Source of the DNA: Streptosporangium amethystogenes
GTDB lineage: Bacteria; Actinomycetota; Actinomycetes; Streptosporangiales; Streptosporangiaceae
Assembly (NCBI RefSeq): GCF_000721075.1
Contig: NZ_JOEQ01000037.1
Coordinates: 53,979-117,978, forward strand
Direction of reading: 5' to 3'
Length of the DNA stretch: 64,000 nucleotides
How positions within the stretch are numbered: position 1 is the stretch's first letter; each line of letters starts with the position of its first letter. A program made the position numbers and the translations under genes. Shown here piece after piece: positions 1 through 64,000 of this stretch. The notes beneath the pieces were generated by a model. It had not been told where the DNA came from, did not search any database, and was given only the letters and a program-made list of their open reading frames with translations.

Positions 1-123
1 GGCCGTCGCCGACCGGGACGTCCGGCTCAGCGCTCCGCTGGCCTCGGCCGAACGGCAGCTGAGCTTTCCCCGTACGACAGCCACCGTCGCCTGCTGGCCA
101 GTCAGGTGGGGGGCATGGACTGA
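1..123 (+). pseudogene. Remnant of a MarR-family regulator (C-terminal end)
   Basis: The first 60 bases read AVADRDVRLSAPLASAERQL and closely match, in both DNA and protein, the end of the first MarR domain of the regulator at 58408-59262 (AVADRDIRLTAPLTPAERR). After base 60 the frame is disturbed: short blocks around GTACGAC and CCACCGTCGC still align with the paralogue, but bases between them are missing. The reading closes near the TGA at 121-123. The 5' part lies outside the window, so whether an intact MarR gene exists upstream cannot be seen. The remnant overlaps the stop end of the CGNR gene on the other strand. Degradation is inferred from the alignment with the paralogue. Confidence 0.45.
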
Positions 124-629
124 CGGGCGCGATGGCGGCGTACCGCATCCCGGTTGGCGCACGGCTGGGAGCAGTAACGCTGCCGTGCGGTGCGTGAGGT
201 GTCCGCGAAGATCGTCTCGCAACCGGTGGCGGCACACCGTCCGAGCCGGTCCATGCCCCGGCTGACGAGGTGCATCGCCGTGCCCACGGAGATCAGCGCG
301 AACAGCACCGCGCCAAGCGGCTGCAGGTCGTCGCGATAGTGCAGGTGCCAACCATGAGCGTGGTCGGTCAGTCGGGGGTAGGCGGCCGACCGGGCCAGCA
401 TCTCGTTGACCAACTCGGCCTTCGCGCGCTCGCCTGTGGCGTCGACGATGTTCGTCCAGGCGTCGATGACGGCGAGGGTCTGGTCGAGATCCGACGGTTC
501 GACGGGGCGTTCCAGTACCAGACCGGCCGTGCGGCAGCGGTCGGCGAGTTCATCGGTGCTCGCCGGTGGGCGGTTCGCCAGTTCCGCGGCGAAGTTCACC
601 ACGTCCGCGCCGTAAGGGTTGAGATGCAC
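102..629 (-). CDS. CGNR zinc-finger (ABATE-type) putative transcriptional regulator
   Basis: This 175-residue protein has the architecture of the actinobacterial CGNR family. An N-terminal alpha-helical putative ligand-binding (ABATE) region of about 125 residues is followed by a C-terminal zinc finger with Cys pairs in CAATGC and YCSQPC, then the ANRDAVRRHRAR basic stretch that gives the family its name. Members are thought to be stress-related DNA-binding regulators; the ligand is unknown. The start is a GTG at 629, separated by only 26 bp from the divergent acetyltransferase start at 656, so the two probably share a promoter region. The family call is firm; function beyond DNA binding is inference. 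Confidence 0.85.
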   Translation of the reverse strand: MHLNPYGADVVNFAAELANRPPASTDELADRCRTAGLVLERPVEPSDLDQTLAVIDAWTNIVDATGERAKAELVNEMLARSAAYPRLTDHAHGWHLHYRDDLQPLGAVLFALISVGTAMHLVSRGMDRLGRCAATGCETIFADTSRTARQRYCSQPCANRDAVRRHRARQSMPPT

Positions 630-655
630 AAGCTCATTACATCAGCCTGTACGTC

Positions 656-1120
656 ATGACGCGAACAGCAACAGAGCATGACATTCCGGAACTCGTCCGC
701 CTCCGGGCACTGCTCTTTGACGACCTCGGCGGCGACTTCTTCAACCCCGCGAACGCCGGTGACGACTGGCGCGACGCGCTCGCACGGGTTTTCAAGCAGA
801 AGCTGACCGAACCCGACTGCCAGATCCTGGTCGTGGATGGCGACACCGGCCTGGCCGCCTGCGGCATCGGCACGATCGAACAGTGGTTCCCCGGCCCCCA
901 CTCCCGCAACGGGAGGATCGGCCACGTCATCGGCATGGTCACCGACCCGTCGTACCGGCGGCGTGGGCACAGCCGGGCGATCATGCTCGGTCTGCTCGAT
1001 TGGTTCCGCGACCGCAACGCCGTACGGGTCGACCTCACCGCCTCCCACGAGGCGGAACCGCTCTACCGGCAGCTCGGCTTCTCCGACCACCCCGATCCCA
1101 TGTTGTGCTGGAGGCCGTGA
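656..1120 (+). CDS. GNAT family N-acetyltransferase
   Basis: This 154-residue protein spans a single GNAT fold: an N-terminal strand-helix unit (TATEHDIPELVRLR), a core strand ending in GMVTDPSYRRRGHSRAIM that carries the acetyl-CoA pyrophosphate-binding loop (RRRGHS, a variant of Q/RxxGxG/A), and the C-terminal EAEPLYRQLGF motif typical of the fold. The substrate cannot be read from the sequence. It is divergent from the CGNR regulator, which may control it. Its stop overlaps by 4 bp the GTG of a truncated MFS reading frame, suggesting the two were once an operon. There is no obvious Shine-Dalgarno before the ATG at 656. Confidence 0.88.
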   Translation: MTRTATEHDIPELVRLRALLFDDLGGDFFNPANAGDDWRDALARVFKQKLTEPDCQILVVDGDTGLAACGIGTIEQWFPGPHSRNGRIGHVIGMVTDPSYRRRGHSRAIMLGLLDWFRDRNAVRVDLTASHEAEPLYRQLGFSDHPDPMLCWRP

Positions 1121-1182
1121 AGACATCGCAATACCGCTGGGTCATTCTGGGTGTCGCGACTTTCACTCAGGCCGCGGCCGCG
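1117..1182 (+). pseudogene. N-terminal stub of an MFS transporter
   Basis: A GTG overlapping the acetyltransferase stop opens a frame reading VKTSQYRWVILGVATFTQAA, the characteristic start of actinobacterial MFS permeases (a short basic N-terminus, then the first membrane helix RWVILGVATFTQAA). After about 22 residues the similarity stops and the frame becomes Arg/Gly-rich, unlike a membrane protein. About 90% of a normal MFS gene of roughly 400 codons is missing. I infer a deletion that joined this stub to the unrelated sequence starting near 1187. Confidence 0.5.
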
Positions 1183-1186
1183 TTTT

Positions 1187-1400
1187 CTGCCGGCCGGGCT
1201 CGCCTCGCTGGTCGCGCTCGGGTTGGTGCCCGTGGCGGACCAGGCCCGCGGCCCGGTCACCGCGGCCGAGGACTGCAACCCACGCGAGACGTGGACGGGC
1301 GAGCCCGAGGAACCCAAGCTCACCCAACCGTGTGGCACGCGGAACCTGCGCGCCCCGGCCGGCCTTACCTGTGATGGCCTGCCCTCTGCCCGTGAAAGAC
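1187..1400 (+). pseudogene. Fragment of an unidentified secreted protein
   Basis: In the frame starting at 1187 the sequence reads a hydrophobic stretch (LPAGLASLVALGLVPVADQA) resembling a signal peptide core, followed by GPVTAAEDCNPRETWTGEPEEPKLTQPCGTRN, which looks like the mature start of an exported protein with two cysteines. No start codon or signal-peptide N-region is present in this frame, and the sequence becomes non-coding in character before 1457. It abuts the MFS stub, so 1117-1457 looks like a deletion scar between two genes. The protein family is not recognised. Confidence 0.3.
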
Positions 1401-1457
1401 CCCGTTGCCTTCGGAGAGGGCGGTGTGCGGCTCGGCGGGGACCTCTTGGGCCGCACG

Positions 1458-2408
1458 TCAGTTCGGCCGCCCGAGATCGCGGCGGTGGGCGTCGATGCCG
1501 TCGAGTAGGCGTTGCAACCCGTACTCGAAGACCGCGTCCAGGTCGAAATCAAATGGTTCCCGCACCACGTAGCCGAGTCCGGGATTACCGGTTGACGACG
1601 TCCATCGGCGCAGGCCGTCCTGGAGGTTCATCCAGTCGTCCGCCGACATCCCGGTGTCCTCTTCTGCCTGTGCCTCCGCGAGACGGACCAACGCCATGCC
1701 GCGTACGTGCCCGAACAGGTTGATGTGCGTGCACAGCATGTCGTGCGCGTCGAACCCCATCGCGCGCAGTGTGCTGAGCGACCACTCGGCGATCGGCAGC
1801 ACGTTGGGCATGATTTGCGGGCGGCTCAGCGAGAACACCTCGGCGGCCCACGGGTGGCGGCCGAAGACGGTCCAGAACAGGTGCGCGGCCGCTTCGAGGC
1901 GTCGCCGCCAGGCTGTGATCGGGATGTCGGGCAGCCTGGCGTCGGCGAACACGCTGTCGGCCATCCGCAACGTCAGGTCGTTCCTGTTCGGGACGTGGCG
2001 GTAGAGCGCCATCGTGGAGACGCCCAGGCCGACAGCCACCCGCCGCATCGTGACGAGCGGCAGCCCGTCGGTGTCGGCGATCCGTACGGCGGCCTCGACG
2101 ATCTCGCGCTGGGTCAGCCCGGCGCGCCGTGCCCGCTTGCCGGTAGCCGGACCGGTCGTCCTGGCCGCCCGCTCGTCTCGACGCCGGACGATGGTCCCGC
2201 GGCCGGGGATCGTCTCGACCAGGCCCGCCTCGCGCAGGGCGCCGAGGACCTTGGTGGCGGTGGCCATCGCGACCCCCCGATCCCGGACGATCTGCCGGGT
2301 GGACGGCACCGGCCGGCCTTCCGCCAGTTGTCCGCTCCGGATGTCGCCGGCGATCTCGTCGGCGATGCGCAGATAGAGCGATCGGTCTGCCATGACTCTC
2401 CAGTGCAC
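1458..2408 (-). CDS. GntR-TetR fusion transcriptional regulator
   Basis: This 316-residue protein carries two DNA-binding modules. Residues about 8-76 form a GntR winged helix (LYLRIADEIAGDIRSGQL, PSTRQIVRDRGVAMATATKVLGALREAGLVE). Residues about 95-160 form a TetR helix-turn-helix (LTQREIVEAAVRIAD, VAVGLGVSTMALYRHV), followed by a TetR C-terminal ligand domain. The start may be the GTG at 2408 or the ATG of MADRSLYLRI at 2393; the latter fits the usual GntR N-terminus better. It is divergent from the alpha/beta hydrolase at 2575, and inverted copies of GCACTA sit between them, so autoregulation and control of the hydrolase are likely. The inducer is unknown. Confidence 0.85.
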   Translation of the reverse strand: MHWRVMADRSLYLRIADEIAGDIRSGQLAEGRPVPSTRQIVRDRGVAMATATKVLGALREAGLVETIPGRGTIVRRRDERAARTTGPATGKRARRAGLTQREIVEAAVRIADTDGLPLVTMRRVAVGLGVSTMALYRHVPNRNDLTLRMADSVFADARLPDIPITAWRRRLEAAAHLFWTVFGRHPWAAEVFSLSRPQIMPNVLPIAEWSLSTLRAMGFDAHDMLCTHINLFGHVRGMALVRLAEAQAEEDTGMSADDWMNLQDGLRRWTSSTGNPGLGYVVREPFDFDLDAVFEYGLQRLLDGIDAHRRDLGRPN

Positions 2409-2491
2409 TAGTGCGGTCGCGAGCCGACGGATCCCTGTACTACCCCTCTGTTCTGCGGAATTGTGCGAAGTGCACTATCTCGCAGTAGTGC
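2405..2491. promoter_or_regulatory. Putative operator pair for the GntR-TetR regulator
   Basis: The divergent gap contains a perfect 10-bp palindrome GCACTAGTGC at 2405-2414, overlapping the upstream candidate start of the regulator gene, and a second inverted pair built from the same hexamer: GCACTA at 2472-2477 and TAGTGC at 2486-2491 with an 8-bp spacer. Reuse of the same half-site at both ends of a divergent promoter region is what an autoregulated local repressor would give. Binding is inferred. Confidence 0.45.
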
Positions 2492-2574
2492 TGGGTGGTC
2501 GGCTTTCTCCGTCGCTGCGTACATTGTAAGCACCGCTCGGGGCGGGTCCGGGCGACGAGAGAAACGAGAACACC

Positions 2575-3429
2575 ATGCCTGATCTGGCCACTCGATCGGT
2601 GACATCGGCGGATGGCACGCCCGTCGAATACCTCAGCGTGGGGTGCGGACCCGATGTCATCGTGGTCCCCGGAGCGCTCGCGGTGGCGTCCGACCTCGCC
2701 GCCTTCGCCGGGCTCCTGGCGGCCCGGCACACCGTGCACATCGTGCAGCGGCGCGGTCGTGGCGGCAGCGGCCCGCAGGGTGACCGGTACGGCATCGCGC
2801 GGGAGTGCGAGGACATCGAGGCGGTACGCGCGCGAACCGGCGCACGGCTGATCTTCGGGCACAGCTTCGGTGGACTGGTGGCGCTGCGAGCCGCGTGCGG
2901 CACCTCGGCGTTCGACGCGGTCGCCGTCTACGAGCCTGGAGTGTCGGTCGACGGGGCGATCCCGGTCGACTGGATCGGACGAGCGCGCCGCGAGATCTCC
3001 AAGGGTGCGGACTTCGAGGCGTTCGTCACCTTTGTTCACGGGGGCAACCCGGATCAGACCGGACACCTTCCGCGCTGGCTTCTCCGGATCATCCTGCGGT
3101 ACGCGATTCCCCGTGCCGAGATGCGGCAGAAACTCGCGCTCATGCCCCAGGCGATCAGCGAGCACGCCGAGGTGGGGCGATTCGACGGCCGGCTGGCCGA
3201 CTACCGCGAGATCTCCGCGACCGCCCTGATCATGCGGGGCAAGGGGCGTGACACCGCCCGGCAGGCCGTCGCCCTGGCCCGATTGGCCGAGACGATTCCG
3301 CGCTCCGAGACCGCGACATTCCGTACGCTCGACCACTTCGCGCCGGAGAAGAAGCCCGGCGAGATCGCGGATGTCGTCCTGCGGTTCTTCGCCGCGTACG
3401 TCCGGCCGGGCGTCCAGACCGAGGGTTGA
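2575..3429 (+). CDS. Alpha/beta hydrolase
   Basis: This 284-residue protein has the alpha/beta-hydrolase fold. A nucleophile elbow GHSFGG (Ser about 97) lies after the RLIFGHS strand, the oxyanion-loop region is VVPGALAVASDLAAF, and the probable catalytic His is in TLDHFAPEK (about residue 254). No signal peptide is seen, so it is probably cytoplasmic. It resembles small esterase-like or lactonase-like hydrolases; the substrate is unknown. It is divergent from the GntR-TetR regulator, its likely controller. The ATG at 2575 follows GAGAAACGAGAACACC, an acceptable ribosome site. Confidence 0.85.
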   Translation: MPDLATRSVTSADGTPVEYLSVGCGPDVIVVPGALAVASDLAAFAGLLAARHTVHIVQRRGRGGSGPQGDRYGIARECEDIEAVRARTGARLIFGHSFGGLVALRAACGTSAFDAVAVYEPGVSVDGAIPVDWIGRARREISKGADFEAFVTFVHGGNPDQTGHLPRWLLRIILRYAIPRAEMRQKLALMPQAISEHAEVGRFDGRLADYREISATALIMRGKGRDTARQAVALARLAETIPRSETATFRTLDHFAPEKKPGEIADVVLRFFAAYVRPGVQTEG

Positions 3430-3532
3430 CCCGTGGCTTCGGGGGAGTCGGGCGCACCACCCGCGTCGCCGCCTACGGCGAGAATGTCTCGTCAGCACCA
3501 CCACTCCCGGGCCGGAGGACGCCGGGCGTGGG

Positions 3533-3679
3533 GTGCGGACGGTGCACGTCTTCGCGCGCGGCGACGCCGCCCGGCTCGCGGAGCCGGTCGCCCGTGTCGA
3601 CGCCGGAGATCTGAGGATCGAGGTGGCCGAACGACCTGGCCGCCTTTCACGACCTGGTAAGACCGTCCTGATCCCCTGA
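3533..3679 (+). pseudogene. C-terminal remnant of a zinc-type NADPH:quinone oxidoreductase
   Basis: The frame 3533-3679 reads TVHVFARGDAARLAEPVARV, continues DAGDLRIEVAERP, and ends GKTVLIP before the TGA. This is the usual C-terminus of MDR-superfamily quinone oxidoreductases (consensus VxPDAARLAELAALVDAGxLRVxVxxxxPL...GKVVLxP). Between AERP and GKTVLIP the expected residues DLAAFHDL occur in another frame, so at least one indel is present. The preceding 100 bases are not recognisable. The fragment lies in the otherwise empty stretch between the hydrolase and the IclR gene. Confidence 0.5.
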
Positions 3680-3764
3680 CCCGCGCGAAATCCCCGTTGG
3701 GGTCGTTCGCCGGTTCGGTGCGGGTCTTCTGCGACCGGCACCGACGCCACGACGCCCCTGATCG

Positions 3765-4559
3765 TCAGAGATTCAGGGCGAGATCTCGCGATGCCGCCGA
3801 GACCGTGCGGAGCAGCTGGGGGAGCACCTCGTCGGTCATCTGCTCCTGAGTGCGCAACGTGGCCTGGCTGCCGACTTTGATCGCGGCCACCGCCTTGCCG
3901 TCCTTGCCGCGGACCGGCGCGGCGATGGCGAGCACATGGGGGCTGAGCCGTCCTTCGACCAGCGCCCACCCCTGGGCGCGGATCTGATCCAGCTCGGCGC
4001 GCAGGGTGCCCTCGTCGACCACCGTCCGCGGTGTGTAGGTCTCCCGCTTGCTGGTGGCGAAGTACTCGGTGAGCTGGGCGTCGGAGAGGTCGGCCAGGAG
4101 GACGAGACCGGTCGACACCGTGTGTGCGGGGACCCGGTCACCGACCGCCAGCCCACCGTCGGCCGGGCGCCCGGACCTGGCCCTGGCCACGTAGATGACG
4201 TGGTCGCCGTCGCGTACCGCCGCTGAGGCGTCCTCGGAGAACTGCGCGGCCAGCGTAGTGAGCCGTGGCTGGAGTGTCTCGGTGAGCGACAGGCTCGTCA
4301 GATAGGCGTAGCCGAGTTCGAGCGTGCGGGGAAGCAGGAAGAACTGGCGGTGGTCCCGCCCGACGTAACCCAGCGACTCCAGGGTCATCAGCAGCCGCCG
4401 GGCGACGGCCTTGCTGAGCCGGCCCCGCTCGGCGACCTCGGTGAGCGTGAGCGGACCCCGTTCGTCGGCGAAGACACGGATCACGGTCAGCCCGCGTTCG
4501 AGGCTCTGCACATGCTCCGAGGAGCGCTCTAGCTCTGTCTCCTGATCCACCTTTAGCAT
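3765..4559 (-). CDS. IclR family transcriptional regulator of the catabolic cluster
   Basis: This 264-residue protein has the two-domain IclR layout: an N-terminal winged helix-turn-helix (residues about 18-80, VQSLERGLTVIRVFADERGPLTLTEVAERGRLSKAVARRL given here in outline) and a GAF-like effector domain (about 95-260; HVIYVARARSGRP, AHTVSTGLVLLA, ALVEGRLSPHVLAIAAPV). The N-terminal pattern resembles the PcaR/PobR/CatR group that controls degradation of aromatic and related acids. It is divergent from the flavin monooxygenase at 4758. An inverted repeat of AGTGAAC lies 17 bp upstream of its start, and related half-sites precede three other units of the cluster, so it is the probable cluster regulator. 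The effector is unknown. Confidence 0.9.
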   Translation of the reverse strand: MLKVDQETELERSSEHVQSLERGLTVIRVFADERGPLTLTEVAERGRLSKAVARRLLMTLESLGYVGRDHRQFFLLPRTLELGYAYLTSLSLTETLQPRLTTLAAQFSEDASAAVRDGDHVIYVARARSGRPADGGLAVGDRVPAHTVSTGLVLLADLSDAQLTEYFATSKRETYTPRTVVDEGTLRAELDQIRAQGWALVEGRLSPHVLAIAAPVRGKDGKAVAAIKVGSQATLRTQEQMTDEVLPQLLRTVSAASRDLALNL

Positions 4560-4575
4560 ACGTGTCCTCCAAGGC

Positions 4576-4609
4576 GTTCACTGAGTGGAACTATCTTCGC
4601 ATAGTGAAC
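4576..4609. promoter_or_regulatory. Putative IclR operator at its own promoter
   Basis: GTTCACT (4576-4582) and AGTGAAC (4603-4609) form a perfect 7-bp inverted repeat spanning 34 bp just upstream of the IclR start at 4559. The right half extends to ATAGTGAAC, one base away from the ATAGCGAAC half-sites found at 4720, 15672 and 15690. The position fits autoregulation. Confidence 0.5.
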
Positions 4610-4701
4610 CAGAAGTCGTCGTCGACTGAGTGCGTCTTGAGAAGTATGGGGGAGATTCGATCATAAGTGAGCCTTGACATGTTACCTCTGCCGTGTCCAC
4701 T

Positions 4702-4728
4702 ATGGCGAACGAAATTCGAATAGCGAAC
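4702..4728. promoter_or_regulatory. Putative IclR operator of the monooxygenase operon (direct repeat)
   Basis: ATGGCGAAC (4702-4710) and ATAGCGAAC (4720-4728) are direct repeats offset by 18 bp, ending 29 bp before the ATG at 4758. The same 9-mer with exactly the same 18-bp offset occurs before the crotonase gene at 15723, so this is probably a shared binding site and not chance. The overlap with the region upstream of the ATG argues against using an earlier start for the monooxygenase. Confidence 0.55.
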
Positions 4729-4757
4729 TTTCGGGTGTGGCGGGGAAGAGGAGAGCG

Positions 4758-5948
4758 ATGTCAGGACATCTGCGGTTCGGGAGCTTCATGCCGCCCTACC
4801 ACAGCCCGCTGAACAACCATGCCCTGTCGATCGAGCGGGACCTTGAGACCGTCGAACTGCTCGACAGGCTCGGGTACGACGACGTCTGGTTTGGTGAGCA
4901 CCACTCCGGTGGCTACGAGTGTTCGCCGATGCCCGAGCTGATGATCGCTGCCGCGGCGCAGCGCACCCGCCGGATCCGGCTCGGCACGGGGGTGATCTCC
5001 CTGCCCTACCACCACCCGCTGATGGTGGCCGACCGGATGGTCTTCCTCGACCATATGACGAGGGGACGGTGCGTCTTCGGAGTCGGTCCCGGCGCGCTGG
5101 TCGCCGACTCCCAGATGATGGGGATCGACTACGCCGACCTCCGACCGCGCATGGAGGAGTCGCTCGAAGTAATTCTCGAACTGCTGACCTCGTCGGAACC
5201 CGTCAACCGCAAGGCCGAGTGGTTCGAGTTGCGAGACGCCCAGCTGCACGTCCGCAGCCACACCAGGCCCATGGTCCCGATCGCCGTCGCGGGAGCGGTC
5301 TCGCCGACGGGCCCCAAGCTGGCCGGCCGGCACGGGCTGAGCCTGCTCTCCTTCGGAGCCGCGTCGACCGTCGGCTTCAACAAGCTGGCCGGCACCTGGG
5401 AGATCGTCGAGGCGGAGGCCGCGGCGGCCGGCACCCGGGTGGAGCGTGAGGACTGGGCACTCGTCGGCTACATGCACGTGGCCGAGACCGAGCGTCAGGC
5501 GCGTGACGAGGTGCGCTACCAGATCCGGAGCTTCTTCGACTACCACCACACCGTCGCGCCGCCCCTGCTGGCGGATGCCGAGACGATGACGCACGACGAG
5601 CTCGTCGACGGCATCAACGCCTCCGGCGCCGGAATCATCGGAACCCCCGAGATGGCCGTCGCGCATCTGCGAAAGCTGGTGGACCGGACCGGCGGCTTCG
5701 GCACCTTCCTCATCAGCAGCGTCGACTGGGCCAACCGCGAGGCGACGCGTCGCAGTCTCGAACTCTTCGCACGCGAGGTCGTCCCGCACTTCGACGGCAG
5801 CATTCCGGCGCGGGCGGCCGCCTTCGCGCGTGCCAAGGCGCGGCAGGTCGCGGACGGCCGGCTCAGGGATGTCGGCCGTGAGAAGGCGACGGCCGCCTAC
5901 AACATGGCCGTGACGGCGACCGATCAGCCGGACCGGACCATCCCCTGA
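4758..5948 (+). CDS. LLM-class flavin-dependent monooxygenase, LimB-like
   Basis: This roughly 396-residue protein is a bacterial luciferase-like (F420/FMNH2) TIM-barrel monooxygenase. Visible family motifs are FGSFMPPYH near the N-terminus, DDVWFGEHHSGGYE, RIRLGTGVISLPYHHPLMVADRMVFLDHMTRGR, and VGPGALVADSQMMG. The pattern matches what I know of limonene 1,2-monooxygenase-like proteins. Such enzymes use FMNH2 from a separate reductase, and one is encoded at 12277. The ATG at 4758 is chosen because GAAGAGGAGAG sits 3-13 bp upstream and the operator repeats lie just before it. It is probably the first gene of the operon running to 14686 and acts on an imported hydrophobic substrate. The C-terminal 40 residues are a poorly conserved tail. 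Confidence 0.85.
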   Translation: MSGHLRFGSFMPPYHSPLNNHALSIERDLETVELLDRLGYDDVWFGEHHSGGYECSPMPELMIAAAAQRTRRIRLGTGVISLPYHHPLMVADRMVFLDHMTRGRCVFGVGPGALVADSQMMGIDYADLRPRMEESLEVILELLTSSEPVNRKAEWFELRDAQLHVRSHTRPMVPIAVAGAVSPTGPKLAGRHGLSLLSFGAASTVGFNKLAGTWEIVEAEAAAAGTRVEREDWALVGYMHVAETERQARDEVRYQIRSFFDYHHTVAPPLLADAETMTHDELVDGINASGAGIIGTPEMAVAHLRKLVDRTGGFGTFLISSVDWANREATRRSLELFAREVVPHFDGSIPARAAAFARAKARQVADGRLRDVGREKATAAYNMAVTATDQPDRTIP

Positions 5949-6045
5949 CCTCTGGTTCGCGCGTTCACCGATCCATCAACGGCATTCATCTCGGGACACC
6001 CATCCCGCTCGGGGCGATATTCCAGCAATACCGTAGGAGTTCAAC

Positions 6046-7269
6046 ATGCCCAAAAGCCCCATCTGGTCCCGTAACGCGCGTGTGGGTGCAGCAACACTTG
6101 CGCTTTTGGTGACATCGCTCGGCCTGGCCGCGTGCGGCGGTGATTCAGCCGATTCGGCCGAGTCGACCGGTGCGGCCGCCGACCCCATCGTGATCTTCCA
6201 GACCAACTCGTTCAGCGGCCAGGTCTCGAACAAGCCGCAGACCAAGACCGGCGCCCAGGCCGCCGTCGACGAGATCAACAAGGCCGGCGGGGTGAACGGC
6301 CGCCGCCTCGAACTCGTCACCTGCGACAACACCGGTGACCCCAATGTCACCAACACCTGCATCAAGAAGGCGCAGGAGGTGAAGGCGGCGGCGTTCGTGG
6401 GCTCGGCCATCTACTTCCCCGGGACCTGGAAGTTCCTTGAGCAGGCGAGCATCCCCTATCTGCTCGGCACCGGGCTCACCCCTGACGAGTACAAGGCCAC
6501 GAACTCCTTCCCGCTCTCCGGGCAGGCCGGCTGGTACTACGGCATCGCTGACTACCTGAAGAAGCTCGGCGCCTCCCATCCGGCCATCATCCGGTGTGAG
6601 ATCGACGCCTGCGCCTACGGCGAGACCCTCCTCGCCGAAGCGCTGAAGCAGCAGGGCATGGCGGAGGCGAGGAGCGTGGTGGCGCCGCTCTCGACCACCG
6701 ACTACAGCAGCTTCGCCGCTGCGGCGATGCGCGGCGACACCGACGCCGTCGTGGTCACGGGCAGCGAGGCGACCGCGACGTCCCAGGCCAAGGCGTTGTA
6801 CCAGCAGGGCTTCAAGGGCAAGGTGATCAGCGTCTCTGCGTGCATCTCCACCCCGGCCGTCCCCAACCTTGGCGACGCCGGCAAGGACCTGTACGTGGTG
6901 GGCCTGCTGCAGCCCCCCACCCAGGGCACCCCGCTGATGGGGACGTTCATCCAGAGCATGGACGCGGTCGACAAGGGCGCCAAGAAGGACGAGCTCGCCC
7001 TCTCGGCGTACGCGGGCGTCAAGCTCTTCGCCGAGGTCGCCAAGGGCCTGCCAGAGGTGAACGCCACGACGGTGCTGGACGCGCTGCGGAACGCGAAGGC
7101 CGGCGCCTACGACATCGGCTTCACCGCGCCGCTGCCCGGGGCCACCACCTCGCCGATCGCGGAGCTGCCCCAGCTGAAGTTCTCGCCGACCGTCACTTAC
7201 AGCCAGATCCTCGACGGCACCATCAGGGAGAGCGTGACCGGCTTCCACTCCCCGTTCGCGGCGGTCTGA
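6046..7269 (+). CDS. ABC transporter substrate-binding lipoprotein (LivK type)
   Basis: This 407-residue protein has a lipoprotein signal peptide (RNAR n-region, hydrophobic core, lipobox LAAC with Cys30) followed by a type I periplasmic-binding fold of the branched-chain amino-acid family (DPIVIFQTNSFSGQ, AVDEINKAGGVNGRRLELVTCDNTGDP). The family also binds aromatic acids, ureas and terpenoid or steroid acids, so the ligand here is probably the cluster substrate and not Leu/Ile/Val. The ATG at 6046 follows GTAGGAG. It precedes the fused permease-ATPase gene by 25 bp, in the same operon. Confidence 0.9.
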   Translation: MPKSPIWSRNARVGAATLALLVTSLGLAACGGDSADSAESTGAAADPIVIFQTNSFSGQVSNKPQTKTGAQAAVDEINKAGGVNGRRLELVTCDNTGDPNVTNTCIKKAQEVKAAAFVGSAIYFPGTWKFLEQASIPYLLGTGLTPDEYKATNSFPLSGQAGWYYGIADYLKKLGASHPAIIRCEIDACAYGETLLAEALKQQGMAEARSVVAPLSTTDYSSFAAAAMRGDTDAVVVTGSEATATSQAKALYQQGFKGKVISVSACISTPAVPNLGDAGKDLYVVGLLQPPTQGTPLMGTFIQSMDAVDKGAKKDELALSAYAGVKLFAEVAKGLPEVNATTVLDALRNAKAGAYDIGFTAPLPGATTSPIAELPQLKFSPTVTYSQILDGTIRESVTGFHSPFAAV

Positions 7270-7294
7270 CGCGTTCGGGGCACAGGGAGGGTCG

Positions 7295-10018
7295 ATGAAC
7301 GAGCTCACCTTCATCCTGATCGGGATCGGTACGGGTTCCCTGTACGCACTGGTCGCCCAGGGACTTGTACTGATCTTCCGGGGATCGGGGATCGTCAACT
7401 TCGCGCAGGGGGCGTTCGCACTCTTCGGCGCGTACGTCTACTACAACGTCGCAGAGCACGCCGGTGCATCGCTTCTGGTGTGTCTGCTGGTCAGCGTCGC
7501 GGCCACGGGGCTGCTAGGCGTCCTGGTCCAGCTCCTCGTCCTCATGCCGATGCGAAGGGCGTCGTCACTGTCGCGCCTGATCGTCACACTCGGCGTCCTG
7601 GTGACCATTCAGGCGGCCGCGGTGGTGATCTACGGCGATCGTAATCTCGTGGTCCGGTCGTTGCTTCCGACCAACGGCATCGAGCTCCTGCCCGGTGCCA
7701 GGATCGGCGCCGACCGGATCATCATCCTCGCCATCGGCCTGGTGACGACCGCGGTCCTGTGGGCCGTGTTCCGATACACCTCCTATGGGCGCGTCACGAC
7801 GGCGGTCGCGCAGAGCCCACGTACCGCGGCGACCCTGGGGCACTCCCCGGATCGCATCGCCGCGGTCAACTGGGGGGTCGGCGGCGCGGTGTCCGGGCTC
7901 GCCGGCGCGCTCATCGTGCCCCTCACCAACCTCGAACCGATCAATCTGCCCCTGATCGTGCTCCCGGCCCTGGCGGCGGCCCTCGTCGGCGGGTTCGCCT
8001 CCTTCCCGCTGGCCTTCGTGGCCGCACTGCTCATCGGCGTGGCCGAGTCGCTCATGGCGCTGCACCTCAACCAGCCAGGTGTGTCGCAGAGCGTTCCCTT
8101 CCTGGTCGTCATGGTGCTCCTGATGGTGCGCGGCCGAGGCCTTCCGCTCCGCAGTCATCTCCTGGACAGGCTGCCGGGCGTCGGCGACGGGCGGGTGCGT
8201 CCCGTCCCGGTCCTGGTCGTCGTCGCGCTGGTCGCCCTCGCCATGCTCACCTCGGGCGAGGCGGCCAGCTACCTGACGGTGACCGTCACGATGGCGATCC
8301 TGTGCCTGTCCGTGGTGGTGGTGACGGGATACGCCGGGCAGGTCTCGCTCGCGCAGTACGTGCTGGGAGGTGTCGGCGCCTTCGTGGCCGCCACCCTCAG
8401 CAGCGGTCACGGGATGCCCTTCCTCGCCTGCCTGGCGCTCGCCGTACTGGCCACGATGATCCTCGGCGGCCTGGTCGGCGTGCCGGCGCTGCGGTTGCGC
8501 GGCATCAATCTCGCGATCGTCGGGCTGGGGCTCAGCGTGGCCGTCTACTCCCTGCTGCTCAACAACGAGCGCTACTCCGGCGGGGTCGACGGAATCCCGG
8601 TCGAGCCCGTCACCATCCTCGGCTGGGAGGTCGACCCCTTCTTCCATCCGGAGCGCTACGCCCTGCTCTGCCTGGCGGCTCTGGTCGTGGTGGCACTGAT
8701 GGTCTCGAACCTGCGGCGCGGCGACATCGGGAGGCGGCTGCTCGCGCTCCGCTCAAGTGAACGGGCGGCGGCGTCACTCGGTGTCAACGTCTACTGGTGC
8801 AAGATCTACGCCTTCATGATCGCGGCCGGTATCGCGGCCCTCGGCGGCACGCTCTTCGCGTTCATGCAGTCCATCGTGCTGACCGCGCAGTTCGGCGTGA
8901 TGTCGTCGGTCAACCTGATCACGGTCACCGTGGTCGGCGGTATCGGAAGCCTCCCCGGTGCCCTGGTGGGCGCCACCCTGATTCCCGGCGGCCTGGGCAC
9001 CTGGCTGCTCAACGGCGCCGGGCTGCAGGTCTGGCTCCCCCTGATCGGAGGGGTGTCGGTGCTGCTCGTGCTTCGCGCGGACCAGGGCGGTCTGGCCGAC
9101 CTCAACGTGGGGCTCTACCGCTCGCTGCGTGACCGGCTGCGATCGCTCGGGAACGCCGCGGAGGTCTCTTCCGACCACCCGGAGCCGGATCATCCGGAGC
9201 CTGCCCCCGGTACGCGCAGGGACATCTCCCCCGTCAGGGTGTCTCCCCTCGAACTGCGCGTCGAGGACCTCGGCGTACGCTACGGCGGCGTGGTCGCCCT
9301 CGAAGGCGTGAACCTGCGGGTGAAGCCCGGCACGGTCCACGGGATCATGGGTCCCAACGGCGCGGGCAAGACCTCGCTGGTCGACGCGCTGACCGGATTC
9401 GCCCAGGTCGCCGCAGGGACGGCATATCTGGGCGACCGCCGGCTCGACGGATGCAGTCCGATGCGGCGCTCGCGCCTCGGTCTGCGGCGTTCGTTCCAGT
9501 CGGTCGAGCTGTTCTCCTCGCTCACCACCCGCGACAACATCGCGATCGGTTGCGACGACGGAGCGCCGTCGTCGTACATCACCGGGCTGCTCTGGCCGAA
9601 GGGCCCGCGGCTGAGCGAGGCGGCGGAGGCGGCGCTGGAGAAGTTCGGTCTCTCCAGGGTCCTGGACGCGCCCGTCGAGTCGCTGTCGTTCGGCGACCGC
9701 CGCCTGGTGGCCATCGCGCGGGCGGTCGCCTCGGCCCCCTCGGTCATCCTGCTGGACGAGCCGGCCTCCGGGCTGGCGGACCGGGAGAGTGCCGAACTCG
9801 CCGCGCTCGTCCGGTCGCTGGCCGACGACTGGGGGATGGCCGTGCTGCTCGTCGAGCACAACATCAACCTCGTCCTGTCGGTCAGCGACGAGATCACCGT
9901 GCTGCAGGCGGGACGCGTGCTCGCCCACGGAACCCCGGCGGAGATCTCGGCGGATCAGTCCGTCGTCGACGCCTACCTCGGCCAGAGCACGACCCCCGGA
10001 GAAGTGGTGATCTCATGA
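7295..10018 (+). CDS. Three-domain ABC importer subunit: LivH-LivM-LivG fusion
   Basis: This 907-residue protein combines three normally separate proteins. Residues 1 to about 290 are a LivH-type permease (IGIGTGSLYALVAQGLVLIFRGSGIVNFAQG, written here in outline). Residues about 300-605 are a LivM-type permease with the GYAGQVSLAQ motif near 345. After an acidic Pro-rich linker with repeated HPEP, residues about 651-907 are a LivG ATPase with Walker A GPNGAGKT (about 686), a signature LSFGDRR and Walker B VILLDEPASGL (about 817). No stop or frameshift interrupts the linkers, so the fusion appears real. It overlaps the LivF gene by 4 bp. It would form the membrane core of the importer with the lipoprotein before it and the second ATPase after it. 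Confidence 0.9.
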   Translation: MNELTFILIGIGTGSLYALVAQGLVLIFRGSGIVNFAQGAFALFGAYVYYNVAEHAGASLLVCLLVSVAATGLLGVLVQLLVLMPMRRASSLSRLIVTLGVLVTIQAAAVVIYGDRNLVVRSLLPTNGIELLPGARIGADRIIILAIGLVTTAVLWAVFRYTSYGRVTTAVAQSPRTAATLGHSPDRIAAVNWGVGGAVSGLAGALIVPLTNLEPINLPLIVLPALAAALVGGFASFPLAFVAALLIGVAESLMALHLNQPGVSQSVPFLVVMVLLMVRGRGLPLRSHLLDRLPGVGDGRVRPVPVLVVVALVALAMLTSGEAASYLTVTVTMAILCLSVVVVTGYAGQVSLAQYVLGGVGAFVAATLSSGHGMPFLACLALAVLATMILGGLVGVPALRLRGINLAIVGLGLSVAVYSLLLNNERYSGGVDGIPVEPVTILGWEVDPFFHPERYALLCLAALVVVALMVSNLRRGDIGRRLLALRSSERAAASLGVNVYWCKIYAFMIAAGIAALGGTLFAFMQSIVLTAQFGVMSSVNLITVTVVGGIGSLPGALVGATLIPGGLGTWLLNGAGLQVWLPLIGGVSVLLVLRADQGGLADLNVGLYRSLRDRLRSLGNAAEVSSDHPEPDHPEPAPGTRRDISPVRVSPLELRVEDLGVRYGGVVALEGVNLRVKPGTVHGIMGPNGAGKTSLVDALTGFAQVAAGTAYLGDRRLDGCSPMRRSRLGLRRSFQSVELFSSLTTRDNIAIGCDDGAPSSYITGLLWPKGPRLSEAAEAALEKFGLSRVLDAPVESLSFGDRRLVAIARAVASAPSVILLDEPASGLADRESAELAALVRSLADDWGMAVLLVEHNINLVLSVSDEITVLQAGRVLAHGTPAEISADQSVVDAYLGQSTTPGEVVIS

Positions 10019-10725
10019 GCGCCCCCATTCTGCAGGTACGGCGGCTCAGCGCGGGGTACGGCGATCTCGCGGCGGTGCACGGCATCGACCTGGCCGTGCA
10101 CCCGGGTGAGATCGTCGCGTTGTTCGGGCCGAACGGCGCGGGCAAGACGACGACGCTGCTCACGATCGCGGGCGAACTGCCGGGCCTGGGCGGTGAGGTA
10201 CGGCTCTTCGGGGCGCCGACGAAGGCGCCCGTCCACCGGCGTGCGCGGCAGGGGCTGGCGTTCGTCCCCGAGGAGCGGGCGATCGTCCCCGGCATGTCGA
10301 CGCGGGACAACCTCCGCCTCGGCCGGGGTGGCGTCGACCGGGCCGTCGCCGTCTTCCCCGAACTCGGCCGGCTCCTCGACCGTCCGGCGGGGCTGCTCTC
10401 CGGCGGGGAGCAGCAGATGCTGGTGCTGGCCCGGTGCATCGCCACGGAGCCGAGACTGCTGCTGGCCGACGAGCTGTCCCTGGGGTTGGCGCCCCTGGTC
10501 GTGAACCGGCTCATGGACACCCTGCGCCGGGTGGTGGACGAGCACGGTGTCGGCGTTCTGCTCGTCGAGCAGCAGGCCAAACGAGCCCTGTCCGTCGCCG
10601 ACCGCTGGTATCTGTTGCGCCAGGGGGAGATCGCCGCCACGGGTGAGCGCGGCGGCGACTGGCGGGAGGTCGAAGAGGCCTATTTCGGGACCCGCGGCCA
10701 CCCACAGAAACTGGAGGCACCCTGA
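10015..10725 (+). CDS. ABC transporter ATP-binding protein (LivF type)
   Basis: This 236-residue ATPase carries Walker A GPNGAGKTT near residue 38, signature LSGGEQQMLVLARC, Walker B LLLADELSLGLAP and the switch His region LLVEQQAK. The start ATG at 10015 overlaps the stop of the fused permease-ATPase as ATGA, which implies translational coupling. The LivF-type sequence (PEERAIVPGMSTRDNL) identifies it as the second nucleotide-binding domain of the importer, pairing with the LivG domain at the end of the fusion protein. Its own stop overlaps the aldehyde dehydrogenase start by one base (TGATG), linking transport and catabolism in one transcript. Confidence 0.92.
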   Translation: MSAPILQVRRLSAGYGDLAAVHGIDLAVHPGEIVALFGPNGAGKTTTLLTIAGELPGLGGEVRLFGAPTKAPVHRRARQGLAFVPEERAIVPGMSTRDNLRLGRGGVDRAVAVFPELGRLLDRPAGLLSGGEQQMLVLARCIATEPRLLLADELSLGLAPLVVNRLMDTLRRVVDEHGVGVLLVEQQAKRALSVADRWYLLRQGEIAATGERGGDWREVEEAYFGTRGHPQKLEAP

Positions 10726-12233
10726 TGAGTACGAAGGAACCGGCGACCGCCGGCATCCCTCTTGTCCAGGCCGGCCTGGCACTGGCCGAGGGGCCGACCG
10801 TCCTGATCGGCGACACCTGGCACGAGGGTGCGGGCAGCGCGGAGCTGACCTCCCTGAACCCGGCGACGGGCGCGGTGCTCGCCACCGCGCGCGCGGCCAC
10901 CGCCGACCAGGCGGCGCGTGCGGTGGAGGCCGCTCGCGGGGCACTCGACGGAGCCTGGGGCGCGCTCGGCCACCGCGACCGGGCGGACCTGCTGGACTCC
11001 CTCGCCGACGTGATGGAACGGCACCGCGCCGAGCTTGAGGCACTGGTGGTGACCGAACTGGGGTCACCGATCGCCAGTGCCCGTACGATGCAGGTCGGCG
11101 TCTCGATCGACAGGATCCGGTTCTTCGCCGACCTGGCCCGCCGGGGGCCCACAGGGGGCTGGGAACGCCATCTGCCGATGGGGGACGGGGTACCGGTCAG
11201 CACGAGTGTGCTCGTGTGGCGGCCGGCCGGCGTCGTCACCGCCATCACCGCCTACAACTTTCCGCTCGGCATCGCGGCGCTCAAGGTCGGGGCCGCCCTG
11301 GCCGCCGGTTGCGCGGTCGTGCTCAGCCCGTCGCCCAGGACCTTCCTGACCACGAGCGCCTTCGTCCGTCTCGTCCAGGAGGCGGGGTTCCCGCCGGGTG
11401 CGCTCAACCTGGTGACCGGTGACGCGGACTCCAGCGCGCTGCTCACCACGCACCCGAGTGTGGACGTGGTGACCTTCACCGGGTCGACCGAGGTCGGTCG
11501 CCGGATCCAGGCGCAGGCGGCCGGCACGGTCAAGCGGGTGGTGCTGGAGCTCGGGGGCAAGTCGCCGAGCGTGATCCTGCCGGACGCACAGTTGGAGACG
11601 GCCGTGCGCGCCTCGGTCCTCCGCTTCACACGCAATGCGGGTCAGGCGTGCGGGGCCACGACCCGGCTGGTGGTGCCGAGGGACAGGGTCGACGAGGTGG
11701 CCGCGCTGGCGCGAGAGGTGATCGGCGGGCTTGAGGTGGGCGATCCCTGGCGTGAGTCGACGGCCGTTGGGCCGCTCATCCGCGAGGAGCAGCGGGCCTC
11801 GGTCGAGGGCGCCGTGGGACGGGCCGTGAAGGCGGGGGCGGAGCTGGTCGCCGGCGGTGGGCGGCCCTCGATCGGAGCGGGGTTCTTCATGAACCCCGCG
11901 CTGCTCGGCTCGGTCGCCGAGGACGACGAGATCTGCCGTCAGGAGCTCTTCGGCCCGGTCGCGGTACTGCTCCCGTACGACGACCTGGACGACGCCGTCC
12001 GGCTGGCCAACGCGACCGACTTCGGTCTCAACGCGGCCGTCTTCGGACCCACCGGGAAGGCCATCGCCGTCGCACGCCGGATCCGCTCCGGCACGGTCGC
12101 GATCAACGGAGGCGGCCCCAGCCGCCCCGACATGCCCTGGGGAGGCTTCGGCCAGAGCGGAATCGGCCGCGACGGCGGCGAAGAGGGATTCAGAGAGTTC
12201 CTTGAGGTCCAGCATCTGCACTGGCCGCTGTGA
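10725..12233 (+). CDS. NAD(P)-dependent aldehyde dehydrogenase
   Basis: This 502-residue protein is a typical ALDH superfamily member. It has the coenzyme-binding region WRPAGVVTAITAYNFPL and FTGSTEVGRRI, the catalytic Glu in LELGGKSP (about 275), the catalytic Cys in GQACGA (about 309) and the C-terminal PWGGFGQSGIGRDGG. The common GQxC-patterned motif is intact, so activity is likely. In this cluster it would oxidise an aldehyde made by the mycofactocin-type SDR at 14689-15522 to the acid that the CoA-transferases activate. The extension of about 25 residues before IGDTWHEG is normal for the family. The start overlaps the LivF stop. Confidence 0.92.
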   Translation: MSTKEPATAGIPLVQAGLALAEGPTVLIGDTWHEGAGSAELTSLNPATGAVLATARAATADQAARAVEAARGALDGAWGALGHRDRADLLDSLADVMERHRAELEALVVTELGSPIASARTMQVGVSIDRIRFFADLARRGPTGGWERHLPMGDGVPVSTSVLVWRPAGVVTAITAYNFPLGIAALKVGAALAAGCAVVLSPSPRTFLTTSAFVRLVQEAGFPPGALNLVTGDADSSALLTTHPSVDVVTFTGSTEVGRRIQAQAAGTVKRVVLELGGKSPSVILPDAQLETAVRASVLRFTRNAGQACGATTRLVVPRDRVDEVAALAREVIGGLEVGDPWRESTAVGPLIREEQRASVEGAVGRAVKAGAELVAGGGRPSIGAGFFMNPALLGSVAEDDEICRQELFGPVAVLLPYDDLDDAVRLANATDFGLNAAVFGPTGKAIAVARRIRSGTVAINGGGPSRPDMPWGGFGQSGIGRDGGEEGFREFLEVQHLHWPL

Positions 12234-12276
12234 GCCGGGATCGGCGAGTCCGATCGTTTTGCGAGAAAGGTCTTCC

Positions 12277-13107
12277 ATGCTTCTGCGAATAGATCCGGCC
12301 GACGGCGGATCGGTGTCTCTTGAGGATCCCGACGATCTGTCCCGGCTGAAGATCGTCGCCCGATCGGACGCCCGCGAGTCCGCGGTCTACGCCCTGCAGC
12401 GCAACCGGGTCGGCGTGATGGCCGCCGACGGCACGGCGCTGGTCGACCCCGACGCCCTCCGGCGGCTCAGCGGTGACCGGGTCGGCCCCGGCTGGGAGGC
12501 GCGCTTCGCCGACATGCTGCGCATGGCCGGCGAGGTGGGCTGGACGGCGCCGGACGGCCGGCTGTTCGTCCACACCGACTGGGTGGCCGGCGAGGACCTG
12601 GGCCTGGGGACCGAGCCTCAGGTCGATCGCGACGAGCTCCGCCGGGCCCTGGGCCGTTTCGCCACCGGAGTGGTCGTGGCGGCGGCGGTGGGCGCGGAAG
12701 GGCCGGTCGGACTCGCCTGCCAGAGCTTCACCTCGCTCTCGCTCGACCCGCCGCTGGTCTCGCTGGCGCCCGCGCGCACCTCGAAGAGCTGGCCCCAGAT
12801 CGCGGCCGCCGGCACCTTCTGCGTCAGCGTGCTGGCCGAGGAGCAGTTGGACGTGTGTCAGCGCTTCGCGGTGTCCGGCGGCGACAAGTTCGCCGGACTC
12901 TCCTGGCACCCCTCCTCCGTGACCGGCAGCCCGGTCATCGACGACTGCCTCGCCTGGGTCGACTGCCGGATCGAACTGGTCCACTCGGCGGGCGATCACG
13001 AGCTCGTCATCGGACGAGTCCTCGCGCTGGACGCCGCCGACGGCCGCCCGCTGGTGTTCTTCGCGAGCCGCTTCGCCCAGCTCGCACAGGCGGGAGCGGT
13101 CACGTGA
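12277..13107 (+). CDS. Flavin reductase with an unusual N-terminal extension
   Basis: This 276-residue protein carries a flavin-reductase-like FMN-binding domain at residues about 115-270: LRRALGRFATGVVVAAAV, LACQSFTSLSLDPPLVSLAP, SKSWPQI, FCVSVLAEEQ. This is the reductase partner type for two-component FMN monooxygenases. The first 110 residues are an added region (residues 15-100, DPDDLSRLKIVARSDARESAVYALQ onward) that I do not recognise. It probably supplies FMNH2 to the LimB-like monooxygenase at 4758. The ATG at 12277 is preceded by GAGAAAGG. The last codon overlaps the next gene by 4 bp (GTGA). Confidence 0.85.
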   Translation: MLLRIDPADGGSVSLEDPDDLSRLKIVARSDARESAVYALQRNRVGVMAADGTALVDPDALRRLSGDRVGPGWEARFADMLRMAGEVGWTAPDGRLFVHTDWVAGEDLGLGTEPQVDRDELRRALGRFATGVVVAAAVGAEGPVGLACQSFTSLSLDPPLVSLAPARTSKSWPQIAAAGTFCVSVLAEEQLDVCQRFAVSGGDKFAGLSWHPSSVTGSPVIDDCLAWVDCRIELVHSAGDHELVIGRVLALDAADGRPLVFFASRFAQLAQAGAVT

Positions 13108-13850
13108 GCGCACAGCCGCTGCTGGTCGACGCGGACGACACGAGCGTCGTCGTCAGCCTGAACCGTGCCGCCGTCCGCAACGCGTTGGACCTGGCGACGG
13201 TGGAGGCGCTGCACACCGTCTGCGCGCGGCTTGAGCGGCGTCCGCGGATCCTGGTCGTCCGGGGTGAGGGCGCGGACTTCGCCGCCGGGGCCGACATCCG
13301 CGAGCTACGGCACCGTGGCCGCGCCGAGGCCCTGGAGGGCATCAACGCGACCCTCTTCGAACGGATCCGGCAGCTGGCCATGCCCACCGTCGCCCTGCTC
13401 GACGGGAACGTCCTGGGCGGCGGCGCCGAGCTGGCCTACGCCTGCGACCTGCGGATCGGCACACCGCGGGTGCGGATCGGGAACCCCGAGCCCGGCCTCG
13501 GCATCGTGGCCGCCGCCGGAGGGTGCGTGCGGCTGGCGGAACTGGTCGGTGAGTCGATCGCGGTACAGGTGCTGCTCGGGGGCCGGATCCTGTCCGGCAC
13601 CGAGGCGTACGGCTACGGCCTGCTCGCCGAACTGGTCGAGCCCGACGAGTTGGACGCCGCCGCCGACCGGCTGGTCGAGCGCCTCGTCCGGCAGGCACCC
13701 CTCGCACTCCGGCTGACCAAGGCGCTCATCCACGCTCCGCGCTCGGCCCACCCGCTTGTCGCCAACCTGGCCCAGGCCGTGTTGTTCGAAACCGAGGAGA
13801 AGGACGTACGGATGGACGCGTACCTCGACCGCCGGACGGTGCGGCCGTGA
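13104..13850 (+). CDS. Enoyl-CoA hydratase/isomerase (crotonase family)
   Basis: This 248-residue crotonase-fold protein has the oxyanion-hole segments FAAGADIREL and LGGGAELAYACD. Both acidic residues of a true hydratase are visible: Glu in GGGAEL, and Glu in GNPEPGLG, which corresponds to the PEI/L...G position. Hydration of an enoyl-CoA is therefore plausible. The GTG start overlaps the flavin-reductase stop and its stop overlaps the next GTG, so 12277-14686 is a tightly coupled reductase, hydratase and dehydrogenase unit. The next gene supplies the following beta-oxidation step. Confidence 0.9.
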   Translation: MSAQPLLVDADDTSVVVSLNRAAVRNALDLATVEALHTVCARLERRPRILVVRGEGADFAAGADIRELRHRGRAEALEGINATLFERIRQLAMPTVALLDGNVLGGGAELAYACDLRIGTPRVRIGNPEPGLGIVAAAGGCVRLAELVGESIAVQVLLGGRILSGTEAYGYGLLAELVEPDELDAAADRLVERLVRQAPLALRLTKALIHAPRSAHPLVANLAQAVLFETEEKDVRMDAYLDRRTVRP

Positions 13851-14686
13851 GCGGGCTGCCGGGCCGCGTCGTGGTCTACGGGGGCGGGCGGATGGGAGCG
13901 GGGATCGCGCACGCCTTCGCCTCCCGGGGGTCCGAGGTGACCATTCTGGAGGTCGACGACGACGCGGCCGCCCGGGCCCTCGCGCGGGTCGAGCGCGACC
14001 TGCGGCGATCGGCAGGGGACGATGCCGGGAGGGTCGGATCGCGCCTGGCCGTGGCATCCGATCCGCGGGTACTCGCCGGGGCGGAGCTGGTGATCGAGGC
14101 GGTTCCCGAGCGCCCCGATGTCAAGCTCCAGGTGCTTCGGACCGCTCATCGGTACGCCCCGGACGCCGTACTCGCCTCCAACACGAGTTCGCTGTCCATC
14201 GATGAGCTGGCGGACGGCCTGCCGCGCCCCGAGCTGTTCGTGGGCCTGCACTTCTTCAACCCGGTCCCGGCCAGCACCCTCGTCGAGATCGTGGTGGGCA
14301 GGATGACCGCCGCCACGCTGGTCGAACGGGCGACCTCGTGGGTCGAGGCGCTGGGCAAGGCCGCCGTCACGATACGAGACAGCCCGGGGTTCGCGAGCAG
14401 CCGTCTGGGGGTCGCACTCGCACTGGAGGCGATCAGGATGGTCGAGGAGGGCGTGGCGACGGCGGAGGACATCGACAACGTCCTGGTCCTGGGTTATCGC
14501 CATGCGACGGGGCCGCTGCGCACCACCGACCTGGTCGGTCTCGACGTGCGCCTGGCGATCGCCGAAGAGCTCGCCTCGAAGCTCGGCCCGCGCTTCGCCC
14601 CGCCGCGCCTGCTGGTCGAGAAGGTGGCCGCCGGTGAGCTCGGGCGTAAGTCGGGCCGCGGGTTCTTCGACTGGCCGCGGCCGTGA
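13847..14686 (+). CDS. 3-hydroxyacyl-CoA dehydrogenase
   Basis: This 279-residue protein has an NAD-binding Rossmann domain with YGGGRMGAGIAHAFA near the N-terminus, the LxxAELVIEAVPE segment, SNTSSLS, and the catalytic region GLHFFNPVP. A C-terminal all-alpha domain follows (SPGFASSRLGVALALEAIRMVEEGVA, KSGRGFFDW). The length is that of stand-alone single-function 3-hydroxyacyl- or hydroxybutyryl-CoA dehydrogenases. It would oxidise the 3-hydroxyacyl-CoA produced by the upstream crotonase to the 3-oxoacyl-CoA. No thiolase is encoded next to it. The GTG start overlaps the upstream stop. It converges with the SDR gene with a gap of only 2 bp. Confidence 0.92.
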   Translation: MSGLPGRVVVYGGGRMGAGIAHAFASRGSEVTILEVDDDAAARALARVERDLRRSAGDDAGRVGSRLAVASDPRVLAGAELVIEAVPERPDVKLQVLRTAHRYAPDAVLASNTSSLSIDELADGLPRPELFVGLHFFNPVPASTLVEIVVGRMTAATLVERATSWVEALGKAAVTIRDSPGFASSRLGVALALEAIRMVEEGVATAEDIDNVLVLGYRHATGPLRTTDLVGLDVRLAIAEELASKLGPRFAPPRLLVEKVAAGELGRKSGRGFFDWPRP

Positions 14687-14688
14687 TG

Positions 14689-15522
14689 TCAGCGGCTGAG
14701 GTTGCCCGCGTCCACCGGCAGCGCCGCGCCGGTGATGTAGCGGGCCTCGTCAGAGGCGAGGAACAGGACGGCGTTGGCGACGTCCTCGGGCTCGACCCAG
14801 GGCACGGGGAGCAGGTGCAGCGAGGTGAACGCCTCCATCGCGTCCTCCAGGGTCGGCTCCTCAAGATCCGGCCGGAAGGTGCGGTAGGTGGCCTCGTTGA
14901 AGATCAGGCCGGTGCGCACCGCGGTGGGATGAACCGAGTTCACCCGGATGCCGTACGGCGCCAGTTCGGCGGTCAGGCTGCGGGCGAGGCCGAGCAGGCC
15001 GTGCTTGGAGGCGGTGTAGGCGGACAGGGATCCCAGACCCTTCAGTCCCAGGGTGGAGTTCACGAAGACGATCGCCCCGCCTCTGCCCCCGTCGATCATG
15101 ACCGGGGCCGCCGCCCGTACCGTGCGCTGCGCCCCGATGAGGTTCACCTGGAGCATCGACTCGAAATCCTGGGGATCCAGCTCCCAGGCGGGGACCTTGC
15201 GCCCGGAGATGCCCGCATTGCAGATCAGTGTGTCGATGTGGCCGAATCGATCGACCCCGTCCGCCACGGCCGCCTCCAGATCGGCGGAGGATCGCACGTC
15301 GGCGCGTCGCCAGAGGATGCCACGACCGGTCGCCTCGACGAGCCGGACCGTCTCCACCATGTCCGCCTCGCAGGCCAGTCCGTAGGCGAGCCCTTCGTTG
15401 TCGGCGAGCACGTCGAGAGCGACGATGTCGGCGCCCTCCGCGGCGAGCCTGACGGCGTGCGCGCGTCCTTGACCGCGCGCCGCGCCAGTGATCATGGCGA
15501 CTCGGCCTGCCATCCGGCCCAT
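14689..15522 (-). CDS. Mycofactocin-coupled SDR family oxidoreductase
   Basis: This 277-residue short-chain dehydrogenase has TGAARGQGRAHAVRLA (glycine-rich loop), a CNAG segment (LICNAGISG), and the catalytic YxxxK as AYTASKHG with the preceding Ser in NSTLG. The MVETVRLVEATGRGI insertion and the ARGQGRAHA pattern are typical of the SDR subgroup whose NAD is tightly bound and recycled by the peptide cofactor mycofactocin. It probably oxidises a hydroxylated intermediate to the aldehyde or ketone. The ATG at 15522 is chosen because CGGGAG lies 7 bp upstream. An IclR-type operator pair sits directly upstream. No mycofactocin biosynthesis genes are in the window. Confidence 0.82.
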   Translation of the reverse strand: MGRMAGRVAMITGAARGQGRAHAVRLAAEGADIVALDVLADNEGLAYGLACEADMVETVRLVEATGRGILWRRADVRSSADLEAAVADGVDRFGHIDTLICNAGISGRKVPAWELDPQDFESMLQVNLIGAQRTVRAAAPVMIDGGRGGAIVFVNSTLGLKGLGSLSAYTASKHGLLGLARSLTAELAPYGIRVNSVHPTAVRTGLIFNEATYRTFRPDLEEPTLEDAMEAFTSLHLLPVPWVEPEDVANAVLFLASDEARYITGAALPVDAGNLSR

Positions 15523-15536
15523 GTACGTCTCCCGAA

Positions 15537-15569
15537 GTTCGGTATTCGAAAAAAAATCGATTTGCGAAC
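15537..15569. promoter_or_regulatory. Putative IclR operator at the SDR promoter
   Basis: GTTCGGTAT (15537-15545) and TTTGCGAAC (15561-15569) are imperfect inverted half-sites related to ATAGCGAAC, with a total span of 33 bp. The span and orientation match the inverted pair at 4576-4609, and an ATTCGAA block lies between them as it does near 4714. It lies 15 bp upstream of the SDR start. Confidence 0.45.
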
Positions 15570-15671
15570 CGACCATAGGATCCGCATTTATCCCTGTCAA
15601 CAAGGAGAATGTCGATAGGTCGGGCTTCATCCCCCTTGACATCCTCTCCGCAGAGCCCCAACATCTCGTAA

Positions 15672-15698
15672 ATAGCGAACTAAGTACAAATAGCGAAC
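15672..15698. promoter_or_regulatory. Putative IclR operator of the crotonase/CoA-transferase operon
   Basis: Two identical 9-mers ATAGCGAAC occur at 15672-15680 and 15690-15698, offset by 18 bp, ending 24 bp before the ATG at 15723. The arrangement duplicates that before the monooxygenase gene at 4758. This is the best copy of the motif in the window. Confidence 0.6.
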
Positions 15699-15722
15699 CC
15701 CGGTGGCGTCCAGTCGGGGGAC

Positions 15723-16610
15723 ATGACAAGGAAGGACCCATCCGTGTTCGAGCATGTGATCTACGAGAAGTCGGGCAAGATCGCCCGGCTGATCATGAAC
15801 CGCCCGGAGAAGCTCAACGCTCTGAACGTGAAGATGTTCGGGGAGCTGGTGGCCGGCCTGAAGATGGCCGAGGAGGACGACGACATCAAGGTCATCATCC
15901 TGAAGGGCAACGGGCGGTCCTTCAGCACCGGTCACGACCTCAGCGAGGTCGGCTTCGTCTACGGCTTCTCCGACGGCAAGTCCGAGGAGGGCCGGCGCAA
16001 GCGGCCGAGCCAGCGGGTCCGTCTGCAGTTCGACCGCAAGCTCCTGGAGATGTACCAGGCCTTCATGTACTCGATGAAGCCGATCATCGCCCAGGTGCAG
16101 GGCCACGCGATCGGTGGTGGCCTCTACCTGACCGAGGTGGTCGACCTCGCGATCGCCGCGGAGGACGCGTCCTTCAGCCACGCCGAGCAGCGCCTCATGG
16201 GAGGCGGACGGTCGCTGATCGGCAACACCGAGATCCTGCTGCTCGGCCCCAAGCGCGCACGGGAGTTCCTGCTGTTCGGCGAGCCGATGAGCGGCGTACG
16301 GGCCGCCGAGGTCGGGCTCATCAACAAGGCGGTGCCGGCCGACCTGCTGGAGGCCGAGACCGAGCGCTGGGCCGAACGGCTCGCCCGTCACCCCAAGGAC
16401 GCCCTGGTGGTCGGGAAGGTCTTCCAGCAGATGGCGCTCGACTCCCTCGGCTACACGAGCCAGATGATGCGCGGCTACGTCGGCCACACCCTCAGCACCA
16501 ACATGCGATTCGAAGACGACGAGTACAACTACTTCAAGGGGCGGCGGGACGAGGGCGCCCGCGGCGCGATGCACTCCCGTGACCGCTTCTTCACCGAGGC
16601 CCAGCAGTGA
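15723..16610 (+). CDS. Crotonase-family protein lacking one hydratase glutamate
   Basis: This 295-residue crotonase-fold protein has a normal N-terminal half (IARLIMNRPEKLNALNVKM) and the first oxyanion segment SFSTGHDLSEV. In the second segment the usual GGGxE is GGGLYLTEVVD, so the first hydratase Glu is replaced, while the second acidic position (SHAEQRLMGGG) is kept. A charged insertion of about 30 residues (SDGKSEEGRRKRPSQR) follows the first motif. The protein is longer than a standard hydratase and may be an isomerase, a hydrolase or a C-C bond-cleaving crotonase and not an enoyl-CoA hydratase. It heads an operon with two CoA-transferases and is preceded by twin IclR-type half-sites. 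Confidence 0.85.
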   Translation: MTRKDPSVFEHVIYEKSGKIARLIMNRPEKLNALNVKMFGELVAGLKMAEEDDDIKVIILKGNGRSFSTGHDLSEVGFVYGFSDGKSEEGRRKRPSQRVRLQFDRKLLEMYQAFMYSMKPIIAQVQGHAIGGGLYLTEVVDLAIAAEDASFSHAEQRLMGGGRSLIGNTEILLLGPKRAREFLLFGEPMSGVRAAEVGLINKAVPADLLEAETERWAERLARHPKDALVVGKVFQQMALDSLGYTSQMMRGYVGHTLSTNMRFEDDEYNYFKGRRDEGARGAMHSRDRFFTEAQQ

Positions 16611-17836
16611 CCGACACCTCCGCGGAGCCGGGCGCCCCGGCGCCGTTCGACGGCATCCGGATCGTCGACCTGACACATGCCGGGGCCGGGCCGTTCGCGA
16701 CGATGCAGCTCGCCGACCTCGGCGCGACGGTGGTCAAGATCGAACGGCTCCGGCACGGCGACGGCTCCCGTTACTTCGGCAACCGCCTGGACGGTTTCGA
16801 CGCCTCCGACTACTTCCTGGCGTTGAACCGCTCGAAGTCCTCCGTCGCGCTGGACTTCGCCCGCCCGGAGGGCGCCGAGCTGGTACGGCGTCTGGTGGCC
16901 GACGCCGATGTCCTCATCGAGAACTTCCGCCCGGGCGTCCTCGCCCGGCACGGCCTCGACTTCGCCACCCTGGCCGACGCGCACCCCCGCCTCGTCTACT
17001 GCTCGATCTCGGCGTTCGGGCCGGACGGACCGTGGGTCGCCAAGGGCGGCAACGACATCACGATCCAGGGCCTGTCGGGGCTGATGGCGGGGACCGGGTC
17101 CGGCGAGGGCGGTCCGATCAAGATCGGTTCCCCGCTGTGCGACCTGACGGCCGGGCTCTACGCGGCCTTCGGGATCGCGTCGGCGCTGCTGGCCAGGGAG
17201 CGGGTCGGTCGCGCGCAGCTGGTGGAGGTCCCGATGCTCGACGCTGCCGTCTCCCTGATGGCCAGCTTCGTGCCGTCGGTCGCGGCGGGCGGGCCGCCAC
17301 CGCGACCGGAAGGCACCGGGCACGCCCAGATCGTGCCGTACCAGGCGTTCCTCTGCGCGGATGAGCGGCACCTGATCGTCGGGGCGTTCTCGAACCACTT
17401 CTGGCGTGCCCTGTGCGAGGTGATCGGCCGTACCGATCTCCTCGGTGTCGACGCGTACCGGACCAACGAGCTACGGGTGAGGAACCGGTCGGCGCTCGTC
17501 CCGCAACTCGAAGCCGAGTTCGCCACCCGAAGCCGGGCCGAGTGGCTGCGGCTGCTCGAAGCCGCGGCCGTGCCGTGCAGCCCGGTGCTGGGCGTCGACG
17601 AGGCGATCGTGTCGGAACAGGCCGTCCACAACCGGGTCCTACGGTGGCTTGAGGCCGGGGACCGCAAGGTCGGGGTGACCCGTCAGCCGATCCGTGGATC
17701 GGCGTGGCGGGCCGTGCCCGCCACGATGCCGCCCGCGCTGGGCGAGCACACGCGTCAGGTCCTATCGGAGGAGCTGGGGATGTCCGACGCCGACATCGAC
17801 GGCCTCATCGCCAGTGGCGTCGTGGAGAGCCGATGA
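16607..17836 (+). CDS. Class III (CaiB/BaiF) CoA-transferase, first of a pair
   Basis: This 409-residue protein has the family III CoA-transferase fold: IRIVDLTHAGAGPFATMQLADLGATVVKIER (outline) at the N-terminus, IENFRPGVLARHGLDF, and the segment SPLCDLTAGLYAAFGIASALLARER in which the Asp of CDLTAG matches the catalytic Asp that forms the acyl anhydride in this family. It moves CoA between acids without ATP. The GTG start overlaps the crotonase stop and the stop overlaps the next CoA-transferase start. The pair could form a heteromer, as in benzylsuccinate CoA-transferase BbsEF, or act on different acids. Confidence 0.9.
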   Translation: MTDTSAEPGAPAPFDGIRIVDLTHAGAGPFATMQLADLGATVVKIERLRHGDGSRYFGNRLDGFDASDYFLALNRSKSSVALDFARPEGAELVRRLVADADVLIENFRPGVLARHGLDFATLADAHPRLVYCSISAFGPDGPWVAKGGNDITIQGLSGLMAGTGSGEGGPIKIGSPLCDLTAGLYAAFGIASALLARERVGRAQLVEVPMLDAAVSLMASFVPSVAAGGPPPRPEGTGHAQIVPYQAFLCADERHLIVGAFSNHFWRALCEVIGRTDLLGVDAYRTNELRVRNRSALVPQLEAEFATRSRAEWLRLLEAAAVPCSPVLGVDEAIVSEQAVHNRVLRWLEAGDRKVGVTRQPIRGSAWRAVPATMPPALGEHTRQVLSEELGMSDADIDGLIASGVVESR

Positions 17837-19080
17837 CGACCAACGATCAGAAAACGGGCGGCGGGGTCCTGGCCGGACTCAAGGTGCTGGACCTCGCCCA
17901 TCACTACTCGGCGGCCTTCGCCGGGGTACTCCTCGCCGACCTCGGCGCGGACGTGACGGTCGTGGAACACCCGCAGGGGAACGTGTTGCGCGGCATGCTG
18001 CCGCAGCGGCACGGCGTACCCCTGTGGTCGACCCTGGTCGGCCGCAACAAGGGCAACATCAGCTTGAAGCTGTCCGAGCCGCGCGGTCAGGAGCTTCTGC
18101 GGCGACTCGCCACCGAGTACGACGTCCTCATTGAGAACTTCCGTCCCGGCACCCTTGAGCGCTGGGGTCTCGGACCTGACGACCTGGCGGCCGCCGGCGC
18201 CGACCTGGTGATGCTGCGCGTGAGCGGCTACGGCCAGAGCGGGCCGAAGTCGGCACGCCCCGGCTTCGGCGGCGCGGCGGAGGCGATGAGCGGGCTCACC
18301 CAGATGACCGGGCCTGAGGGCGGGAACCCGATCCTCCTGTCCACCGCGATCGCCGATGGAGCCGCGGGCACCTTCGGAGCCCTGGGAGTGCTGGCCGCGT
18401 TGTGGCAGCGGGCTTCGGCACGGGCCGGTGGGGAGCCTCGCCGACCCGGCGTCGAAGTGGTCGACATCGCGCTCTTCGAAGGAGTGTTCCGCCTTATCCC
18501 CACCCAGATCGTTGAATATGACCAGTGTGGCATCATCCCCGGTCGATCCGGCAGCGTACGGGAACACGGCGTGATCCGCGGGGTGTACCGCGCCGGCGAC
18601 GGTGTCGACTTCTGCGTCAGCTCGGTGGGACCCCGTGCGATACGCCGCATGCTTGAGTCCATCGCGGCCGACAGTCTCGTGGCCGAACTCGATCAGGATG
18701 TGCTGGGCGAGGGCGAGGACGCCGTCGTCGACTTCGTGACCCGAAGCGAGAAGGCGTTCACCGCCTGGGCGGCCGGTTCGTCCTGGGCCGAGGTGGCGGC
18801 GGCGCTGGACCGTACGGGCATGGTCTACGAGCGGGTCCACACCGTGGCCGACATCGCGGAGGACGAGCACTTCCTCGCCAGGGAGGACGTGGTCACCGCC
18901 CACGACCCGATCCTGGGCGAGGTCCGGATGCCCGGCATCGTGCCCAAGTTCTCCGGTTTCCACCACGAGGTCCGCACCACTGGCAAACAGGTCGGCGCGG
19001 ACAACGAGACCCTCTACGGGGCACTCCTCGACCTCACCCCCGCCGAGCTCGCCGCACTCCGCGGCGAAGGCGTCATCTGA
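17833..19080 (+). CDS. Class III (CaiB/BaiF) CoA-transferase, second of a pair
   Basis: This 415-residue member of the same family has VLDLAHHYSAAFAGVLLADLGADVTVVEHP (outline), a second signature LIENFRPGTLERWGLGPDD, and a catalytic-type Asp in STAIADGAAGTFGALG. It is clearly divergent from the preceding gene, so it is not a recent tandem duplicate. It is the last gene of the 15723-19080 operon. With the upstream crotonase it presumably activates the acid produced by the aldehyde dehydrogenase. The start ATG at 17833 overlaps the previous stop by 4 bp. The specific acid and CoA donor are unknown. Confidence 0.9.
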   Translation: MTTNDQKTGGGVLAGLKVLDLAHHYSAAFAGVLLADLGADVTVVEHPQGNVLRGMLPQRHGVPLWSTLVGRNKGNISLKLSEPRGQELLRRLATEYDVLIENFRPGTLERWGLGPDDLAAAGADLVMLRVSGYGQSGPKSARPGFGGAAEAMSGLTQMTGPEGGNPILLSTAIADGAAGTFGALGVLAALWQRASARAGGEPRRPGVEVVDIALFEGVFRLIPTQIVEYDQCGIIPGRSGSVREHGVIRGVYRAGDGVDFCVSSVGPRAIRRMLESIAADSLVAELDQDVLGEGEDAVVDFVTRSEKAFTAWAAGSSWAEVAAALDRTGMVYERVHTVADIAEDEHFLAREDVVTAHDPILGEVRMPGIVPKFSGFHHEVRTTGKQVGADNETLYGALLDLTPAELAALRGEGVI

Positions 19081-19660
19081 GCAGCCGCTACTTCGACGGT
19101 GACGTGAAGGACGGCATACTCGCCGTGGCCGAGCAACGGCTGAACCAGAGTGGCTGGTCCGTATCGTTCGGGGATCCGGCTGGAATCGGCCGGATGGCCT
19201 TCCGCCCTCGTTTCGGTGGAGCGGCTCGAACAGGTTGCGGCAACAGGGCTGCCTCTGGACAACATGGCGTACATGAGCGTAGGGAAGAGATGTCCCTGAC
19301 GGTGAGGAAGAACTACCCGGCCGGGTTCAAGGCCGACAGGCGGACGATCTGGTCGGTTCGCCTGCCACCGCTCACTCGGTTCAGGCCACTCATCGAGCAC
19401 GCAACGCCACGTCATGAGGTCGGCGTAGAGAGATGGCCGACCTGGAGGCGAAAGCATTTCGCGGGCCACCGGTCAGGCGGCCTTGCGAGGGCCTACCTGG
19501 GAAACGATCTTCTATGCCGCTCTTCCGTCCCAGGTCGGACCTGTTCGTGAATGCCCCGGGGTGGTGTTCCAACGCGCCCTCCGCCTGGCGCCACTCCTCA
19601 TGATCGATTGTAGGGTGAGACGTTCGCTCCCATCCCCTCCGAATCCTCAGGAAGCGTCCT
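19081..19660. other. Gene-poor stretch with no supported gene
   Basis: About 580 bases separate the CoA-transferase operon from the membrane-protein gene. Near 19104 a short reading (VKDGILAVAEQRLNQSGW) vaguely resembles the opening of a TetR regulator, but it decays at once into sequence without helix-turn-helix residues. Open frames on both strands here are rich in rare residue combinations and lack ribosome sites. I see no repeat or RNA gene. It may be a worn-out gene. Confidence 0.3.
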
Positions 19661-20464
19661 GTGTTACGTCGTCACCGTTCAGCGCTGCCCGCCCTGCTCG
19701 TCACCGGTCTGTACGGCGTCGCGCTGACGGTCGCCGCCGTCGTCACCCTGATCTCCGGCGACCTCGCCCCGCTGTGGTGGCTGACGCTGTTCGCGACCGT
19801 GCCCGAAGGTGTCGCGGCGACAGGGCAGAACCTGCTCCTCCTGGTCCTGGCCGGGCTGTCCTGGGCATGGGGGATCTGGCAGATCCTGCGCGGGCCGCCG
19901 GCGGGGCCGCCACCCCAGCAGGACCGGAACACCCTGCGGTTGCGCGTGGCGCTCTACGTCGCGACGGCTACGACATGGCTGCTCCACGTCACCGAGTCGT
20001 TGATCTGGGCAGATGCGACGGTGATCATCTCCGTGGTGATGTGGGTGGTCGTGCTGCTGTTCACGCGGGTGCTGGGCGGCGACCGTCCGTACATGCGGGG
20101 CGCGGGGGTGCTGGGGTACGGCGGTTTCACCGTCATCGGCGTACTCGACCTCGTCGGCCGGCCCGTCCCGGATGGGGTGGAGTCGATCTGCGGTCTGGCC
20201 GGCCTGGCCTGGACGGTGCTGATCCTGCGGGCCCAAGGGGACGACCCCCGCTGGGGGACGGCGACCGTCGCATACGGTATCGCCGCCCTGGTGGCGCCGA
20301 TCTTTCTGCTACTGGCGGCATTGCCGTTCCTGGGGGAGGGAAACGCTGTCGAGGCTCTCGGTGTGGTCTCAAGCGTCTTGATGATGACCTGGCTGGCCCG
20401 CTCCGCCCACGACCTCGCCGCCCCGCGCCCCCAACCGGCCGCCCAGACCACGTTGGGGGCATGA
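19661..20464 (+). CDS. Polytopic membrane protein of unknown function
   Basis: This 267-residue protein has about seven to eight hydrophobic segments (for example LPALLVTGLYGVALTVAAVV, LLLLVLAGLSWAWGIWQIL, TVIISVVMWVVVLLFTRVL, LVAPIFLLLAALPFLG), a basic N-terminus (MLRRHRS) and a Pro-rich cytoplasmic tail. I do not recognise a family. The start is a GTG at 19661 with CTCAGGAAG just upstream. It stands alone between two gene-poor stretches, so its neighbours give no hint of function. Confidence 0.7.
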   Translation: MLRRHRSALPALLVTGLYGVALTVAAVVTLISGDLAPLWWLTLFATVPEGVAATGQNLLLLVLAGLSWAWGIWQILRGPPAGPPPQQDRNTLRLRVALYVATATTWLLHVTESLIWADATVIISVVMWVVVLLFTRVLGGDRPYMRGAGVLGYGGFTVIGVLDLVGRPVPDGVESICGLAGLAWTVLILRAQGDDPRWGTATVAYGIAALVAPIFLLLAALPFLGEGNAVEALGVVSSVLMMTWLARSAHDLAAPRPQPAAQTTLGA

Positions 20465-20738
20465 GTCGTCGGCCATCGCCGTCGCGCTCGTGCCGGCGGC
20501 GACGGCCATGGTGATCATTCGTTCGGGCGGTCCTGAGCGCGCCGCCCCGGGATCGTGTAATGATCACGCTTTCGAGGATGTCGCGTCCTACTGGACCACC
20601 GAACGCATGCGTGAGGCAGACCCCGGCTGAGAGACGGGATCGGCGGACCAAGACGTCGTCGAAGACGTTGACGGGAGCCCCGTCGGCGAAGTCGCGGTGG
20701 CTGTAGGCGCCGATGATGTAGCCCCGGGCACAGGGCCG
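20465..20738. other. Intergenic stretch with a possible minus-strand remnant
   Basis: On the minus strand, directly after the VOC gene stop, one frame reads GYIIGAYSHRDFADGAPVNV and continues plausibly for about 45 residues without a start codon. This may be the tail of a lost gene; its family is not recognised. Nothing else is seen. Confidence 0.2.
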
Positions 20739-21062
20739 CTACGACTTGCAAAGGCAGAACTCGTTGCCCTCCGGGTCCTGCCACACCTGCCAGAGGTCTT
20801 CGTGGATGCGGCCGACCGGCGTGGCTCCCAGCCGGGTAGCGAGGGCGGAGGCTTCGGCGAAGTCGGCGACGACCAGGTCCAGATGCACCCGGTTCTTGAC
20901 CGTCTTGGATTCGGCGACCCGTTGCAGGGCCAGGCCGGGACCGAGGCTGATCCAGTCGTGCTCGCGGCGGGTGATCGGCAGATCAAGCAGCCCGCTCCAG
21001 AACCAGGCGAGCCGGTCGAGATCGATGACGTCGATCACGACACCGCCGAGCCGAACACTCAT
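20739..21062 (-). CDS. VOC (glyoxalase/bleomycin-resistance-like) family protein
   Basis: Translated from the ATG at 21062 this is a 107-residue protein with a single VOC module: VRLGGVVIDVIDLDRLAWFWSGLLDLP at the start (outline), then KNRVHLDLVVADFAEASALATRLGATPVG, and WQVWQDPEGNEFCLC at the end. The metal-ligand positions His (VHLDL) and Glu (GNEFCL) are present. The size and motifs match the small actinobacterial glyoxalase-like proteins whose substrates are unknown. A longer frame begins at 21176, but its first 38 residues do not look like VOC sequence. It has no clear operon partners. Confidence 0.8.
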   Translation of the reverse strand: MSVRLGGVVIDVIDLDRLAWFWSGLLDLPITRREHDWISLGPGLALQRVAESKTVKNRVHLDLVVADFAEASALATRLGATPVGRIHEDLWQVWQDPEGNEFCLCKS

Positions 21063-21213
21063 CCGGCCGTACCTGCTGAGGCCAGACGGGTCGTGAGGGA
21101 CTGCCGGACAGTCGGCCATTCGGATGCGACCACCGCGAACATCGCCTCCTCGCCGGGGGCACAGGACATCGACCATGGATGATCACCGAAGGTCGATCCT
21201 CCCCAACGACTGA

Positions 21214-21456
21214 GAACCACGTCAACACAGAAAACGCGACGAAGCCGTTGAACGCGCAGACCACCTCGCCGAAGAGAACCAAGACCTGCGCGCCCGCCTG
21301 GCCGACGCCAGATCGTGCGGTTTCGCTGAGCATGCCGACGTCAACGCGGCCCGTAACATCGCCTCGCGCGGTGTGGCGGGCTGGGCAGTGAGTCACGCTG
21401 CCGACGGCGAGGAGTTGCAAGCTCGGTCGGTTACGACCGAGAAGCCGACATGGTGA
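21214..21456 (+). pseudogene. Remnant of an IS605-type TnpB fused to a coiled-coil fragment
   Basis: One continuous frame between the stop at 21211-21213 and the TGA at 21456 reads first a coiled-coil segment (EAVERADHLAEENQDLRARL) and then, from about 21313, SCGFAEHADVNAARNIASRG followed by VAGWAVSHAAD. The latter is the C-terminus of TnpB (OrfB) proteins of the IS200/IS605/IS607 group: the last Cys of the zinc ribbon and the RuvC-III motif HADVNAARNI with its catalytic Asp. All upstream TnpB domains are missing. The coiled-coil part is from something else, so the frame is a chimera. No terminal hairpins were recognised. Confidence 0.6.
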
Positions 21457-21500
21457 AAGCTCGCTCGACGGTGCCCGAGTCCGGTTCGACGGTGACACGT

Positions 21501-22673
21501 CTACCAGGAGGCGGGCAGTGCGATCGCGGTGGCGGCGCGGTGGATCTGCTCGACGACCTTGGCCATGATCCGGTCCTTGCCCGGCAGCAGGTCGACCAGG
21601 CGCAGCATCACCATCGACATGCGGACCTGGAGCCGGCTCGACAGGACCATGCGCTTGATGTTGTTGGTGCCCAGGGCCTGGTTGGCCGCGACGAAGGGGC
21701 GCATCCGCGCCTCGTAGGCGGGGAAGGCGGCGGTGTGGTCGCCCGCGGCCCGCTTGAGCTCGCCCGCCAGGACGTACGCGCCGACCAGCGCCAGGCTGGT
21801 GCCCTGCCCGGAGGCGGGGGAAGCGCAGTAGGCCGCGTCGCCGACCAGCGCGACTCGGCCGGTGTGCCAGCTGTCCATGCGCACCTGACTGAGGGAGTCG
21901 AAGTAGAAGTCGGGCGCGTCGGCCATGCCTTCCAGCAGGCGCGGCACCTCCCAGCCGGACCCGCGGTAGGACTGGGCCAGTGCCTGCTGCTGTTCGACGC
22001 GTTCGCGTACCTTGCCGTCGGCGGCCCACAGGAACATGGCCTTGGCGCCGGTGTCCTGCCGGGTGCTGTAGAGCAGGGCCGTACGGCCGGGCCCGACGTA
22101 GGTCAGCTCCTCGCGGTCGAGCCCGAGGTGGTTGGGCACGCTGAAGATCGAGACGTTGTAGCCCATGTCGTGGACGAAACGTTCCTCCGGGCCGAAGGCC
22201 AGCGCGCGGGTGTTGGAGTGCAGCCCGTCGGCGCCTATGACCAGGTCGAAGTGGCGTACCAGGCCGCTGTCGAAGGTCACCTGGGTGCCGTCGATCGAGG
22301 CGATCGAATCGCCGAAGAGATACTCGACGCCGTTGGTCGCCTCGTGGAGGAGCCGGGCGAGGTCGCCGCGGTGCACCTCGGCGTCCTCGTGGACGCGCCC
22401 GCCGAAACTGTCGCCGTTCATGCCGGCCACTCGGCGGCCTTCGTCGTCCACCACCGAGCCGGTGCGCACGTCGGTGCGCAGTCCTCGGACCTTCTCCAGC
22501 AGCCCCATCCGCTCGACGACCTCCAGGGCCGCGCCTCGGATGTCGATCTTGTAGCCGCCCTCGCGCACCTCGGTGGCGCGTTCGACGACGGTCGGGGTGA
22601 AGCCGTGCTCGCGCAGCCAGTAGGCCAGGGTCGTGCCCGCGATGCTCGCGCCGGAGATCAGGATGTTCGTCAT
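21501..22673 (-). CDS. FAD-dependent monooxygenase (class A flavoprotein)
   Basis: This 390-residue protein has the class A flavin hydroxylase layout: ISGASIAGTTLAYWL (dinucleotide motif, GxSxxG variant), VVERATEVREGGYKIDIRG, the DG motif LVIGADGLHSNTR and the GD motif VALVGDAAYCASPASGQGTSLAL. These match the TetX/RebC-like and angucycline-type monooxygenases often used for detoxification or polyketide tailoring. The ATG at 22673 is used; upstream codons read poorly. It is divergent from a TetR gene with three phased repeats in the 58-bp gap, so TetR-controlled induction by a toxic substrate is likely. It uses NAD(P)H and O2. Confidence 0.88.
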   Translation of the reverse strand: MTNILISGASIAGTTLAYWLREHGFTPTVVERATEVREGGYKIDIRGAALEVVERMGLLEKVRGLRTDVRTGSVVDDEGRRVAGMNGDSFGGRVHEDAEVHRGDLARLLHEATNGVEYLFGDSIASIDGTQVTFDSGLVRHFDLVIGADGLHSNTRALAFGPEERFVHDMGYNVSIFSVPNHLGLDREELTYVGPGRTALLYSTRQDTGAKAMFLWAADGKVRERVEQQQALAQSYRGSGWEVPRLLEGMADAPDFYFDSLSQVRMDSWHTGRVALVGDAAYCASPASGQGTSLALVGAYVLAGELKRAAGDHTAAFPAYEARMRPFVAANQALGTNNIKRMVLSSRLQVRMSMVMLRLVDLLPGKDRIMAKVVEQIHRAATAIALPASW

Positions 22674-22684
22674 GCCTGAATAGT

Positions 22685-22725
22685 ACGTACGTGTAAGACA
22701 GTTGTGCAAGACGTATGTGTAAGAT
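22685..22725. promoter_or_regulatory. Triple direct repeat between the monooxygenase and TetR genes
   Basis: GTGTAAGAC (22691-22699), GTGCAAGAC (22704-22712) and GTGTAAGAT (22717-22725) are direct repeats at an exact 13-bp period, filling the 58-bp divergent gap. The outer copies extend left as ACGTACGTGTAAGAC and ACGTATGTGTAAGAT. The repeats may be the TetR operator and may overlap both core promoters. A tandem arrangement is unusual for TetR proteins, which normally bind palindromes. Confidence 0.45.
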
Positions 22726-22731
22726 TGGTTC

Positions 22732-23271
22732 ATGGGCAACCGTGAAGATCTTCTGGACGGCGCCAAGCGCTGCCTCTACGACAAGGGCTACTCCCGCACC
22801 ACCGCGCGCGACATCGCCACGGCGGCCGGGGTGAGCCTGGCCGCGATCGGCTATCACTACGGCACCAAGGAGGCCCTGCTCAACGAGGTGCTGGTGGAGG
22901 CGATGCGAGAGTGGGGCGACGACCTGAGCCGGGTGCTGGCCGAGCCGGGGGACTTCGAGACGACCTGGGGCGAGGTCATCGACTCCTTCGTCAGGGCCAG
23001 ACCGCTGTGGGCGATCCAGTTCGAGCTGATCGCGCACATGGGGCGCACCCCTGAGTTGCGCGACTCGTTCGCGGAGGCGGGACGACAGGCCAGGCTCGGG
23101 CTGGCGGAGCTGTTCGGCTCGGACTCCGAGCGGGTGGGAGCCGTGGTCCAGACCCTGCTGGGCGGCCTGGCGGCGCAGTGGCTCGTGGACCCCGACGCCA
23201 CCCCGACCCCGGCAGAGCTCCTGGAAGGCCTGCGCACCCTGGTGGGACCGACCTCGGGCACGTCGTCATGA
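22732..23271 (+). CDS. TetR family transcriptional regulator
   Basis: This 179-residue protein has a TetR DNA-binding domain in residues 1-50 (REDLLDGAKRCLYDKGYSRTTARDIATAAGVSLAAIGYHYGTKEALL, outlined) and an all-helical C-terminal domain (about 60-175) as in TetR_C-type sensors. The start ATG at 22732 is only 58 bp from the divergent FAD monooxygenase start, and the gap holds the triple repeat, so it most likely represses that gene and itself. The ligand is unknown, probably the monooxygenase substrate. Confidence 0.9.
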   Translation: MGNREDLLDGAKRCLYDKGYSRTTARDIATAAGVSLAAIGYHYGTKEALLNEVLVEAMREWGDDLSRVLAEPGDFETTWGEVIDSFVRARPLWAIQFELIAHMGRTPELRDSFAEAGRQARLGLAELFGSDSERVGAVVQTLLGGLAAQWLVDPDATPTPAELLEGLRTLVGPTSGTSS

Positions 23272-23319
23272 TCTAGGATTCGGCGGTCTTGGGTCCGCCG
23301 GGCGGGCTGGTTCTGGCTC

Positions 23320-24156
23320 GTGTGGAGGGCGCTGCTGGTGGGCCGCTGTGAGTGCGGGTGGGACCGGCGAGGGATGCCGGACCTGGACCATCTTCAGCGC
23401 CGGTCCCCGCGACGCCGCCTGGTGGGCCATCTCGTCAAGGCCGTGGGACCGGTGCCGGCCTGGTGGTCGGGCGTCACGGTGACCTTCGCGATGGTCTCAT
23501 ACCAGGCCACCGAGCAGGTCCACAGCGCGGTGGAGTACGCCGGACTCGCGGGCATCTTTCTGTCCTGCTGCCTTGTCCTGGATCTGTGCGTAGGAGGGGG
23601 AGTCAAGCGGTGGAGGACCAACATCCGGCTCGCCCGGTCCCTGGGCTTCGAGAGCCGGATTCGTTCCGAAAAGCAGGAAGGCAGGATCGTCACCGCCGCC
23701 GACCTCAGCCCTGAGCACGCCGTGCTCCTGGCCCGCGCCCAGAGCGCGATCAGGTGTATCACCGGCTCCGCGGTGAACCAGGCCGGATTGCTCGACTCGC
23801 TGGACAACGCGTTCATCCTGCGCGAGCAGGAGTGGGAGATCGCCTGGAGGCTCGCCCAGATATCCCTGCTGGAGGATGGCCACGGGAGCCTCCAGGAGGC
23901 GGTGGACTCGGTCCAGAACAGGGTGGAGGCGCTGGAGGCCTACGCGTGCCACGTCGCCGAGGCCGACCTGGCCCACCGCGCCCAGGAGCGGCTCGACGCC
24001 GCTCTCGCCGCCCGGCCCTCCGTCGTTCAGGACCTGCTGGCGGAAACCGCGCGGGACCACCACGCCGTCAAGCAGATCCAGCGCCTGGACGAGCACGCCC
24101 GGACACTGTGCGAGGCCATCCGCGCCGACCTCGCCCCGAAAGCGCCCGGCTGGTAG
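23320..24156 (+). CDS. Membrane-anchored coiled-coil protein of unknown function
   Basis: This 278-residue protein (if the GTG at 23320 is the start; the ATG at 23374 is an alternative) has two adjacent membrane segments at about residues 45-95 (PAWWSGVTVTFAMVSYQAT; YAGLAGIFLSCCLVLDLCV). A soluble, strongly helical C-terminal domain with coiled-coil character follows (QEAVDSVQNRVEALEAYACHVAEADLAHRAQERLD, outlined). The arrangement suggests a hairpin-anchored cytoplasmic helical domain. I recognise no family or catalytic motif. It follows the TetR gene by 48 bp but need not be co-transcribed. Confidence 0.6.
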   Translation: MWRALLVGRCECGWDRRGMPDLDHLQRRSPRRRLVGHLVKAVGPVPAWWSGVTVTFAMVSYQATEQVHSAVEYAGLAGIFLSCCLVLDLCVGGGVKRWRTNIRLARSLGFESRIRSEKQEGRIVTAADLSPEHAVLLARAQSAIRCITGSAVNQAGLLDSLDNAFILREQEWEIAWRLAQISLLEDGHGSLQEAVDSVQNRVEALEAYACHVAEADLAHRAQERLDAALAARPSVVQDLLAETARDHHAVKQIQRLDEHARTLCEAIRADLAPKAPGW

Positions 24157-24587
24157 TCCAGGGCGAGGTCGCAGCTGAAGGTGGGACCGCATTCCTTCCA
24201 CCCGGGAGCGGGTGTCCGGTTAAGGAATTTAGTTCATTTTTGTCTTATTTGAGCCTGACATGGAGGGACACGGCGGGGAGCAGTATCCCGTGCTGACCGA
24301 TCCCGACACCGGTGATCTCAGCGGTCTCGGTGAAGTCAACTCCGTGCGGGGCCCGGGAAGCGATCTTCCAGGGCTCCGATCCACCCCAGCTCACACCCGC
24401 TCGTGAACACCCCACCCAGGTTGATGACCGCTATCGAGAGATTGGTGGCGGCCATCCGCGTTGCTGGGTGGCCAAACCAGGAAGACGCGGGTAAGAAGGG
24501 TTTTCGGAGTGCCGGTCGGAGTCCGCGCCGGATCCCGGTAGCGGGACCCGGGTTCGATATGCGGTTGTACGTGCCGTGCCCGTGCCG
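24157..24587. other. Intergenic stretch downstream of narI, no supported gene
   Basis: This 431-base stretch includes an AT-richer island at about 24220-24255 (TTAAGGAATTTAGTTCATTTTTG), unusual for this genome, which could hold a promoter. A 48-codon frame from ATG 24260 follows it, but it has no recognisable features and only a weak ribosome site. It lies between converging genes. I see no RNA gene here. Confidence 0.25.
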
Positions 24588-25319
24588 TCAGCGGGACGGC
24601 TCCCAGCCCCTGCGCGGGGCGCGGGTGCCGGTGGGCTGCTCGTCGCGGCTGCGGTAGACCACGTACGGCCGGGTCAGGTAGCCGACGGGTGCGGTGAGCA
24701 TGTGCACCAGCCGGGTGAACGGCCAGATGGCGAACAGCAGCAGCGCGCTGAGCGCGTGCAGCTGGAACAGCGGCGGCGCACCGGCCATCAGCGCCGGATC
24801 GGGCTGGAAGTAGAAGATCGACCGGAACCACGGCGAGATGGTCGTGCGGTAGTCGTAGCCGCCGCCGACGATGTTCGCCATCACCGTGGCGGACAGGCCC
24901 AGCACGATGGTGGCGGCCAGCATCGCGTACATCAGCTTGTCGTTGCGGGTGGTGGCGGTGAACACCGGGCCGACGGTGCGGCGCCGGTAGATCAGGATCG
25001 CCAGCCCGCAGAGGGTGGCCACTCCCGCGATCGTGCCCAGCGCGACCGCGATGACATGGTAGGCCTCCTCGCTGACGCCCACTGCCTCGGTCCAGCTCTT
25101 GGGGATCACCAGCCCGCCGATGTGGCCGAGCAGCACGACCAGGATGCCGAAGTGGAACAGCGGGCTGCCGATGCGCAGCAGCCGGGACTCGTACATCTGC
25201 GAGGAGCGGGTGGTCCAGCCGAACTTGTCGTAGCGGTAGCGCCACACATGCCCCAGCACGAACACGGTCAGCGCCACGTACGGCGCCGCCACCCACAGCA
25301 CCACGTCCAGTGCGTTCAT
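24588..25319 (-). CDS. narI: Respiratory nitrate reductase gamma subunit (cytochrome b)
   Basis: This 243-residue protein with five hydrophobic helices matches NarI, which anchors NarGH to the membrane, oxidises menaquinol and passes electrons through two b haems. Visible features are the N-terminal NALDVVLWVAAPYVALTVFVLGHVWRYR helix (outline), histidines in LFHFGILVVLLGHIGGL and in LFQLHALSALLLFAIWPFTRLVHML that match the haem-ligand positions, and a short basic C-terminal tail. The ATG at 25319 overlaps the narJ stop by 4 bp. It is the last gene of narGHJI. Confidence 0.95.
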   Translation of the reverse strand: MNALDVVLWVAAPYVALTVFVLGHVWRYRYDKFGWTTRSSQMYESRLLRIGSPLFHFGILVVLLGHIGGLVIPKSWTEAVGVSEEAYHVIAVALGTIAGVATLCGLAILIYRRRTVGPVFTATTRNDKLMYAMLAATIVLGLSATVMANIVGGGYDYRTTISPWFRSIFYFQPDPALMAGAPPLFQLHALSALLLFAIWPFTRLVHMLTAPVGYLTRPYVVYRSRDEQPTGTRAPRRGWEPSR

Positions 25320-25942
25320 CTGCTCGCCTCCATGACCGCGTAGGGTTCCAGTCCGACTTCCTCGGCCGGTGGACCCTGCGCCGCCAGCCGCAGCGCGGCC
25401 TCCTGGTCGCGCAGGCTCGCCGGGCCGAGCGCGGCCAGCACCGCGGCCACCACGTCGGTGTACGGCGAGGACTCGGCCTCCAGCGCCTTGCGCAGTAGCT
25501 CTATGCCCGCCCGGTTCTCGATCAGCAGGCGCCGGGCCGGCCGTACGGCGCCGCGCGCGAGGAACTCGCACACCACCGCCAGGTGGTCGGGCAGCTCGCC
25601 GTCGGCGAGCTCGAAGCCCGCGCTGCGCAAGGCGTGCTTGAAGCGCAGCAGCGCCGCGCCGCGCTTGCGGGTGTCGCCGTAGGCGTAGTAGGTCAGGTAC
25701 GGGCAGCAGCGTCGCTTGAGGTCGAACGTCGCCACGTAGTGGGCGGCCAGCTCGACCCGGCCGGCCGTCTCGGCGTGCTCCAGGAAGGCGGCCAGCCGCC
25801 TGCGGACCTCGCCTTCCGGCAGCCTGTCCACCGCCTCGGCCAGCACCCGCCGCTCGCCGTACAGCCGCTCGTCGGGGTAGCAGAGCAGCACCGAGGCCAC
25901 CATGTGGGCGGTGCGCAGCGCGCTCTCGTTCAGCGCGCTCAT
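25316..25942 (-). CDS. narJ: Nitrate reductase assembly chaperone
   Basis: This 208-residue all-helical protein matches the NarJ/NarW chaperone, which binds the NarG N-terminus and assists cofactor insertion and assembly. Visible family features are AHMVASVLLCYPDERLY near the start, the central segment HYVATFDLKRRCCPYLTYYAYGDTRKRG (outline; DLKRR..YLTYY is the NarJ signature) and PDHLAVVCEFLA. The ATG at 25942 follows TTCTCCGGGGGAAGTC on the minus strand. A 121-bp gap separates it from narH, longer than the other junctions of the operon. Confidence 0.95.
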   Translation of the reverse strand: MSALNESALRTAHMVASVLLCYPDERLYGERRVLAEAVDRLPEGEVRRRLAAFLEHAETAGRVELAAHYVATFDLKRRCCPYLTYYAYGDTRKRGAALLRFKHALRSAGFELADGELPDHLAVVCEFLARGAVRPARRLLIENRAGIELLRKALEAESSPYTDVVAAVLAALGPASLRDQEAALRLAAQGPPAEEVGLEPYAVMEASR

Positions 25943-26063
25943 GACTTCCCCCGGAGAACGGTCATGGACGCCGTCGACGTTGTCGCGGTTACCCGGATCA
26001 AGGAGATCGATCGTGTCTCCAGCCGTGCCGGGGCCGCCGAGGAGGCGGTCGCCGTGTGGACCC

Positions 26064-27728
26064 TCATGACTTCTCCTTCTTATCCCCGTCGCTCTTCGGG
26101 AACAGTCCGTCAGGGGTGCCCTTGCCGTCCCAGTTGAGGAGGTTGACCCGGCCACGCAGCTCGCCTGCCTCCGCCAGGTCACCGCCGCGCTGGCGTTCCT
26201 TGAGCGCGTGGAAGTTCTCCACCGCGATCGGGGCGGGCATGCCGGACGCCTCGCCGAACGGGCCGCCCATGCCGGGGCCGCCCTCGTAGTCGAGGCTGCA
26301 GCCGGTCGCCAGTTCCTCCAGTTGCGCGCCCTGTTCGGCGTGGGCCTTGGGGATGACGTAGCGTTCGTCGTAGGCCGCGATGGCCAGCAGCCGGTGCATG
26401 TCCCGGATGCCCTGGCCGGTCATGCCGACCGCCGCCGCGATCGACTCGTCGGGTTCCTGTCCGAGGTTGAGGCGGCGCATGTAGGAGCGCATCGCCGCCA
26501 GGCGGCGCAGCACCGACCGCACCGGCTCCGGATCCCCGGCGCTGAACAGCTCGGCCAGGTAGCCGATCGGGATGCGCAGCGCGTCGATCGCGCCGAACAG
26601 ATTGCCCGCGTCCTCGCCGTCGTGGCCGGTTCCGGACAAGACGTCCACCACCGGCGACAGCGGCGGGATGTACCAGACCATCGGCATCGTCCGGTATTCA
26701 GGGTGCAGGGGCAGCGCCACTCCGAACTCGAAGATCAGCTTGTGGATGGGGGAGCGGCGCGCCGCCTCCAGCCAGTCCTCCGGGATGCCCGCGGCGCGGG
26801 CCGCAGCGGCCACCTCCGGGTCGTGCGGGTCGAGCATCACGCTCTTGTGCGCCTTGAGCAACTCCTTGTCGTCGGCGACGGAGGCCGCCTCGGTCACCCG
26901 GTCGGCGTCGTAGAGGATGATTCCGATGTAGCGCAGCCGGCCCACGCACGTCTCCGAGCAGACCGTGGGCAGGCCCACCTCCACCCGCGGGAAGCAGAAG
27001 GTGCATTTCTCGGCCTTGCCGGTGCGATGGTTGAAGTACACCTTCTTGTACGGGCAGCCGGTCACGCACATCCGCCAGCCCCGGCAACGGTCCTGGTCGA
27101 CCAGGACGATGCCGTCCTCGGAGCGCTTGTAGATGGCCCCCGACGGGCACGACGCCGCGCACGAGGGGTTGAGGCAGTGCTCGCAGATGCGTGGCAGGTA
27201 GAACATGAAGGCGTTCTCGAAGTCGAGCCTGACCTGGTCGGAGACCTTGCGCAGCACGGGGTCGGACGGTGCCAGCTCTGGGCCGCCGGCCAGGTTGTCA
27301 TCCCAGTTCGCACTCCAGCTGATCTTCGTGGGCTCGCCGGTGATCAGCGAGCGGGGCCGCGCGACCGGTGTGTCGTCCTGTAGGGGGGCGGAGAACAACC
27401 GGTCGTAGTCGTAGGTCCAGGGCTCGTAGTAGTCCTGGATCGACGGCATCAGCGGGTTGGCGAAGATGGAGAACAGCTTCTTCAGCCGTCCCCCGGCCTT
27501 CAGCCGCAACCGGCCGCGGGCATTGAGCTCCCAGCCGCCCTTCCACTTGTCCTGGTCCTGGTAGGTGCGGGGGTAGCCCTGCCCGGGACGGGTCTCGACG
27601 TTGTTGAACCACACGTACTCGGTGCCGGCCCGGTTCGTCCACGCCTGCTTGCAGGTGACCGAGCAGGTGTGGCAGCCGATGCACTTGTCCAGGTTCATCA
27701 CCATGGCCAGCTGTGCCATCACCCTCAT
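26064..27728 (-). CDS. narH: Respiratory nitrate reductase beta subunit (iron-sulfur)
   Basis: This 554-residue protein is NarH, the electron-transfer subunit. Four Cys clusters are visible: CIGCHTCSVTC (residues 16-26), CEHCLNPSCAASCPSG, CRGWRMCVTGCPYKK, and CTFCFPR with a further CSETCVGR. The Trp in CRGWRMC is the usual replacement that leaves a [3Fe-4S] cluster beside three [4Fe-4S] clusters. The start ATG at 27728 follows GAGGTGAGCGGGCG. It lies 46 bp after narG. The C-terminal tail (KGTPDGLFPKSDGDKKEKS) is charged and variable, as usual. Confidence 0.96.
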   Translation of the reverse strand: MRVMAQLAMVMNLDKCIGCHTCSVTCKQAWTNRAGTEYVWFNNVETRPGQGYPRTYQDQDKWKGGWELNARGRLRLKAGGRLKKLFSIFANPLMPSIQDYYEPWTYDYDRLFSAPLQDDTPVARPRSLITGEPTKISWSANWDDNLAGGPELAPSDPVLRKVSDQVRLDFENAFMFYLPRICEHCLNPSCAASCPSGAIYKRSEDGIVLVDQDRCRGWRMCVTGCPYKKVYFNHRTGKAEKCTFCFPRVEVGLPTVCSETCVGRLRYIGIILYDADRVTEAASVADDKELLKAHKSVMLDPHDPEVAAAARAAGIPEDWLEAARRSPIHKLIFEFGVALPLHPEYRTMPMVWYIPPLSPVVDVLSGTGHDGEDAGNLFGAIDALRIPIGYLAELFSAGDPEPVRSVLRRLAAMRSYMRRLNLGQEPDESIAAAVGMTGQGIRDMHRLLAIAAYDERYVIPKAHAEQGAQLEELATGCSLDYEGGPGMGGPFGEASGMPAPIAVENFHALKERQRGGDLAEAGELRGRVNLLNWDGKGTPDGLFPKSDGDKKEKS

Positions 27729-27774
27729 CGCCCGCTCACCTCTTCCTGATCACCACGTCGGGTTCGCTCGTGCA

Positions 27775-30700
27775 TCAGTAGTCGACCTCCTGGCTGCGGC
27801 GGCGGATCACGGTGACCTCGTCACGCTGGTTACCGGTCGGCCCCAGGTAGTTGAACGCGAACGACAGCTGGGCGTAGCCGCCGATCAGGTGCGTGGGCTT
27901 GATCATCAGACGGGTCAGGGAATTGTGGATGCCGCCGCGTCTGCCGGAGGTCTCGCTCTTGGGCACGTCCACCACCCGTTCCTGGGCGTGGTACATGTAC
28001 ACGGTCCCGGCCGGCATGCGGTGCGAGACGATCGCCCGGGCGACCACGACGCCGTTGCGGTTGAGCGCCTCGACCCAGTCGTTGTCGCGGATTCCCGCCC
28101 GAGCGGCGTCGGCGGGGCTCATCCAGATGGTCGGCCCGCCCCGCGACAGGGTCAGCATCAGCAGGTTGTCCTGGTATTCGGAGTGGATGGACCATTTGGA
28201 GTGCGGGGTGAGGTAGCGCACGGTGATGCCCTCCTCGCCACCCTCGCCGATGCCCGGCTCGCCGAACAGCACGGTCATGTTCAGCGGGGGCCGGTAGATC
28301 GGCAGTGCCTCGCCGGCCTCGTGCATCCAGTCGTGGTCCAGGAAGAAGTGCTGGCGTCCGGTGAGGGTGTGCCAGGGCTTGCGGTGCTCGACGTTGATGG
28401 TGAACGCCGAGTAGCGACGCCCGCCGGTCTCGCTGCCCGACCATTCCGGCGAGGTGGTCACCGGCACCGGCCGGGCCTGTGTGTCGGCGAACGTGATCTT
28501 CTTGTGCTCGTCGGCGAGCCCGTCGAAGCTCGTGCCGGTACGGCGGGCCAGCGTCGCGAAGCCTTGAGCGGCCAGGCGCCCGTTGGTGGTGCCCGACAGC
28601 GCCAGGATCGTCTCGCACATGTCGGTGTCGCGGGCCAGCGACGGCCGCCCGTCGGCCACGCCGCCCCGTACAGTGCCGTTCATCCGGCCGAGCCGCCCGA
28701 TCTCACCGGACACGTCGTAGGTCAGGCCCTTGGTGGTGGTGCCCAGGGTATCCAGCAGCGGTCCGAGCGCGGCCATCTTCTGCGCGACCGCGCCGTAGTC
28801 CCGCTCCACCACGGTGATCTTCGGGAAGTTCTTGCCGGGGACGGGCATCGTTCCCGTGGCCCGCCAGTCGTCCACGACGCCATAGGGGTTGGCGAGCTCA
28901 TCGGGGGTGTCGTGCAGCAGCGGCACCGCCACCAGATCCCGGCGCACCCCCAGCCGGGGGCCGGCCAGCGCGCTGAACGTCTTGGCGATCGCCTGGAAGG
29001 CCGCGAAGTCGGTGCGGGTCTGCCAGGGCGGGTCGATCGCCGGGGAAAAGGCGTGCACGAACGGGTGCATGTCGGTCGAGGACAGGTCGTGCTTCTCGTA
29101 CCAGGTCGCGGCCGGCAGCACGATGTCGGAGAACAGCGTCGTGGACGTCATCCGGAAGTCCAGCGACAGCAGCAGGTCGAGCTTGCCGCGCGGCGCCTCC
29201 TCGTGCCATCGGACGTCGTCCGGCCGCTGCTCGGGTGCGGCCTCCTCGGCCCGCACGGAGGAGTCGGTGCCGAGCAGGTGGCGCAGGAAGTACTCGTTAC
29301 CCTTGGCCGACGACCCCAGCAGGTTGGCCCGCCACACGGTCAGCACCCGTGGCCAGTTGGCGGGCGCGTCGGGGTCCTCGCAGGCGAAGCCGAGCTCGCC
29401 GGCGGCGGCTTTGGAGGCGATGTAGGGGCCCGGATCCTGTCCGGAGGCGGCTGCCTCATCGGCCAGGTCCAGGCTGTTGCGGTCGAAGGTGGGGTAGGAG
29501 GGCATCCAGCCCAGCCGGGCCGACTGCGACAGCAGGTCGGCGGTGGCCTTCCCGGTGAATGCGCCGCCGGCCAGCGGTGAGGCCACCACGTCGGCGCTGT
29601 AGGTGTCGTACCGCCACTGATCGGTGTGCAGGTACCAGTAGGCGGTGCCGATCATCTGCCGGGGCGGGCGCGCCCAGTCGGTGCCGAACGCCATGTGCGC
29701 CCATCCGGTGACCGGGCGGCACTTCTCCTGGCCGACGTAGTGCGCCCAGCCGCCGCCGTTGACACCCTGGCAGCCGGTCAGCGTGGTCAGTGCCAGGAAG
29801 GAGCGGTAGATCGTGTCGGAGTGGAACCAGTGGTTGGTCCCCGCACCCATGATGATCATGGAGCGGCCGCCGGACTCCTCGGCGTTGCGGGCGAACTCGC
29901 GGGCGATCTTCACCGCCTTCGCCGCCGGCACGCCGGTGATCGCCTCCTGCCAGGCAGGCGTGTACGGCTGGCTCACGTCGTCGTAAGAGGACGGCCAGTC
30001 CTGGGGTGTGTCGCTCTGCTGCTCGCTCGTGTGGGTGGCGCCCATCGGCCGGGCCACGCCGTACTGGGCGAGCAACAGGTCGAAGACCGTGGTGACCGGC
30101 TGCCCGGCGATCTGCCGGACGGGGACACCACGTCGCAGCACCGCGCCGTCCCCGGCCTGATCGAAGCGGGGCAGCAGCACCGTTACGGTCTGCTCGCCGT
30201 CCAGGCCCAGCATCGGGTCGACGTCGCCGAGGTCAAGGTTCCAGCGGCCCTGCCCGGCCTCGGAGTAGCGGAAGCCGAGCGAGCCGTTGGGCACCACCGG
30301 CTCACCGGTGGCGGCGTCCAGCAGCACCGTCTTGAACGCCGCCTCGGCGCCGTCCTCGCCGAGGTCGGCCGCGGTCAGGAACTTGGCGGGCACGTGCACA
30401 CCGTCGCGCTCGGTCAGCGTCACCAGGAACGGCAGGTCGCTGTGGCGCTTGACGTAGTCGGTGAAGTACGGCACCTGCCGGTCGACGAAGAACTCCTTGA
30501 GGATCACGTGGCCCATCGCCATGGCCAGCGCCCCGTCGGTGCCCGGGTGCGGAGCCAGCCACTCGTCGGCGAACTTCGTCGCGTCACTGTAGTCGGGGGA
30601 GACCACGACGACCTTCTGCCCGCGGTAGCGGGCCTCGGTCATGTAGTGCGCGTCCGGGGTGCGCGTCACCGGCACATTGGAGCCCCACAGCATCAGGTAG

Positions 30701-31464
30701 GCCGCGTCCCACCAGTCGGCCGACTCCGGCACGTCGGTCTGGTCGCCGAACACCTGCGGGGAGGCCACCGGCAGATCGGCGTACCAGTCGTAGAACGACA
30801 GCATCGTGCCGCCGATCAGTGACACGAACCGGGCGCCGGAGGCGTGCGAGACCATCGACATCGCCGGGATCGGGGAGAACCCGGCCACCCGGTCGGGCCC
30901 GTAGGTCTCGATGGTGTGCACGTGCGCGGCTGCGATGATCTCGGTCGCCTCGTCCCAGGTGACGCGGACCAGGCCGCCCTTGCCGCGGGCCGACTGGTAG
31001 CGGCGGCGACGCTCCGGATCGGAGGTGACCTCGGCCCATGCCGCCACCGGATCGCCCAGTCGCGCCTTCGCCTCCCGGTACATCTCCACCAGCACCCCGC
31101 GGGCGTAGGGGTAGCGGACCCGGGTGGGGGAGTAGGTGTACCAGGAGAACGCCGCGCCGCGCGGACAGCCGCGCGGCTCGTACTCCGGCCGGTCGTCCCC
31201 GACGCTGGGATAGTCGGTCTGCTGCGACTCCCAGGTGATGATGCCGTCCTTGACGTAGACCTTCCATGAACACGACCCGGTGCAGTTCACCCCGTGTGTG
31301 GAGCGCACCACCTTGTCGTGGCTCCACCGGTCGCGGTAGAACGCGTCCGCCTGGCGGCCCCCGATCTGGTGCAGCGTCCGCAGGTCGTCGGAGACCGCTC
31401 CGGAACGCAGATGCCGGCCCAGCTTCAGAAGGGCGTCGTTGACCGGCCCGTCCATGCCCGCCAT
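27775..31464 (-). CDS. narG: Respiratory nitrate reductase alpha subunit (molybdenum)
   Basis: This 1229-residue catalytic subunit reduces nitrate to nitrite with a Mo-bisMGD cofactor. The N-terminus has THGVNCTGSCSWKVYV, the His/Cys set for the [4Fe-4S] FS0 cluster, followed by QQTDYP. Later segments RGCPRGAAFSWYTYSP, GAGTNHWFHSDTIYRS and HWDQWRYDTY-type signatures are those of membrane-bound NarG. The N-terminus lacks a twin-arginine export signal, so the active site faces the cytoplasm. The ATG at 31464 is chosen because AAAGGAG lies 9 bp upstream; a longer frame starts at 31521. It is the first gene of narGHJI. Confidence 0.96.
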   Translation of the reverse strand: MAGMDGPVNDALLKLGRHLRSGAVSDDLRTLHQIGGRQADAFYRDRWSHDKVVRSTHGVNCTGSCSWKVYVKDGIITWESQQTDYPSVGDDRPEYEPRGCPRGAAFSWYTYSPTRVRYPYARGVLVEMYREAKARLGDPVAAWAEVTSDPERRRRYQSARGKGGLVRVTWDEATEIIAAAHVHTIETYGPDRVAGFSPIPAMSMVSHASGARFVSLIGGTMLSFYDWYADLPVASPQVFGDQTDVPESADWWDAAYLMLWGSNVPVTRTPDAHYMTEARYRGQKVVVVSPDYSDATKFADEWLAPHPGTDGALAMAMGHVILKEFFVDRQVPYFTDYVKRHSDLPFLVTLTERDGVHVPAKFLTAADLGEDGAEAAFKTVLLDAATGEPVVPNGSLGFRYSEAGQGRWNLDLGDVDPMLGLDGEQTVTVLLPRFDQAGDGAVLRRGVPVRQIAGQPVTTVFDLLLAQYGVARPMGATHTSEQQSDTPQDWPSSYDDVSQPYTPAWQEAITGVPAAKAVKIAREFARNAEESGGRSMIIMGAGTNHWFHSDTIYRSFLALTTLTGCQGVNGGGWAHYVGQEKCRPVTGWAHMAFGTDWARPPRQMIGTAYWYLHTDQWRYDTYSADVVASPLAGGAFTGKATADLLSQSARLGWMPSYPTFDRNSLDLADEAAASGQDPGPYIASKAAAGELGFACEDPDAPANWPRVLTVWRANLLGSSAKGNEYFLRHLLGTDSSVRAEEAAPEQRPDDVRWHEEAPRGKLDLLLSLDFRMTSTTLFSDIVLPAATWYEKHDLSSTDMHPFVHAFSPAIDPPWQTRTDFAAFQAIAKTFSALAGPRLGVRRDLVAVPLLHDTPDELANPYGVVDDWRATGTMPVPGKNFPKITVVERDYGAVAQKMAALGPLLDTLGTTTKGLTYDVSGEIGRLGRMNGTVRGGVADGRPSLARDTDMCETILALSGTTNGRLAAQGFATLARRTGTSFDGLADEHKKITFADTQARPVPVTTSPEWSGSETGGRRYSAFTINVEHRKPWHTLTGRQHFFLDHDWMHEAGEALPIYRPPLNMTVLFGEPGIGEGGEEGITVRYLTPHSKWSIHSEYQDNLLMLTLSRGGPTIWMSPADAARAGIRDNDWVEALNRNGVVVARAIVSHRMPAGTVYMYHAQERVVDVPKSETSGRRGGIHNSLTRLMIKPTHLIGGYAQLSFAFNYLGPTGNQRDEVTVIRRRSQEVDY

Positions 31465-31562
31465 ATGGATGCACTCCTTTTTCTGGTATGAACCGGATAC
31501 CTCCGGCGTGACCGCCTTCATAGCCGCGAATCATCCGGGGAAACCCGAAAAGCAGTTGATGA

Positions 31563-31578
31563 TCGCGACCGGTTGCGA
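31563..31578. promoter_or_regulatory. 16-bp near-palindrome upstream of narG
   Basis: TCGCGACCGGTTGCGA is palindromic except for one base pair and lies about 100 bp upstream of the narG start, between it and the DevR-like boxes. It could be a second regulator site or the leader-proximal part of the promoter. No factor is known to me for this sequence. Confidence 0.3.
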
Positions 31579-31653
31579 CCTCCGCGTCGAGGGATAGGGC
31601 ACCGGATGCGGTGCGGCTTCACTCATCCTTGCCGGGGCTCTATCCCGATCTCA

Positions 31654-31688
31654 GGGTCCTTGGTCCCTTGGGATGGGCCCAAAGACCC
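31654..31688. promoter_or_regulatory. Paired DevR/DosR-like boxes upstream of narGHJI
   Basis: GGGTCCTTGGTCCC (31654-31667) and GGGCCCAAAGACCC (31675-31688) both fit GGGNCNNNNGNCCC, the core shape of the mycobacterial DosR (DevR) box GGGACTNNNGTCCC, and are offset by 21 bp, two helical turns. They lie about 190-225 bp upstream of narG. Paired phased boxes are typical for DevR promoters. This suggests hypoxia/NO or redox control of nitrate respiration by a DevR- or OsdR-type response regulator, whose gene is not in the window. Confidence 0.55.
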
Positions 31689-31783
31689 GAAAGGCCGCTC
31701 GTCGGCTCAGGTGGCCGACAGGACCACGCCGACCGACTGGACCAGCGGCGAGCAGGCTCCGGCCACCCCTCCGGGTAAGAAGG

Positions 31784-32197
31784 TCAGCCTGGCTGCTGCA
31801 GTCGTTGGCCGGAGACGTGCTTGGCGGTGATGACGATGAAGTGGTCACGGCTGCCCAGCGCCCACGGCGTCAGCGGCAGCTCGGCGAGCCGGGCCATCTC
31901 CCGGGGGTCGTCAACAGCCCGTGCATACCCCACGACCGTGACCGACCATCCAGTACGTTCCTCGGGGTCGAAGTCGTCGATCTCAAAAGCCACGATGGTG
32001 CGGCGGGTGGCGGAGGCCAGCTTGGAGCCGACCGTCGTACGGATGACGATGTCGTTGCCGTCGAGACAGAAGTTCACCGGCTGCACCGACGGCAGGGCGC
32101 GATCGGTAAAGACAATCCGCCCGATCGGGCAGGAGGCCAACAGGTGCATGCACTTCTCGTGGGAGAACACCTGCAGGCCGGCCGAGTCGAGTTTCAC
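31784..32197 (-). CDS. PNPOx-like split-barrel flavin-fold protein
   Basis: From the GTG at 32197 this is a 137-residue single-domain protein of the pyridoxamine-5'-phosphate oxidase-like split-barrel group: CMHLLASCPIGRIVFTDRALPSVQPVNF (outline), DIVIRTTVGSKLASA, IVAFEIDDFDPEERTGWSVTVVGYA. Such proteins bind FMN, F420 or haem, and several are members of the DosR dormancy regulon. The true start is uncertain: a frame without a stop extends to 32329, but the extra residues look non-coding and a DevR-like box sits at 32235-32248, so the later start is preferred. It lies between narG and narK, suggesting a link with nitrate or hypoxia physiology. Confidence 0.75.
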   Translation of the reverse strand: MKLDSAGLQVFSHEKCMHLLASCPIGRIVFTDRALPSVQPVNFCLDGNDIVIRTTVGSKLASATRRTIVAFEIDDFDPEERTGWSVTVVGYARAVDDPREMARLAELPLTPWALGSRDHFIVITAKHVSGQRLQQPG

Positions 32198-32234
32198 ACT
32201 TTCCAGCTTGCCGGAACGCTCGCTTCGGCGATTA

Positions 32235-32248
32235 GAGGCGAAAGTCCC
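32235..32248. promoter_or_regulatory. DevR/DosR-like box upstream of the PNPOx-like gene
   Basis: GAGGCGAAAGTCCC (reverse GGGACTTTCGCCTC) fits the GGGNCNNNNGNCCC pattern with one mismatch, and its GGGACTTT half is a strong match to the DosR half-site. It lies 38 bp upstream of the preferred GTG at 32197. Only one clear box is seen here. Confidence 0.45.
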
Positions 32249-32398
32249 GTGATAGATCCCCAATGCCGGGCGCTGAGGACCTATCACGGTCACCGTGATC
32301 GGAGCCGCTGTTCTTATGCTGAGGCTCATCGGTGACCGGCACCTCTCACCGCTTCTGAGCAGAACTGTGGCGGTTCGGAGCGGGGCTGGTCCTGGGGG

Positions 32399-33640
32399 TC
32401 ACCGTGACGACATCAGCGGCTGGGCCACGCGCCGCCGGGCCGTGGCACGGACCACGGTCACCGTCAGCAGCACCGTCAGCAGCGAGACCACGGCCAGCAG
32501 CGCCAGGCCCAGGCCGTAGGAGCCGAGCCGGCCGTAGATGAGGCCCATCACCAGGGGCGGCACGAACCCGCCCAGGCCGCCGGCGGCGCCGACCAGGCCG
32601 GTGACAGAACCCACCTTGTCGGCCGGAGCGACCTGCGCGACCAGCGCGAAGACGGCGCCGCTGCCCGCGCCAAGTGCCGCGGCCATGGTCAGGAACGCGA
32701 TTGTGCCCACCAGCATCAGGGCTGGGGTGAGGGCCTGGACAGCGGCGCAGACGGCGACCACCGCGAAGACGGCGACCAGCACGGGCAGCGGCCTGATCCT
32801 GTCCGACAGCCAGCCCCCAACCGGACGCATCAGGACCGCCAGGACCACGAACCCGGCCATCCGGTTGGCGGCATCGGCCTGCTCCAGCCCGTAGGCGGTC
32901 TGCAGGTAGGCCGGCAGGTACACCGAGAACGCTACATACCCGCCGAAGGCCACCGCGTACAGGATGCACGCTTGCCAGGTGATCGGTAGTTTCGCGGTGG
33001 CCGCCAGGCGCGCGGCGAGCGGCTGGGTGGGGACCGTGCGGCCCGGTGCGTCGCGTAGCGTGAACCACGCCACGACGGTGTAGATGGCCAAGCCCGCGGC
33101 GGTGAGCAGGAACGGGGTGGCCGCGCCGTCGGCCTTGACCAGCTTGACCGTGGTCAGGGCGCTGATCGCGGTGCCGCCCATGCCCGCGCCGAAGATGCCG
33201 ATGGCCAGGCCGCGCCGCTCGGGCGGGAACCAGGCACTCACGAAGGGCACGCCGACGGCGAACGCGGTCCCGCCGATGCCCAGGAAGAACCCGCCGACCA
33301 GCAGCGCCGTGAGCGAGCCCTGCCCGGCCACGCCGATGAACAAGACCGGGACGATGGTGGCTGCGGAGATCAGCGGGAACATCACGCGGCCGCCGAAGCG
33401 GTCGGTGAGCGCGCCGACAGGGATGCGGCCCAGCGAGCCGACGATCACCGGGACCGCGACCAGCAGCGCCTGCTGGGAGGCCGACAGGCTCAGCAGGTCC
33501 TTGAAGCGCGGTCCCAGCGGGCTGAGCAGCGCCCACGCCCAGAAGTTCACCGCAAATCCCACGGTGGCCAACGCCAGCATCAACGCTGGTCGGTGGCCGA
33601 CCTCGCCTGAGGTTTCTCGATCGACGCTGTCAGTGCTCAT
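32399..33640 (-). CDS. narK: Nitrate/nitrite MFS transporter
   Basis: This 413-residue, twelve-helix MFS protein has the NarK/NasA nitrate signature GIGGTAFAVGVPFVSAWFPPERRGLAIGIFGAG (outline) in the fifth helix and a matching Gly-rich segment LGAGSGAVFALVAQVAPADKVGSVTGLVGAAGGLGG (outline) in the eleventh. It probably imports nitrate or exchanges nitrate for nitrite for NarGHI. The start ATG at 33640 has GAGGACGGATGAG upstream. It is separated from narG by the PNPOx-like gene but shares the orientation, and similar boxes lie further upstream at 33929-33963. Confidence 0.93.
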   Translation of the reverse strand: MSTDSVDRETSGEVGHRPALMLALATVGFAVNFWAWALLSPLGPRFKDLLSLSASQQALLVAVPVIVGSLGRIPVGALTDRFGGRVMFPLISAATIVPVLFIGVAGQGSLTALLVGGFFLGIGGTAFAVGVPFVSAWFPPERRGLAIGIFGAGMGGTAISALTTVKLVKADGAATPFLLTAAGLAIYTVVAWFTLRDAPGRTVPTQPLAARLAATAKLPITWQACILYAVAFGGYVAFSVYLPAYLQTAYGLEQADAANRMAGFVVLAVLMRPVGGWLSDRIRPLPVLVAVFAVVAVCAAVQALTPALMLVGTIAFLTMAAALGAGSGAVFALVAQVAPADKVGSVTGLVGAAGGLGGFVPPLVMGLIYGRLGSYGLGLALLAVVSLLTVLLTVTVVRATARRRVAQPLMSSR

Positions 33641-33685
33641 CTCATCCGTCCTCGTCGCATCGGCTCGTTCACCTGGGCGCTGCGG

Positions 33686-33880
33686 TCAACGCGGGCTGGC
33701 CCGGCAGGTGACGGCATTGACCCGCAAGCCGGACTGCCCGGCCCGAGGGGAAGCAACGGTCACCCGCTCTGCTCGGATGTCCACTGGTTCACCGGCCACC
33801 GCCCCCTCATCTGAGTGGTGCTCGCCAGGCACGCACCTCGTCCATGAAGTGGTCGCTACCGTCGCACCAGCCTTCCCCAT
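33686..33880 (-). CDS. Possible small protein upstream of narK
   Basis: A 64-codon frame starts at an ATG (33880) with CGGAGAA six bases upstream and ends 45 bp before the narK start. The product (start MGKAGATVATTSW, middle EGAVAGEPVDIRAERVTVASP) matches no family I know and has no membrane helix. The evidence for it is the good ribosome site, the operon-like position, and DevR-like boxes 49-83 bp upstream. It could instead be a chance frame in a long leader. Confidence 0.35.
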   Translation of the reverse strand: MGKAGATVATTSWTRCVPGEHHSDEGAVAGEPVDIRAERVTVASPRAGQSGLRVNAVTCRASPR

Positions 33881-33928
33881 AGGTGTTCTCCGTCGCTCTA
33901 TCCCATCTCGAACCTCTTATGTTCGCTA

Positions 33929-33963
33929 GAGACCAAGGTCCTGCCGAACGGGTCCTTCTGTCT
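33929..33963. promoter_or_regulatory. Paired DevR/DosR-like boxes upstream of narK
   Basis: GAGACCAAGGTCCT (33929-33942) has two mismatches to GGGNCNNNNGNCCC, and GGGTCCTTCTGTCT (33950-33963) keeps the left half. The offset is again 21 bp, as at 31654 and 31675. The CCTTGGTC core is shared, inverted, with the narG boxes. The remainder of 33641-34159 shows no gene apart from the small frame at 33686-33880. Confidence 0.45.
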
Positions 33964-34159
33964 GTTGTCTTCACTCGCGATGCCCCGTTCCTCTACCGGA
34001 GTACACGCCGGGACCACCGGCTCGTGGCGGTCAGCCGCGGCCGGCGACCTCACTGGCGGATCCCACTCGGTGACCCACCAGGCCCGCAGCCTTCAGGTGG
34101 GCGGGCCGGGCGGCTGGGCGATGAGATCGCGAATCCTGGATCGAACGAACAAGCACCTC

Positions 34160-35560
34160 TCAGGCACGGCCGGCCCACATGGTCAGGGCCGTCACCAGGG
34201 CGGCCGGGTCGCTGCCGGCCCACGCCACATGGCCGTCGGGCCGCAGGAACATCGCCTCGCCCTGCCCTCGCCGCACATGGCGGATCCGTCCCGACCACGG
34301 TGCTGCCGCCTCGACCAGCGTGTCCTGTCCGGCGCCGGTCATCAGCAGCCCGCGCCCGTCGGCCATGACGGGCGCGTCGGCAAGGCGCATGCCCAGCAAC
34401 GGATGCACCGGCCCCGGTAGCGGATAGCGGATGTCCGTCCCGGCCAGCATGCCCGCGATGACCTGGTTGGCCGCGGGCACGCGTAGCAGCTCGGCTACGA
34501 TGCCGCGCAGCGCGAGGTGCTCCTCTTTCGGTTCCAGAAGCACCGACTGCGCGCGTGTGTTGGCCAGAACCCTCGCCGCCACCGGGTGCCGTTCGCGGTG
34601 GTAGGTGTCGAGTAGTTCGTCGTCGCCGCCGTGGCGAAGCCGCACCGCCAGCTTCCATCCGAGGTTGAAGGCATCCTGTACGCCCAGGTTCAGTCCCTGC
34701 CCTCCCATCGGTGAATGAATGTGGGCGGCGTCCCCGGCCAGCAACACCCGCCCGTGCCGGTACTGCTCCACCTGCCTGGAGGCGTCAGTGAAGCGGGACG
34801 CCCACCGAATGCCGGACAGCTTGACCGTCGGGCCGAACTCCGCGGCCAGTGCCCGGTTCACCTCCTCCGGCGTGATGGGCGCGTCTCTGGGCAGTTCCTG
34901 CTGTTCAGGGCCGTAGAACAGCAGCCGATGCAGGCCGTCTCCGAGTGGCGCCAGGTAGGACCTGCCGGTCGGAGACGGGGTCATGACCGGCAGCTCCCAT
35001 GCCGACGGTGCTGCGCCGCCGAGCGTGATGTCGGCGACCACCATGGCCAGCCGCCCCTCCAGACCGGGAAAGTCCACCCCCAGCAGTCGGCGCACGGTGC
35101 TCCGGCCGCCGTCACATCCGACCAGGTAGTCGGCGTGAATGTGCAGTCCCCCCGCTCTCGCGGTGACGCCGGAGGCGTGCTGTGACAACTCGGTCAGCTC
35201 ATGACCACGCATGATCTTGATGCCCAGCTCCGTCACGCGAGCCTCAAGCAGAGCCTCGACCCGGCCCTGTGGAATGCCGATCATGTAAGGGTGGCGGGTA
35301 TCCAAGGCTTTCAGGTCGAGGCGCATTCCCGCGAAGTGCCCGCCGGGGATTCGTTCGATCGCGCGTTCCATCAGTGGCGCGAACAGGCCGCGCGACTCCA
35401 ACAGTTCGGCGGTACGGGGCTGCAGCCCAAGAGCCTTGGACTGACCGCTGCGTTCGGCCATTTGTTCCACCACGACGGTGGACAGCCCGGCCAGGCCCAG
35501 TTCGGCGGCAAGCGTAAGGCCGGTCGGACCTGCTCCGATGACGATCACGTCGACGTTCAT
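34160..35560 (-). CDS. FAD-dependent aromatic monooxygenase (PheA/TfdB/rifampicin-monooxygenase type)
   Basis: This 466-residue class A flavoprotein hydroxylase has VIVIGAGPTGLTLAAELGLAG (outline) at the N-terminus, an FAD-ribose Glu in VVVEQMAERSGQSKALGLQPRT (outline), the DG motif LVGCDGGRSTVRR, and the GD motif VLLAGDAAHIHSPMGGQGLNLGVQDAFNLGWKLA (outline). A C-terminal thioredoxin-like domain of about 80 residues ends it. This type hydroxylates phenols or antibiotics such as rifamycins. The ATG at 35560 is 47 bp from the divergent HxlR regulator, with an inverted repeat in between. The substrate is unknown; a role in resistance or phenol breakdown is possible. Confidence 0.9.
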   Translation of the reverse strand: MNVDVIVIGAGPTGLTLAAELGLAGLSTVVVEQMAERSGQSKALGLQPRTAELLESRGLFAPLMERAIERIPGGHFAGMRLDLKALDTRHPYMIGIPQGRVEALLEARVTELGIKIMRGHELTELSQHASGVTARAGGLHIHADYLVGCDGGRSTVRRLLGVDFPGLEGRLAMVVADITLGGAAPSAWELPVMTPSPTGRSYLAPLGDGLHRLLFYGPEQQELPRDAPITPEEVNRALAAEFGPTVKLSGIRWASRFTDASRQVEQYRHGRVLLAGDAAHIHSPMGGQGLNLGVQDAFNLGWKLAVRLRHGGDDELLDTYHRERHPVAARVLANTRAQSVLLEPKEEHLALRGIVAELLRVPAANQVIAGMLAGTDIRYPLPGPVHPLLGMRLADAPVMADGRGLLMTGAGQDTLVEAAAPWSGRIRHVRRGQGEAMFLRPDGHVAWAGSDPAALVTALTMWAGRA

Positions 35561-35569
35561 GCGGGGAGT

Positions 35570-35592
35570 GTAAGTGTGCTCTGTTCGCTTAC
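35570..35592. promoter_or_regulatory. Inverted repeat between monooxygenase and HxlR genes
   Basis: GTAAGTG (35570-35576) and CGCTTAC (35586-35592) form a 6-of-7-bp inverted repeat in the 47-bp divergent gap. It is the obvious candidate HxlR operator, overlapping both promoters. Binding is inferred. Confidence 0.4.
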
Positions 35593-35607
35593 TGCAACGA
35601 TAGTGGG

Positions 35608-35946
35608 GTGCCCAAACCGTTGGATTCCGACCTGTTTGTGGGCTGCCCCAGCCGGCCGCCGTTCTTTCGCGTTGGTGGCAAATGGACAGCGATGATTCTT
35701 GTGTGCCTGCGTGATGGTCCGCGGCGATTCACGGAGATACAGGCCGTTCTGCCCGGTATCACGCCAAAGGTGCTGACCGAATCGCTGCGTGCGATGGAGA
35801 ACGACGCCTTGCTGACGCGTAAGGCCTATCCGGAGAACCCGCCGCGCGTCCAGTACAGTCTGACCCCCCTGGGGCGCACCCTGTTCAAGCCGCTCGCGGC
35901 GGCCTGCGAGTGGAACAGCATGTATCTGCGCTCCACAAAGGACTGA
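35608..35946 (+). CDS. HxlR family transcriptional regulator
   Basis: This 112-residue winged-helix protein shows the HxlR pattern: an N-terminal Cys in VGCPSR followed by VGGKWTAMILVCLRDGPRRFTEIQ (outline), PGITPKVLTESLRAMENDALLTRK, and the wing YPENPPRVQYSLTPLG. Family members sense quinones, aldehydes or other electrophiles, often through the N-terminal Cys. The GTG at 35608 is divergent from the aromatic monooxygenase at 34160-35560, its probable target. Its short length without an added domain is normal. Confidence 0.9.
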   Translation: MPKPLDSDLFVGCPSRPPFFRVGGKWTAMILVCLRDGPRRFTEIQAVLPGITPKVLTESLRAMENDALLTRKAYPENPPRVQYSLTPLGRTLFKPLAAACEWNSMYLRSTKD

Positions 35947-36224
35947 GCCGACACGGCCTCTGCGGCGGACCGGCCGCTCTCCGCACGACGGCATCCCTAC
36001 GGTCGCTCACCGAACCCCGCTTGACCGGGCGGGACGGACGCCGAGCGACTTCCGTACTCCTGTGGCGGCGTTTCGCATCTCCAGCAAAGGCACCACTGTT
36101 TCCGGCTCTTCAGGTGGCCGTACTTCAGGCGTACATTTCCCTGAACGACGTCCCCTACGACGGCTGAACAGGCGACGCGTCTCGGATTCATACGTCTGCC
36201 TACCCTGCGGAAGGAGCATCTCCT

Positions 36225-36734
36225 GTGTGCGCCGACGAGACGGCACACAATCCAACGAGCAATTCCGATGAGCGGATCGCGATCGTCGGGGTGTCCTGCC
36301 GACTTCCCAAGGCGCCGAGTCCGGAGGCGTTCTGGCGGTTGCTCCGGGACGGCGTGGACGCACTGACGCCCGTGCCGGAGGGCCGGTGGGACATCGAGCC
36401 GGGAGATGACGCCTCTCCGGATCACGCGGGTGTCCGGCACGGTGGATTCCTCGACGGGGTCGCCGAGTTCGACGCGGGCTTTTTCGGGATCTCACCCCGT
36501 GAGGCCGTCATCATGGATCCCCAGCAGCGGTTGATGCTGGAACTGGCGTGGGAGGCGCTCGAAGACGGGGGCATCCTCCCCGCCGCCCTGGCCGGTAGCC
36601 GGACGGCGGTTTTCGTCGGGGCGACAGGGGATGAGTACGCCCGGCTGCTGGATCGGGAGGGAACCGCCGCCATCTCTCAGCACACCCTGACGGGGCTGAA
36701 CCTCGAAGTTTGCGACCCACCCGTTTCGAAGTAG
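36225..36734 (+). pseudogene. Truncated type I polyketide synthase ketosynthase
   Basis: From a GTG with GGAAGGAG upstream, the frame reads RIAIVGVSCRLPKAPSPEAFWRLLRDGVDAL (outline), PDHAGVRHGGFLDGVAEFDAGFFGISPREAVIMDPQQRLMLELAWEALEDGG and AVFVGATGDEY (outline). This is a typical modular-PKS beta-ketoacyl synthase N-terminus. The homology ends abruptly near residue 158 (HTLTGLN), before the active-site Cys, and the last residues before the TAG are unrelated. Only about one-third of a KS domain remains, so it cannot be active. IS256-type sequence follows immediately, suggesting that an insertion or deletion destroyed the gene. The original PKS module is not seen. Confidence 0.75.
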
Positions 36735-36762
36735 TCCAGAGCGGTGGTGGACGAGTTTCCCC

Positions 36763-36870
36763 AGTCGGCACGTGCACGTGCTGGTGGCCACCGCGGTCGG
36801 CGCGAACGGCGACCGGGAGATCCTCGGGCTGGAGGTGACCTCGGCCGAGGACCGGACTGCCAGGTCGCCG
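36763..36870 (+). mobile_element. Remnant of an IS256 (mutator) family transposase
   Basis: The frame from 36763 reads SRHVHVLVATAVGANGDREILGLEVTSAEDRT (outline), which resembles the mutator-family core VVSxAVVVAxGVNxxGxREVLGLxVGxSED. Roughly 30 residues of a transposase of some 400 are left. It starts just after the broken ketosynthase and ends in non-coding sequence before trpS. No terminal inverted repeats could be identified. Confidence 0.5.
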
Positions 36871-36885
36871 ACTCTGGCAGTCCGG
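36852..36885. repeat. Perfect 12-bp inverted repeat (hairpin) downstream of trpS
   Basis: CCGGACTGCCAG (36852-36863) and CTGGCAGTCCGG (36874-36885) are exact inverted copies around a 10-base loop. It lies 92 bp beyond the trpS stop and could be its transcription terminator, although there is no T-run. It also overlaps the end of the IS256 remnant. Confidence 0.45.
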
Positions 36886-36976
36886 GGCAGCCGCCCAGCC
36901 GCAACTCCTGGGGGCGCCGGGTCGCCGTTTCAGCCGCTGGTGACGTGGACCGGTTCGGCGGGATCACCATGGCATC

Positions 36977-37957
36977 TCATCCGGGCAGCAGACCGATCGC
37001 CGCCTTGGCCTGGCGTACCTTCGCGTTGGCCGACCCGCGGGCACGGTCGGCACCGGCCCGCAGAACCGCCTGGACGTGCTGCGGGTCTTCGGCCAGTCGC
37101 AGGTAGCGGTCCCGGATGGGGGCGAGGGTGGCCACTACCGTGTCGGCGACCGTCTCCTTCAATTCGCCGTACCGGTTGAACCGCCCGGCCAGCCGCTGCG
37201 GGTCGTCGCCGGTGCAGGCGGACAGGATGGCGAGCAGGTTCGATACCCCCGGTTTGCGATCCGGGTCGTAGCTCACCACGGTGTCGGTGTCGGTGACCGC
37301 ACGCATCACCTTGCGTCGCAGGACGTCCGGCTCGTCGAGCAGTCGCAGCACCCCCGCGGTCGAGGGGGCTGACTTGCTCATCTTGTCGCCAGGTGACGCC
37401 AGGTCCATGATGCGAGCGGCGACCGGCGGGTTGACCGCCCGGGGGATGGTGAAGGTGGGGCTGTATCGGCTGTTGAACCGCTGGGCGATGTCCCGGGCCA
37501 ACTCCACGTGCTGGCTCTGGTCCTCGCCGACCGGTACCTCGTCGGTGTCGTACAGCAGGATGTCGGCGGCCATCAGGATCGGGTAGGTCAGCAGTGACAT
37601 CCGGACCTGGTTCTGACGGCCGGACTTCTCCTTGAACTGGATCATTCGCTGGGCCTCGCCGTACCCGGTGGTGCACTCCAGCAGGTAGTGCAGTTCGGTG
37701 TGCTCGGGTACGTGCGACTGAACCAGGAACAGACACGCGTCGGGGTCAGCGCCTGCCGCCAGCAGGATGGTCGCGAATTCCAGTGTCCGCCGTCGCACCT
37801 CGGCCGGATCATGCTCCAGGGTCAGGGAGTGCAGGTCGGAGATGAACACCACCGTATCCGTGGTGGCCTGCTCGGCGATTATCGGTGCGATCGCGCCGAT
37901 GTAGTTGCCCAGATGCAGGTCGCCGGACGGGGTGAAGCCGGTGAGTCGTCGTGGCAT
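36977..37957 (-). CDS. trpS: Tryptophanyl-tRNA synthetase, probably auxiliary (antibiotic-resistant) type
   Basis: This 326-residue class Ic synthetase charges tRNA-Trp. The HIGH-type motif is PSGDLHLGNY (residues 10-19) and the KMSKS loop is GDKMSKSAPS (about 190). The central segments YPILMAADILLYDTDEVPVGEDQSQHVELARDIAQRFN (outline) are standard bacterial TrpRS. The ATG at 37957 is used because upstream codons cover the attenuator. The gene has a Trp-Trp leader peptide and a terminator/antiterminator arrangement, which in Streptomyces is known for the auxiliary indolmycin-resistant TrpRS and not for the housekeeping one. That it is a second, inducible copy is inferred. Confidence 0.93.
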   Translation of the reverse strand: MPRRLTGFTPSGDLHLGNYIGAIAPIIAEQATTDTVVFISDLHSLTLEHDPAEVRRRTLEFATILLAAGADPDACLFLVQSHVPEHTELHYLLECTTGYGEAQRMIQFKEKSGRQNQVRMSLLTYPILMAADILLYDTDEVPVGEDQSQHVELARDIAQRFNSRYSPTFTIPRAVNPPVAARIMDLASPGDKMSKSAPSTAGVLRLLDEPDVLRRKVMRAVTDTDTVVSYDPDRKPGVSNLLAILSACTGDDPQRLAGRFNRYGELKETVADTVVATLAPIRDRYLRLAEDPQHVQAVLRAGADRARGSANAKVRQAKAAIGLLPG

Positions 37958-38022
37958 CGGTTTGGCTCCCTCGGGATCGGGAGGCCACCCTGGCCGGACC
38001 ACCGAGGTGCGAACACACAAAC

Positions 38023-38087
38023 GGCCGCCCGAACCGGGCGGCCGCGTTATCGGTTACGCGGATGAACGGTGCCGCCCGTCAGGGGCG
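38023..38087 (-). terminator. Transcription attenuator upstream of trpS
   Basis: On the minus strand four segments can pair in the alternating way of a trp-type attenuator. Segment 1 (plus 38083-38087, minus CGCCC) overlaps the end of the leader. Segment 2 is GGGCGGC (plus 38071-38077). Segment 3 is GCCGCCC within GGCCGCCC (plus 38036-38043). Segment 4 is GGGCGGCC (plus 38023-38030). Segments 3 and 4 form a perfect 8-bp terminator stem with a GGTTC loop, followed by GTTTGTGTGTT. Segment 2 pairs with segment 3 over 7 bp as the antiterminator, and segments 1 and 2 pair over 5 bp. Ribosome stalling at the two Trp codons would free segment 2 and let trpS be read. Confidence 0.75.
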
Positions 38088-38120
38088 CCACCAGCCAAGG
38101 AACAAGAAGATCATCCGCAT
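38079..38120 (-). CDS. trpS leader peptide with tandem Trp codons
   Basis: A 13-codon frame on the minus strand encodes MRMIFLFLGWWRP and stops just before attenuator segment 2. The two adjacent TGG codons are where a ribosome short of charged tRNA-Trp would stall. Trp is a rare residue, so a tandem pair in a 13-residue frame directly before trpS is unlikely to be chance. The ribosome site is weak (GGTACGGTCACGGT before the ATG). Confidence 0.75.
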   Translation of the reverse strand: MRMIFLFLGWWRP

Positions 38121-38487
38121 ACCGTGACCGTACCACCCAACGGATGGAGAATCACAGGTAAGCCGGCGATGATCTCTGTGGGGGGCCGGTGGTGCTGGCC
38201 GTAGATCCAACGAAGCCGCCTCTGGCCTGCGACGTCTCCTCGGTAGTGGTTGTGGCCGAGGTCAAGGCAGGAGGGGCAGGTGTCCTCCGAGGGAGGTCAG
38301 GTGTTTCGGATCCTTCAGGAGACCCAGTGAAGTAGCCGATGCCCCGGCGGATATAAGGGAAATACTGATCGAGGGAACGATCGCTGTGACGTTGGTTCCA
38401 CAGCCGTCTTTCGCCGGAGGGGCAATCCGCGGTCTCAAGTGTGGCGACGGTGTGGAGGTATGGGGCAGGTAGCGTGCAAACCATCGT
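38121..38487. other. Divergent promoter region between trpS leader and FAD oxidoreductase
   Basis: These 367 bases separate the trpS leader (minus) from the FAD oxidoreductase (plus). They must hold both promoters. I see an imperfect GATCG/CGATC inverted pair near 38370-38385 but no convincing consensus promoter and no gene. Confidence 0.3.
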
Positions 38488-39660
38488 ATGGATAAGGCAT
38501 CGCCCCTACCGTCGCAAGGTATGCGGACAGTGGATGTACTGGTCGTGGGTGCGGGCCTGGCCGGCCTGCACACGGCCCGTTTGCTCGCGCGACGGGGGCT
38601 GAACGTGATGGTGGTCGACCGTCGCAGGTCGCTGTCGACGGGTATCCGCACGACAGGGATCTTCGTGCGCCGCACTCTCGATGACTTCGACGTGCCGGAT
38701 CACCTGCTCGGGCCAGGTGTCCGGGACGTGCTGCTGTATCCGCCGTCGCGGCGGGCACCGATCCGGCTCACCAGCGACCGGGACGAGTACCGCGTGGCCG
38801 ACATGGCGGCCGTCTACGAGCACGCGCACCGCGTGGCGGAGTCGGCCGGGGCACAGGTCCTCCTGGGCGTACGGTACGTCGACGCGTCGAGGGGTTTTGT
38901 GCGGTTCGCGGGTGCGGAACCGGTGACGGCCCGGTTCATCGTCGGCGCGGACGGCGCCCGCTCCCGGGTGGCCCGTGATCTTGGCCTTGATGTCAACCGG
39001 CGCTTCCTCGTCGGTGCCGAGATCGTCCATCCGATCGCGTCGGGCACGACCACCCCGGTGTTCCACTGCGTGCTGGACCCCCGGGTCGCTCCGGGGTACC
39101 TGGGATGGGTGATCGACGACGGCCGGCACGCGCATGTCGGCGTCGCGGGATATCCGAACGCGATGCGCACCGGTATCCGCCACCTGCTGGACGACTTCGC
39201 CGCGGATGCGCCCGGCCACGTGGCGGCGGCCGGTCCGGTCGAGCGTCGAGGTGGTCCGATCCCGGTCGGCGGTGTGCTGCGACGGCTGGCGTGCCCCGCC
39301 GGGCTGCTCGTCGGAGACGCGGCGGGCGCGGTGTCGCCGCTGACGGCCGGTGGGTTGGACCCTTGTTTACGCATGTCCGAACTGGCCGCGGCGGTTACCG
39401 CCGAGTACCTGCGCACTGGCGACCGACGAGTGCTGAGCCGGTACGACGGGAACGCGTTGCGGGCCCGGTTCCGAGGCCGGCTGTCGCTGCGCCGCGTGTT
39501 CGCCGGTATCCGATCCCCTGCCGCGGTAGAGGCGGCGGTGACCGCGCTACGCGGTCGCGCCGGTCGTGCCCTGGCGGCGCGGATCCTGTTCGGCGACGGC
39601 TCGTTTCCCGAGGTCGCCCCACGGCTCGCGGACCTGACGGTCGACCGTCCCGGCCGGTGA
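38488..39660 (+). CDS. FAD-dependent oxidoreductase (geranylgeranyl-reductase-like group)
   Basis: This 390-residue protein (or about 379 if the ATG at 38521 is used) has an N-terminal FAD motif VDVLVVGAGLAGLHTARLLARRG (outline), FIVGADGARSRVARDLG (DG motif) and LLVGDAAGAVSPLTAGGLDPCLRMSELAAAV (GD motif, outline). The overall pattern (SPLTAGGLDPC at the end of the GD motif) is that of the geranylgeranyl-reductase-like flavoprotein group, which reduces or halogenates lipid and antibiotic intermediates. The substrate is unknown. The truncated AraC gene lies directly downstream. No redox partner is adjacent. Confidence 0.8.
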   Translation: MDKASPLPSQGMRTVDVLVVGAGLAGLHTARLLARRGLNVMVVDRRRSLSTGIRTTGIFVRRTLDDFDVPDHLLGPGVRDVLLYPPSRRAPIRLTSDRDEYRVADMAAVYEHAHRVAESAGAQVLLGVRYVDASRGFVRFAGAEPVTARFIVGADGARSRVARDLGLDVNRRFLVGAEIVHPIASGTTTPVFHCVLDPRVAPGYLGWVIDDGRHAHVGVAGYPNAMRTGIRHLLDDFAADAPGHVAAAGPVERRGGPIPVGGVLRRLACPAGLLVGDAAGAVSPLTAGGLDPCLRMSELAAAVTAEYLRTGDRRVLSRYDGNALRARFRGRLSLRRVFAGIRSPAAVEAAVTALRGRAGRALAARILFGDGSFPEVAPRLADLTVDRPGR

Positions 39661-39681
39661 CGCCGACCGGCTCGCCGGTGA

Positions 39682-40185
39682 CAGAGCGGGCGCGGGCGCA
39701 CCACGACCTCGATCTTCCCCACGCCCGTCGGCGTCGAGATCACCCCGCTGCTCCGGCTGCTGCTGGAGCGGCTCGCCGACACGGAGTTGTCCTCCGACTC
39801 GCGGGCGGTGACCGAGGCGATGGTGCTCGACGTGCTCACCCCCTCCTCACGCGAACTGCTCCTGCACATGCCCACCTCCGACCTGCTGCGCCCGATCGCT
39901 GACGCGGTCCGGGACGACCCGGGCGATTCGCGAACGCTGGCGGACTGGGCGTCCTTCCTGGGCGTGAGCGCCCGCACGATCACCCGTGCCTTCAACGCGG
40001 AGACGGGCACCAGCTTCGCGCGCTGGATCGCGGCGGTGCGCGCCCAGCACGCGGTCGCGCTGCTCACCCAGGGCTGGGAGGTCGATGTCGTGGCCGAGGA
40101 GGTCGGCTACCGTTCGGCGAGCGCGTTCGGCGTGGCCTTCCGGCGGACGACCGGGCTGACCCCGGGAGCGTTCCGGGCGCGTTGA
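39682..40185 (+). pseudogene. AraC-family regulator lacking its N-terminal domain
   Basis: In one frame from after the TGA at 39679-39681 to 40185, the sequence reads SIFPTPVGVEITPLLRLLLERLADTE (outline), TEAMVLDVLTP, then a complete AraC DNA-binding domain: LADWASFLGVSARTITRAFNAETGTSFARWI and VAEEVGYRSASAFGVAFRRTTGLTPGAFR (outline). The N-terminal cupin sensor part of about 100 residues is absent and no good start codon remains (only a TTG at 39787). The junction is about 25 bp after the FAD oxidoreductase stop, so a deletion probably fused the two. It may be a dead gene or encode a constitutive DNA-binding fragment. Confidence 0.6.
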
Positions 40186-40361
40186 GACTCCGGGACGCCG
40201 AAGGCCGCCTTCCGTACGCGGCGCGGGTCTCGCGGACGTGTCGCGCTCTCGGGCGGACACCGCCTGAAGGGCCGTCGCTCGGTCTCGGTGTCCCGATCTC
40301 AACAACAGCTGTCTCAAAAGGGCTATTGCGACAACTCAGTCATTTCTCCTAAAGTTCCAAA

Positions 40362-40380
40362 CAAGGCAAGCCTTACCTAA
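40362..40380. promoter_or_regulatory. Iron box (DmdR/IdeR type) upstream of the siderophore importer
   Basis: CAAGGCAAGCCTTACCTAA (reverse TTAGGTAAGGCTTGCCTTG) matches most positions of the actinobacterial iron-box consensus TTAGGTTAGGCTMACCTAA. It lies 107 bp upstream of the lipoprotein start. The operon is therefore expected to be repressed by Fe-loaded DmdR/IdeR and induced under iron limitation. The rest of 40186-40487 shows no gene. Confidence 0.75.
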
Positions 40381-40487
40381 CTAGATCAAGGGCTTGCGGC
40401 AGTACGGTGTACCGCTCCACGAACGTAGGACCGCGATCCAGACGTGTGAGGGCCGGCACCAGCGGAATTCTGAGAGTGGAGTACGGA

Positions 40488-41522
40488 TTGAAGCGCCCAC
40501 ATAGCCTTCGCATCCTCGCCGTGGCGGCCATCCTGCTGGGCATCGCGGGCTGCGGCAGCTCGTCGGAGACCAAGAGTGAGAACGCGAGCAGCAGCCCGAG
40601 CGCCTTCCCCATGACGGTCGAGCACGCGCTGGGGAAGATCACCATCCCGGCGAAGCCGGAGCGGGTGGCCACGGTCAACTGGGCCAACCACGAAGCGCCG
40701 CTGGCCCTCGGCGTCGTCCCGGTCGGCATGGCCGCCGCGAACTTCGGCGACGACGACGGCGACGGGCTCCTGCCCTGGGTGAAGAAGCGCCTGGAGGAAC
40801 TCAACGCCAAGACGCCCGTTCTGTTCGACGAGACCGACGGCATCGACTTCGAGGCCGTCGCCGACACGAAGCCGGACGTCATCCTGGCCGCCTACTCGGG
40901 CCTGACCAAGCAGGACTACGACACCCTGAGCGAGATCGCTCCCGTGGTGGCCTACCCGGACGCCGCGTGGGCGACCCCGTGGCGCGAGATCATCCGGATG
41001 AACAGCAAGGCCATCGGGCTCGCCGACGAGGGCGAGAAGCTCATCACCGACATCGAGGGCGACATCGCTGAGGTCGTCGTGAAGTACCCGCAGCTCAAGG
41101 GCAAGTCGGCGATGTTCATGACGCACGTCGACCCCAACGACGTGAGCGAGATCGGCTTCTACACGACGCACGACACCCGCACATTGTTCTTCGAGGACCT
41201 CGGGCTGACGATCCCGGGCAGCATCACCGAGGCGTCCAAGGGCACCGACAAGTTCGCCCTGACCCGGAGCGCGGAACAGATCGACCTGTTCGACGACGTC
41301 GACATCATCACCGGATACGGCGACGAGAAGGGCGAGCTGCTCGAAAAGCTCCGCAAGGACCCGCTGCTGTCGAAGATCCCCGCCATCAAGCGCGGCTCGG
41401 TGTACCTCCTGCCCGGCAGCACGCCCTTGGGCACCGCCGCGAACCCGACGCCCCTGTCGATCTCGTGGGTGCTGGAGGACTACGCCAAGGCGCTCGCCGA
41501 GGCCGCGGACAAGGTCAAGTGA
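40488..41522 (+). CDS. Iron-siderophore ABC transporter substrate-binding lipoprotein
   Basis: This 344-residue protein is of the FecB/FhuD type. A lipoprotein signal ends at Cys22 (LLGIAGC), then FPMTVEHALGKITIPAKPERVATVNWANHEAPLALGVVPVGM (outline) is the classic opening of Fe3+-siderophore-binding proteins with two lobes joined by a long helix. The start is taken as the TTG at 40488 because GAGAGTGGAG lies 5-14 bp upstream and the signal peptide then has normal length. It is the first gene of a four-gene importer operon under the iron box. The siderophore is unknown; no siderophore biosynthesis gene is adjacent. Confidence 0.9.
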   Translation: MKRPHSLRILAVAAILLGIAGCGSSSETKSENASSSPSAFPMTVEHALGKITIPAKPERVATVNWANHEAPLALGVVPVGMAAANFGDDDGDGLLPWVKKRLEELNAKTPVLFDETDGIDFEAVADTKPDVILAAYSGLTKQDYDTLSEIAPVVAYPDAAWATPWREIIRMNSKAIGLADEGEKLITDIEGDIAEVVVKYPQLKGKSAMFMTHVDPNDVSEIGFYTTHDTRTLFFEDLGLTIPGSITEASKGTDKFALTRSAEQIDLFDDVDIITGYGDEKGELLEKLRKDPLLSKIPAIKRGSVYLLPGSTPLGTAANPTPLSISWVLEDYAKALAEAADKVK

Positions 41523-42562
41523 CGTCGGTCGACACCGACCGCCCACCGGACGCCGCCCTCGTGCGGCGTCCGGCGCGCGTCCGGGTTCTGTGGCTGCTCG
41601 TCGCGGTACTGGTCCTGGCCGTGCTCATGGTGGCCTCCGTCGCCCTCGGCTCGCGCGACGTCGCCTGGTCCGACGTCTGGGCCGCGCTCGGCGGCGCGGA
41701 CGGCACCCTTGAACAGGCGGCGGTCGCCAAGCGGATACCGCGTACCCTGCTCGCGGCGGTCATCGGTGCCGCGCTCGGCCTCGCCGGCGGTGTCATGCAG
41801 GGCGTGACCCGCAACCCGCTGGCCGACCCGGGGATCCTGGGCGTCAACATGGGCGCGTCGCTCACCGTCGTCACCGCCGTCGCGTTCTTCGGGCTCACCT
41901 CGCCGACCGGGTACATCTGGGTCGCGATGGCGGGGGCAGCCGTCTCGGCCGTGTTCGTGTACACCGTCGGCTCCCTCGGACGCGGCGGGGCCACGCCCCT
42001 CAAACTCGCGCTCGCCGGCGCCGCCACGTCGGCGGCCTTCGCGTCCCTGGTCAGCGCCGTCATCCTGCCCCGCAACGACATAGCCGGAGGTTTCCGGCTC
42101 TGGCAGATCGGCGGGGTCGGCGGCGCGTCCTACGAGCGCATCGGGCAGGTCCTGCCGTTCCTCGTCGCCGGCCTCGTCGTGTGCCTGCTGTCCGCGCGGG
42201 CGCTGAACTCGCTCGCCCTAGGTGACGAACTCGCCGCCGGGCTCGGCGAGCGCGTCGCCGTCGTCCGGGCCACGGCCGCTCTCGGCGCCGTCGTGCTGTG
42301 CGGGGCGTCGACGGCCGTCGCCGGGCCGATCGGCTTCGTCGGACTCGTCGTCCCGCACGCGTGCCGCCTGCTCGTCGGGGTGGACCACCGCTGGCTGCTG
42401 CCGTTCTCCGCTCTGCTCGGCGCGTCGCTGCTCACCGCGGCCGACGTCGTCGGCCGCATCGTGGCGCGCCCCACGGACATCGAGGTGGGCATCGTGACGG
42501 CGCTGATCGGCGCCCCGTTCTTCATCCACATCGTCCGCCGCCAGAAGGTGCGTGAGCTGTGA
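41519..42562 (+). CDS. Iron-siderophore ABC transporter permease (FecCD family), first
   Basis: This 347-residue permease with about nine to ten helices of the FecCD family has the conserved segments RIPRTLLAAVIGAALGLAGGVMQGVTRNPLADPGILGVNMGASL (outline) and GPIGFVGLVVPHACRLLVGVDHRWLLP (outline). It forms a heterodimeric channel with the next gene product. The GTG at 41519 overlaps the lipoprotein stop by 4 bp. Its own stop overlaps the next GTG. Confidence 0.93.
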   Translation: MTSVDTDRPPDAALVRRPARVRVLWLLVAVLVLAVLMVASVALGSRDVAWSDVWAALGGADGTLEQAAVAKRIPRTLLAAVIGAALGLAGGVMQGVTRNPLADPGILGVNMGASLTVVTAVAFFGLTSPTGYIWVAMAGAAVSAVFVYTVGSLGRGGATPLKLALAGAATSAAFASLVSAVILPRNDIAGGFRLWQIGGVGGASYERIGQVLPFLVAGLVVCLLSARALNSLALGDELAAGLGERVAVVRATAALGAVVLCGASTAVAGPIGFVGLVVPHACRLLVGVDHRWLLPFSALLGASLLTAADVVGRIVARPTDIEVGIVTALIGAPFFIHIVRRQKVREL

Positions 42563-43635
42563 GCGAGCGAACCGACAGGCACAGCAGCGCCCCCGCCGTC
42601 ACCCGGCCCTCCGTCGTCCAGGCCGTCGCCCGCGGACGCCGCCGGAGCGCCTCCCGGCGCCGCCTCGTCGTCCTGATACTGGCGGTGCTCGTCGTCGCCG
42701 GGTTCGCCGTGACCCTGATGTTCGGGCAGACCTTCTACCCGCCCCGCGACGTGGTCCGCGTCATCCTCGGTGAGCAGGTGCCGGGGGCGTCCTTCACGGT
42801 CGGGCGGCTCCGGCTACCACGGGCCGTCCTCGCCGTGGTCGCGGGATTCAGCTTCGGCCTGGCCGGTGTCACCTTCCAGACGATGCTCCGCAACCCGCTG
42901 GCCAGCCCCGACATCATCGGTATCAGCTGGGGGGCGAGCGCCGCGGCGGCCATCGCGATCGTGTCGCTGTCCCTCGGCGGGACCCAGGTGTCGATCCTCG
43001 CCATCGTCTCCGCTCTCGCCGTCGCACTGCTGGTGTACACCCTGGCGTTCCGGGACGGCGTCGTCGGCACGCGGCTCATCCTGATCGGCATCGGGATCTC
43101 CGCGATGCTCGAAAGCATCACCTCCTACGTCCTGTCCCGGGCCGCCGAGTGGGATCTCCAGGAGGCCCTGCGCTGGCTGACCGGCAGCCTCAACGGCACG
43201 ACCTGGGAACAGGCCCTGCCCGCCCTCGTCGCGCTGGTCGTCCTCACCCCCGTCCTGCTGGCGAAGTCGCGCGACCTGTCGGCGATGCGGCTCGGCGACG
43301 ACACCGCCTCCGCCCTCGGGGTCCGCGTCGAACGCACCCGCGTCACAGTGATCGTCGCCGCCGTCGGCCTGATCGCCTTCGCCACGTCGGCGGCCGGGCC
43401 GATCGCGTTCGTGGCGTTCCTGTCCGGCCCCATCGCGGCCCGGCTGGTCGGTGCGGGCGGTTCCCTGCTCGTGCCCGCCGGGCTCGTCGGCGCCCTCCTG
43501 GTCCTCGTCGCCGACTTCGCCGGCCAGTTCGCGTTCGACGTCCGCTACCCGGTCGGCGTCGTCACCGGCGTTCTCGGCGCGCCGTACCTCGTCTATCTGA
43601 TCGTCCGCACCCATCGGGCCGGAGGCTCGCTGTGA
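42559..43635 (+). CDS. Iron-siderophore ABC transporter permease (FecCD family), second
   Basis: This 358-residue permease has a longer, Arg-rich N-terminal tail (RGRRRSASRRRL) and the FecCD core RLPRAVLAVVAGFSFGLAGVTFQTMLRNPLASPDIIGISWGAS (outline) and GPIAFVAFLSGPIAARLVGAGG. It pairs with the preceding permease. The GTG at 42559 and a stop overlapping the ATPase GTG continue the 4-bp overlap pattern, so the four genes are one translationally coupled operon. Confidence 0.93.
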   Translation: MSERTDRHSSAPAVTRPSVVQAVARGRRRSASRRRLVVLILAVLVVAGFAVTLMFGQTFYPPRDVVRVILGEQVPGASFTVGRLRLPRAVLAVVAGFSFGLAGVTFQTMLRNPLASPDIIGISWGASAAAAIAIVSLSLGGTQVSILAIVSALAVALLVYTLAFRDGVVGTRLILIGIGISAMLESITSYVLSRAAEWDLQEALRWLTGSLNGTTWEQALPALVALVVLTPVLLAKSRDLSAMRLGDDTASALGVRVERTRVTVIVAAVGLIAFATSAAGPIAFVAFLSGPIAARLVGAGGSLLVPAGLVGALLVLVADFAGQFAFDVRYPVGVVTGVLGAPYLVYLIVRTHRAGGSL

Positions 43636-44486
43636 CCACGTCCCACTCCCTCGTAGCCGAGGACCTCACGCTCGGCTACGGCGACCGCGTCGTCGTCGAG
43701 TCCCTTGACCTGTTCGTGCCGCCCGGCGAGATCACGGTCATCGTCGGCGCGAACGCCTGCGGGAAGTCGACACTCCTGCGTTCCCTGTCCCGGCTGCTCG
43801 TGCCCCGCGAGGGCCGTGTCGTGCTGGACGGCAGACAGGTGCACCGCATGCCCGCCAAGGAACTGGCCCGTACGCTCGGACTGCTGCCCCAGTCGCCGGT
43901 CGCGCCCGAGGGCATCACCGTGCTCGACCTCGTCGGCCGTGGCCGCCACCCCCATCAGGGGATCTTCTCCCGGTGGAACGACTCCGACGACGCCGCGGTG
44001 GCGGCGGCCCTGGAAGCCACCCAGACGACCGACCTCGCCGAGCGTGCCGTCGACGAGCTGTCCGGCGGCCAGCGCCAACGGGTCTGGATCGCCATGGCGC
44101 TGGCCCAGCAGACCGACCTGCTGCTCCTCGACGAGCCCACCACCTTCCTCGACGCCAGCCACCAGATCGAGGTCCTCGACCTGCTGACCGACCTGAACCA
44201 CACCCGCGGCACCACCATCGTGATGGTCCTGCACGACCTCAACCTCGCCGCCCGCTACGCCGACCACCTCATCGCCCTGGCCGACGGCCGCCTGCACGCC
44301 TCCGGCACCCCGGCCGAGGTCCTCACCGAAGACAACGTCCGCACCGTCTTCGGCCTCGACAGCCGCATCATCGAAGACCCCGTCTCCGGCAGCCCCCTGA
44401 TGCTCCCCATCGGCCGCCACCACATCCGACCACAGGCAGGAGAGGCTCGGGCGGCGGCCTCAGCCACCCGCCGGGCCGCAAGGTGA
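43632..44486 (+). CDS. Iron-siderophore ABC transporter ATP-binding protein (FepC type)
   Basis: This 284-residue ATPase has Walker A VGANACGKSTLLR (Ala-Cys-Gly in place of the common Gly-Ala/Ser-Gly), signature LSGGQRQRVWIAMALAQ and Walker B LLLLDEPTTFLD, with the D-loop DASHQIEVL typical of the FepC/FecE group. The C-terminal 30 residues are an unusual Ala/Arg-rich extension. It is the last gene of the iron-regulated importer operon. Confidence 0.93.
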   Translation: MTTSHSLVAEDLTLGYGDRVVVESLDLFVPPGEITVIVGANACGKSTLLRSLSRLLVPREGRVVLDGRQVHRMPAKELARTLGLLPQSPVAPEGITVLDLVGRGRHPHQGIFSRWNDSDDAAVAAALEATQTTDLAERAVDELSGGQRQRVWIAMALAQQTDLLLLDEPTTFLDASHQIEVLDLLTDLNHTRGTTIVMVLHDLNLAARYADHLIALADGRLHASGTPAEVLTEDNVRTVFGLDSRIIEDPVSGSPLMLPIGRHHIRPQAGEARAAASATRRAAR

Positions 44487-44709
44487 TCGCTCAGGCGTCG
44501 GTCAGCGGCGCGGAGCGCGGTCACGGCACGAGCAGGAACCGGGTCGCCTGGCTGCGGCGGGGCTTCGGCAAGGCCTCTCCGGGCGCGTGCGACACCTGGA
44601 CCGCGACAGCGTCCGGCGTCGCCTGACGGCGGCCTCCTCGCGGGAGGAGAAAGCCAGTGGCGGGCCCGCTGTCGCCGTGGTCCCGAGCCTCCTTCTCCCG
44701 GGCCCTCAC

Positions 44710-45672
44710 TCAGCGGCCCGGTCCCGCCGGCGGGGTCGAGAGGGCGAGCAGGCTGATCAGGTCGTAGGCCACGTGCGAGGCCGCGACCGACGTGATCTCG
44801 GCGTGATCGTAGGCGGGGGCCACCTCGACGACGTCCGCGCCGATCAGGTTGCCGCCGGCGAGGCCGCGCAGGATCTCCAGTAGCTCCCTGCTGGTCAGGC
44901 CGCCCGCCTCCGGGGTGCCGGTACCGGGCGCGTGCGCTGGATCCAGCACGTCGATGTCGATGGACAGGTAGAGCGGCCGGTTGCCGATGCGCTGGCGGAG
45001 CGCGTCGACGACCTCGTCCACGCCGCGCCGCATCACATCCGCGCTGGTGACGATGCCGAAGCCCATGCGCTTGTCGTCGTCGAGGTCCTGCTTGGCGTAC
45101 AGGGGGCCGCGGGTGCCGACGTGGCCGATGGCCTCGGTGTCGAGAATGCCCTCCTCGATCGCGCGCCTGAAGGGAGTGCCGTGCGTGTATTCGGCGCCGA
45201 AGTAGGTGTCCCAGGTGTCGAGGTGAGCGTCGAAGTGCAGGAGCGCGATCGGTCCGTGGCGGCGGGCGGCGGCGCGCAGGAGCGGCAGCGCGATGGTGTG
45301 GTCGCCGCCGATGGTGACCAGCCGGGTTCCGTCCGCGGTCAGGCCCGACGCGGCCTCCTCGATGGTCTCGACGGCCTCGCCGATGTCGAACGGGTTGCAC
45401 GCGATGTCGCCCGCGTCGGCGACCTGCTGGGTCGCGAACGGCGAGACGTCCAGGCCCGGATGGTACGGACGGAGCAGGCGGCTGGCCTCCCGGACCGCCG
45501 AGGGGCCGAACCGCGCTCCCGGGCGGTAGGACACGCCGGTGTCGAACGGCACTCCCACGATCGCGACGTCGGCGCGCCCGACCTCGTCCAGGCGGGGCAA
45601 CCGGGCGAAGGTCGCCGGGCCGGCGAAGCGCGGGACGCGTGAGGAGTCGACAGGCCCCCGGGGCTCGGTCAT
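44710..45672 (-). CDS. Agmatinase-like ureohydrolase
   Basis: This 320-residue arginase/agmatinase-fold enzyme keeps the Mn2+-binding motifs [17 protein letters not shown] and [19 protein letters not shown]. The sequence around the active site ([18 protein letters not shown]) is that of the agmatinase/guanidinobutyrase group, which releases urea from a guanidino compound. The ATG at 45672 is used; a longer upstream frame exists but reads poorly. It is divergent from the dimethylformamidase-like gene, and it neighbours a PucR regulator, a permease and a metallohydrolase. This suggests use of a guanidine- or amine-containing nitrogen source. Confidence 0.88.
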
Positions 45673-45901
45673 TCTGGTCAGTCCTCTCGGGTCGGCGGGT
45701 CCGTGCGTCGTCGTATTGGCCGCGGCGCACGTGGATCCCAGGTCGCGATCATGCGAGACGGGCAGGCGCATACCGAGACTAATGAGCTCGGGCCGCGATG
45801 ATCCCTGGCTGAAGCGTCCAGGTACGTTGTGCGAATCGTCCATTCCGCCACCCCGAACACCGGTTCATAAACTCGGTCCCACATACGAGTCGAGGAGGGT
45901 C

Positions 45902-47524
45902 GTGAGCGACAAGATCAAGCAGGCCGGGCTTCCGGCCGCGTTCGCCTGGTCCCCGAAGGGCTGGCCTTCGGAGCGTGCGTTCAGCGAGCGGGACGCGGCC
46001 GAGGTCTGGTGCTACACCGACAGGTTCTCCTACTTTCCCGGCGAGACGGTCCGGTTCCATCTCAGCGCCGGCGTCCCGTCCTTCGAGCTGCAGGTGCTCC
46101 GCGATGGGCTGGAGCCACAGGTCGTGTGGTCACGTTCGGGGCTGTCGGCGGGCCGCTTCGAGGCACCGGCCGACGCCCATGCCAACGGCTGCGGCTGGCC
46201 CGTCGGGCTGGAGCTGGAGATCCCCGACGACTGGCGCAGCGGTTTCTACATCGTCGTTGTGCGCGCCACCACCCCGGCCGGCGAGCTGTGGGAGCGCGAG
46301 CACTTCTTCGTCGTCAAGGCGCCCGCGCACCGGCGAGTCCGCGCCGCGCTCGTGCTGACCACCAGCACGATGCTGGCCTACAACGACTGGGGCGGCGCCA
46401 ATCACTACCGCGGCCTGGGCGACGACCCCCGCAACGACGCCGGATCGCCGCTTGCCTCGACGCAGCGGCCCATCGCCCGCGGCATGATCCGGAAGCCGGC
46501 CGGCGCGCCGCGCGAGGCCAACACGGGATCGCTGCCGATGTACGGCGCCCCGCGCTACCCCTCGTATGAGTGGGCACGCCTGTTCGACTACAGCCGCCAC
46601 CACGCCGACGCGTTCTGGGCCACCTACGAGCGGCACTTCGTCCTCTGGGCGGAGCGCCACGGGTACGAACTCGACTACCTGACCCAGCACGACCTGCACT
46701 TCGACCCCCACGCGCTGGACGGGTACTCCTGCGCGATCGTCGTCGGGCACGACGAGTACTGGTCGTGGCGCATGCGCGACGCCGTCGACGCGTTCGTCGA
46801 CGCGGGCGGCAACCTGGCCAGGTTCGGCGGCAACTACCAGTGGCAGGTACGGCTCAGCGAGGACGGGACCACGCAGTACTGCTACCGGCTGCCGTCCGCG
46901 GACCCCGGCGCGCGGGAGGCGCCCCATCTGGCCACGACGGTGTGGGAGGCGAAGTCGGTCGGCCGGCCGGGCGCGACCACCATGGGGCTCAACGGTCTGG
47001 GCGGGATCTACAACCGTTACGGCGTGGCGACGCCGCGCTCGTCGGGCGGCTTCACCGTCTACCGGCCGCACCACTGGGCCTTCGAGGGCAGTGATCTCTA
47101 CTACGGCGACCTGCTCGGCGGGCCGCCGTCGTTCCTGGCCGCCTTCGAGCTCGACTCTGTCGAGTACACGTTCCGGCGCGGGTTGCCCTACCCGACGTTC
47201 GAGGACGGCGCGCCCGAGACCTTGGAGATCCTCGCGCTCGCGCCCGCCGTGCGGGGCGAGGAGGACCGCTTCGGCGGCCGGGTGCCGATCGGCGGGCCCG
47301 AGGAGGAGGTCTACGCCTACAACGCGGACCTCGGCGACGATCTACCTGACTACGTGCACGAAGGCGAGATGCGCGGCGCCGGGATGATCGCGGCCTTTAC
47401 CCGTGGCGACGGCGAGGTGTTCAACGGGGGCACCACGGAGTGGTCCCATGTGCTCAGTCTTGGAGACCCGTTCGTCGAGCGCATCACGCACAACGTCCTA
47501 CGCCGCTTCGGAGCCGCCGCGTGA
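45902..47524 (+). CDS. N,N-dimethylformamidase beta-subunit-like hydrolase
   Basis: This 540-residue protein resembles the large subunit of N,N-dimethylformamidase. An N-terminal beta-sandwich (residues about 30-140; DRFSYFPGETVRFHLSAG, PDDWRSGFYIVVVRATTP) is followed by a long domain with the family's typical HDEYWSWRMRDAVDAFVDAGGNLARFGGN (outline). Known DMFases hold a mononuclear Fe bound by two Tyr and a Glu; candidate Tyr residues are abundant here but I cannot assign them. No small alpha subunit is encoded nearby, so the substrate may be another N-substituted amide. The GTG start has GAGGAGGG upstream, and the stop overlaps the cupin gene start. Confidence 0.78.
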   Translation: MSDKIKQAGLPAAFAWSPKGWPSERAFSERDAAEVWCYTDRFSYFPGETVRFHLSAGVPSFELQVLRDGLEPQVVWSRSGLSAGRFEAPADAHANGCGWPVGLELEIPDDWRSGFYIVVVRATTPAGELWEREHFFVVKAPAHRRVRAALVLTTSTMLAYNDWGGANHYRGLGDDPRNDAGSPLASTQRPIARGMIRKPAGAPREANTGSLPMYGAPRYPSYEWARLFDYSRHHADAFWATYERHFVLWAERHGYELDYLTQHDLHFDPHALDGYSCAIVVGHDEYWSWRMRDAVDAFVDAGGNLARFGGNYQWQVRLSEDGTTQYCYRLPSADPGAREAPHLATTVWEAKSVGRPGATTMGLNGLGGIYNRYGVATPRSSGGFTVYRPHHWAFEGSDLYYGDLLGGPPSFLAAFELDSVEYTFRRGLPYPTFEDGAPETLEILALAPAVRGEEDRFGGRVPIGGPEEEVYAYNADLGDDLPDYVHEGEMRGAGMIAAFTRGDGEVFNGGTTEWSHVLSLGDPFVERITHNVLRRFGAAA

Positions 47525-47898
47525 CCGCCGAGCATATTCCAGGCATCGACCAGGTCCGGGCCGTACACGCCGGGGCCGGCGAGCGTTTCGTGCCCCCGCT
47601 GAGCGACTACCACCTGCTGTCGGAGGAGTGGGTGGAGGAGGAGTTCCGGATCTTCGGCGGAGCGGCGAGCTCGTATACCGGCGGTTTCTGGACGGGCGAG
47701 CCCGGCGCGGTGCGATTCGACTCCTGGCCCTACGACGAGATCTGCGTCATCCTCAAGGGCCGCGTCGCGGTGCAGGACGCGGCTGGGCGGCGAAAGGAGT
47801 TCGGCGCCGGGGAGTCGTTTTACATTCCTCAGGGATTCCGCGGCGACTGGATCACCATGGAGCCGAGCGCGAAGGTCTTCATCGCGGTGAGCCGCTGA
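47521..47898 (+). CDS. Cupin-domain protein (DUF861/EutQ-like)
   Basis: This 125-residue small cupin has the double-stranded beta-helix segments YTGGFWTGEPGAVRFDSWPYDEICVILKGRVAVQD (outline) and FGAGESFYIPQGFRGDWI. The pattern W..YDEICVILKG and GESFYIPQGFRGDW matches the Cupin_3/DUF861 group, which includes ureidoglycolate-related and EutQ-like proteins. A metal-site His is not obvious, so it may be structural or a sensor. The GTG start overlaps the preceding stop (GTGA), so it is translated with the amidase-like gene. Confidence 0.82.
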   Translation: MTAEHIPGIDQVRAVHAGAGERFVPPLSDYHLLSEEWVEEEFRIFGGAASSYTGGFWTGEPGAVRFDSWPYDEICVILKGRVAVQDAAGRRKEFGAGESFYIPQGFRGDWITMEPSAKVFIAVSR

Positions 47899-47946
47899 GC
47901 TGCGCCGATGGCAAGGGCATGGCGGCATTGACACTAGAGTGGCGGC

Positions 47947-49422
47947 ATGCTGCCACTCAGCGTGTTCGTCGCTCGGCTGAGGCTGCCGGTGCGCGCGGGT
48001 GAGGATCACCTCGACGTCCCGATCCGCTGGGTGCACGTCAGCGAGTTGACCGATCCCTCGCGCTACCTACAGGGCGACGAACTGCTCCTGCTGGCGGGCA
48101 CCAACCTGCGGCCCGAGCTGAGCACGGAGTACGTGGCCCGGGTCAAAGCCGCCGGGGTCGCGGCCATCGGGTTCGGCGTGACGCCGGTCTTCGACCGGGT
48201 GCCCGAAGAGCTCGTGGCGGCCTGCCGGGCGCACGGCCTCCCGCTGCTGGAGGTCCCTGCCGCGGTGACGTTCGAATCCTGCGCCGAGCTGCTCTACGGA
48301 GAGTTGCTCTCCTCGGAGATGTCGGAGATCAAGCGGCTCACCGACGCCCAGCGTGCCCTGATCAAGGCCGCCACCGGCCCGTCCTCGCTTACCCGGACGC
48401 TCGAACTACTGGCCACGCACATGGGAGGGTGGGCGCTGCTGTCCGATCGGGTCAGGCCGCGGGAATGGGCCGGGGGCGAGCCGCGGATCGACGATGAGGT
48501 ACGGGTCGCCATCGATCGGGTCTGCGCCAGCACGCGCCCGACGAGCGTCACGATGAGCTCGGTCGACCAGCGGGTCATGGTCCAGTCGGTGGTCGGCCCG
48601 CTGCCCTGCGGCTACGCGCTGGCCGTGGGCGCCCCGATCGTGGCCGGGGTCACCGACCGCGCCCTGATGACGATGGCGGCCTCCCTGCTCAGCCTGCTCA
48701 TCCCCGCTCCGGCGGACGACTGGCCCGCCCACCAGGTCGGCCGGGCGGCACTGGCCCTGGCACTCGACCCGCACTCACCCCGCTGGGTCCGGCACGCCGC
48801 GGACGTGTTCGGCGTCCAGGACTCCGGTGCCCGCTGGCGGGTCGTCTGCGCGCGTGCCGCCGCCGGCACGGGTACCTCCGCCAGGCTCGGCGAGCTTGCC
48901 TCCATGCTGGCCTCGCCGTTCGTCGACCAGGACGGCGAGGTGTCCATCGCCCTGTTGCCGGAGTCCGTACCGCCGGCCCGGATCACCGACGACCTCGGGC
49001 GGGCCGGCTGGCTGGCCGGGATCAGTGCGGCTCATCCGGCCGCGCAGCTGAGGACGGCGTACGAGGAGGCCGTCCAGGCGCTGCGCACGGCCCTGTTCCA
49101 GGGCGCCTGTGTGATCAGCGGGACCGAGGTGGACGGGCTCGCCGCGGCGCTGGACATGAGCCGCCTGCGCGACTACGCGGACCGCCGCTTCCGCCCCCTG
49201 CGCGAGCGCCGTCAGCAGGACGCCGCCGATCTGCTCGCCACGTTGCGGATCTGGCTGCGGCACAACGGCCACTGGGACCGTGCCGCCGAGGAACTCGGCG
49301 TGCACCGCAACACCGTCCGTCACCGCATCGGGCAGATCGAGACCAGCCTCGGCTGCCGGCTCGGCGACGCGGAAACACGCATGGAGCTGTATCTCGCCCT
49401 GCGGGCGCTTGAGGAGATCTAG
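47947..49422 (+). CDS. PucR family transcriptional regulator
   Basis: This 491-residue protein has the PucR layout: an N-terminal PucR domain (residues about 1-115: SVFVARLRLPVRAGEDHLDVPIRWVHVSELTDPSRYLQGDELLLLAG, outline), a central GGDEF-like region, and a C-terminal helix-turn-helix (RIWLRHNGHWDRAAEELGVHRNTVRHRIGQIETSLG, outline). Members control purine, allantoin, amide or amine catabolism genes in response to substrate. It sits in the middle of the nitrogen cluster in the same direction as the amidase-like and permease genes, and is their likely regulator. It follows the cupin gene by 48 bp. Confidence 0.9.
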   Translation: MLPLSVFVARLRLPVRAGEDHLDVPIRWVHVSELTDPSRYLQGDELLLLAGTNLRPELSTEYVARVKAAGVAAIGFGVTPVFDRVPEELVAACRAHGLPLLEVPAAVTFESCAELLYGELLSSEMSEIKRLTDAQRALIKAATGPSSLTRTLELLATHMGGWALLSDRVRPREWAGGEPRIDDEVRVAIDRVCASTRPTSVTMSSVDQRVMVQSVVGPLPCGYALAVGAPIVAGVTDRALMTMAASLLSLLIPAPADDWPAHQVGRAALALALDPHSPRWVRHAADVFGVQDSGARWRVVCARAAAGTGTSARLGELASMLASPFVDQDGEVSIALLPESVPPARITDDLGRAGWLAGISAAHPAAQLRTAYEEAVQALRTALFQGACVISGTEVDGLAAALDMSRLRDYADRRFRPLRERRQQDAADLLATLRIWLRHNGHWDRAAEELGVHRNTVRHRIGQIETSLGCRLGDAETRMELYLALRALEEI

Positions 49423-49431
49423 GAGAGCCGG

Positions 49432-49450
49432 ACTGTGCGGAACGTACAGT
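49432..49450. promoter_or_regulatory. Possible PucR operator before the permease gene
   Basis: ACTGT (49432-49436) and ACAGT (49446-49450) are a 5-bp inverted repeat in the 179-bp gap before the permease. The repeat is short and could be chance. It is reported because the regulator gene immediately precedes it. Confidence 0.25.
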
Positions 49451-49601
49451 CGCGGCACTGTGGCCTGGATGGATCGTCACTCGTCCAGCCCGCAGGGCCC
49501 GCCATAGGCTCCCCCCAATCGGCCAGGTGGCTCGGTTCCCAGGCCCTCCCCCTCCCCCATCCCGTGCACCGGTGTCCTGCCCCGGAGTAAGGAGCGAACA
49601 C

Positions 49602-51080
49602 ATGCCAGGTCACGTCACCGGAAGTCCCGCGAACAGGCCCGACGCCCTGGCCGGCAACGTCATGGGGACAAAGGACCTCGTCTTCACCGTCCTGGCGGCT
49701 CTGGCCCCCCTGACGCTCATCGTCGCCGTCGCCCCACTGCACTTCCTCAAGGGTGGCGCAGCCGTCCCCGGCGGCTACCTGGTCGCCGGTGTGGTCATGG
49801 CGCTCTTCGCCGTCGGTTTCATGACCATGAGCCGCTACGTCCGCAATGCCGGAGCGTTCTACGCGACCATTGCCCGGGGGCTCGGCAAGCCGACCGGCTC
49901 GGGCGCGGCGATGCTCGCGGTCGCGGCCTACAACGCTCTGCAGATCAGCACGTACGGCGCGCTGGGCGTCTACGCCAACACCACCTTCGCCAAGTACTTC
50001 CACCTCGACGTGCCGTGGTACGTGTTCGCGCTCATCGGCCTGGTGTTCGTCGCCTGGCTCGGTTACCGCGGCATCCACACCAGCGCCCGGATCCTCGGGA
50101 TCCTGCTCGTTCTGGAGACCGTGGTGCTGGTCGTGCTGGCGGTGTACGTCCTGGCGAAGGGCGGGATCGGCGACTGGTCGGCCTCGTCGTTCTCGCCCGC
50201 CACCGTGCTGAACCCGGGCAACGGCGCCATGTTCGCCCTGGTCGCCGGGGCCTTCATGGGCTTCGAGGCCACCGCGATCTTCAGTGAGGAGGCGCGCGGC
50301 GGCATCCGGACGGTCCGGCGGGCGACCTACATCGCGGTCGCCTTCATCGCCGTCTTCTACGCCTTCATCACCTGGGTCATCGTCCTGGCCTACGGTCCGG
50401 CCAAGATAGCCGCCGCGGCCGAGGCGGACCCGGTCAACCTCGTGATCACCGTCTTCGACACCTACGTGCCCGCGCCGATCGTCGAAGTGATGAACATCCT
50501 GCTGCTGACCAGCGCGTTCGCCGCCCTGCTCGCGCTGCACAACGCGGCCAACCGCTACTTCTTCGCGTTGGGCCGCGAGGGACTCCTGCCGCGGGTGCTG
50601 GGCCGTACGCACCCGCGGACCAGGGCGCCGTGGGCCGCGGGGCTCCTGCAGACCGTCGTGGCGGCGGTCGTCATCGCCGTGTTCGCCGCCTTCGGGCTCG
50701 ACCCCTACCTGGGGCTGCTGCTGTGGGGCAGCGCGCTCGGCTTCCTCGGGATCATCACCCTGTGGGCACTGTGCAGTCTGGCGATCATCCGGTTCCTGCG
50801 CCGCGAGGCGCCCGAGGCCGGGCTCTTCCGCACGACGATCGCCCCCGGGCTCAGTTTCGTGGCCCTGGCAGTGGTGCTCCTCCTTGTGCTGACCAACCTG
50901 CCGCTGCTGACCGGCGCGGGTACCGTCACCAATGTCCTGATCGTGGGTGTCGCCGTCGTCGCCCTCTTCGGCGGCGTCGTACGAGCGCTGTACCTGAGAG
51001 CCCGTTCGCCCCGGCTCTACGCCGGGCTGGCGCAGACATCCGTCGACGAGCCGCGAGACCTGGTGGCCGACAATGCCTGA
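49602..51080 (+). CDS. APC-superfamily amino acid/amine permease
   Basis: This 492-residue, twelve-helix APC transporter has a short N-terminal tail, a first helix VFTVLAALAPLTLIVAVAPLHF and the conserved APC segment GAFYATIARGLGKPTGSGAAMLAVAAYNALQISTYGALG (outline), plus FMGFEATAIFSEEARGG (the APC sixth helix EA motif). It probably imports the amide, amine or amino acid broken down by the cluster. The ATG at 49602 is chosen since AAGGAG lies 7 bp upstream. It overlaps the metallohydrolase gene by 8 bp. Confidence 0.9.
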   Translation: MPGHVTGSPANRPDALAGNVMGTKDLVFTVLAALAPLTLIVAVAPLHFLKGGAAVPGGYLVAGVVMALFAVGFMTMSRYVRNAGAFYATIARGLGKPTGSGAAMLAVAAYNALQISTYGALGVYANTTFAKYFHLDVPWYVFALIGLVFVAWLGYRGIHTSARILGILLVLETVVLVVLAVYVLAKGGIGDWSASSFSPATVLNPGNGAMFALVAGAFMGFEATAIFSEEARGGIRTVRRATYIAVAFIAVFYAFITWVIVLAYGPAKIAAAAEADPVNLVITVFDTYVPAPIVEVMNILLLTSAFAALLALHNAANRYFFALGREGLLPRVLGRTHPRTRAPWAAGLLQTVVAAVVIAVFAAFGLDPYLGLLLWGSALGFLGIITLWALCSLAIIRFLRREAPEAGLFRTTIAPGLSFVALAVVLLLVLTNLPLLTGAGTVTNVLIVGVAVVALFGGVVRALYLRARSPRLYAGLAQTSVDEPRDLVADNA

Positions 51081-53592
51081 ACCCTCCACGGAAGGCCGGG
51101 GCTACCGGCCGGTCGATCTGGCCGCGGTGTTCAACGCACCGCGTTCGGTCCTCGATGACGGCGAGTCCTACCCACTCGGGCCGCGCACCCTGTACGGCAT
51201 TCCCTTTCTCTTCGGGGACGAGCGCGCGGACGCGGCACTGCTGCGGGTGTCCGGAGAAGCCGTCGGCATTCCGGTGGAGCGCGCCTTCGAGTGGATGGTG
51301 ATCGCCCACGCTCTGGAATCCCCAGACCTGTTCGACGGCCAGACGGTCGGTGGCGTCTGCGCGTACTACACGCTGCTCTACGAGGACGGTCACACCGAGC
51401 GGCTGCCGGTCCGCCAGCGTTTCGAGATCGGGCCCACGCCGCGGTTGTGGAGAGACCGGGCGATCCCGCTCGACTGGGGGCAGACGCCGTTCCTGGCCGT
51501 GCCCGACGCCCAGCACCGGCTGATGCCGCGCACCCACGGGCGCTTCGACGCGGCCGGCGCCCGGTTCGTCGACGTCGACGACCCGCAGGCCAGATCACCG
51601 TACGTGCTGCCCTACCGCTTCTACCTGTGGCCGTACCGCAACCCGCGGCCCGACGTGCCCGTGCGCGCCCTGGAGATCCGCTCGCTGGGCCCGAGCGTGC
51701 TCATCGGCGCCGTGACCACCAGCGAGCTCGACGAGGACCCGTTCGGGCGCACGGTGTGGCGCGACGTCCTCCTCGATCTCGATCCGCCGGCCGGCGCGGT
51801 CTCGGAGGAGTTGTCGGTGACCGTGGATCGCGGCTCCGCGACCTACCTCTATCGCCGGGTGGGCGGGGTGGACGGCCCCACACCGGCCTGGGGAGCGCCC
51901 GTCGAGGAGGAGCGGCGCGCCTATGTGCGCGTCGCCGCCACCCCCTCGGCCCGGCTGGCCCTCAGGCGGGGAACGTCCGAGATCAGCACCTGTGGCTGGC
52001 AGGAGCTGCTCGCCGCAGGCTCGCATCGCGACCGCGGGATCACCTGGCGCGTGCCCGACGCCGGGCGGGCCTGGGTACGCACGGTGGTCCGCGACGCGGC
52101 CACCGGCGAACCCGTCCCGTGCCGGATCCACTTCCGGTCCACCGACGGGGTGCCCTACCCGCCGCACGGCCACCACGGGCACATCAACTCCGACGGCAAC
52201 ACCTGGAACCTCGACATCGGCGGCGACGTCAGACTCGGCGCCACAACCTACTCCTACATCGACGGCACCTGCGAGGGCTGGCTGCCCCTGGGCGAGGTCA
52301 CGGTGGAGGTGGCCCGCGGGTTCGAGTACCGGCCCCTGCGCACGACCGTCACGGTTCGCCCCGGCCAGGCCGAGCTGGAGCTGACGCTGACCCGGATGAC
52401 CGACATGGCCGCGACCGGCTGGTACAGTGGCGACACCCACGTGCACTTCGTCTCGACCCTCGGCGCCGAGCTGGAGGCGCGCGGCGAGGACGTACGCGTC
52501 ACGAACCTGCTGCTCAGCCAGTGGGGGCATCTGTTCACCAACACGGAGGAGTTCACCGGGCACCCGCACACGTCGGCCGACGGCCACACCCACGTCTTCG
52601 CGGGCCAGGAGAACCGCAGCGGCATGCTCGGCCACATCAACCTGCTCGGCCTGCGGCGCCCCGTCATGCCCTGGTGCACCGGAGGGGCCGAGGAGTCGGA
52701 GCTCGGCGGCGGCCTGGAGACCACACTGTCCCACTGGGCGGACGAATGCCACGAGCAGGGTGGCACCGTCGTCCTCGCGCACTTCCCGGTGCCGAACGGC
52801 GAGGCCGCCGCCCTGCTCGCCACCGGCCGGCTGGACGCCGTCGAGATGATCGCGTACGACCCGTACAACATCCGGGAGTACTACCGCTACCTGAACGCCG
52901 GCTACCGCGTGACCCTGGTCGGCGGCACCGACAAGATGAGCAGCGAGGTGCCGATCGGCCTCATCCGCACCTACGCGCACGTGCCGCCGCACGAGGACCT
53001 CGACTACTGGACCTGGTGCCAGGCCGTGCGGGAGGGCGCCACGTTCGTGACGAGCGGCCCGCTCCTACGACTGGACGTCGGCGGCCATCGGCCGGGGCAG
53101 GAGGTCCGGGTGCCCGCGGACACGACCGTCCGCGTCCAGGCCCGAGCCGAGTCGATCTTCGCCATCGACCGCATCGAGATCGTGGCCAACGGGCGCGTCG
53201 TCGCCGAGCACCGGTCCCATCGCCCGGAGTACGCGCTCGAACTGGCCGCCGACGTGCCGATCGCCGAGGACTCGTGGATCGCCGCGCGGTGCTACGGTCC
53301 GGGCGCCGATGTCGCCAGGCACCACGACGTGTGGGCCAGGCCCATCATGGCGCACACGTCACCGGTCTACCTGCGCACCGGCGAGGACTACAGCCGCTTC
53401 GACGGACCCACCATCGAGCACATGCTGAATCTTGTCGACGGCTCCCTGGCCTACATCGACGAGCGGAGCCGGCGCCTGTGGCCAGGCCAGGTCTGCCATC
53501 GCCACGGGCAGGAAGACCACCTGGCCTTCCTGCGGGCCCCGTTCCTGCAGGCTCGCGAGCTGCTGCGACGGCGTGCGGGCGAGCGACGCTGA
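51073..53592 (+). CDS. CehA/McbA-type PHP-family metallohydrolase
   Basis: This 839-residue protein has a long N-terminal region (about 440 residues, beta-rich, with a carboxypeptidase-regulatory-like stretch EVTVEVARGFEYRPL) followed by a PHP-type metal site: SGDTHVHF (His456, His458), VVLAHFPVPNGEAA, and VGGTDKMSSEVPIGLIRTYAHV. This agrees with the CehA/McbA family, whose founding members hydrolyse the carbamate carbaryl and related amides or esters. Three or four His/Asp metal ligands are visible. It overlaps the permease by 8 bp and shares the operon, so it probably acts on the imported amide, carbamate or ester. The exact substrate is unknown. Confidence 0.8.
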   Translation: MPEPSTEGRGYRPVDLAAVFNAPRSVLDDGESYPLGPRTLYGIPFLFGDERADAALLRVSGEAVGIPVERAFEWMVIAHALESPDLFDGQTVGGVCAYYTLLYEDGHTERLPVRQRFEIGPTPRLWRDRAIPLDWGQTPFLAVPDAQHRLMPRTHGRFDAAGARFVDVDDPQARSPYVLPYRFYLWPYRNPRPDVPVRALEIRSLGPSVLIGAVTTSELDEDPFGRTVWRDVLLDLDPPAGAVSEELSVTVDRGSATYLYRRVGGVDGPTPAWGAPVEEERRAYVRVAATPSARLALRRGTSEISTCGWQELLAAGSHRDRGITWRVPDAGRAWVRTVVRDAATGEPVPCRIHFRSTDGVPYPPHGHHGHINSDGNTWNLDIGGDVRLGATTYSYIDGTCEGWLPLGEVTVEVARGFEYRPLRTTVTVRPGQAELELTLTRMTDMAATGWYSGDTHVHFVSTLGAELEARGEDVRVTNLLLSQWGHLFTNTEEFTGHPHTSADGHTHVFAGQENRSGMLGHINLLGLRRPVMPWCTGGAEESELGGGLETTLSHWADECHEQGGTVVLAHFPVPNGEAAALLATGRLDAVEMIAYDPYNIREYYRYLNAGYRVTLVGGTDKMSSEVPIGLIRTYAHVPPHEDLDYWTWCQAVREGATFVTSGPLLRLDVGGHRPGQEVRVPADTTVRVQARAESIFAIDRIEIVANGRVVAEHRSHRPEYALELAADVPIAEDSWIAARCYGPGADVARHHDVWARPIMAHTSPVYLRTGEDYSRFDGPTIEHMLNLVDGSLAYIDERSRRLWPGQVCHRHGQEDHLAFLRAPFLQARELLRRRAGERR

Positions 53593-53725
53593 CGGTGGAC
53601 GCCGTCACGGTCGCCGGGAGGCCCGCCTGAGCGATGCTCCGACGTGCGCGGTGGCCGACCTACCGGGACATGGCCTGAGCGCGGCGATCGGGGTCGCCAT
53701 CGCCGCCGCGACAGCCGTACATCGC

Positions 53726-53866
53726 GCCGGGCGTGCTCCCGATCGTGAGCCGGCCACCCACCTCCGCCGGCCGCTCCCGCATCGTGCACGGGCCGTAACC
53801 CCTGCCGGGGGCGGACATGACCGAGGTCTCGTCGAATCCGGTGCCGTCGAAGACGTCCAGCTCGTT
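53726..53866 (-). pseudogene. C-terminal remnant of a NarL-partner histidine kinase
   Basis: On the minus strand the sequence reads DVFDGTGFDETSVMSAPGRGYG, written here in outline, then MRERPAEVGGRLTIGSTPG. This is the HATPase_c end of the HisKA_3 kinases (DNGxGFD, GLGLxxMRERAxxLGGxLxIxSxPG). The Gly-rich G1 and MRER segments are intact, but before the first residue and after the last one the frame loses homology, and no upstream kinase domain is present. The rest of 53593-53895 shows no gene. Confidence 0.5.
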
Positions 53867-53895
53867 GAGGTGTCCGCACCGGGGGGAGGACCCCG

Positions 53896-55065
53896 CTAGG
53901 GGGTGAGGACGATCTTGTTGCACTCGTCCTGCTTGTGCTTGAACATCTCGTAGGCGCGTGGGGCGTCCTGCAGCCGCATGCGGTGGCTGATGACGAAGCT
54001 GGGATCGATGTCGCCGTTGCGGATCCTGCCCAGCAGGGGTTTCAGATAGCGCTGCACGTGGCACTGGCCGCTGCGCATCGTCAGTGACCGATTCATCAGC
54101 GAGCCCATCGGGAACTTGTCGATCAGGCCACCGTAGACCCCGATCACGGAGACGACTCCACCGTTGCGGCAGGACATGATCGCCTCGCGCAGGGCATGCG
54201 GCCGGTCGGTCTCCATCCGGGTCGCCTGCCTGGCCCGGTCGTAGGCGTGCGCGACGCCGGCGGGGTGATGGGCCTCCATGCCCACCGCGTCGATGCAGGC
54301 GTCCGGACCCCGCCCGGCGGTCATGTCCCGCAGCGCGTCGAGGACGTCGACCTTCTCGTAGTCGAGCGTCTCGGCGCCGGCGCGCTCGGCCTTCCGTAGC
54401 CGGTAGGGGAAGCGGTCGATGGAGATGACCCGCTCGGCGCCCATCAGGAACGCGCTGGCGATCGCGAACTGACCGACCGGCCCGGCGCCCCATACCGCGA
54501 TGACGTCCCCGGGCTTGATGTCGCACATCTCCGCGCCCATCCAGCCGGTGGGCAGGATGTCGGACAGGAACAGCACCTGCTCGTCCGGCAGGTCGTCCTC
54601 GATCTTGATCGGCCCCACGTCGGCGAACGGCACCCGCGCGTACTCCGCCTGACCTCCGGGGTAGCCGCCGAGCATGTGGGAGTAACCGAAGATCCCGGCG
54701 GGAGAGTGACCCATGAGCTTCTCCGCCATACCGGCGTTGGGATTGGAGTTCTCGCACACCGAGTACATGCCGTGCTCGCAGGCGCCGCAGGCGCCGCAGG
54801 CGATCGGGAAGGGCACCACCACGCGATCGCCGACCCGCAGTTTTCGCACCTCGGGGCCCACTTCCACCACCTCGCCCATGAACTCGTGGCCGAGGATGTC
54901 GCCCTTCTTCATGGTCGGGATGTAGCCGTCGTAGAGGTGCAGGTCGGAGCCGCAGATCGCGGTCGAGGTGACGCGGACGATAGCATCGTGCGCGTTCAGG
55001 ATCGTGGGGTCGGGGACCTCCTGGACCTCGACGGTGTTGCGACCCATCCAGCAGTTGGCTTTCAC
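53896..55065 (-). CDS. Zinc-dependent alcohol dehydrogenase (formaldehyde/threonine-dehydrogenase-like)
   Basis: This 389-residue MDR-superfamily enzyme has catalytic-zinc ligands in AICGSDLH and LGHEFMG, a structural-zinc four-Cys loop in [20 protein letters not shown] (C-x2-C-x2-C-x7-C), and a Rossmann motif [16 protein letters not shown]. This resembles zinc-dependent alcohol and formaldehyde dehydrogenases of the FDH/TDH group, which often act on glutathione- or mycothiol-linked aldehydes. The GTG at 55065 follows CAGGGAG and overlaps the stop of the SRPBCC protein by 4 bp. The substrate is unknown. Confidence 0.9.
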
Positions 55066-55997
55066 GAGGCACTCCCTGACATCACGGGCTGAGCGGGGCG
55101 TTGTACGGCCTGCCGCAGGGCACGGGTGCCCTCCGGGCTCCCTTCGGAGCGGACCACCTCTCCGATCTCCATGACCTGCTTGAACCGGCGCAGGTCGTCT
55201 CGTACCTGTTGCTCGGGATGCTCGCCCAGCAGCCTGGCGAAGGCCGCGCCCACCTTGCCACCCGGGGGGGCGTACCTGAGGTTGACCCGCACCTCCGTGC
55301 CGCGTCCGCCGGGCGCGTCGGTGAAACGCACGGAACCGCTGTTGTCGACGGTGGCCTTCCCGGTGGAGCGCCAGGTGATCACCTCGCCGGAGCGGTCCTC
55401 GACGATCACGGCATCCCACTCGATGGCCTTCTTCACGGGCCCCTTCGCCTTCCAGTGTGATCGCCCGTCACTGGTCGTCCGCACCGACTCCAGGTGCGTC
55501 ATGAAGCGAGGAAGGTTCTCGAAGTCGCGCCAGTACCGGTACACGTCCTCGCGGGGGCGATTGATCGTGACGGCCGCGTGCAGGCTCATCCAGCGCGCGG
55601 ACCTCTCCTTTGGACGGTGTCGGCTCGCGCGTATCGCGGCGCACAGGTCGGTGGCCGTGACGACGGCGACCGTCGCCGCCAGCGCTGTGACGCGGCCACG
55701 TCTCCAGCCGGTGCGGCCGGCGATCGCCCGGCCCAGCAGGGTCAGGTCCAGGGCGTCACCCGCGACCCGGGCCCACACCCAGGGGGCGGGATCGCGGCTG
55801 CTCAGCAGGGTCGCCGCGTGAAACAACTCCCGTACGCCCACCAGAGCCACCGCGCCGAACGCCTTGGGCGAGTCGTCGACTCCGGCCAGGCGGCTGACGG
55901 CACCCGGTGCGGCGAGTTGCGCCACGCCCAGTCCCAGGCTGGTCCAGCCCAGCGCGCGAACGAGAGGGGGAATCGGGTGTTCGTGTTCTTCAACCAT
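55062..55997 (-). CDS. Membrane protein with C-terminal SRPBCC (cyclase/dehydrase-like) domain
   Basis: This 311-residue protein has three to four hydrophobic segments in residues 10-150 ([59 protein letters not shown]), a pattern like DUF4267. A SRPBCC/polyketide cyclase-like domain follows at about 160-305 ([32 protein letters not shown], outline; [28 protein letters not shown]). The combination is common in actinobacteria next to alcohol dehydrogenases and general stress genes. The ATG at 55997 follows GAGGAAGATC. It overlaps the alcohol dehydrogenase by 4 bp, so the two form an operon. Confidence 0.82.
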
Positions 55998-56224
55998 GAT
56001 CTTCCTCACCTGGGTGGTGGCTTCCCGCCGCTCCAGCGGTGGACACGACCGCTCTCGCCGCCCCATCTGCACCAGGGGCACCCCGACCGGATGGTCGTCC
56101 CTCCGGTCCACGGCGCACCCGCGCGGTAGTTCTCGTCCCTACCCGTGCTGACCTGGGATGACACCGACTGTCCGAATCCTTCAGACAATCCTGGACTTTC
56201 CGGAGACCTCCCCGACGGTTGGCG

Positions 56225-56884
56225 CTACCACCGGCGCTGGGCGTCCTCCAGGTAGCGCAGGACGGCGGTGACGCGCCGGTCCGCCTGATCGGTGGGTGCC
56301 AGGTCGAGCTTGGCGAAGATGCTGCGGATGTGCTTGTGCACGGCACCGTCGGTGACGAAGAGCCGATCGGCGATGGCGGTGTTGCCAAGTCCCTCGGCCA
56401 TCAGGGCCAGCACGTCGCGCTCGCGGGGGCTGAGGCGGTCCAGTCCGCTGTCGGGCCTGGTGCGTGCGAGAAGCTGCGCGACGACGTCCGGGTCGATGGC
56501 CGTACCTCCGGCCGCCACCCGGTGCAGCGCGGTCAGGAACTCCTCGACCCGTCCGACCCTCTCCTTCAACAGGTACCCGAGGCGGGAGCTGCCGTGGGCG
56601 AGCAGTTCGGTGGCGAAGGCCTGCTCGACGTACGCGGACAGCACGAGCACGGCCAGGCCGGGTCTGCGGCGCCTGGCCTCGACGGCCGCGACGATCCCCT
56701 CGTCGGTGTGGGTCGGCGGCATCCGGACGTCGACGATGGCGACGTCCGGATCGTGGGTGTCGACGGCCTCCAGGAAGCCGTCGGGGCCGGCGGCGGTGGC
56801 CACGACGTCAAGCGACTCGGCGCGCAGCAGCAGCGCGAGGCCTTCGCGCAGCAGCGGATCGTCCTCGGCGATCACGATCCGCAT
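56225..56884 (-). CDS. NarL/FixJ family two-component response regulator
   Basis: This 219-residue protein has a receiver domain with the phospho-acceptor Asp in VAIVDVRMPP (about residue 52) and acidic pair EDD at the N-terminus, then a LuxR-type helix-turn-helix in residues about 150-215 (LSPRERDVLALMAEGLGNTAIADRLFVTDGAVHKHIRSIFAKL, outline). It overlaps the histidine kinase gene by 13 bp and is encoded after it, so they form a cognate pair. Targets are unknown, possibly including the alcohol dehydrogenase operon directly downstream in the same direction. Confidence 0.93.
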   Translation of the reverse strand: MRIVIAEDDPLLREGLALLLRAESLDVVATAAGPDGFLEAVDTHDPDVAIVDVRMPPTHTDEGIVAAVEARRRRPGLAVLVLSAYVEQAFATELLAHGSSRLGYLLKERVGRVEEFLTALHRVAAGGTAIDPDVVAQLLARTRPDSGLDRLSPRERDVLALMAEGLGNTAIADRLFVTDGAVHKHIRSIFAKLDLAPTDQADRRVTAVLRYLEDAQRRW

Positions 56885-58143
56885 GGCAGGCTCACAGTGA
56901 GGGTGGTGGGACCACCGGTGGGGCTGTCCAGCATGAATGTCCCATCGTGTGCTTCGGTGCGGTTACGGATGCCGACGATCCCGGACCCGCTGAGTTCGTT
57001 CGCCCCGCCGCGGCCGTCGTCGGTGATCTGGAGGTGGAGCCGGTCGTCGCGGCGGCGGACCCTGACGACGACGTGCCGGGCACGGCTGTGCCTGGCGATG
57101 TTGGTGAGTGCCTCGGCCACCACGAAGTAGGCGGTGGCCTCGACGGACGCGGCGCATCGGACGGGAACGTCGGCGTCGATCCGGCAGGGGACCGGGCAGC
57201 CGACGGCCAGGCCGGTGAGGGCGTCGGAAAGGCTCCGGTCGGTCAGTACCGGCGGCAGGATGCTCCGGACGACCCCGCGAAGTTCGGCGAGTGCCTGCTC
57301 GGCGGCGTCCTGCGCGCGTTCGAGAATGGCCTCCGCGTCGGCCGGGTCGCGCGCCACGGCACGACGGGCCGCGCCGAGCAGGACGGTGACGGCGACGATC
57401 CGGTTCTGGGTGCCGTCGTGCAACGACCGTTCGATCCGCCGCAGCTCGACGGCGTGCGCGTCCAGCGCGGCGGCACGGGTCGCGGTGAGCTGCGCGACCC
57501 GCAGCGCGAGGTCGGTGCCGGGGTCGGGTGCCAGGAGTCGCCGGCCGAACCATGCCTGCAGCCGTGCCATGCCCGGGGTGACGAGCATGGTGACGCCGAT
57601 CCATCCCAGGCCCAGTGCGCCGACTCCGAGGGCACCGGGCAGGTCACGCACGGTCCAGAGCCCCATGGACGCGGTGGCCGCCTCGTCCGGTGACAGCAAC
57701 CGCCACCACAGCGGGAAGGTGAGGTCACGCACCGCGTTGAGGGGCAGGGTGAGACCGGCCAGACTGAAGAACATGCCGAGGACGGCGTGGGTGACCACCC
57801 AGCCCAGCTCGCGGCGCGTGGCCGGATCGGTGAGGGCGGCGCGCAGCCCGGACGGTACCGGTCCCGGACTGATGATCTCCGGGCCCCAGCGGGAGAGGCG
57901 CGCGCGTTCCCGGCCGGCGACCGCGCGCACCCCGCGCAGCGCGACGGGCACCAGCGGCAGGCCCACGCCGACGAGGCAGGCCAGCGCGGTGACGACCACC
58001 GACAGGAGTACGACCAGCGCCAGGACCGCGGTGCCGAACCCGCCGGCGAGGTGTTCGAGGGCGTCCAGGGTGGTGCGGGCGCGGGCGAACACGTCCCATC
58101 GACGGGCCGGCCACGATGCGGTCGGGGGGTCATGGGTCGGCAT
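56872..58143 (-). CDS. Sensor histidine kinase (HisKA_3/NarX type)
   Basis: From the ATG at 58143 this is a 423-residue kinase with about four to six membrane segments in the first 220 residues (GFGTAVLALVVLLSVVVTALACLVGVGLPLVPVAL, outline; ALGVGALGLGWIGVTMLV), a HisKA_3 dimerisation helix with phospho-acceptor His in RRIERSLHDGTQNRIVA, and a C-terminal ATPase domain (AYFVVAEALTNIARHSRA, ITDDGRGGANELSGSGIVGIRNR). The input domain is a membrane sensor without a recognisable ligand motif. The longer frame back to 58275 adds 44 residues with no family features. Confidence 0.9.
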   Translation of the reverse strand: MPTHDPPTASWPARRWDVFARARTTLDALEHLAGGFGTAVLALVVLLSVVVTALACLVGVGLPLVPVALRGVRAVAGRERARLSRWGPEIISPGPVPSGLRAALTDPATRRELGWVVTHAVLGMFFSLAGLTLPLNAVRDLTFPLWWRLLSPDEAATASMGLWTVRDLPGALGVGALGLGWIGVTMLVTPGMARLQAWFGRRLLAPDPGTDLALRVAQLTATRAAALDAHAVELRRIERSLHDGTQNRIVAVTVLLGAARRAVARDPADAEAILERAQDAAEQALAELRGVVRSILPPVLTDRSLSDALTGLAVGCPVPCRIDADVPVRCAASVEATAYFVVAEALTNIARHSRARHVVVRVRRRDDRLHLQITDDGRGGANELSGSGIVGIRNRTEAHDGTFMLDSPTGGPTTLTVSLPCGS

Positions 58144-58407
58144 CCGCACATCCTGGACCAGCCGGCGGGACATCGTCCAGGCGGTCGCCGGATCACCGGC
58201 CAGAAGTACAGCCTGCTGTACCTCGCCTGTCCCGGCGGCGGAGGCGCTCAGCGTCGATGCGTGCCGGACCCGCATCGGGCTCTCGGGACAGCCGAGTCAC
58301 GATTCGGCTCCCGCCGGTGGTCAGTGCGGACTTCAACCGTCGGCAGTGCCGTATGTCAACTCCCTGAACAATCAACGCCGCTAGGCTTGTTCGGGGAGGT
58401 GGTGGCT

Positions 58408-59262
58408 GTGCCCGATCAGCGGGGAGGGGCCGTCGGCGAGGAGTCCGGGCCGTTGCGCCTGAGCATCGGCTCTCTGATGCGGCGGATCTTCACCGGTATC
58501 ACCGGCGAGATCATGCGGGACGGGCCGCAGTCCCGTGACTTCGTGGTGCTCGACGTGCTGGCCGACGAGGACGCGCCCTCGCAGCAGGACCTCGCGCACC
58601 GACTCGGCATCAATCGGACGATCATGGTCAAGCTGCTCGACCGGCTCCAGCAGGCCGGTTACGTCACCCGGACCCGTAACCCGGCCAACCGCCGTACCCA
58701 TGTCCTGTCACTGACCGACGAGGGTCGTGCCGCGCTGAAGGACATGCGCCAGGCCGTCGCCGACCGGGACATCCGGCTCACCGCTCCGCTGACCCCGGCC
58801 GAACGGCGGCGCCTCACCGAACTGCTGAGCAGGCTGGTCGCGTACGACGAGCGGTCCACCGTCGCGAGCACCGAACACCTCATCTCCCAGGCCCACTACC
58901 AGCTGCGCCGGCTCGGTGACCACAGGTTGGCGGAGTACGGCCTGCGCACCCGTCACTTCGGCCTGCTGCCCGCCCTGGACCGGCTCGGACCCTGCCCCCA
59001 GCAGCGACTCGCCCAGTATCTGGACCTCACCGAACCGGCCGCCGCGTCGCTGGTCGAGGAACTCGTCCAGGCCGGGATCGTGGCCCGCGGCCAGGACCCG
59101 CACGACCGCCGCCGCTACGCCCTGGAACTCACCGACCTCGGCCGAGCCCGCCTTCCCGCGGTCCGCGACGCGATGCTGGGCATCGAGCACGACATTGAGA
59201 AGACCCTCGGCCCCGACGGCGCCCAGGACCTCCGCGCCCTGCTCGTCAAGCTCCTGCCGTAG
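58408..59262 (+). CDS. Tandem MarR-family regulator (two MarR domains in one chain)
   Basis: This 284-residue protein contains two winged-helix MarR modules. The first spans about 20-140 (AHRLGINRTIMVKLLDRLQQAGYVTRTRNPANRRTHVLSLTDEGRA, outline). The second spans about 145-280 (AQYLDLTEPAAASLVEELVQAGIVARGQDPHDRRRYALELTDLGRA, outline). Normal MarR proteins are dimers of one module; this single chain could fold as a pseudo-dimer. The GTG at 58408 is chosen because GGGGAG lies 9 bp upstream. A remnant of a close paralogue opens the window at 1-123. The ligand and target are unknown. Confidence 0.85.
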   Translation: MPDQRGGAVGEESGPLRLSIGSLMRRIFTGITGEIMRDGPQSRDFVVLDVLADEDAPSQQDLAHRLGINRTIMVKLLDRLQQAGYVTRTRNPANRRTHVLSLTDEGRAALKDMRQAVADRDIRLTAPLTPAERRRLTELLSRLVAYDERSTVASTEHLISQAHYQLRRLGDHRLAEYGLRTRHFGLLPALDRLGPCPQQRLAQYLDLTEPAAASLVEELVQAGIVARGQDPHDRRRYALELTDLGRARLPAVRDAMLGIEHDIEKTLGPDGAQDLRALLVKLLP

Positions 59263-59330
59263 GCGAGATGCGAGAGCGCTCCACCCGGCCCTCGTGCCAG
59301 ACCGGTGCGGGACGCGCGCCGGCGGGCCGA

Positions 59331-59697
59331 CGTATCGCCCGAGCACTCGACCACATGACGAGCAGCACCGATCTGGCCGGTACCCCCGCCTACATGTCAC
59401 CGGAGCAGCTCACCGACGAATCGCTCACGCCGGCCTCCGACATGTTCTCCTGGGCCAGCACGATGATCTTCGCCGCGACGGGGCGGGCGGCCTTTCCGGC
59501 GAGCAGCGTCCCGGCTGTTCTGCACGCCGTCCTGAACGGCGAGCCCGACGTCTCGGGCGTGCCCCAGCCGCTGCGTTCGCTGGTGGCCGCCTGCCTGGCC
59601 AAGGACCCGGCAGCAGTACCGGTACGCCTTCGGCCTGCGCGGCTCGACCGGCTCGATCAGCGTCGCCGGGCTGGAGGGCCGCAGCGCCGCGGGCTAG
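59331..59697 (+). pseudogene. Remnant of a Ser/Thr protein kinase with internal deletion
   Basis: From 59331 one frame reads RIARALDHMTSSTDLAGTPAYMSPEQLTDESLTPASDMFSWASTMIFAATGRAAF (outline), continuing to LRSLVAACLAKDP. This is the activation loop and C-lobe of a eukaryotic-type kinase (GTPAYMSPEQ is the APE-loop equivalent). The N-lobe and the catalytic HRD and DFG motifs are missing. Right after KDPA the frame shifts, and 59611-59697 reads QQYRYAFGLRGSTGSISVAG then LEGRSAAG and a stop, which resembles the extreme C-terminus of an exported kinase tail. Deletions at both ends make it non-functional. Confidence 0.6.
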
Positions 59698-59771
59698 GGC
59701 CGTCGCGGACTCCGGAGCAGGACGTGCCGAGACGGCCGGGGCGCGCCGTGGAAGCGGGCCCCGGCCAGGGA

Positions 59772-60416
59772 TCAGATGGAGCCGCTCTCGATCGCCTGCT
59801 TCAGGCCCGCCTGGGTCACCTCGTGGGAGGCGACGCCGTTGGCGACGACGAAGTCGATCAGCGAAGTGTCGGCGTCGAAGGTGAGGTACTCGGTGACCTC
59901 GGTCTTCCCGGAGGTCAGCTTGGTGAAGACGATCTTCTGGTGTGTGACGACGCCGGGCAGCGACCAGGTGTCCGTCTCGTAGCAGAGGGCGTCCGCGTTG
60001 ATGCGCTGCTGCGCGTGCGTGTTGCTGGTGACGATCGCGCCCTCGTAGGGGATCTCCTCGACGGCGGTGAAGTTGATGTGGCGCTTGCCGTTCTTGAACC
60101 AGTCCTTGTGGGTGACGACCCGCTTCAGGAACGAGTGCATGCCGACGTGGTTGTTGATGTTGGAATATGCCGCGAACACTTTTTTGGCGGAGGCGTTGAT
60201 CGTGATCGAGATGCTGCTCTGGGCCCGGCTCCGGCCGGAGCCGGCGGCGGGAGGCGTGGTGTCGTAGAACTTCTGGGTGTCCCATGCGGTCTGCCACTCG
60301 GCGGCGAGCTGGGTGTCGCCCGCCGGAGTGTCGGCGCTGGCGGGGCTGGAGAAGACGGTGATGACAAGGGCCGCGGCGAACAGCTGGGCCGCGAGGAGTC
60401 GAAGATGCTTCTTCAC
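59772..60416 (-). CDS. Secreted SRPBCC/START-like protein of unknown function
   Basis: From the GTG at 60416 this is a 214-residue protein with a signal peptide (KKHLRLLAAQLFAAALVITVFSSPASA, outline, predicted cleavage after ASA) and a domain with a START/SRPBCC-like pattern: SISITINASAKKVFAAYSNINNHVGMHSFLKRVVTHKDW and VTEYLTFDADTSLIDFVV (outline). Such domains bind hydrophobic ligands in a deep pocket. The start could also be the ATG at 60446. It stands alone and converges on the kinase remnant. Confidence 0.65.
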   Translation of the reverse strand: MKKHLRLLAAQLFAAALVITVFSSPASADTPAGDTQLAAEWQTAWDTQKFYDTTPPAAGSGRSRAQSSISITINASAKKVFAAYSNINNHVGMHSFLKRVVTHKDWFKNGKRHINFTAVEEIPYEGAIVTSNTHAQQRINADALCYETDTWSLPGVVTHQKIVFTKLTSGKTEVTEYLTFDADTSLIDFVVANGVASHEVTQAGLKQAIESGSI

Positions 60417-60573
60417 GTGTACCCCAAGAGGAGACAATAGGTGCATGTGATCTTCTATCGCATGTTGTTGTGATCTATGAGATTTCGTGGCGAAGAAGTG
60501 ATAAATTTTCGCGACGCCGCACAACCCGGCGCGCTGCCGCGGCAGCGCCGGTGCCCTCCGCTCCCGGGTGCCC

Positions 60574-61851
60574 TCAGGTGCGTTCCTGCCGGGGCAGGAC
60601 CACCTCCCGCAGGATGAGCAGGACGGCCGCGGCGATCGGGATGCCCAGCAGCGCGCCCAGCACGCCGAGCAGCGCGCCACCGAGCAGGGCACCGACGATC
60701 GTGGCGAGCGGCGGCACGTCGACCGAGCTCTTCATCACCGCCGGTGCGATCCAGTAGTTCTCGATCTGCTGATAGATCGTGAAGAAGACGAGGCAGACGA
60801 CGCCGACGGTCGGGGAGACGAAGAAGCCCACCAGCGAGGCGACTCCCGCGCCGATGAAGGCGCCGACCAGGGGGATGAGGTCGGTGAGCGCCACGAACAG
60901 GGAGAGCGCCAGGGCGTACGGGACCTGCATGATGCTCAGGAAGAAGAAGGTCGTCACGCCGGCGATGAGCGAGATGATCAGGTTCCCGGCGACGTAGCCG
61001 CCGATGCTGTCGATGATCTGGTCGCCGAGCAGGGTCGCGCGGGTGCGGCGGGAGCGGGGGACGAGGCGGTAGGCCATCCTCTTGAGCGACTTCAGCGAGC
61101 CCAGGAAGTAGAGCGTCAGCACCAGCACGGTCAGCGAGTTGAAGACGGCCCCGATGAGGACCGACCCGATGCCGAGCACACCGCCGAACATCTGGGTGCC
61201 GAAGTCGCCGCTCGTCACGTACTGCTGCAGCTTCTGCAGCAGCTGGAAGCGCTGGTCCAGGTCGCGGATCATCGAGTTGTCCTGCAGTTCCTTGAGGTAC
61301 TGGGGGAACTGCTCGACGAACTGGGTGGACTGCTCGGTCAGCGGGGGCACCACGGCCAGGCCGAAGCCGACGAAGACCCCGATGACGCCCAGGAAGACCA
61401 CGGCGATGGCGGCCATGTGCGGCACATTGCGCCGCCGGAGAACCTCGACCGCCGGGTGCAGGCCGATGGCCAGGAAGAGCGAGACGATGATGAGGATCAG
61501 CACCGAGCTCGCGCTCACCACCGCCTGCACCAGCCACCAGGCGGTGAGCACGCCGAGGGCGGCGGTGAAACCGAACACGAACGGGTTGCCGCTCATCGAG
61601 CGCCCCGGACGGCCGAACGGATGGTCCGGCCCGGTACCCGAGGGCCCGGGCGCGGAGCCGCCCTGACCCGTCGCCGGTACGTCCGGCGGGGGCAGGGGAC
61701 CCGCCGAGGTCATGATCGGTTCGAGGTCCGCGGCGGCGACCGGTTCGCCCTGGTCGGTCGATCCGGTCGGTGTGCTCCCTTCCGCCGGTGGAACGCCGGG
61801 AGGGGATGGTGCCGCCGCTGGATCGCGGTCGGCGGGGGTGGGCTCGGACAC
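60574..61851 (-). CDS. AI-2E family transporter
   Basis: This 425-residue membrane protein has a long Pro-rich cytoplasmic N-terminal tail (about 85 residues), then the eight-helix AI-2E transporter core: GNPFVFGFTAALGVLTAWWLVQAV, VLILIIVSLFLAIGLHPAV, a periplasmic helical domain (QFPQYLKELQDNSMIRDLDQRFQLLQKLQQY), and LIPLVGAFIGAGVASLVGFF with YQQIENYWIAPAVMKSSVDVPPLATIVGALLGGALLG (outlined). Family members act as exporters or Na+/H+ antiporters. The neighbours do not indicate a substrate. The ATG at 61851 is taken as listed. Confidence 0.88.
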   Translation of the reverse strand: MSEPTPADRDPAAAPSPPGVPPAEGSTPTGSTDQGEPVAAADLEPIMTSAGPLPPPDVPATGQGGSAPGPSGTGPDHPFGRPGRSMSGNPFVFGFTAALGVLTAWWLVQAVVSASSVLILIIVSLFLAIGLHPAVEVLRRRNVPHMAAIAVVFLGVIGVFVGFGLAVVPPLTEQSTQFVEQFPQYLKELQDNSMIRDLDQRFQLLQKLQQYVTSGDFGTQMFGGVLGIGSVLIGAVFNSLTVLVLTLYFLGSLKSLKRMAYRLVPRSRRTRATLLGDQIIDSIGGYVAGNLIISLIAGVTTFFFLSIMQVPYALALSLFVALTDLIPLVGAFIGAGVASLVGFFVSPTVGVVCLVFFTIYQQIENYWIAPAVMKSSVDVPPLATIVGALLGGALLGVLGALLGIPIAAAVLLILREVVLPRQERT

Positions 61852-61992
61852 CAGCGCACCCTGCCCGTTTCAGGGAGAGATAGTCGGCTTCCGGCAGCCG
61901 TGATTCTCCTCACCACGGGCTCCGGTGCCGCGCCCGCACGGGCCCGCCTACGGCTACCGCTCGGCCGCGGCACCGGAGCCCGCGAAGGGAGG

Positions 61993-63207
61993 TCAGGTCA
62001 TGCTGACGTACTGGCGGGGCCGGAGGGCGTGGCTGCGGAGGGCGGCCAGGGCGGCTGAGCGTCCGGCGGGGGTGAGGCTGCCGTCGACGCGCAGGCCGAA
62101 GGCGTCCAGGCGTCTGTTCAACTCGGTGAGCGAGGCGTCGACCTCCACGGTCTGCCACTCCGTGCAGTCGATCACCGCCGTGACGTGCTCGCGGTCGGCG
62201 GGGGCGCCGTCGGCGAGCAGCATCAGAGCCACCTCCCTGGCCGAGGTACGGAAGCCGCTCTCCCCCGAGACGGGGGCGAGCAGCGCGGCGGCGGCGGTCT
62301 CCCAGAGCAGGTCGGCGTCGCCGAGCAGGCGCTCACCCGCCGGGGTGATCACCAGGCGCCTGCCACTCTGGCGCAGCGCGCTCATGTGGCCCTGGGCCAC
62401 CTCGCGGACCGCGGCCAGCTCCGCGCCGCTCCAGGTGCTCTCCGCGAGCACGGAACGGGCGAGGTTGCCCCGCTGGGTCAGCGGGATGCCCCCTGGGCGG
62501 CGGCCCACGGTCAGCAGCCAGCGCAGCGCGCCCAGGTGAGCCTCGTCGGGTGCCGGGATGGGCGCGTGCAGGCGTACCTCGAAGGGCTGGGCGAGCTCGC
62601 GCCAGGCGGTGCCCCGGCCGAGGACCCAGCGGTTGAGCCGCTCGCCCTGGACCCGGTGGAGCCAGTTGTCGCCGCCCAGCTCCGGACGGGGCGCGATGAG
62701 CCAGTGACTGGTGAGCGTCTGCCGTTCGGCGGAGTCGGGGGCGAGCCTTCCCGAGACGATGGCCAGCTCCAGCGCGGCCGAGCAGGCGCCGTGCGCGCCC
62801 AGCTCCTCGGGGCCCATGATCGAGCTCCAGTGCAGCTCGGGGACGTCGGGCGGAAGCACGCCCGTGGCGTCCAGGGCGCTCTGGTAGGCCGCCATGCCCG
62901 CGTCCTCGCCCAGGCGGGCGTAGGTGCGCAGGATGTGGGTGGTCGTGGGGGAGGAGCAGAGGGCGGCGTAGCGCTCCAGGCCGCCCAGCCGCAGCAGCCG
63001 GCCCAGCGCGTGGGCGATCACGGTGCGATCTCCGGTGACCTTGGAGGGCAGCGTGTACCAGAGGAACTCGCACACGTTGAGCTCGGTGATCGTCTCCAGC
63101 GGCTCGCCACCGGTCAGCCAGTCGATCGCGCTGCGCGCGTGCTCGGCGGAGGCGGGCTCGGAACGCTCCAGCTCCGACAGGAGTGCTGCCACGTCCGGTG
63201 CAGGCAT
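61993..63207 (-). CDS. Hypothetical protein, family not recognised
   Basis: From the ATG at 63207 this is a 404-residue soluble protein rich in Ala, Leu, Arg and Glu, with no membrane helix, signal or clear catalytic motif. Several segments look like helical repeats or winged helices (LRWLLTVGRRPGGIPLTQRGNLARSVL; ALRQSGRRLVITPAGERLL), reminiscent of plant-pathogen-type or phage-like plasmid DNA-binding proteins but not assignable. Codon use is like its neighbours, which supports it as a real gene. Upstream is a short gap to the mannosyltransferase end. I cannot assign a function. Confidence 0.6.
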   Translation of the reverse strand: MPAPDVAALLSELERSEPASAEHARSAIDWLTGGEPLETITELNVCEFLWYTLPSKVTGDRTVIAHALGRLLRLGGLERYAALCSSPTTTHILRTYARLGEDAGMAAYQSALDATGVLPPDVPELHWSSIMGPEELGAHGACSAALELAIVSGRLAPDSAERQTLTSHWLIAPRPELGGDNWLHRVQGERLNRWVLGRGTAWRELAQPFEVRLHAPIPAPDEAHLGALRWLLTVGRRPGGIPLTQRGNLARSVLAESTWSGAELAAVREVAQGHMSALRQSGRRLVITPAGERLLGDADLLWETAAAALLAPVSGESGFRTSAREVALMLLADGAPADREHVTAVIDCTEWQTVEVDASLTELNRRLDAFGLRVDGSLTPAGRSAALAALRSHALRPRQYVSMT

Positions 63208-63317
63208 GCCTCGAAGTCTGCCGTATGCGGGCCTGCTCTGACGATGAACGTGACGTAATGGATCCTGCACGGTGCCTACCCTAGGAAATGTCTTCTAAGT
63301 GGCTCATATGCGAGCTG

Positions 63318-64000
63318 TCAGATCCAGCCTTTCTTGAAAAGCATTCGTGAATTCCACTCGGCGTAGGGGATGATCTCGGCGGTGAGCACCGGGTGGAGCC
63401 ACCAGAAGTTGACCAGCGCCAGCAGGGCGAAGGCCCCCACGATCGCGGCACCGGCCATCCGCCGCCCGGGTAGGGCGTCGGACGGGCCGATGATCATTCC
63501 GGCCGCGAGCACGATAGCCAGGATCATGAACGGGACCATGGGGATCGCGTAGAACAGGAACATGGTCCGGTTGTCGGCGATCGCCCAGTAGAACCAGGGG
63601 AGCCAGCCCGCGGCGTAGCCGAGGAGTACGGCCCCGGCCCGCCAGTCGCGGGTGGCGACGTACCAGGCGACCATGGCGATGAGGGGGTGTGGAAGCTCAG
63701 CACCTGGAAGTGGTAACTCAGCCAGGAGCGGAAGGAGTCGAAGACGAAGAACACCGGGCCCTGCGAGGTCGCCTGCGCCCAGTTGCGGCCCCAGCCGCCG
63801 GGGGAGGCGAACCAGCTGGCCCAGGAGGCGATGTAGGTGAGGGCCGGCAGCAGGGCCAGCGCGGGCAGGGCACTCGGCAGGTCCTTGCCGAGGGCCCCGC
63901 CGTACGGTCTGCGCAGGCCGATGGCCCGGCGGGCTCCGGCGTCCCAGACCAGGGACATGACCGCGAACGCGACGAGGAAGAAGATCCCCGACCACTTGAC
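63318..64000 (-). pseudogene. Protein O-mannosyltransferase (PMT) gene, 3' part, frameshifted
   Basis: Near the window end the minus strand encodes the C-terminal part of a dolichyl-phosphate-mannose protein mannosyltransferase: VWDAGARRAIG, LTYIASWASWFASPGGWGRNWAQ and SWLSYHFQVLSFHTP in one frame, then LIAMVAWYVATRDWRAGAVLLGYAAGWLPWFYWAIADNRTMFLFYAIPMVPFMILAIVLAAG (outline) in another. The frame changes near 63680, and the roughly 60-80 residues that PMTs have between FHxx and the next helices appear to be missing, so a frameshift plus deletion (or an assembly error) is inferred. The 5' part lies beyond the window. An intact PMT would glycosylate exported proteins. Confidence 0.6.

Follow-up and report, generated by a model that had tools for sequence, protein, structure and literature searches.

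Gene content of the cluster

We analyzed a 64,000-nt stretch of DNA from the soil actinomycete Streptosporangium amethystogenes (GCF_000721075.1, contig NZ_JOEQ01000037.1, positions 53,979 to 117,978 of the forward strand), hereafter the window, in which the cluster examined occupies positions 3765 to 19080; genome-wide searches covered the 9.44-Mb draft genome (99.89% complete). The enzyme families listed in a first-pass annotation were borne out by Pfam and NCBIfam profile matches, and the genes are as follows.

3765..4559, minus: IclR-family regulator, sister clade of PcaR/PcaU/PobR (HTH_IclR and IclR_C; TIGR02431, 252.9 bits)
4758..5948, plus: luciferase-like (LLM) flavin-dependent monooxygenase, LimB-like (PF00296)
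6046..7269, plus: substrate-binding protein of a Liv-type ABC importer (PF13458, Peripla_BP_6)
7295..10018, plus: fused importer subunit of 907 aa, two Liv-type permease domains and an ATPase (PF02653 in two stretches, PF00005)
10015..10725, plus: importer ATPase LivF (UrtE/LivF-type NCBIfam matches on a longer ORF from 9451; 4-bp overlap with the preceding gene)
10725..12233, plus: aldehyde dehydrogenase (PF00171, 465 bits; best NCBIfam model, TIGR04284, below cut-off)
12277..13107, plus: HsaB/FerA-like flavin reductase (PF01613 on a longer ORF from 12202; start inferred)
13104..13850, plus: ECH1, canonical enoyl-CoA hydratase, both catalytic Glu positions kept
13847..14686, plus: 3-hydroxyacyl-CoA dehydrogenase, HCDH (PF02737 and PF00725)
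14689..15522, minus: SDR of carveol-dehydrogenase (LimC) type (TIGR03971; 49% identity to LimC; PDB 3oec, 298.9 bits)
15723..16610, plus: ECH2, crotonase of non-canonical type with Tyr in place of Glu144 and invariant Glu155 at the Glu164 position
16607..17836, plus: CT1, class III CoA-transferase subunit, catalytic Asp150 (PF02515, 369 bits)
17833..19080, plus: CT2, class III CoA-transferase subunit, Gly at the catalytic Asp position (PF02515, 271 bits on a longer ORF from 17704)

Genes overlap by 1 to 4 bp at six junctions of the cluster. Among its 13 ORFs, Pfam and NCBIfam profiles gave no match for an acyl-CoA dehydrogenase or a thiolase, and there was likewise no match for a ring-cleavage dioxygenase, an HsaA-type oxygenase, or a CoA ligase.

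Architecture and specificity of the putative operator sites

Four sites precede iclR and the three catabolic units.

4575..4610, no strand: iclR operator, paired palindromes of IclR group 1 centred at 4583 and 4602 (spacing, 19 bp); top-scoring tandem pair in the window (sum, 30/34)
4694..4729, no strand: LLM operator, paired palindromes centred at 4702 and 4721; pair sum 27; includes the direct pair 4702/4720 of the first-pass annotation
15536..15570, no strand: SDR operator, paired palindromes centred at 15544 and 15562 (spacing, 18 bp); pair sum 26, tied at ranks 4 to 7 in the window
15663..15699, no strand: ECH2 operator, palindromes with centres at about 15672 and 15691; pair sum 27; includes the identical direct pair 15672/15690

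Suvorova and Gelfand (2021; PMC8222616) give the IclR group-1 consensus as GKTYCRYW3-4RYGRAMC, in tandem sites with centres 18 to 22 nt apart, and the Corynebacterium glutamicum PcaR site as GTTCGC-N3-GCGAAC, which the cluster boxes resemble. The cluster sites are such palindromes at such spacing upstream of their targets, with box scores out of 17 (one point subtracted for the W4 form) of 15+15, 14+13, 14+13, and 13+13 and centres 19, 19, 19.5, and 18 bp apart for iclR, LLM, ECH2, and SDR, respectively. The repeat arms had been described earlier as half-sites sharing a 9-mer, inverted at iclR and SDR and direct at LLM and ECH2. All eight arms were found in place, and six of them are within one mismatch of ATAGCGAAC; the arms at 4576 to 4584 (TCAGTGAAC) and 15561 to 15569 (TTTGCGAAC) deviate from it by three and two mismatches, respectively. 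The distinction between direct and inverted pairs is not real, because each box is itself a pseudo-palindrome: the "half-sites" are parts of the known group-1 palindrome, and all four sites share one architecture of paired palindromes with centres 18 to 19.5 bp apart. The paired repeats are thus a known arrangement and not a new type of site. As in the tandem-palindrome regulons of that study, the IclR gene stands beside the regulated catabolic operons, and we found no categorical difference from the systems it describes; what is new here is the regulator clade and the set of target genes.

At up to one mismatch, ATAGCGAAC occurs 12 times in the window against 4.98 expected, a count reached by none of 100 shuffles, and six of the 12 matches lie outside both promoter regions, which is about background. 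The 18-bp-offset direct pair, searched in the 9.44-Mb draft genome at up to three mismatches in 18 specified bases, is nearly unique to the cluster: it occurs at three places, namely, ECH2 (no mismatch, the only exact pair in the genome), LLM (one mismatch), and a place on contig C28 (three mismatches), and the reversed-pattern control gave two matches. For the extended box GTTCGCTATTCGAA, whose consensus was derived from the cluster sites themselves, so that the genome test is partly circular, the only matches with no or one mismatch are the LLM and SDR promoters, and four of the 18 matches at up to two mismatches are the four cluster promoters. At up to three mismatches there are 144 matches against 103 for the reversed control, and a single loose box of this type is common in the genome.

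As a non-circular test, the published consensus was searched across the whole 64-kb window with centres 18 to 22 nt apart. All three loci with a pair sum of at least 27, and four of the seven with at least 26, lie inside the two intergenic regions, which make up 0.6% of the window. The three top tandem pairs precede iclR, LLM, and ECH2; three other loci score the same as the SDR pair, and the SDR site is the weakest of the four. Dinucleotide shuffles reached the best pair of the iclR/LLM region in 0 of 2,000 cases and that of the SDR/ECH2 region, which is the pair of ECH2 and not of SDR, in 17 of 2,000. The repeats are real and specific.

Putative promoters and probable mode of regulation

Putative promoters, called as consensus matches only, accompany three of the sites.

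4674..4703, plus: putative LLM operon promoter, TTGACA, 18 bp, CACTAT (-10, 3/6); the -10 overlaps the first operator box
15572..15600, minus: putative SDR promoter, TTGACA-17-TATGGT; operator immediately downstream
15636..15664, plus: putative ECH2 promoter, TTGACA-17-CAACAT (-10, 3/6); operator at its 3' end

TTGACA occurs nine times on both strands of the 64 kb, and three of these occurrences are at the LLM, SDR, and ECH2 promoters. The SDR promoter is the only one of the three that passes a stricter scan, which omits 4674..4703 in favor of TTGAGA-16-GATCAT at 4637 to 4664, upstream of the LLM boxes, and lists nothing for ECH2. No good promoter was found for iclR by consensus matching (best, 8/12). 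A terminator-like stem at 15586 to 15563 covers the same stretch as the putative SDR promoter.

TTGACA hexamers stand before three of the four sites, and it is therefore likely that the IclR protein represses its targets. PcaU and PobR act as activators, and TIGR02431, the closest curated family, includes activators; these relatives and the position of the stricter-scan LLM promoter would fit activation instead, which we nevertheless regard as unlikely, since each TTGACA-paired -10 element of LLM, SDR, and ECH2 either shares bases with the boxes or lies ahead of them, a position at which two bound dimers would keep polymerase out. It is highly improbable that the sites reflect chance or another regulator: loose single boxes are common and three window loci equal the SDR pair, but the paired boxes are concentrated at the cluster promoters, their centres are spaced as is typical of IclR sites, and the gene that they flank is the genome's only IclR match at E≤1e-60.

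A regulator clade outside PcaR/PcaU

The regulator carries both IclR domains and is similar over its full length to PcaR/PcaU/PobR, but its 252.9 bits on TIGR02431 fall short of the cut-off of 284.75. Its clade (P0123 to P0139) spans 59 to 95% identity, after which identity drops to 49%. All four members tested scored 244 to 259 bits, below the cut-off (in P0137, the match ends at position 220 of 248), whereas both sister proteins tested, of the group 46 to 49% identical to the regulator, passed it with 353 to 359 bits. The regulator belongs to a small clade just outside PcaR/PcaU. None of the ORFs scanned with NCBIfam scored above the cut-off for a β-ketoadipate enzyme.

Homologues of IclR and LLM have longest contigs of exactly the same size (10001908, 26320, 38776, and 7436), as do those of IclR and ECH2 (11244, 15336, 10353, and 110901); equal sizes are read as genes on one contig and not as adjacency, above all for the 10-Mb contig. 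These shared contigs suggest that the regulator travels with its target genes.

Enzymes of the proposed pathway

The SDR had been called mycofactocin-type, and it does score as a mycofactocin-coupled SDR (TIGR03971, 358.8 bits; cut-off, 300), but the mycofactocin maturase MftC was not detected in the draft genome (best, 101.7 bits; cut-off, 265). MftC was also found in none of 16 genomes of the genus at E≤1e-40, and it exceeded its cut-off in 58 of 197 genomes of the class; MftB gave no match, and its controls gave none either. A TIGR03971 SDR is expected only if mycofactocin biosynthesis is encoded in the same genome (PMC3023750), a pairing that was not found here.

Two-subunit class III CoA-transferases such as SmtAB and BbsEF are known, with an overlapping gene pair and a catalytic Asp in one subunit only. 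CT1 and CT2 share both features, and the Asp/Gly pattern holds for all three pairs examined, which come from an actinomycete, a betaproteobacterium, and a haloarchaeon (the two Halomarina genes are separated by another gene). Both family assignments of the first-pass annotation stand, but CT1 and CT2 are probably two subunits of one heteromer rather than two enzymes. Chains of PDB 9fn0 are among their matches, but CT1 is nearer to SUGCT-type 9br7 (270 bits) than to 9fn0_B (185 bits).

ECH2 lacks one of the two catalytic Glu residues of canonical enoyl-CoA hydratases: Tyr occupies the Glu144 position in ECH2 and in each of the nine proteins nearest to it, and Glu155 is invariant in the 17 aligned sequences. 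It falls below every curated NCBIfam cut-off listed for it; its nearest models are generic hydratases (PRK08290, 173.5 bits; cut-off, 280), and it scored 106.7 bits on BadI (TIGR03210; cut-off, 467.6) and about 107 on MenB (cut-off, 380). Its structure model is poor (pLDDT, 69.7; region 151 to 180 at 41 to 52), and with this model Foldseek ranked hydratases, MenB, and hydroxycinnamoyl-CoA lyases almost equally. The flavin reductase has an N-terminal extension of about 110 aa without a Pfam match, and it too is below every curated cut-off listed for it, being nearest to HsaB (187.6 bits; cut-off, 230) and FerA (157.4 bits; cut-off, 260).

Candidate substrates

A hydrophobic substrate had been proposed, with terpenoids, alicyclic acids, and steroids as candidates. 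Its hydrophobic nature is only half borne out: the LimB/LimC-type enzymes do indicate a compound of terpenoid or alicyclic type, but the Liv-type importer suggests that a polar acid enters. For steroids there is no specific support; neither an acyl-CoA dehydrogenase nor a thiolase was matched. The likeliest class, put forward tentatively, would be a cyclohexene-carboxylate or a terpenoid acid of the p-menthane type, degraded along the lines of the Castellaniella mrc or BadK-BadH-BadI route.

A limonene/carveol pathway proper, with LimB-like epoxidation or hydroxylation, LimC-like oxidation, and ketone ring opening, seems doubtful. On a Rhodococcus qingshengii CX-1 plasmid, a limonene-1,2-epoxide hydrolase family gene is followed by an LLM oxidoreductase (labeled "LimB" by position) and LimC, to which our LLM and SDR are each 49% identical; many LLM homologues are named limonene 1,2-monooxygenase by JGI, and LLM and the flavin reductase fit a two-component monooxygenase. 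However, 49% identity in a family with 7,222 matches at E≤1e-60 does not fix the substrate, and among the six of 19 plasmid records compared (48 to 51% identity) the lim context was found in one, the others being varied (L075, for example, has a polyketide-synthase region). The window contained no match to a limonene-epoxide hydrolase, and PF07858 had no match in the draft genome, a search in which one of 14 controls gave a match. Unlike the Rhodococcus cluster, ours adds an importer, aldehyde dehydrogenase, CoA-transferases, and crotonases, and a Liv-type importer is unexpected for a volatile hydrocarbon.

An aromatic, phenylpropanoid, or steroid-ring acid is comparably improbable; here, the reductase would serve an aromatic hydroxylase-like LLM, and ECH2 would act either as a hydratase-lyase or as a hydrolase resembling EchA20. 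Aromatic-acid intermediates are the signals to which PcaR relatives respond, the reductase is nearest to HsaB and FerA, and the modeled ECH2 fold may also resemble hydroxycinnamoyl-CoA hydratase-lyases; EchA20 is a precedent for ring-opening crotonases (PMC5380842). Against this stand the sub-cut-off scores of both proteins and the lack of ring-cleavage dioxygenase, HsaA-type oxygenase, and CoA ligase matches among the 13 ORFs.

Proposed regulon and pathway

With paired sites at its promoters, gene overlaps, and shared contigs, the cluster is very probably a local IclR regulon, and its enzymes probably form one CoA-dependent catabolic pathway, as had been suggested from the sequence; both together we consider reasonably probable. 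The switch is of a known kind. The exact gene set is undescribed, in line with the first-pass annotation, and literature searches found no published description of it.

The sequences themselves show the sites, the gene families, the overlaps within operons, the catalytic-residue patterns, and the contigs shared in other genomes; from these we infer binding, repression, effector, and substrate as follows. The IclR protein would be a local repressor that probably also controls its own gene. Its targets would be pairs of ~17-bp palindromes with centres 18 to 19.5 bp apart, each pair most likely occupied by two dimers; such pairs cover the -10 boxes of three catabolic units or come directly after them, and a further pair lies in the regulator's own promoter region. 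Release from the DNA would be triggered by an intermediate of the pathway. The substrate would enter through the Liv-type ABC transporter and undergo flavin-dependent monooxygenation by LLM and the flavin reductase, with a secondary alcohol oxidized by SDR and an aldehyde by the aldehyde dehydrogenase. CoA transfer by a CT1/CT2 heteromer, hydration by ECH1, and oxidation by HCDH would follow, and ECH2 may perform ring opening or isomerization, opening the cyclohexene-carboxylate or terpenoid acid via its CoA ester.

The mrc pathway of Castellaniella (PMC4109377) serves as precedent. Like BadK-BadH-BadI, it shares with the cluster an aldehyde dehydrogenase, activation by CoA, a hydratase, a dehydrogenase, and a potentially ring-hydrolyzing crotonase. 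For ring opening, that route needs neither an acyl-CoA dehydrogenase nor a thiolase. In contrast to it, a CoA-transferase here replaces the ligase, ECH2 is far under the BadI cut-off, an HCDH-type dehydrogenase stands beside the SDR, and LLM and an importer are added; LLM and the SDR beside HCDH have no obvious role in the mrc route.

More speculatively, and with low probability, the cluster may be an undescribed mobile actinobacterial pathway for alicyclic or terpenoid acids, in which an SDR of carveol-dehydrogenase type dispenses with mycofactocin and uses exchangeable NAD or some other partner. Substrate activation would then fall to a conserved two-subunit class III CoA-transferase and ring opening to a crotonase with a single Glu, all under a regulator clade split from PcaR. 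The regulon is compact and testable, comprising a single protein, four sites, and three operons, with only a few candidate substrates. Seen in three distant lineages, the CT1/CT2 pattern suggests that two-subunit CoA-transferases of this kind form a general module. Should the SDR prove active in the absence of mycofactocin, it would break the only-if rule stated for TIGR03971, and the enzyme would offer a route to seeing how such enzymes recycle buried NAD.

Gene organization

The catabolic genes are arranged in a tight operon that encodes, in order, a luciferase-like flavin-dependent monooxygenase (LLM), an importer substrate-binding protein (SBP), a permease-permease-ATPase fusion, a second ATPase, an aldehyde dehydrogenase (ALDH), a flavin reductase, a crotonase (ECH1), and a 3-hydroxyacyl-CoA dehydrogenase (HCDH), followed by a convergent LimC-type dehydrogenase gene (SDR) and then by a second crotonase (ECH2) and two class III CoA-transferase subunits (CT1 and CT2). 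Genes overlap by 1 to 4 bp at six junctions, with gaps at LLM-SBP (97 bp), SBP-fusion (25 bp), and ALDH-flavin reductase (43 bp). The fusion (7295-10018) is a single 907-amino-acid importer chain in which two Liv-type permease domains are joined to an ATPase, and about 110 residues N-terminal to the flavin reductase domain (12277-12615) had no Pfam match. Among the cluster ORFs, there was no match to an acyl-CoA dehydrogenase, a thiolase, or a CoA ligase.

Elsewhere in the window, we observed a regulator with an N-terminal GntR helix-turn-helix and a TetR-type body (1458-2408; weak MftR2 match of 56 bits, cutoff 285), a tetracycline destructase-like FAD monooxygenase (21501-22766; 344.6 bits, cutoff 550) adjoining a TetR regulator (22732-23271), and genes for the gamma, delta, and beta subunits of a respiratory nitrate reductase (24588-27728), next to which a large ORF (27775-31521) may encode the alpha subunit.

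Tandem IclR-type sites and promoters

All eight 9-mer half-sites reported in the first-pass annotation were confirmed in the two intergenic regions (iclR/LLM and SDR/ECH2), where they had been described as inverted pairs spanning 33 to 34 bp and direct pairs offset by 18 bp. Excerpts of a comparative study of IclR proteins give a group-1 palindrome, GKTYCRYW3-4RYGRAMC, and tandem sites with centers 18 to 22 nt apart in 94 orthologous groups, interpreted as tetramer binding (Suvorova and Gelfand, PMC8222616). We scored every window position with this published consensus, which is independent of the cluster sites. The three top tandem pairs of the window were those of iclR (sum, 30 of 34; centers 4583 and 4602), LLM (27; 4702 and 4721), and ECH2 (27; 15671.5 and 15691), and the SDR pair (26; 15544 and 15562) was level with three other loci. 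Four of the seven loci with a pair sum of at least 26 thus fell inside the two regions, i.e., 0.6% of the window. Dinucleotide shuffles reached the top pair of the iclR/LLM region in 0 of 2,000 trials and that of the SDR/ECH2 region in 17 of 2,000, the latter figure referring to the ECH2 pair alone. Other center spacings, in six control ranges, yielded one to three loci each, with none or one in the regions. Therefore, the inverted and direct pairs are one arrangement, two pseudo-palindromes 18 to 19.5 bp apart, and the earlier distinction is dropped. A PcaU-type three-box site, which has an external repeat at 10 bp, was rejected given this spacing.

With at most one mismatch, ATAGCGAAC occurred 12 times in the window versus 4.98 expected (0 of 100 shuffles reached 12); six matches lay inside the two intergenic regions, and the six elsewhere approximate the background. 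The genome-wide search proposed with the first-pass annotation, run for the 18-bp-offset pair with up to three mismatches, found three places in the 9.44-Mb draft assembly (two in the reversed control), namely, the two already annotated and a weak one on contig C28. A single loose box, GTTCGCTATTCGAA, is not specific (144 genome matches at up to three mismatches versus 103 in the control), and its sole genome matches with zero or one mismatch were the LLM and SDR promoters. This box consensus was built from the cluster sites and used for genome match counts alone; such scoring is circular, so the published consensus was preferred.

TTGACA occurs nine times in the window on both strands together, including the following sites.

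TTGACA hexamers before cluster genes
4674, plus strand, TTGACA before LLM
15636, plus strand, TTGACA before ECH2
15600, minus strand, TTGACA before SDR

At all three genes, a -10-like hexamer follows at 17 to 18 bp. Because the paired boxes overlap or follow this hexamer, the arrangement favors predicted repression by the IclR protein, with promoter calls that are weak. The top match for the iclR promoter was 8 of 12. A stricter scan found the SDR promoter, spanned by a terminator-like stem, and a different match for LLM (4637-4664, upstream of the boxes), and it returned no promoter in the ECH2 upstream region.

Regulator clade and distribution of the cluster

The IclR protein carries the two domains of its family and scored 252.9 bits on TIGR02431 (PcaR/PcaU/PobR), below the cutoff of 284.75; three members of its clade scored 244 to 259 bits, and two sister proteins scored 353 to 359. 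Among the best 120 of 849 relatives, 17 shared 59 to 95% identity, and the next shared 49% (alignment of 22 sequences). This clade was found in the window's own genome alone among 394 class genomes, 69 of which had a match at an E value of ≤1e-50 (top outside the window genome, 48%), and in 1 of 16 genus genomes, with two more matches at 47%. A related-locus search with the IclR protein gave 13 loci at 25 to 41% identity and no ortholog. Likewise, no close LLM ortholog was found in 296 other family genomes, nine of which had a match at 44 to 52%. Because its distribution is rare and patchy, the cluster was probably acquired. Among the best 120 hits each, the top named relative of both LLM and IclR was from Sphaerisporangium viridialbum (95%), and that of ECH2 was from Streptosporangium sp. 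NPDC002607 (95%), which points to a host in the Streptosporangiaceae.

Also among the best 120 each, contigs of 10001908, 26320, 38776, and 7436 bases were common to LLM and IclR homologues, and contigs of 11244, 15336, 10353, and 110901 bases were common to IclR and ECH2 homologues; sharing was read from the equal size of the hits' longest contig and means the same contig, not adjacency. A 13484-base coincidence joining distant LLM and ECH2 relatives was left out of the count. In these lists, 8 of the 17 clade members had a contig match and 9 had none, including an Aeromicrobium protein (P0130) whose 3567191-base contig appeared solely in the IclR list.

Comparison with limonene and mycofactocin systems

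A Rhodococcus qingshengii plasmid carries consecutive genes for a limonene-1,2-epoxide hydrolase family protein, an LLM oxidoreductase, and LimC. Its LLM oxidoreductase ("LimB" by position, not by the record's name) shares 49% identity with the window LLM, and its LimC shares 49% with the SDR; the LimA/LimB/LimC roles were assigned after excerpts of PMC7794910. Unlike in the Rhodococcus cluster, no limonene epoxide hydrolase was found in the window, nor was one found in the genome by a search in which 1 of 14 controls gave a match. The LLM had 19 plasmid relatives (45 to 51% identity among the 15 listed), and one of the six examined lay in a limonene context. Its top PDB matches were 7bip (84 bits), 8cbb (81), and the 3,6-diketocamphane monooxygenase 4uwm (71).

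The SDR had been annotated as mycofactocin type. It does pass TIGR03971 (358.8 bits, cutoff 300) and is the sole match at an E value of ≤1e-75 in its genome, but no MftC exceeded the cutoff there (maximum, 101.7 bits; cutoff, 265). According to excerpts of PMC3023750 and PMC5264612, this family is said to occur solely alongside mycofactocin genes. MftC was found in none of 16 genus genomes at an E value of ≤1e-40 and exceeded the cutoff in 58 of 197 class genomes; MftB had no match in the window genome, nor in the search's own controls. Among the listed positives of two surveys of 197 class genomes, apparently the same draw, MftC was present in 44 of 48 TIGR03971-positive genomes. The other four were the window's own, G317, G401, and G437 (G317 and G437 are 93% complete), and a genus genome (G123) likewise had an SDR over the cutoff (315.7 bits) and no MftC. 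Therefore, TIGR03971 members do occur without MftC, if uncommonly, and gaps in the assemblies may play a part.

CoA-transferases, crotonases, and a candidate pathway

Homologues of CT1 and CT2 adjoin in the window's order in Diaphorobacter (45% and 45%) and keep that order in Halomarina (40% and 37%) with one hydrolase gene between. The catalytic Asp is kept in the first subunit and replaced by Gly in the second in the three CT1/CT2 pairs compared, and the simplest reading is that CT1 and CT2 form a predicted heteromeric enzyme. Benzylsuccinate CoA-transferase chains were among the PDB matches of both, although CT1 is nearer succinate-hydroxymethylglutarate CoA-transferase. Three of the 135 plasmid records with CT2 relatives were examined: L081 (10700-13203) has the pair of Diaphorobacter, a betaproteobacterium, with MaoC and an IclR gene; L084 (3836-7209) has that of Halomarina, a haloarchaeon, with HMG-CoA lyase; both show the order and Asp/Gly pattern of the window; and in L085 no CT1-like gene lies within 8 kb of the CT2 relative.

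At the catalytic positions (rat ECH numbering), ECH1 keeps both Glu residues, whereas in ECH2 and the nine relatives closest to it the first is Tyr and the second is kept. ECH2 scored 106.7 bits against BadI (cutoff, 467.6) and could act as an isomerase, a hydrolase, or a lyase; its structure model (pLDDT, 69.7) was too weak to separate hydratase, hydrolase, and lyase. Its two plasmid relatives (49% and 53%) lie on unannotated records, one of which (L082) has CT1-, ALDH-, and ECH1-like frames nearby (30 to 39% identity).

The view that the gene set is not a described pathway holds in the literature searched, which covered few subscription papers. Excerpts of PMC4109377 describe a Castellaniella mrc route with a perillyl-CoA hydratase, a dehydrogenase, and a ring hydrolase, in which, as in the related Bad route, the ring is opened without acyl-CoA dehydrogenase or thiolase; EchA20 is another ring-opening crotonase (excerpts of PMC5380842). 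Since neither enzyme is needed, such a route fits the genes at hand and would employ ALDH, CT1/CT2, ECH1, HCDH, and ECH2, and by this analogy an mrc/Bad-like ring-opening pathway is our best, though tentative, guess.

The regulatory switch is an IclR type of familiar design, and the cluster offers three testable oddities: the regulator clade, the orphan SDR, and the asymmetric CoA-transferase pair.
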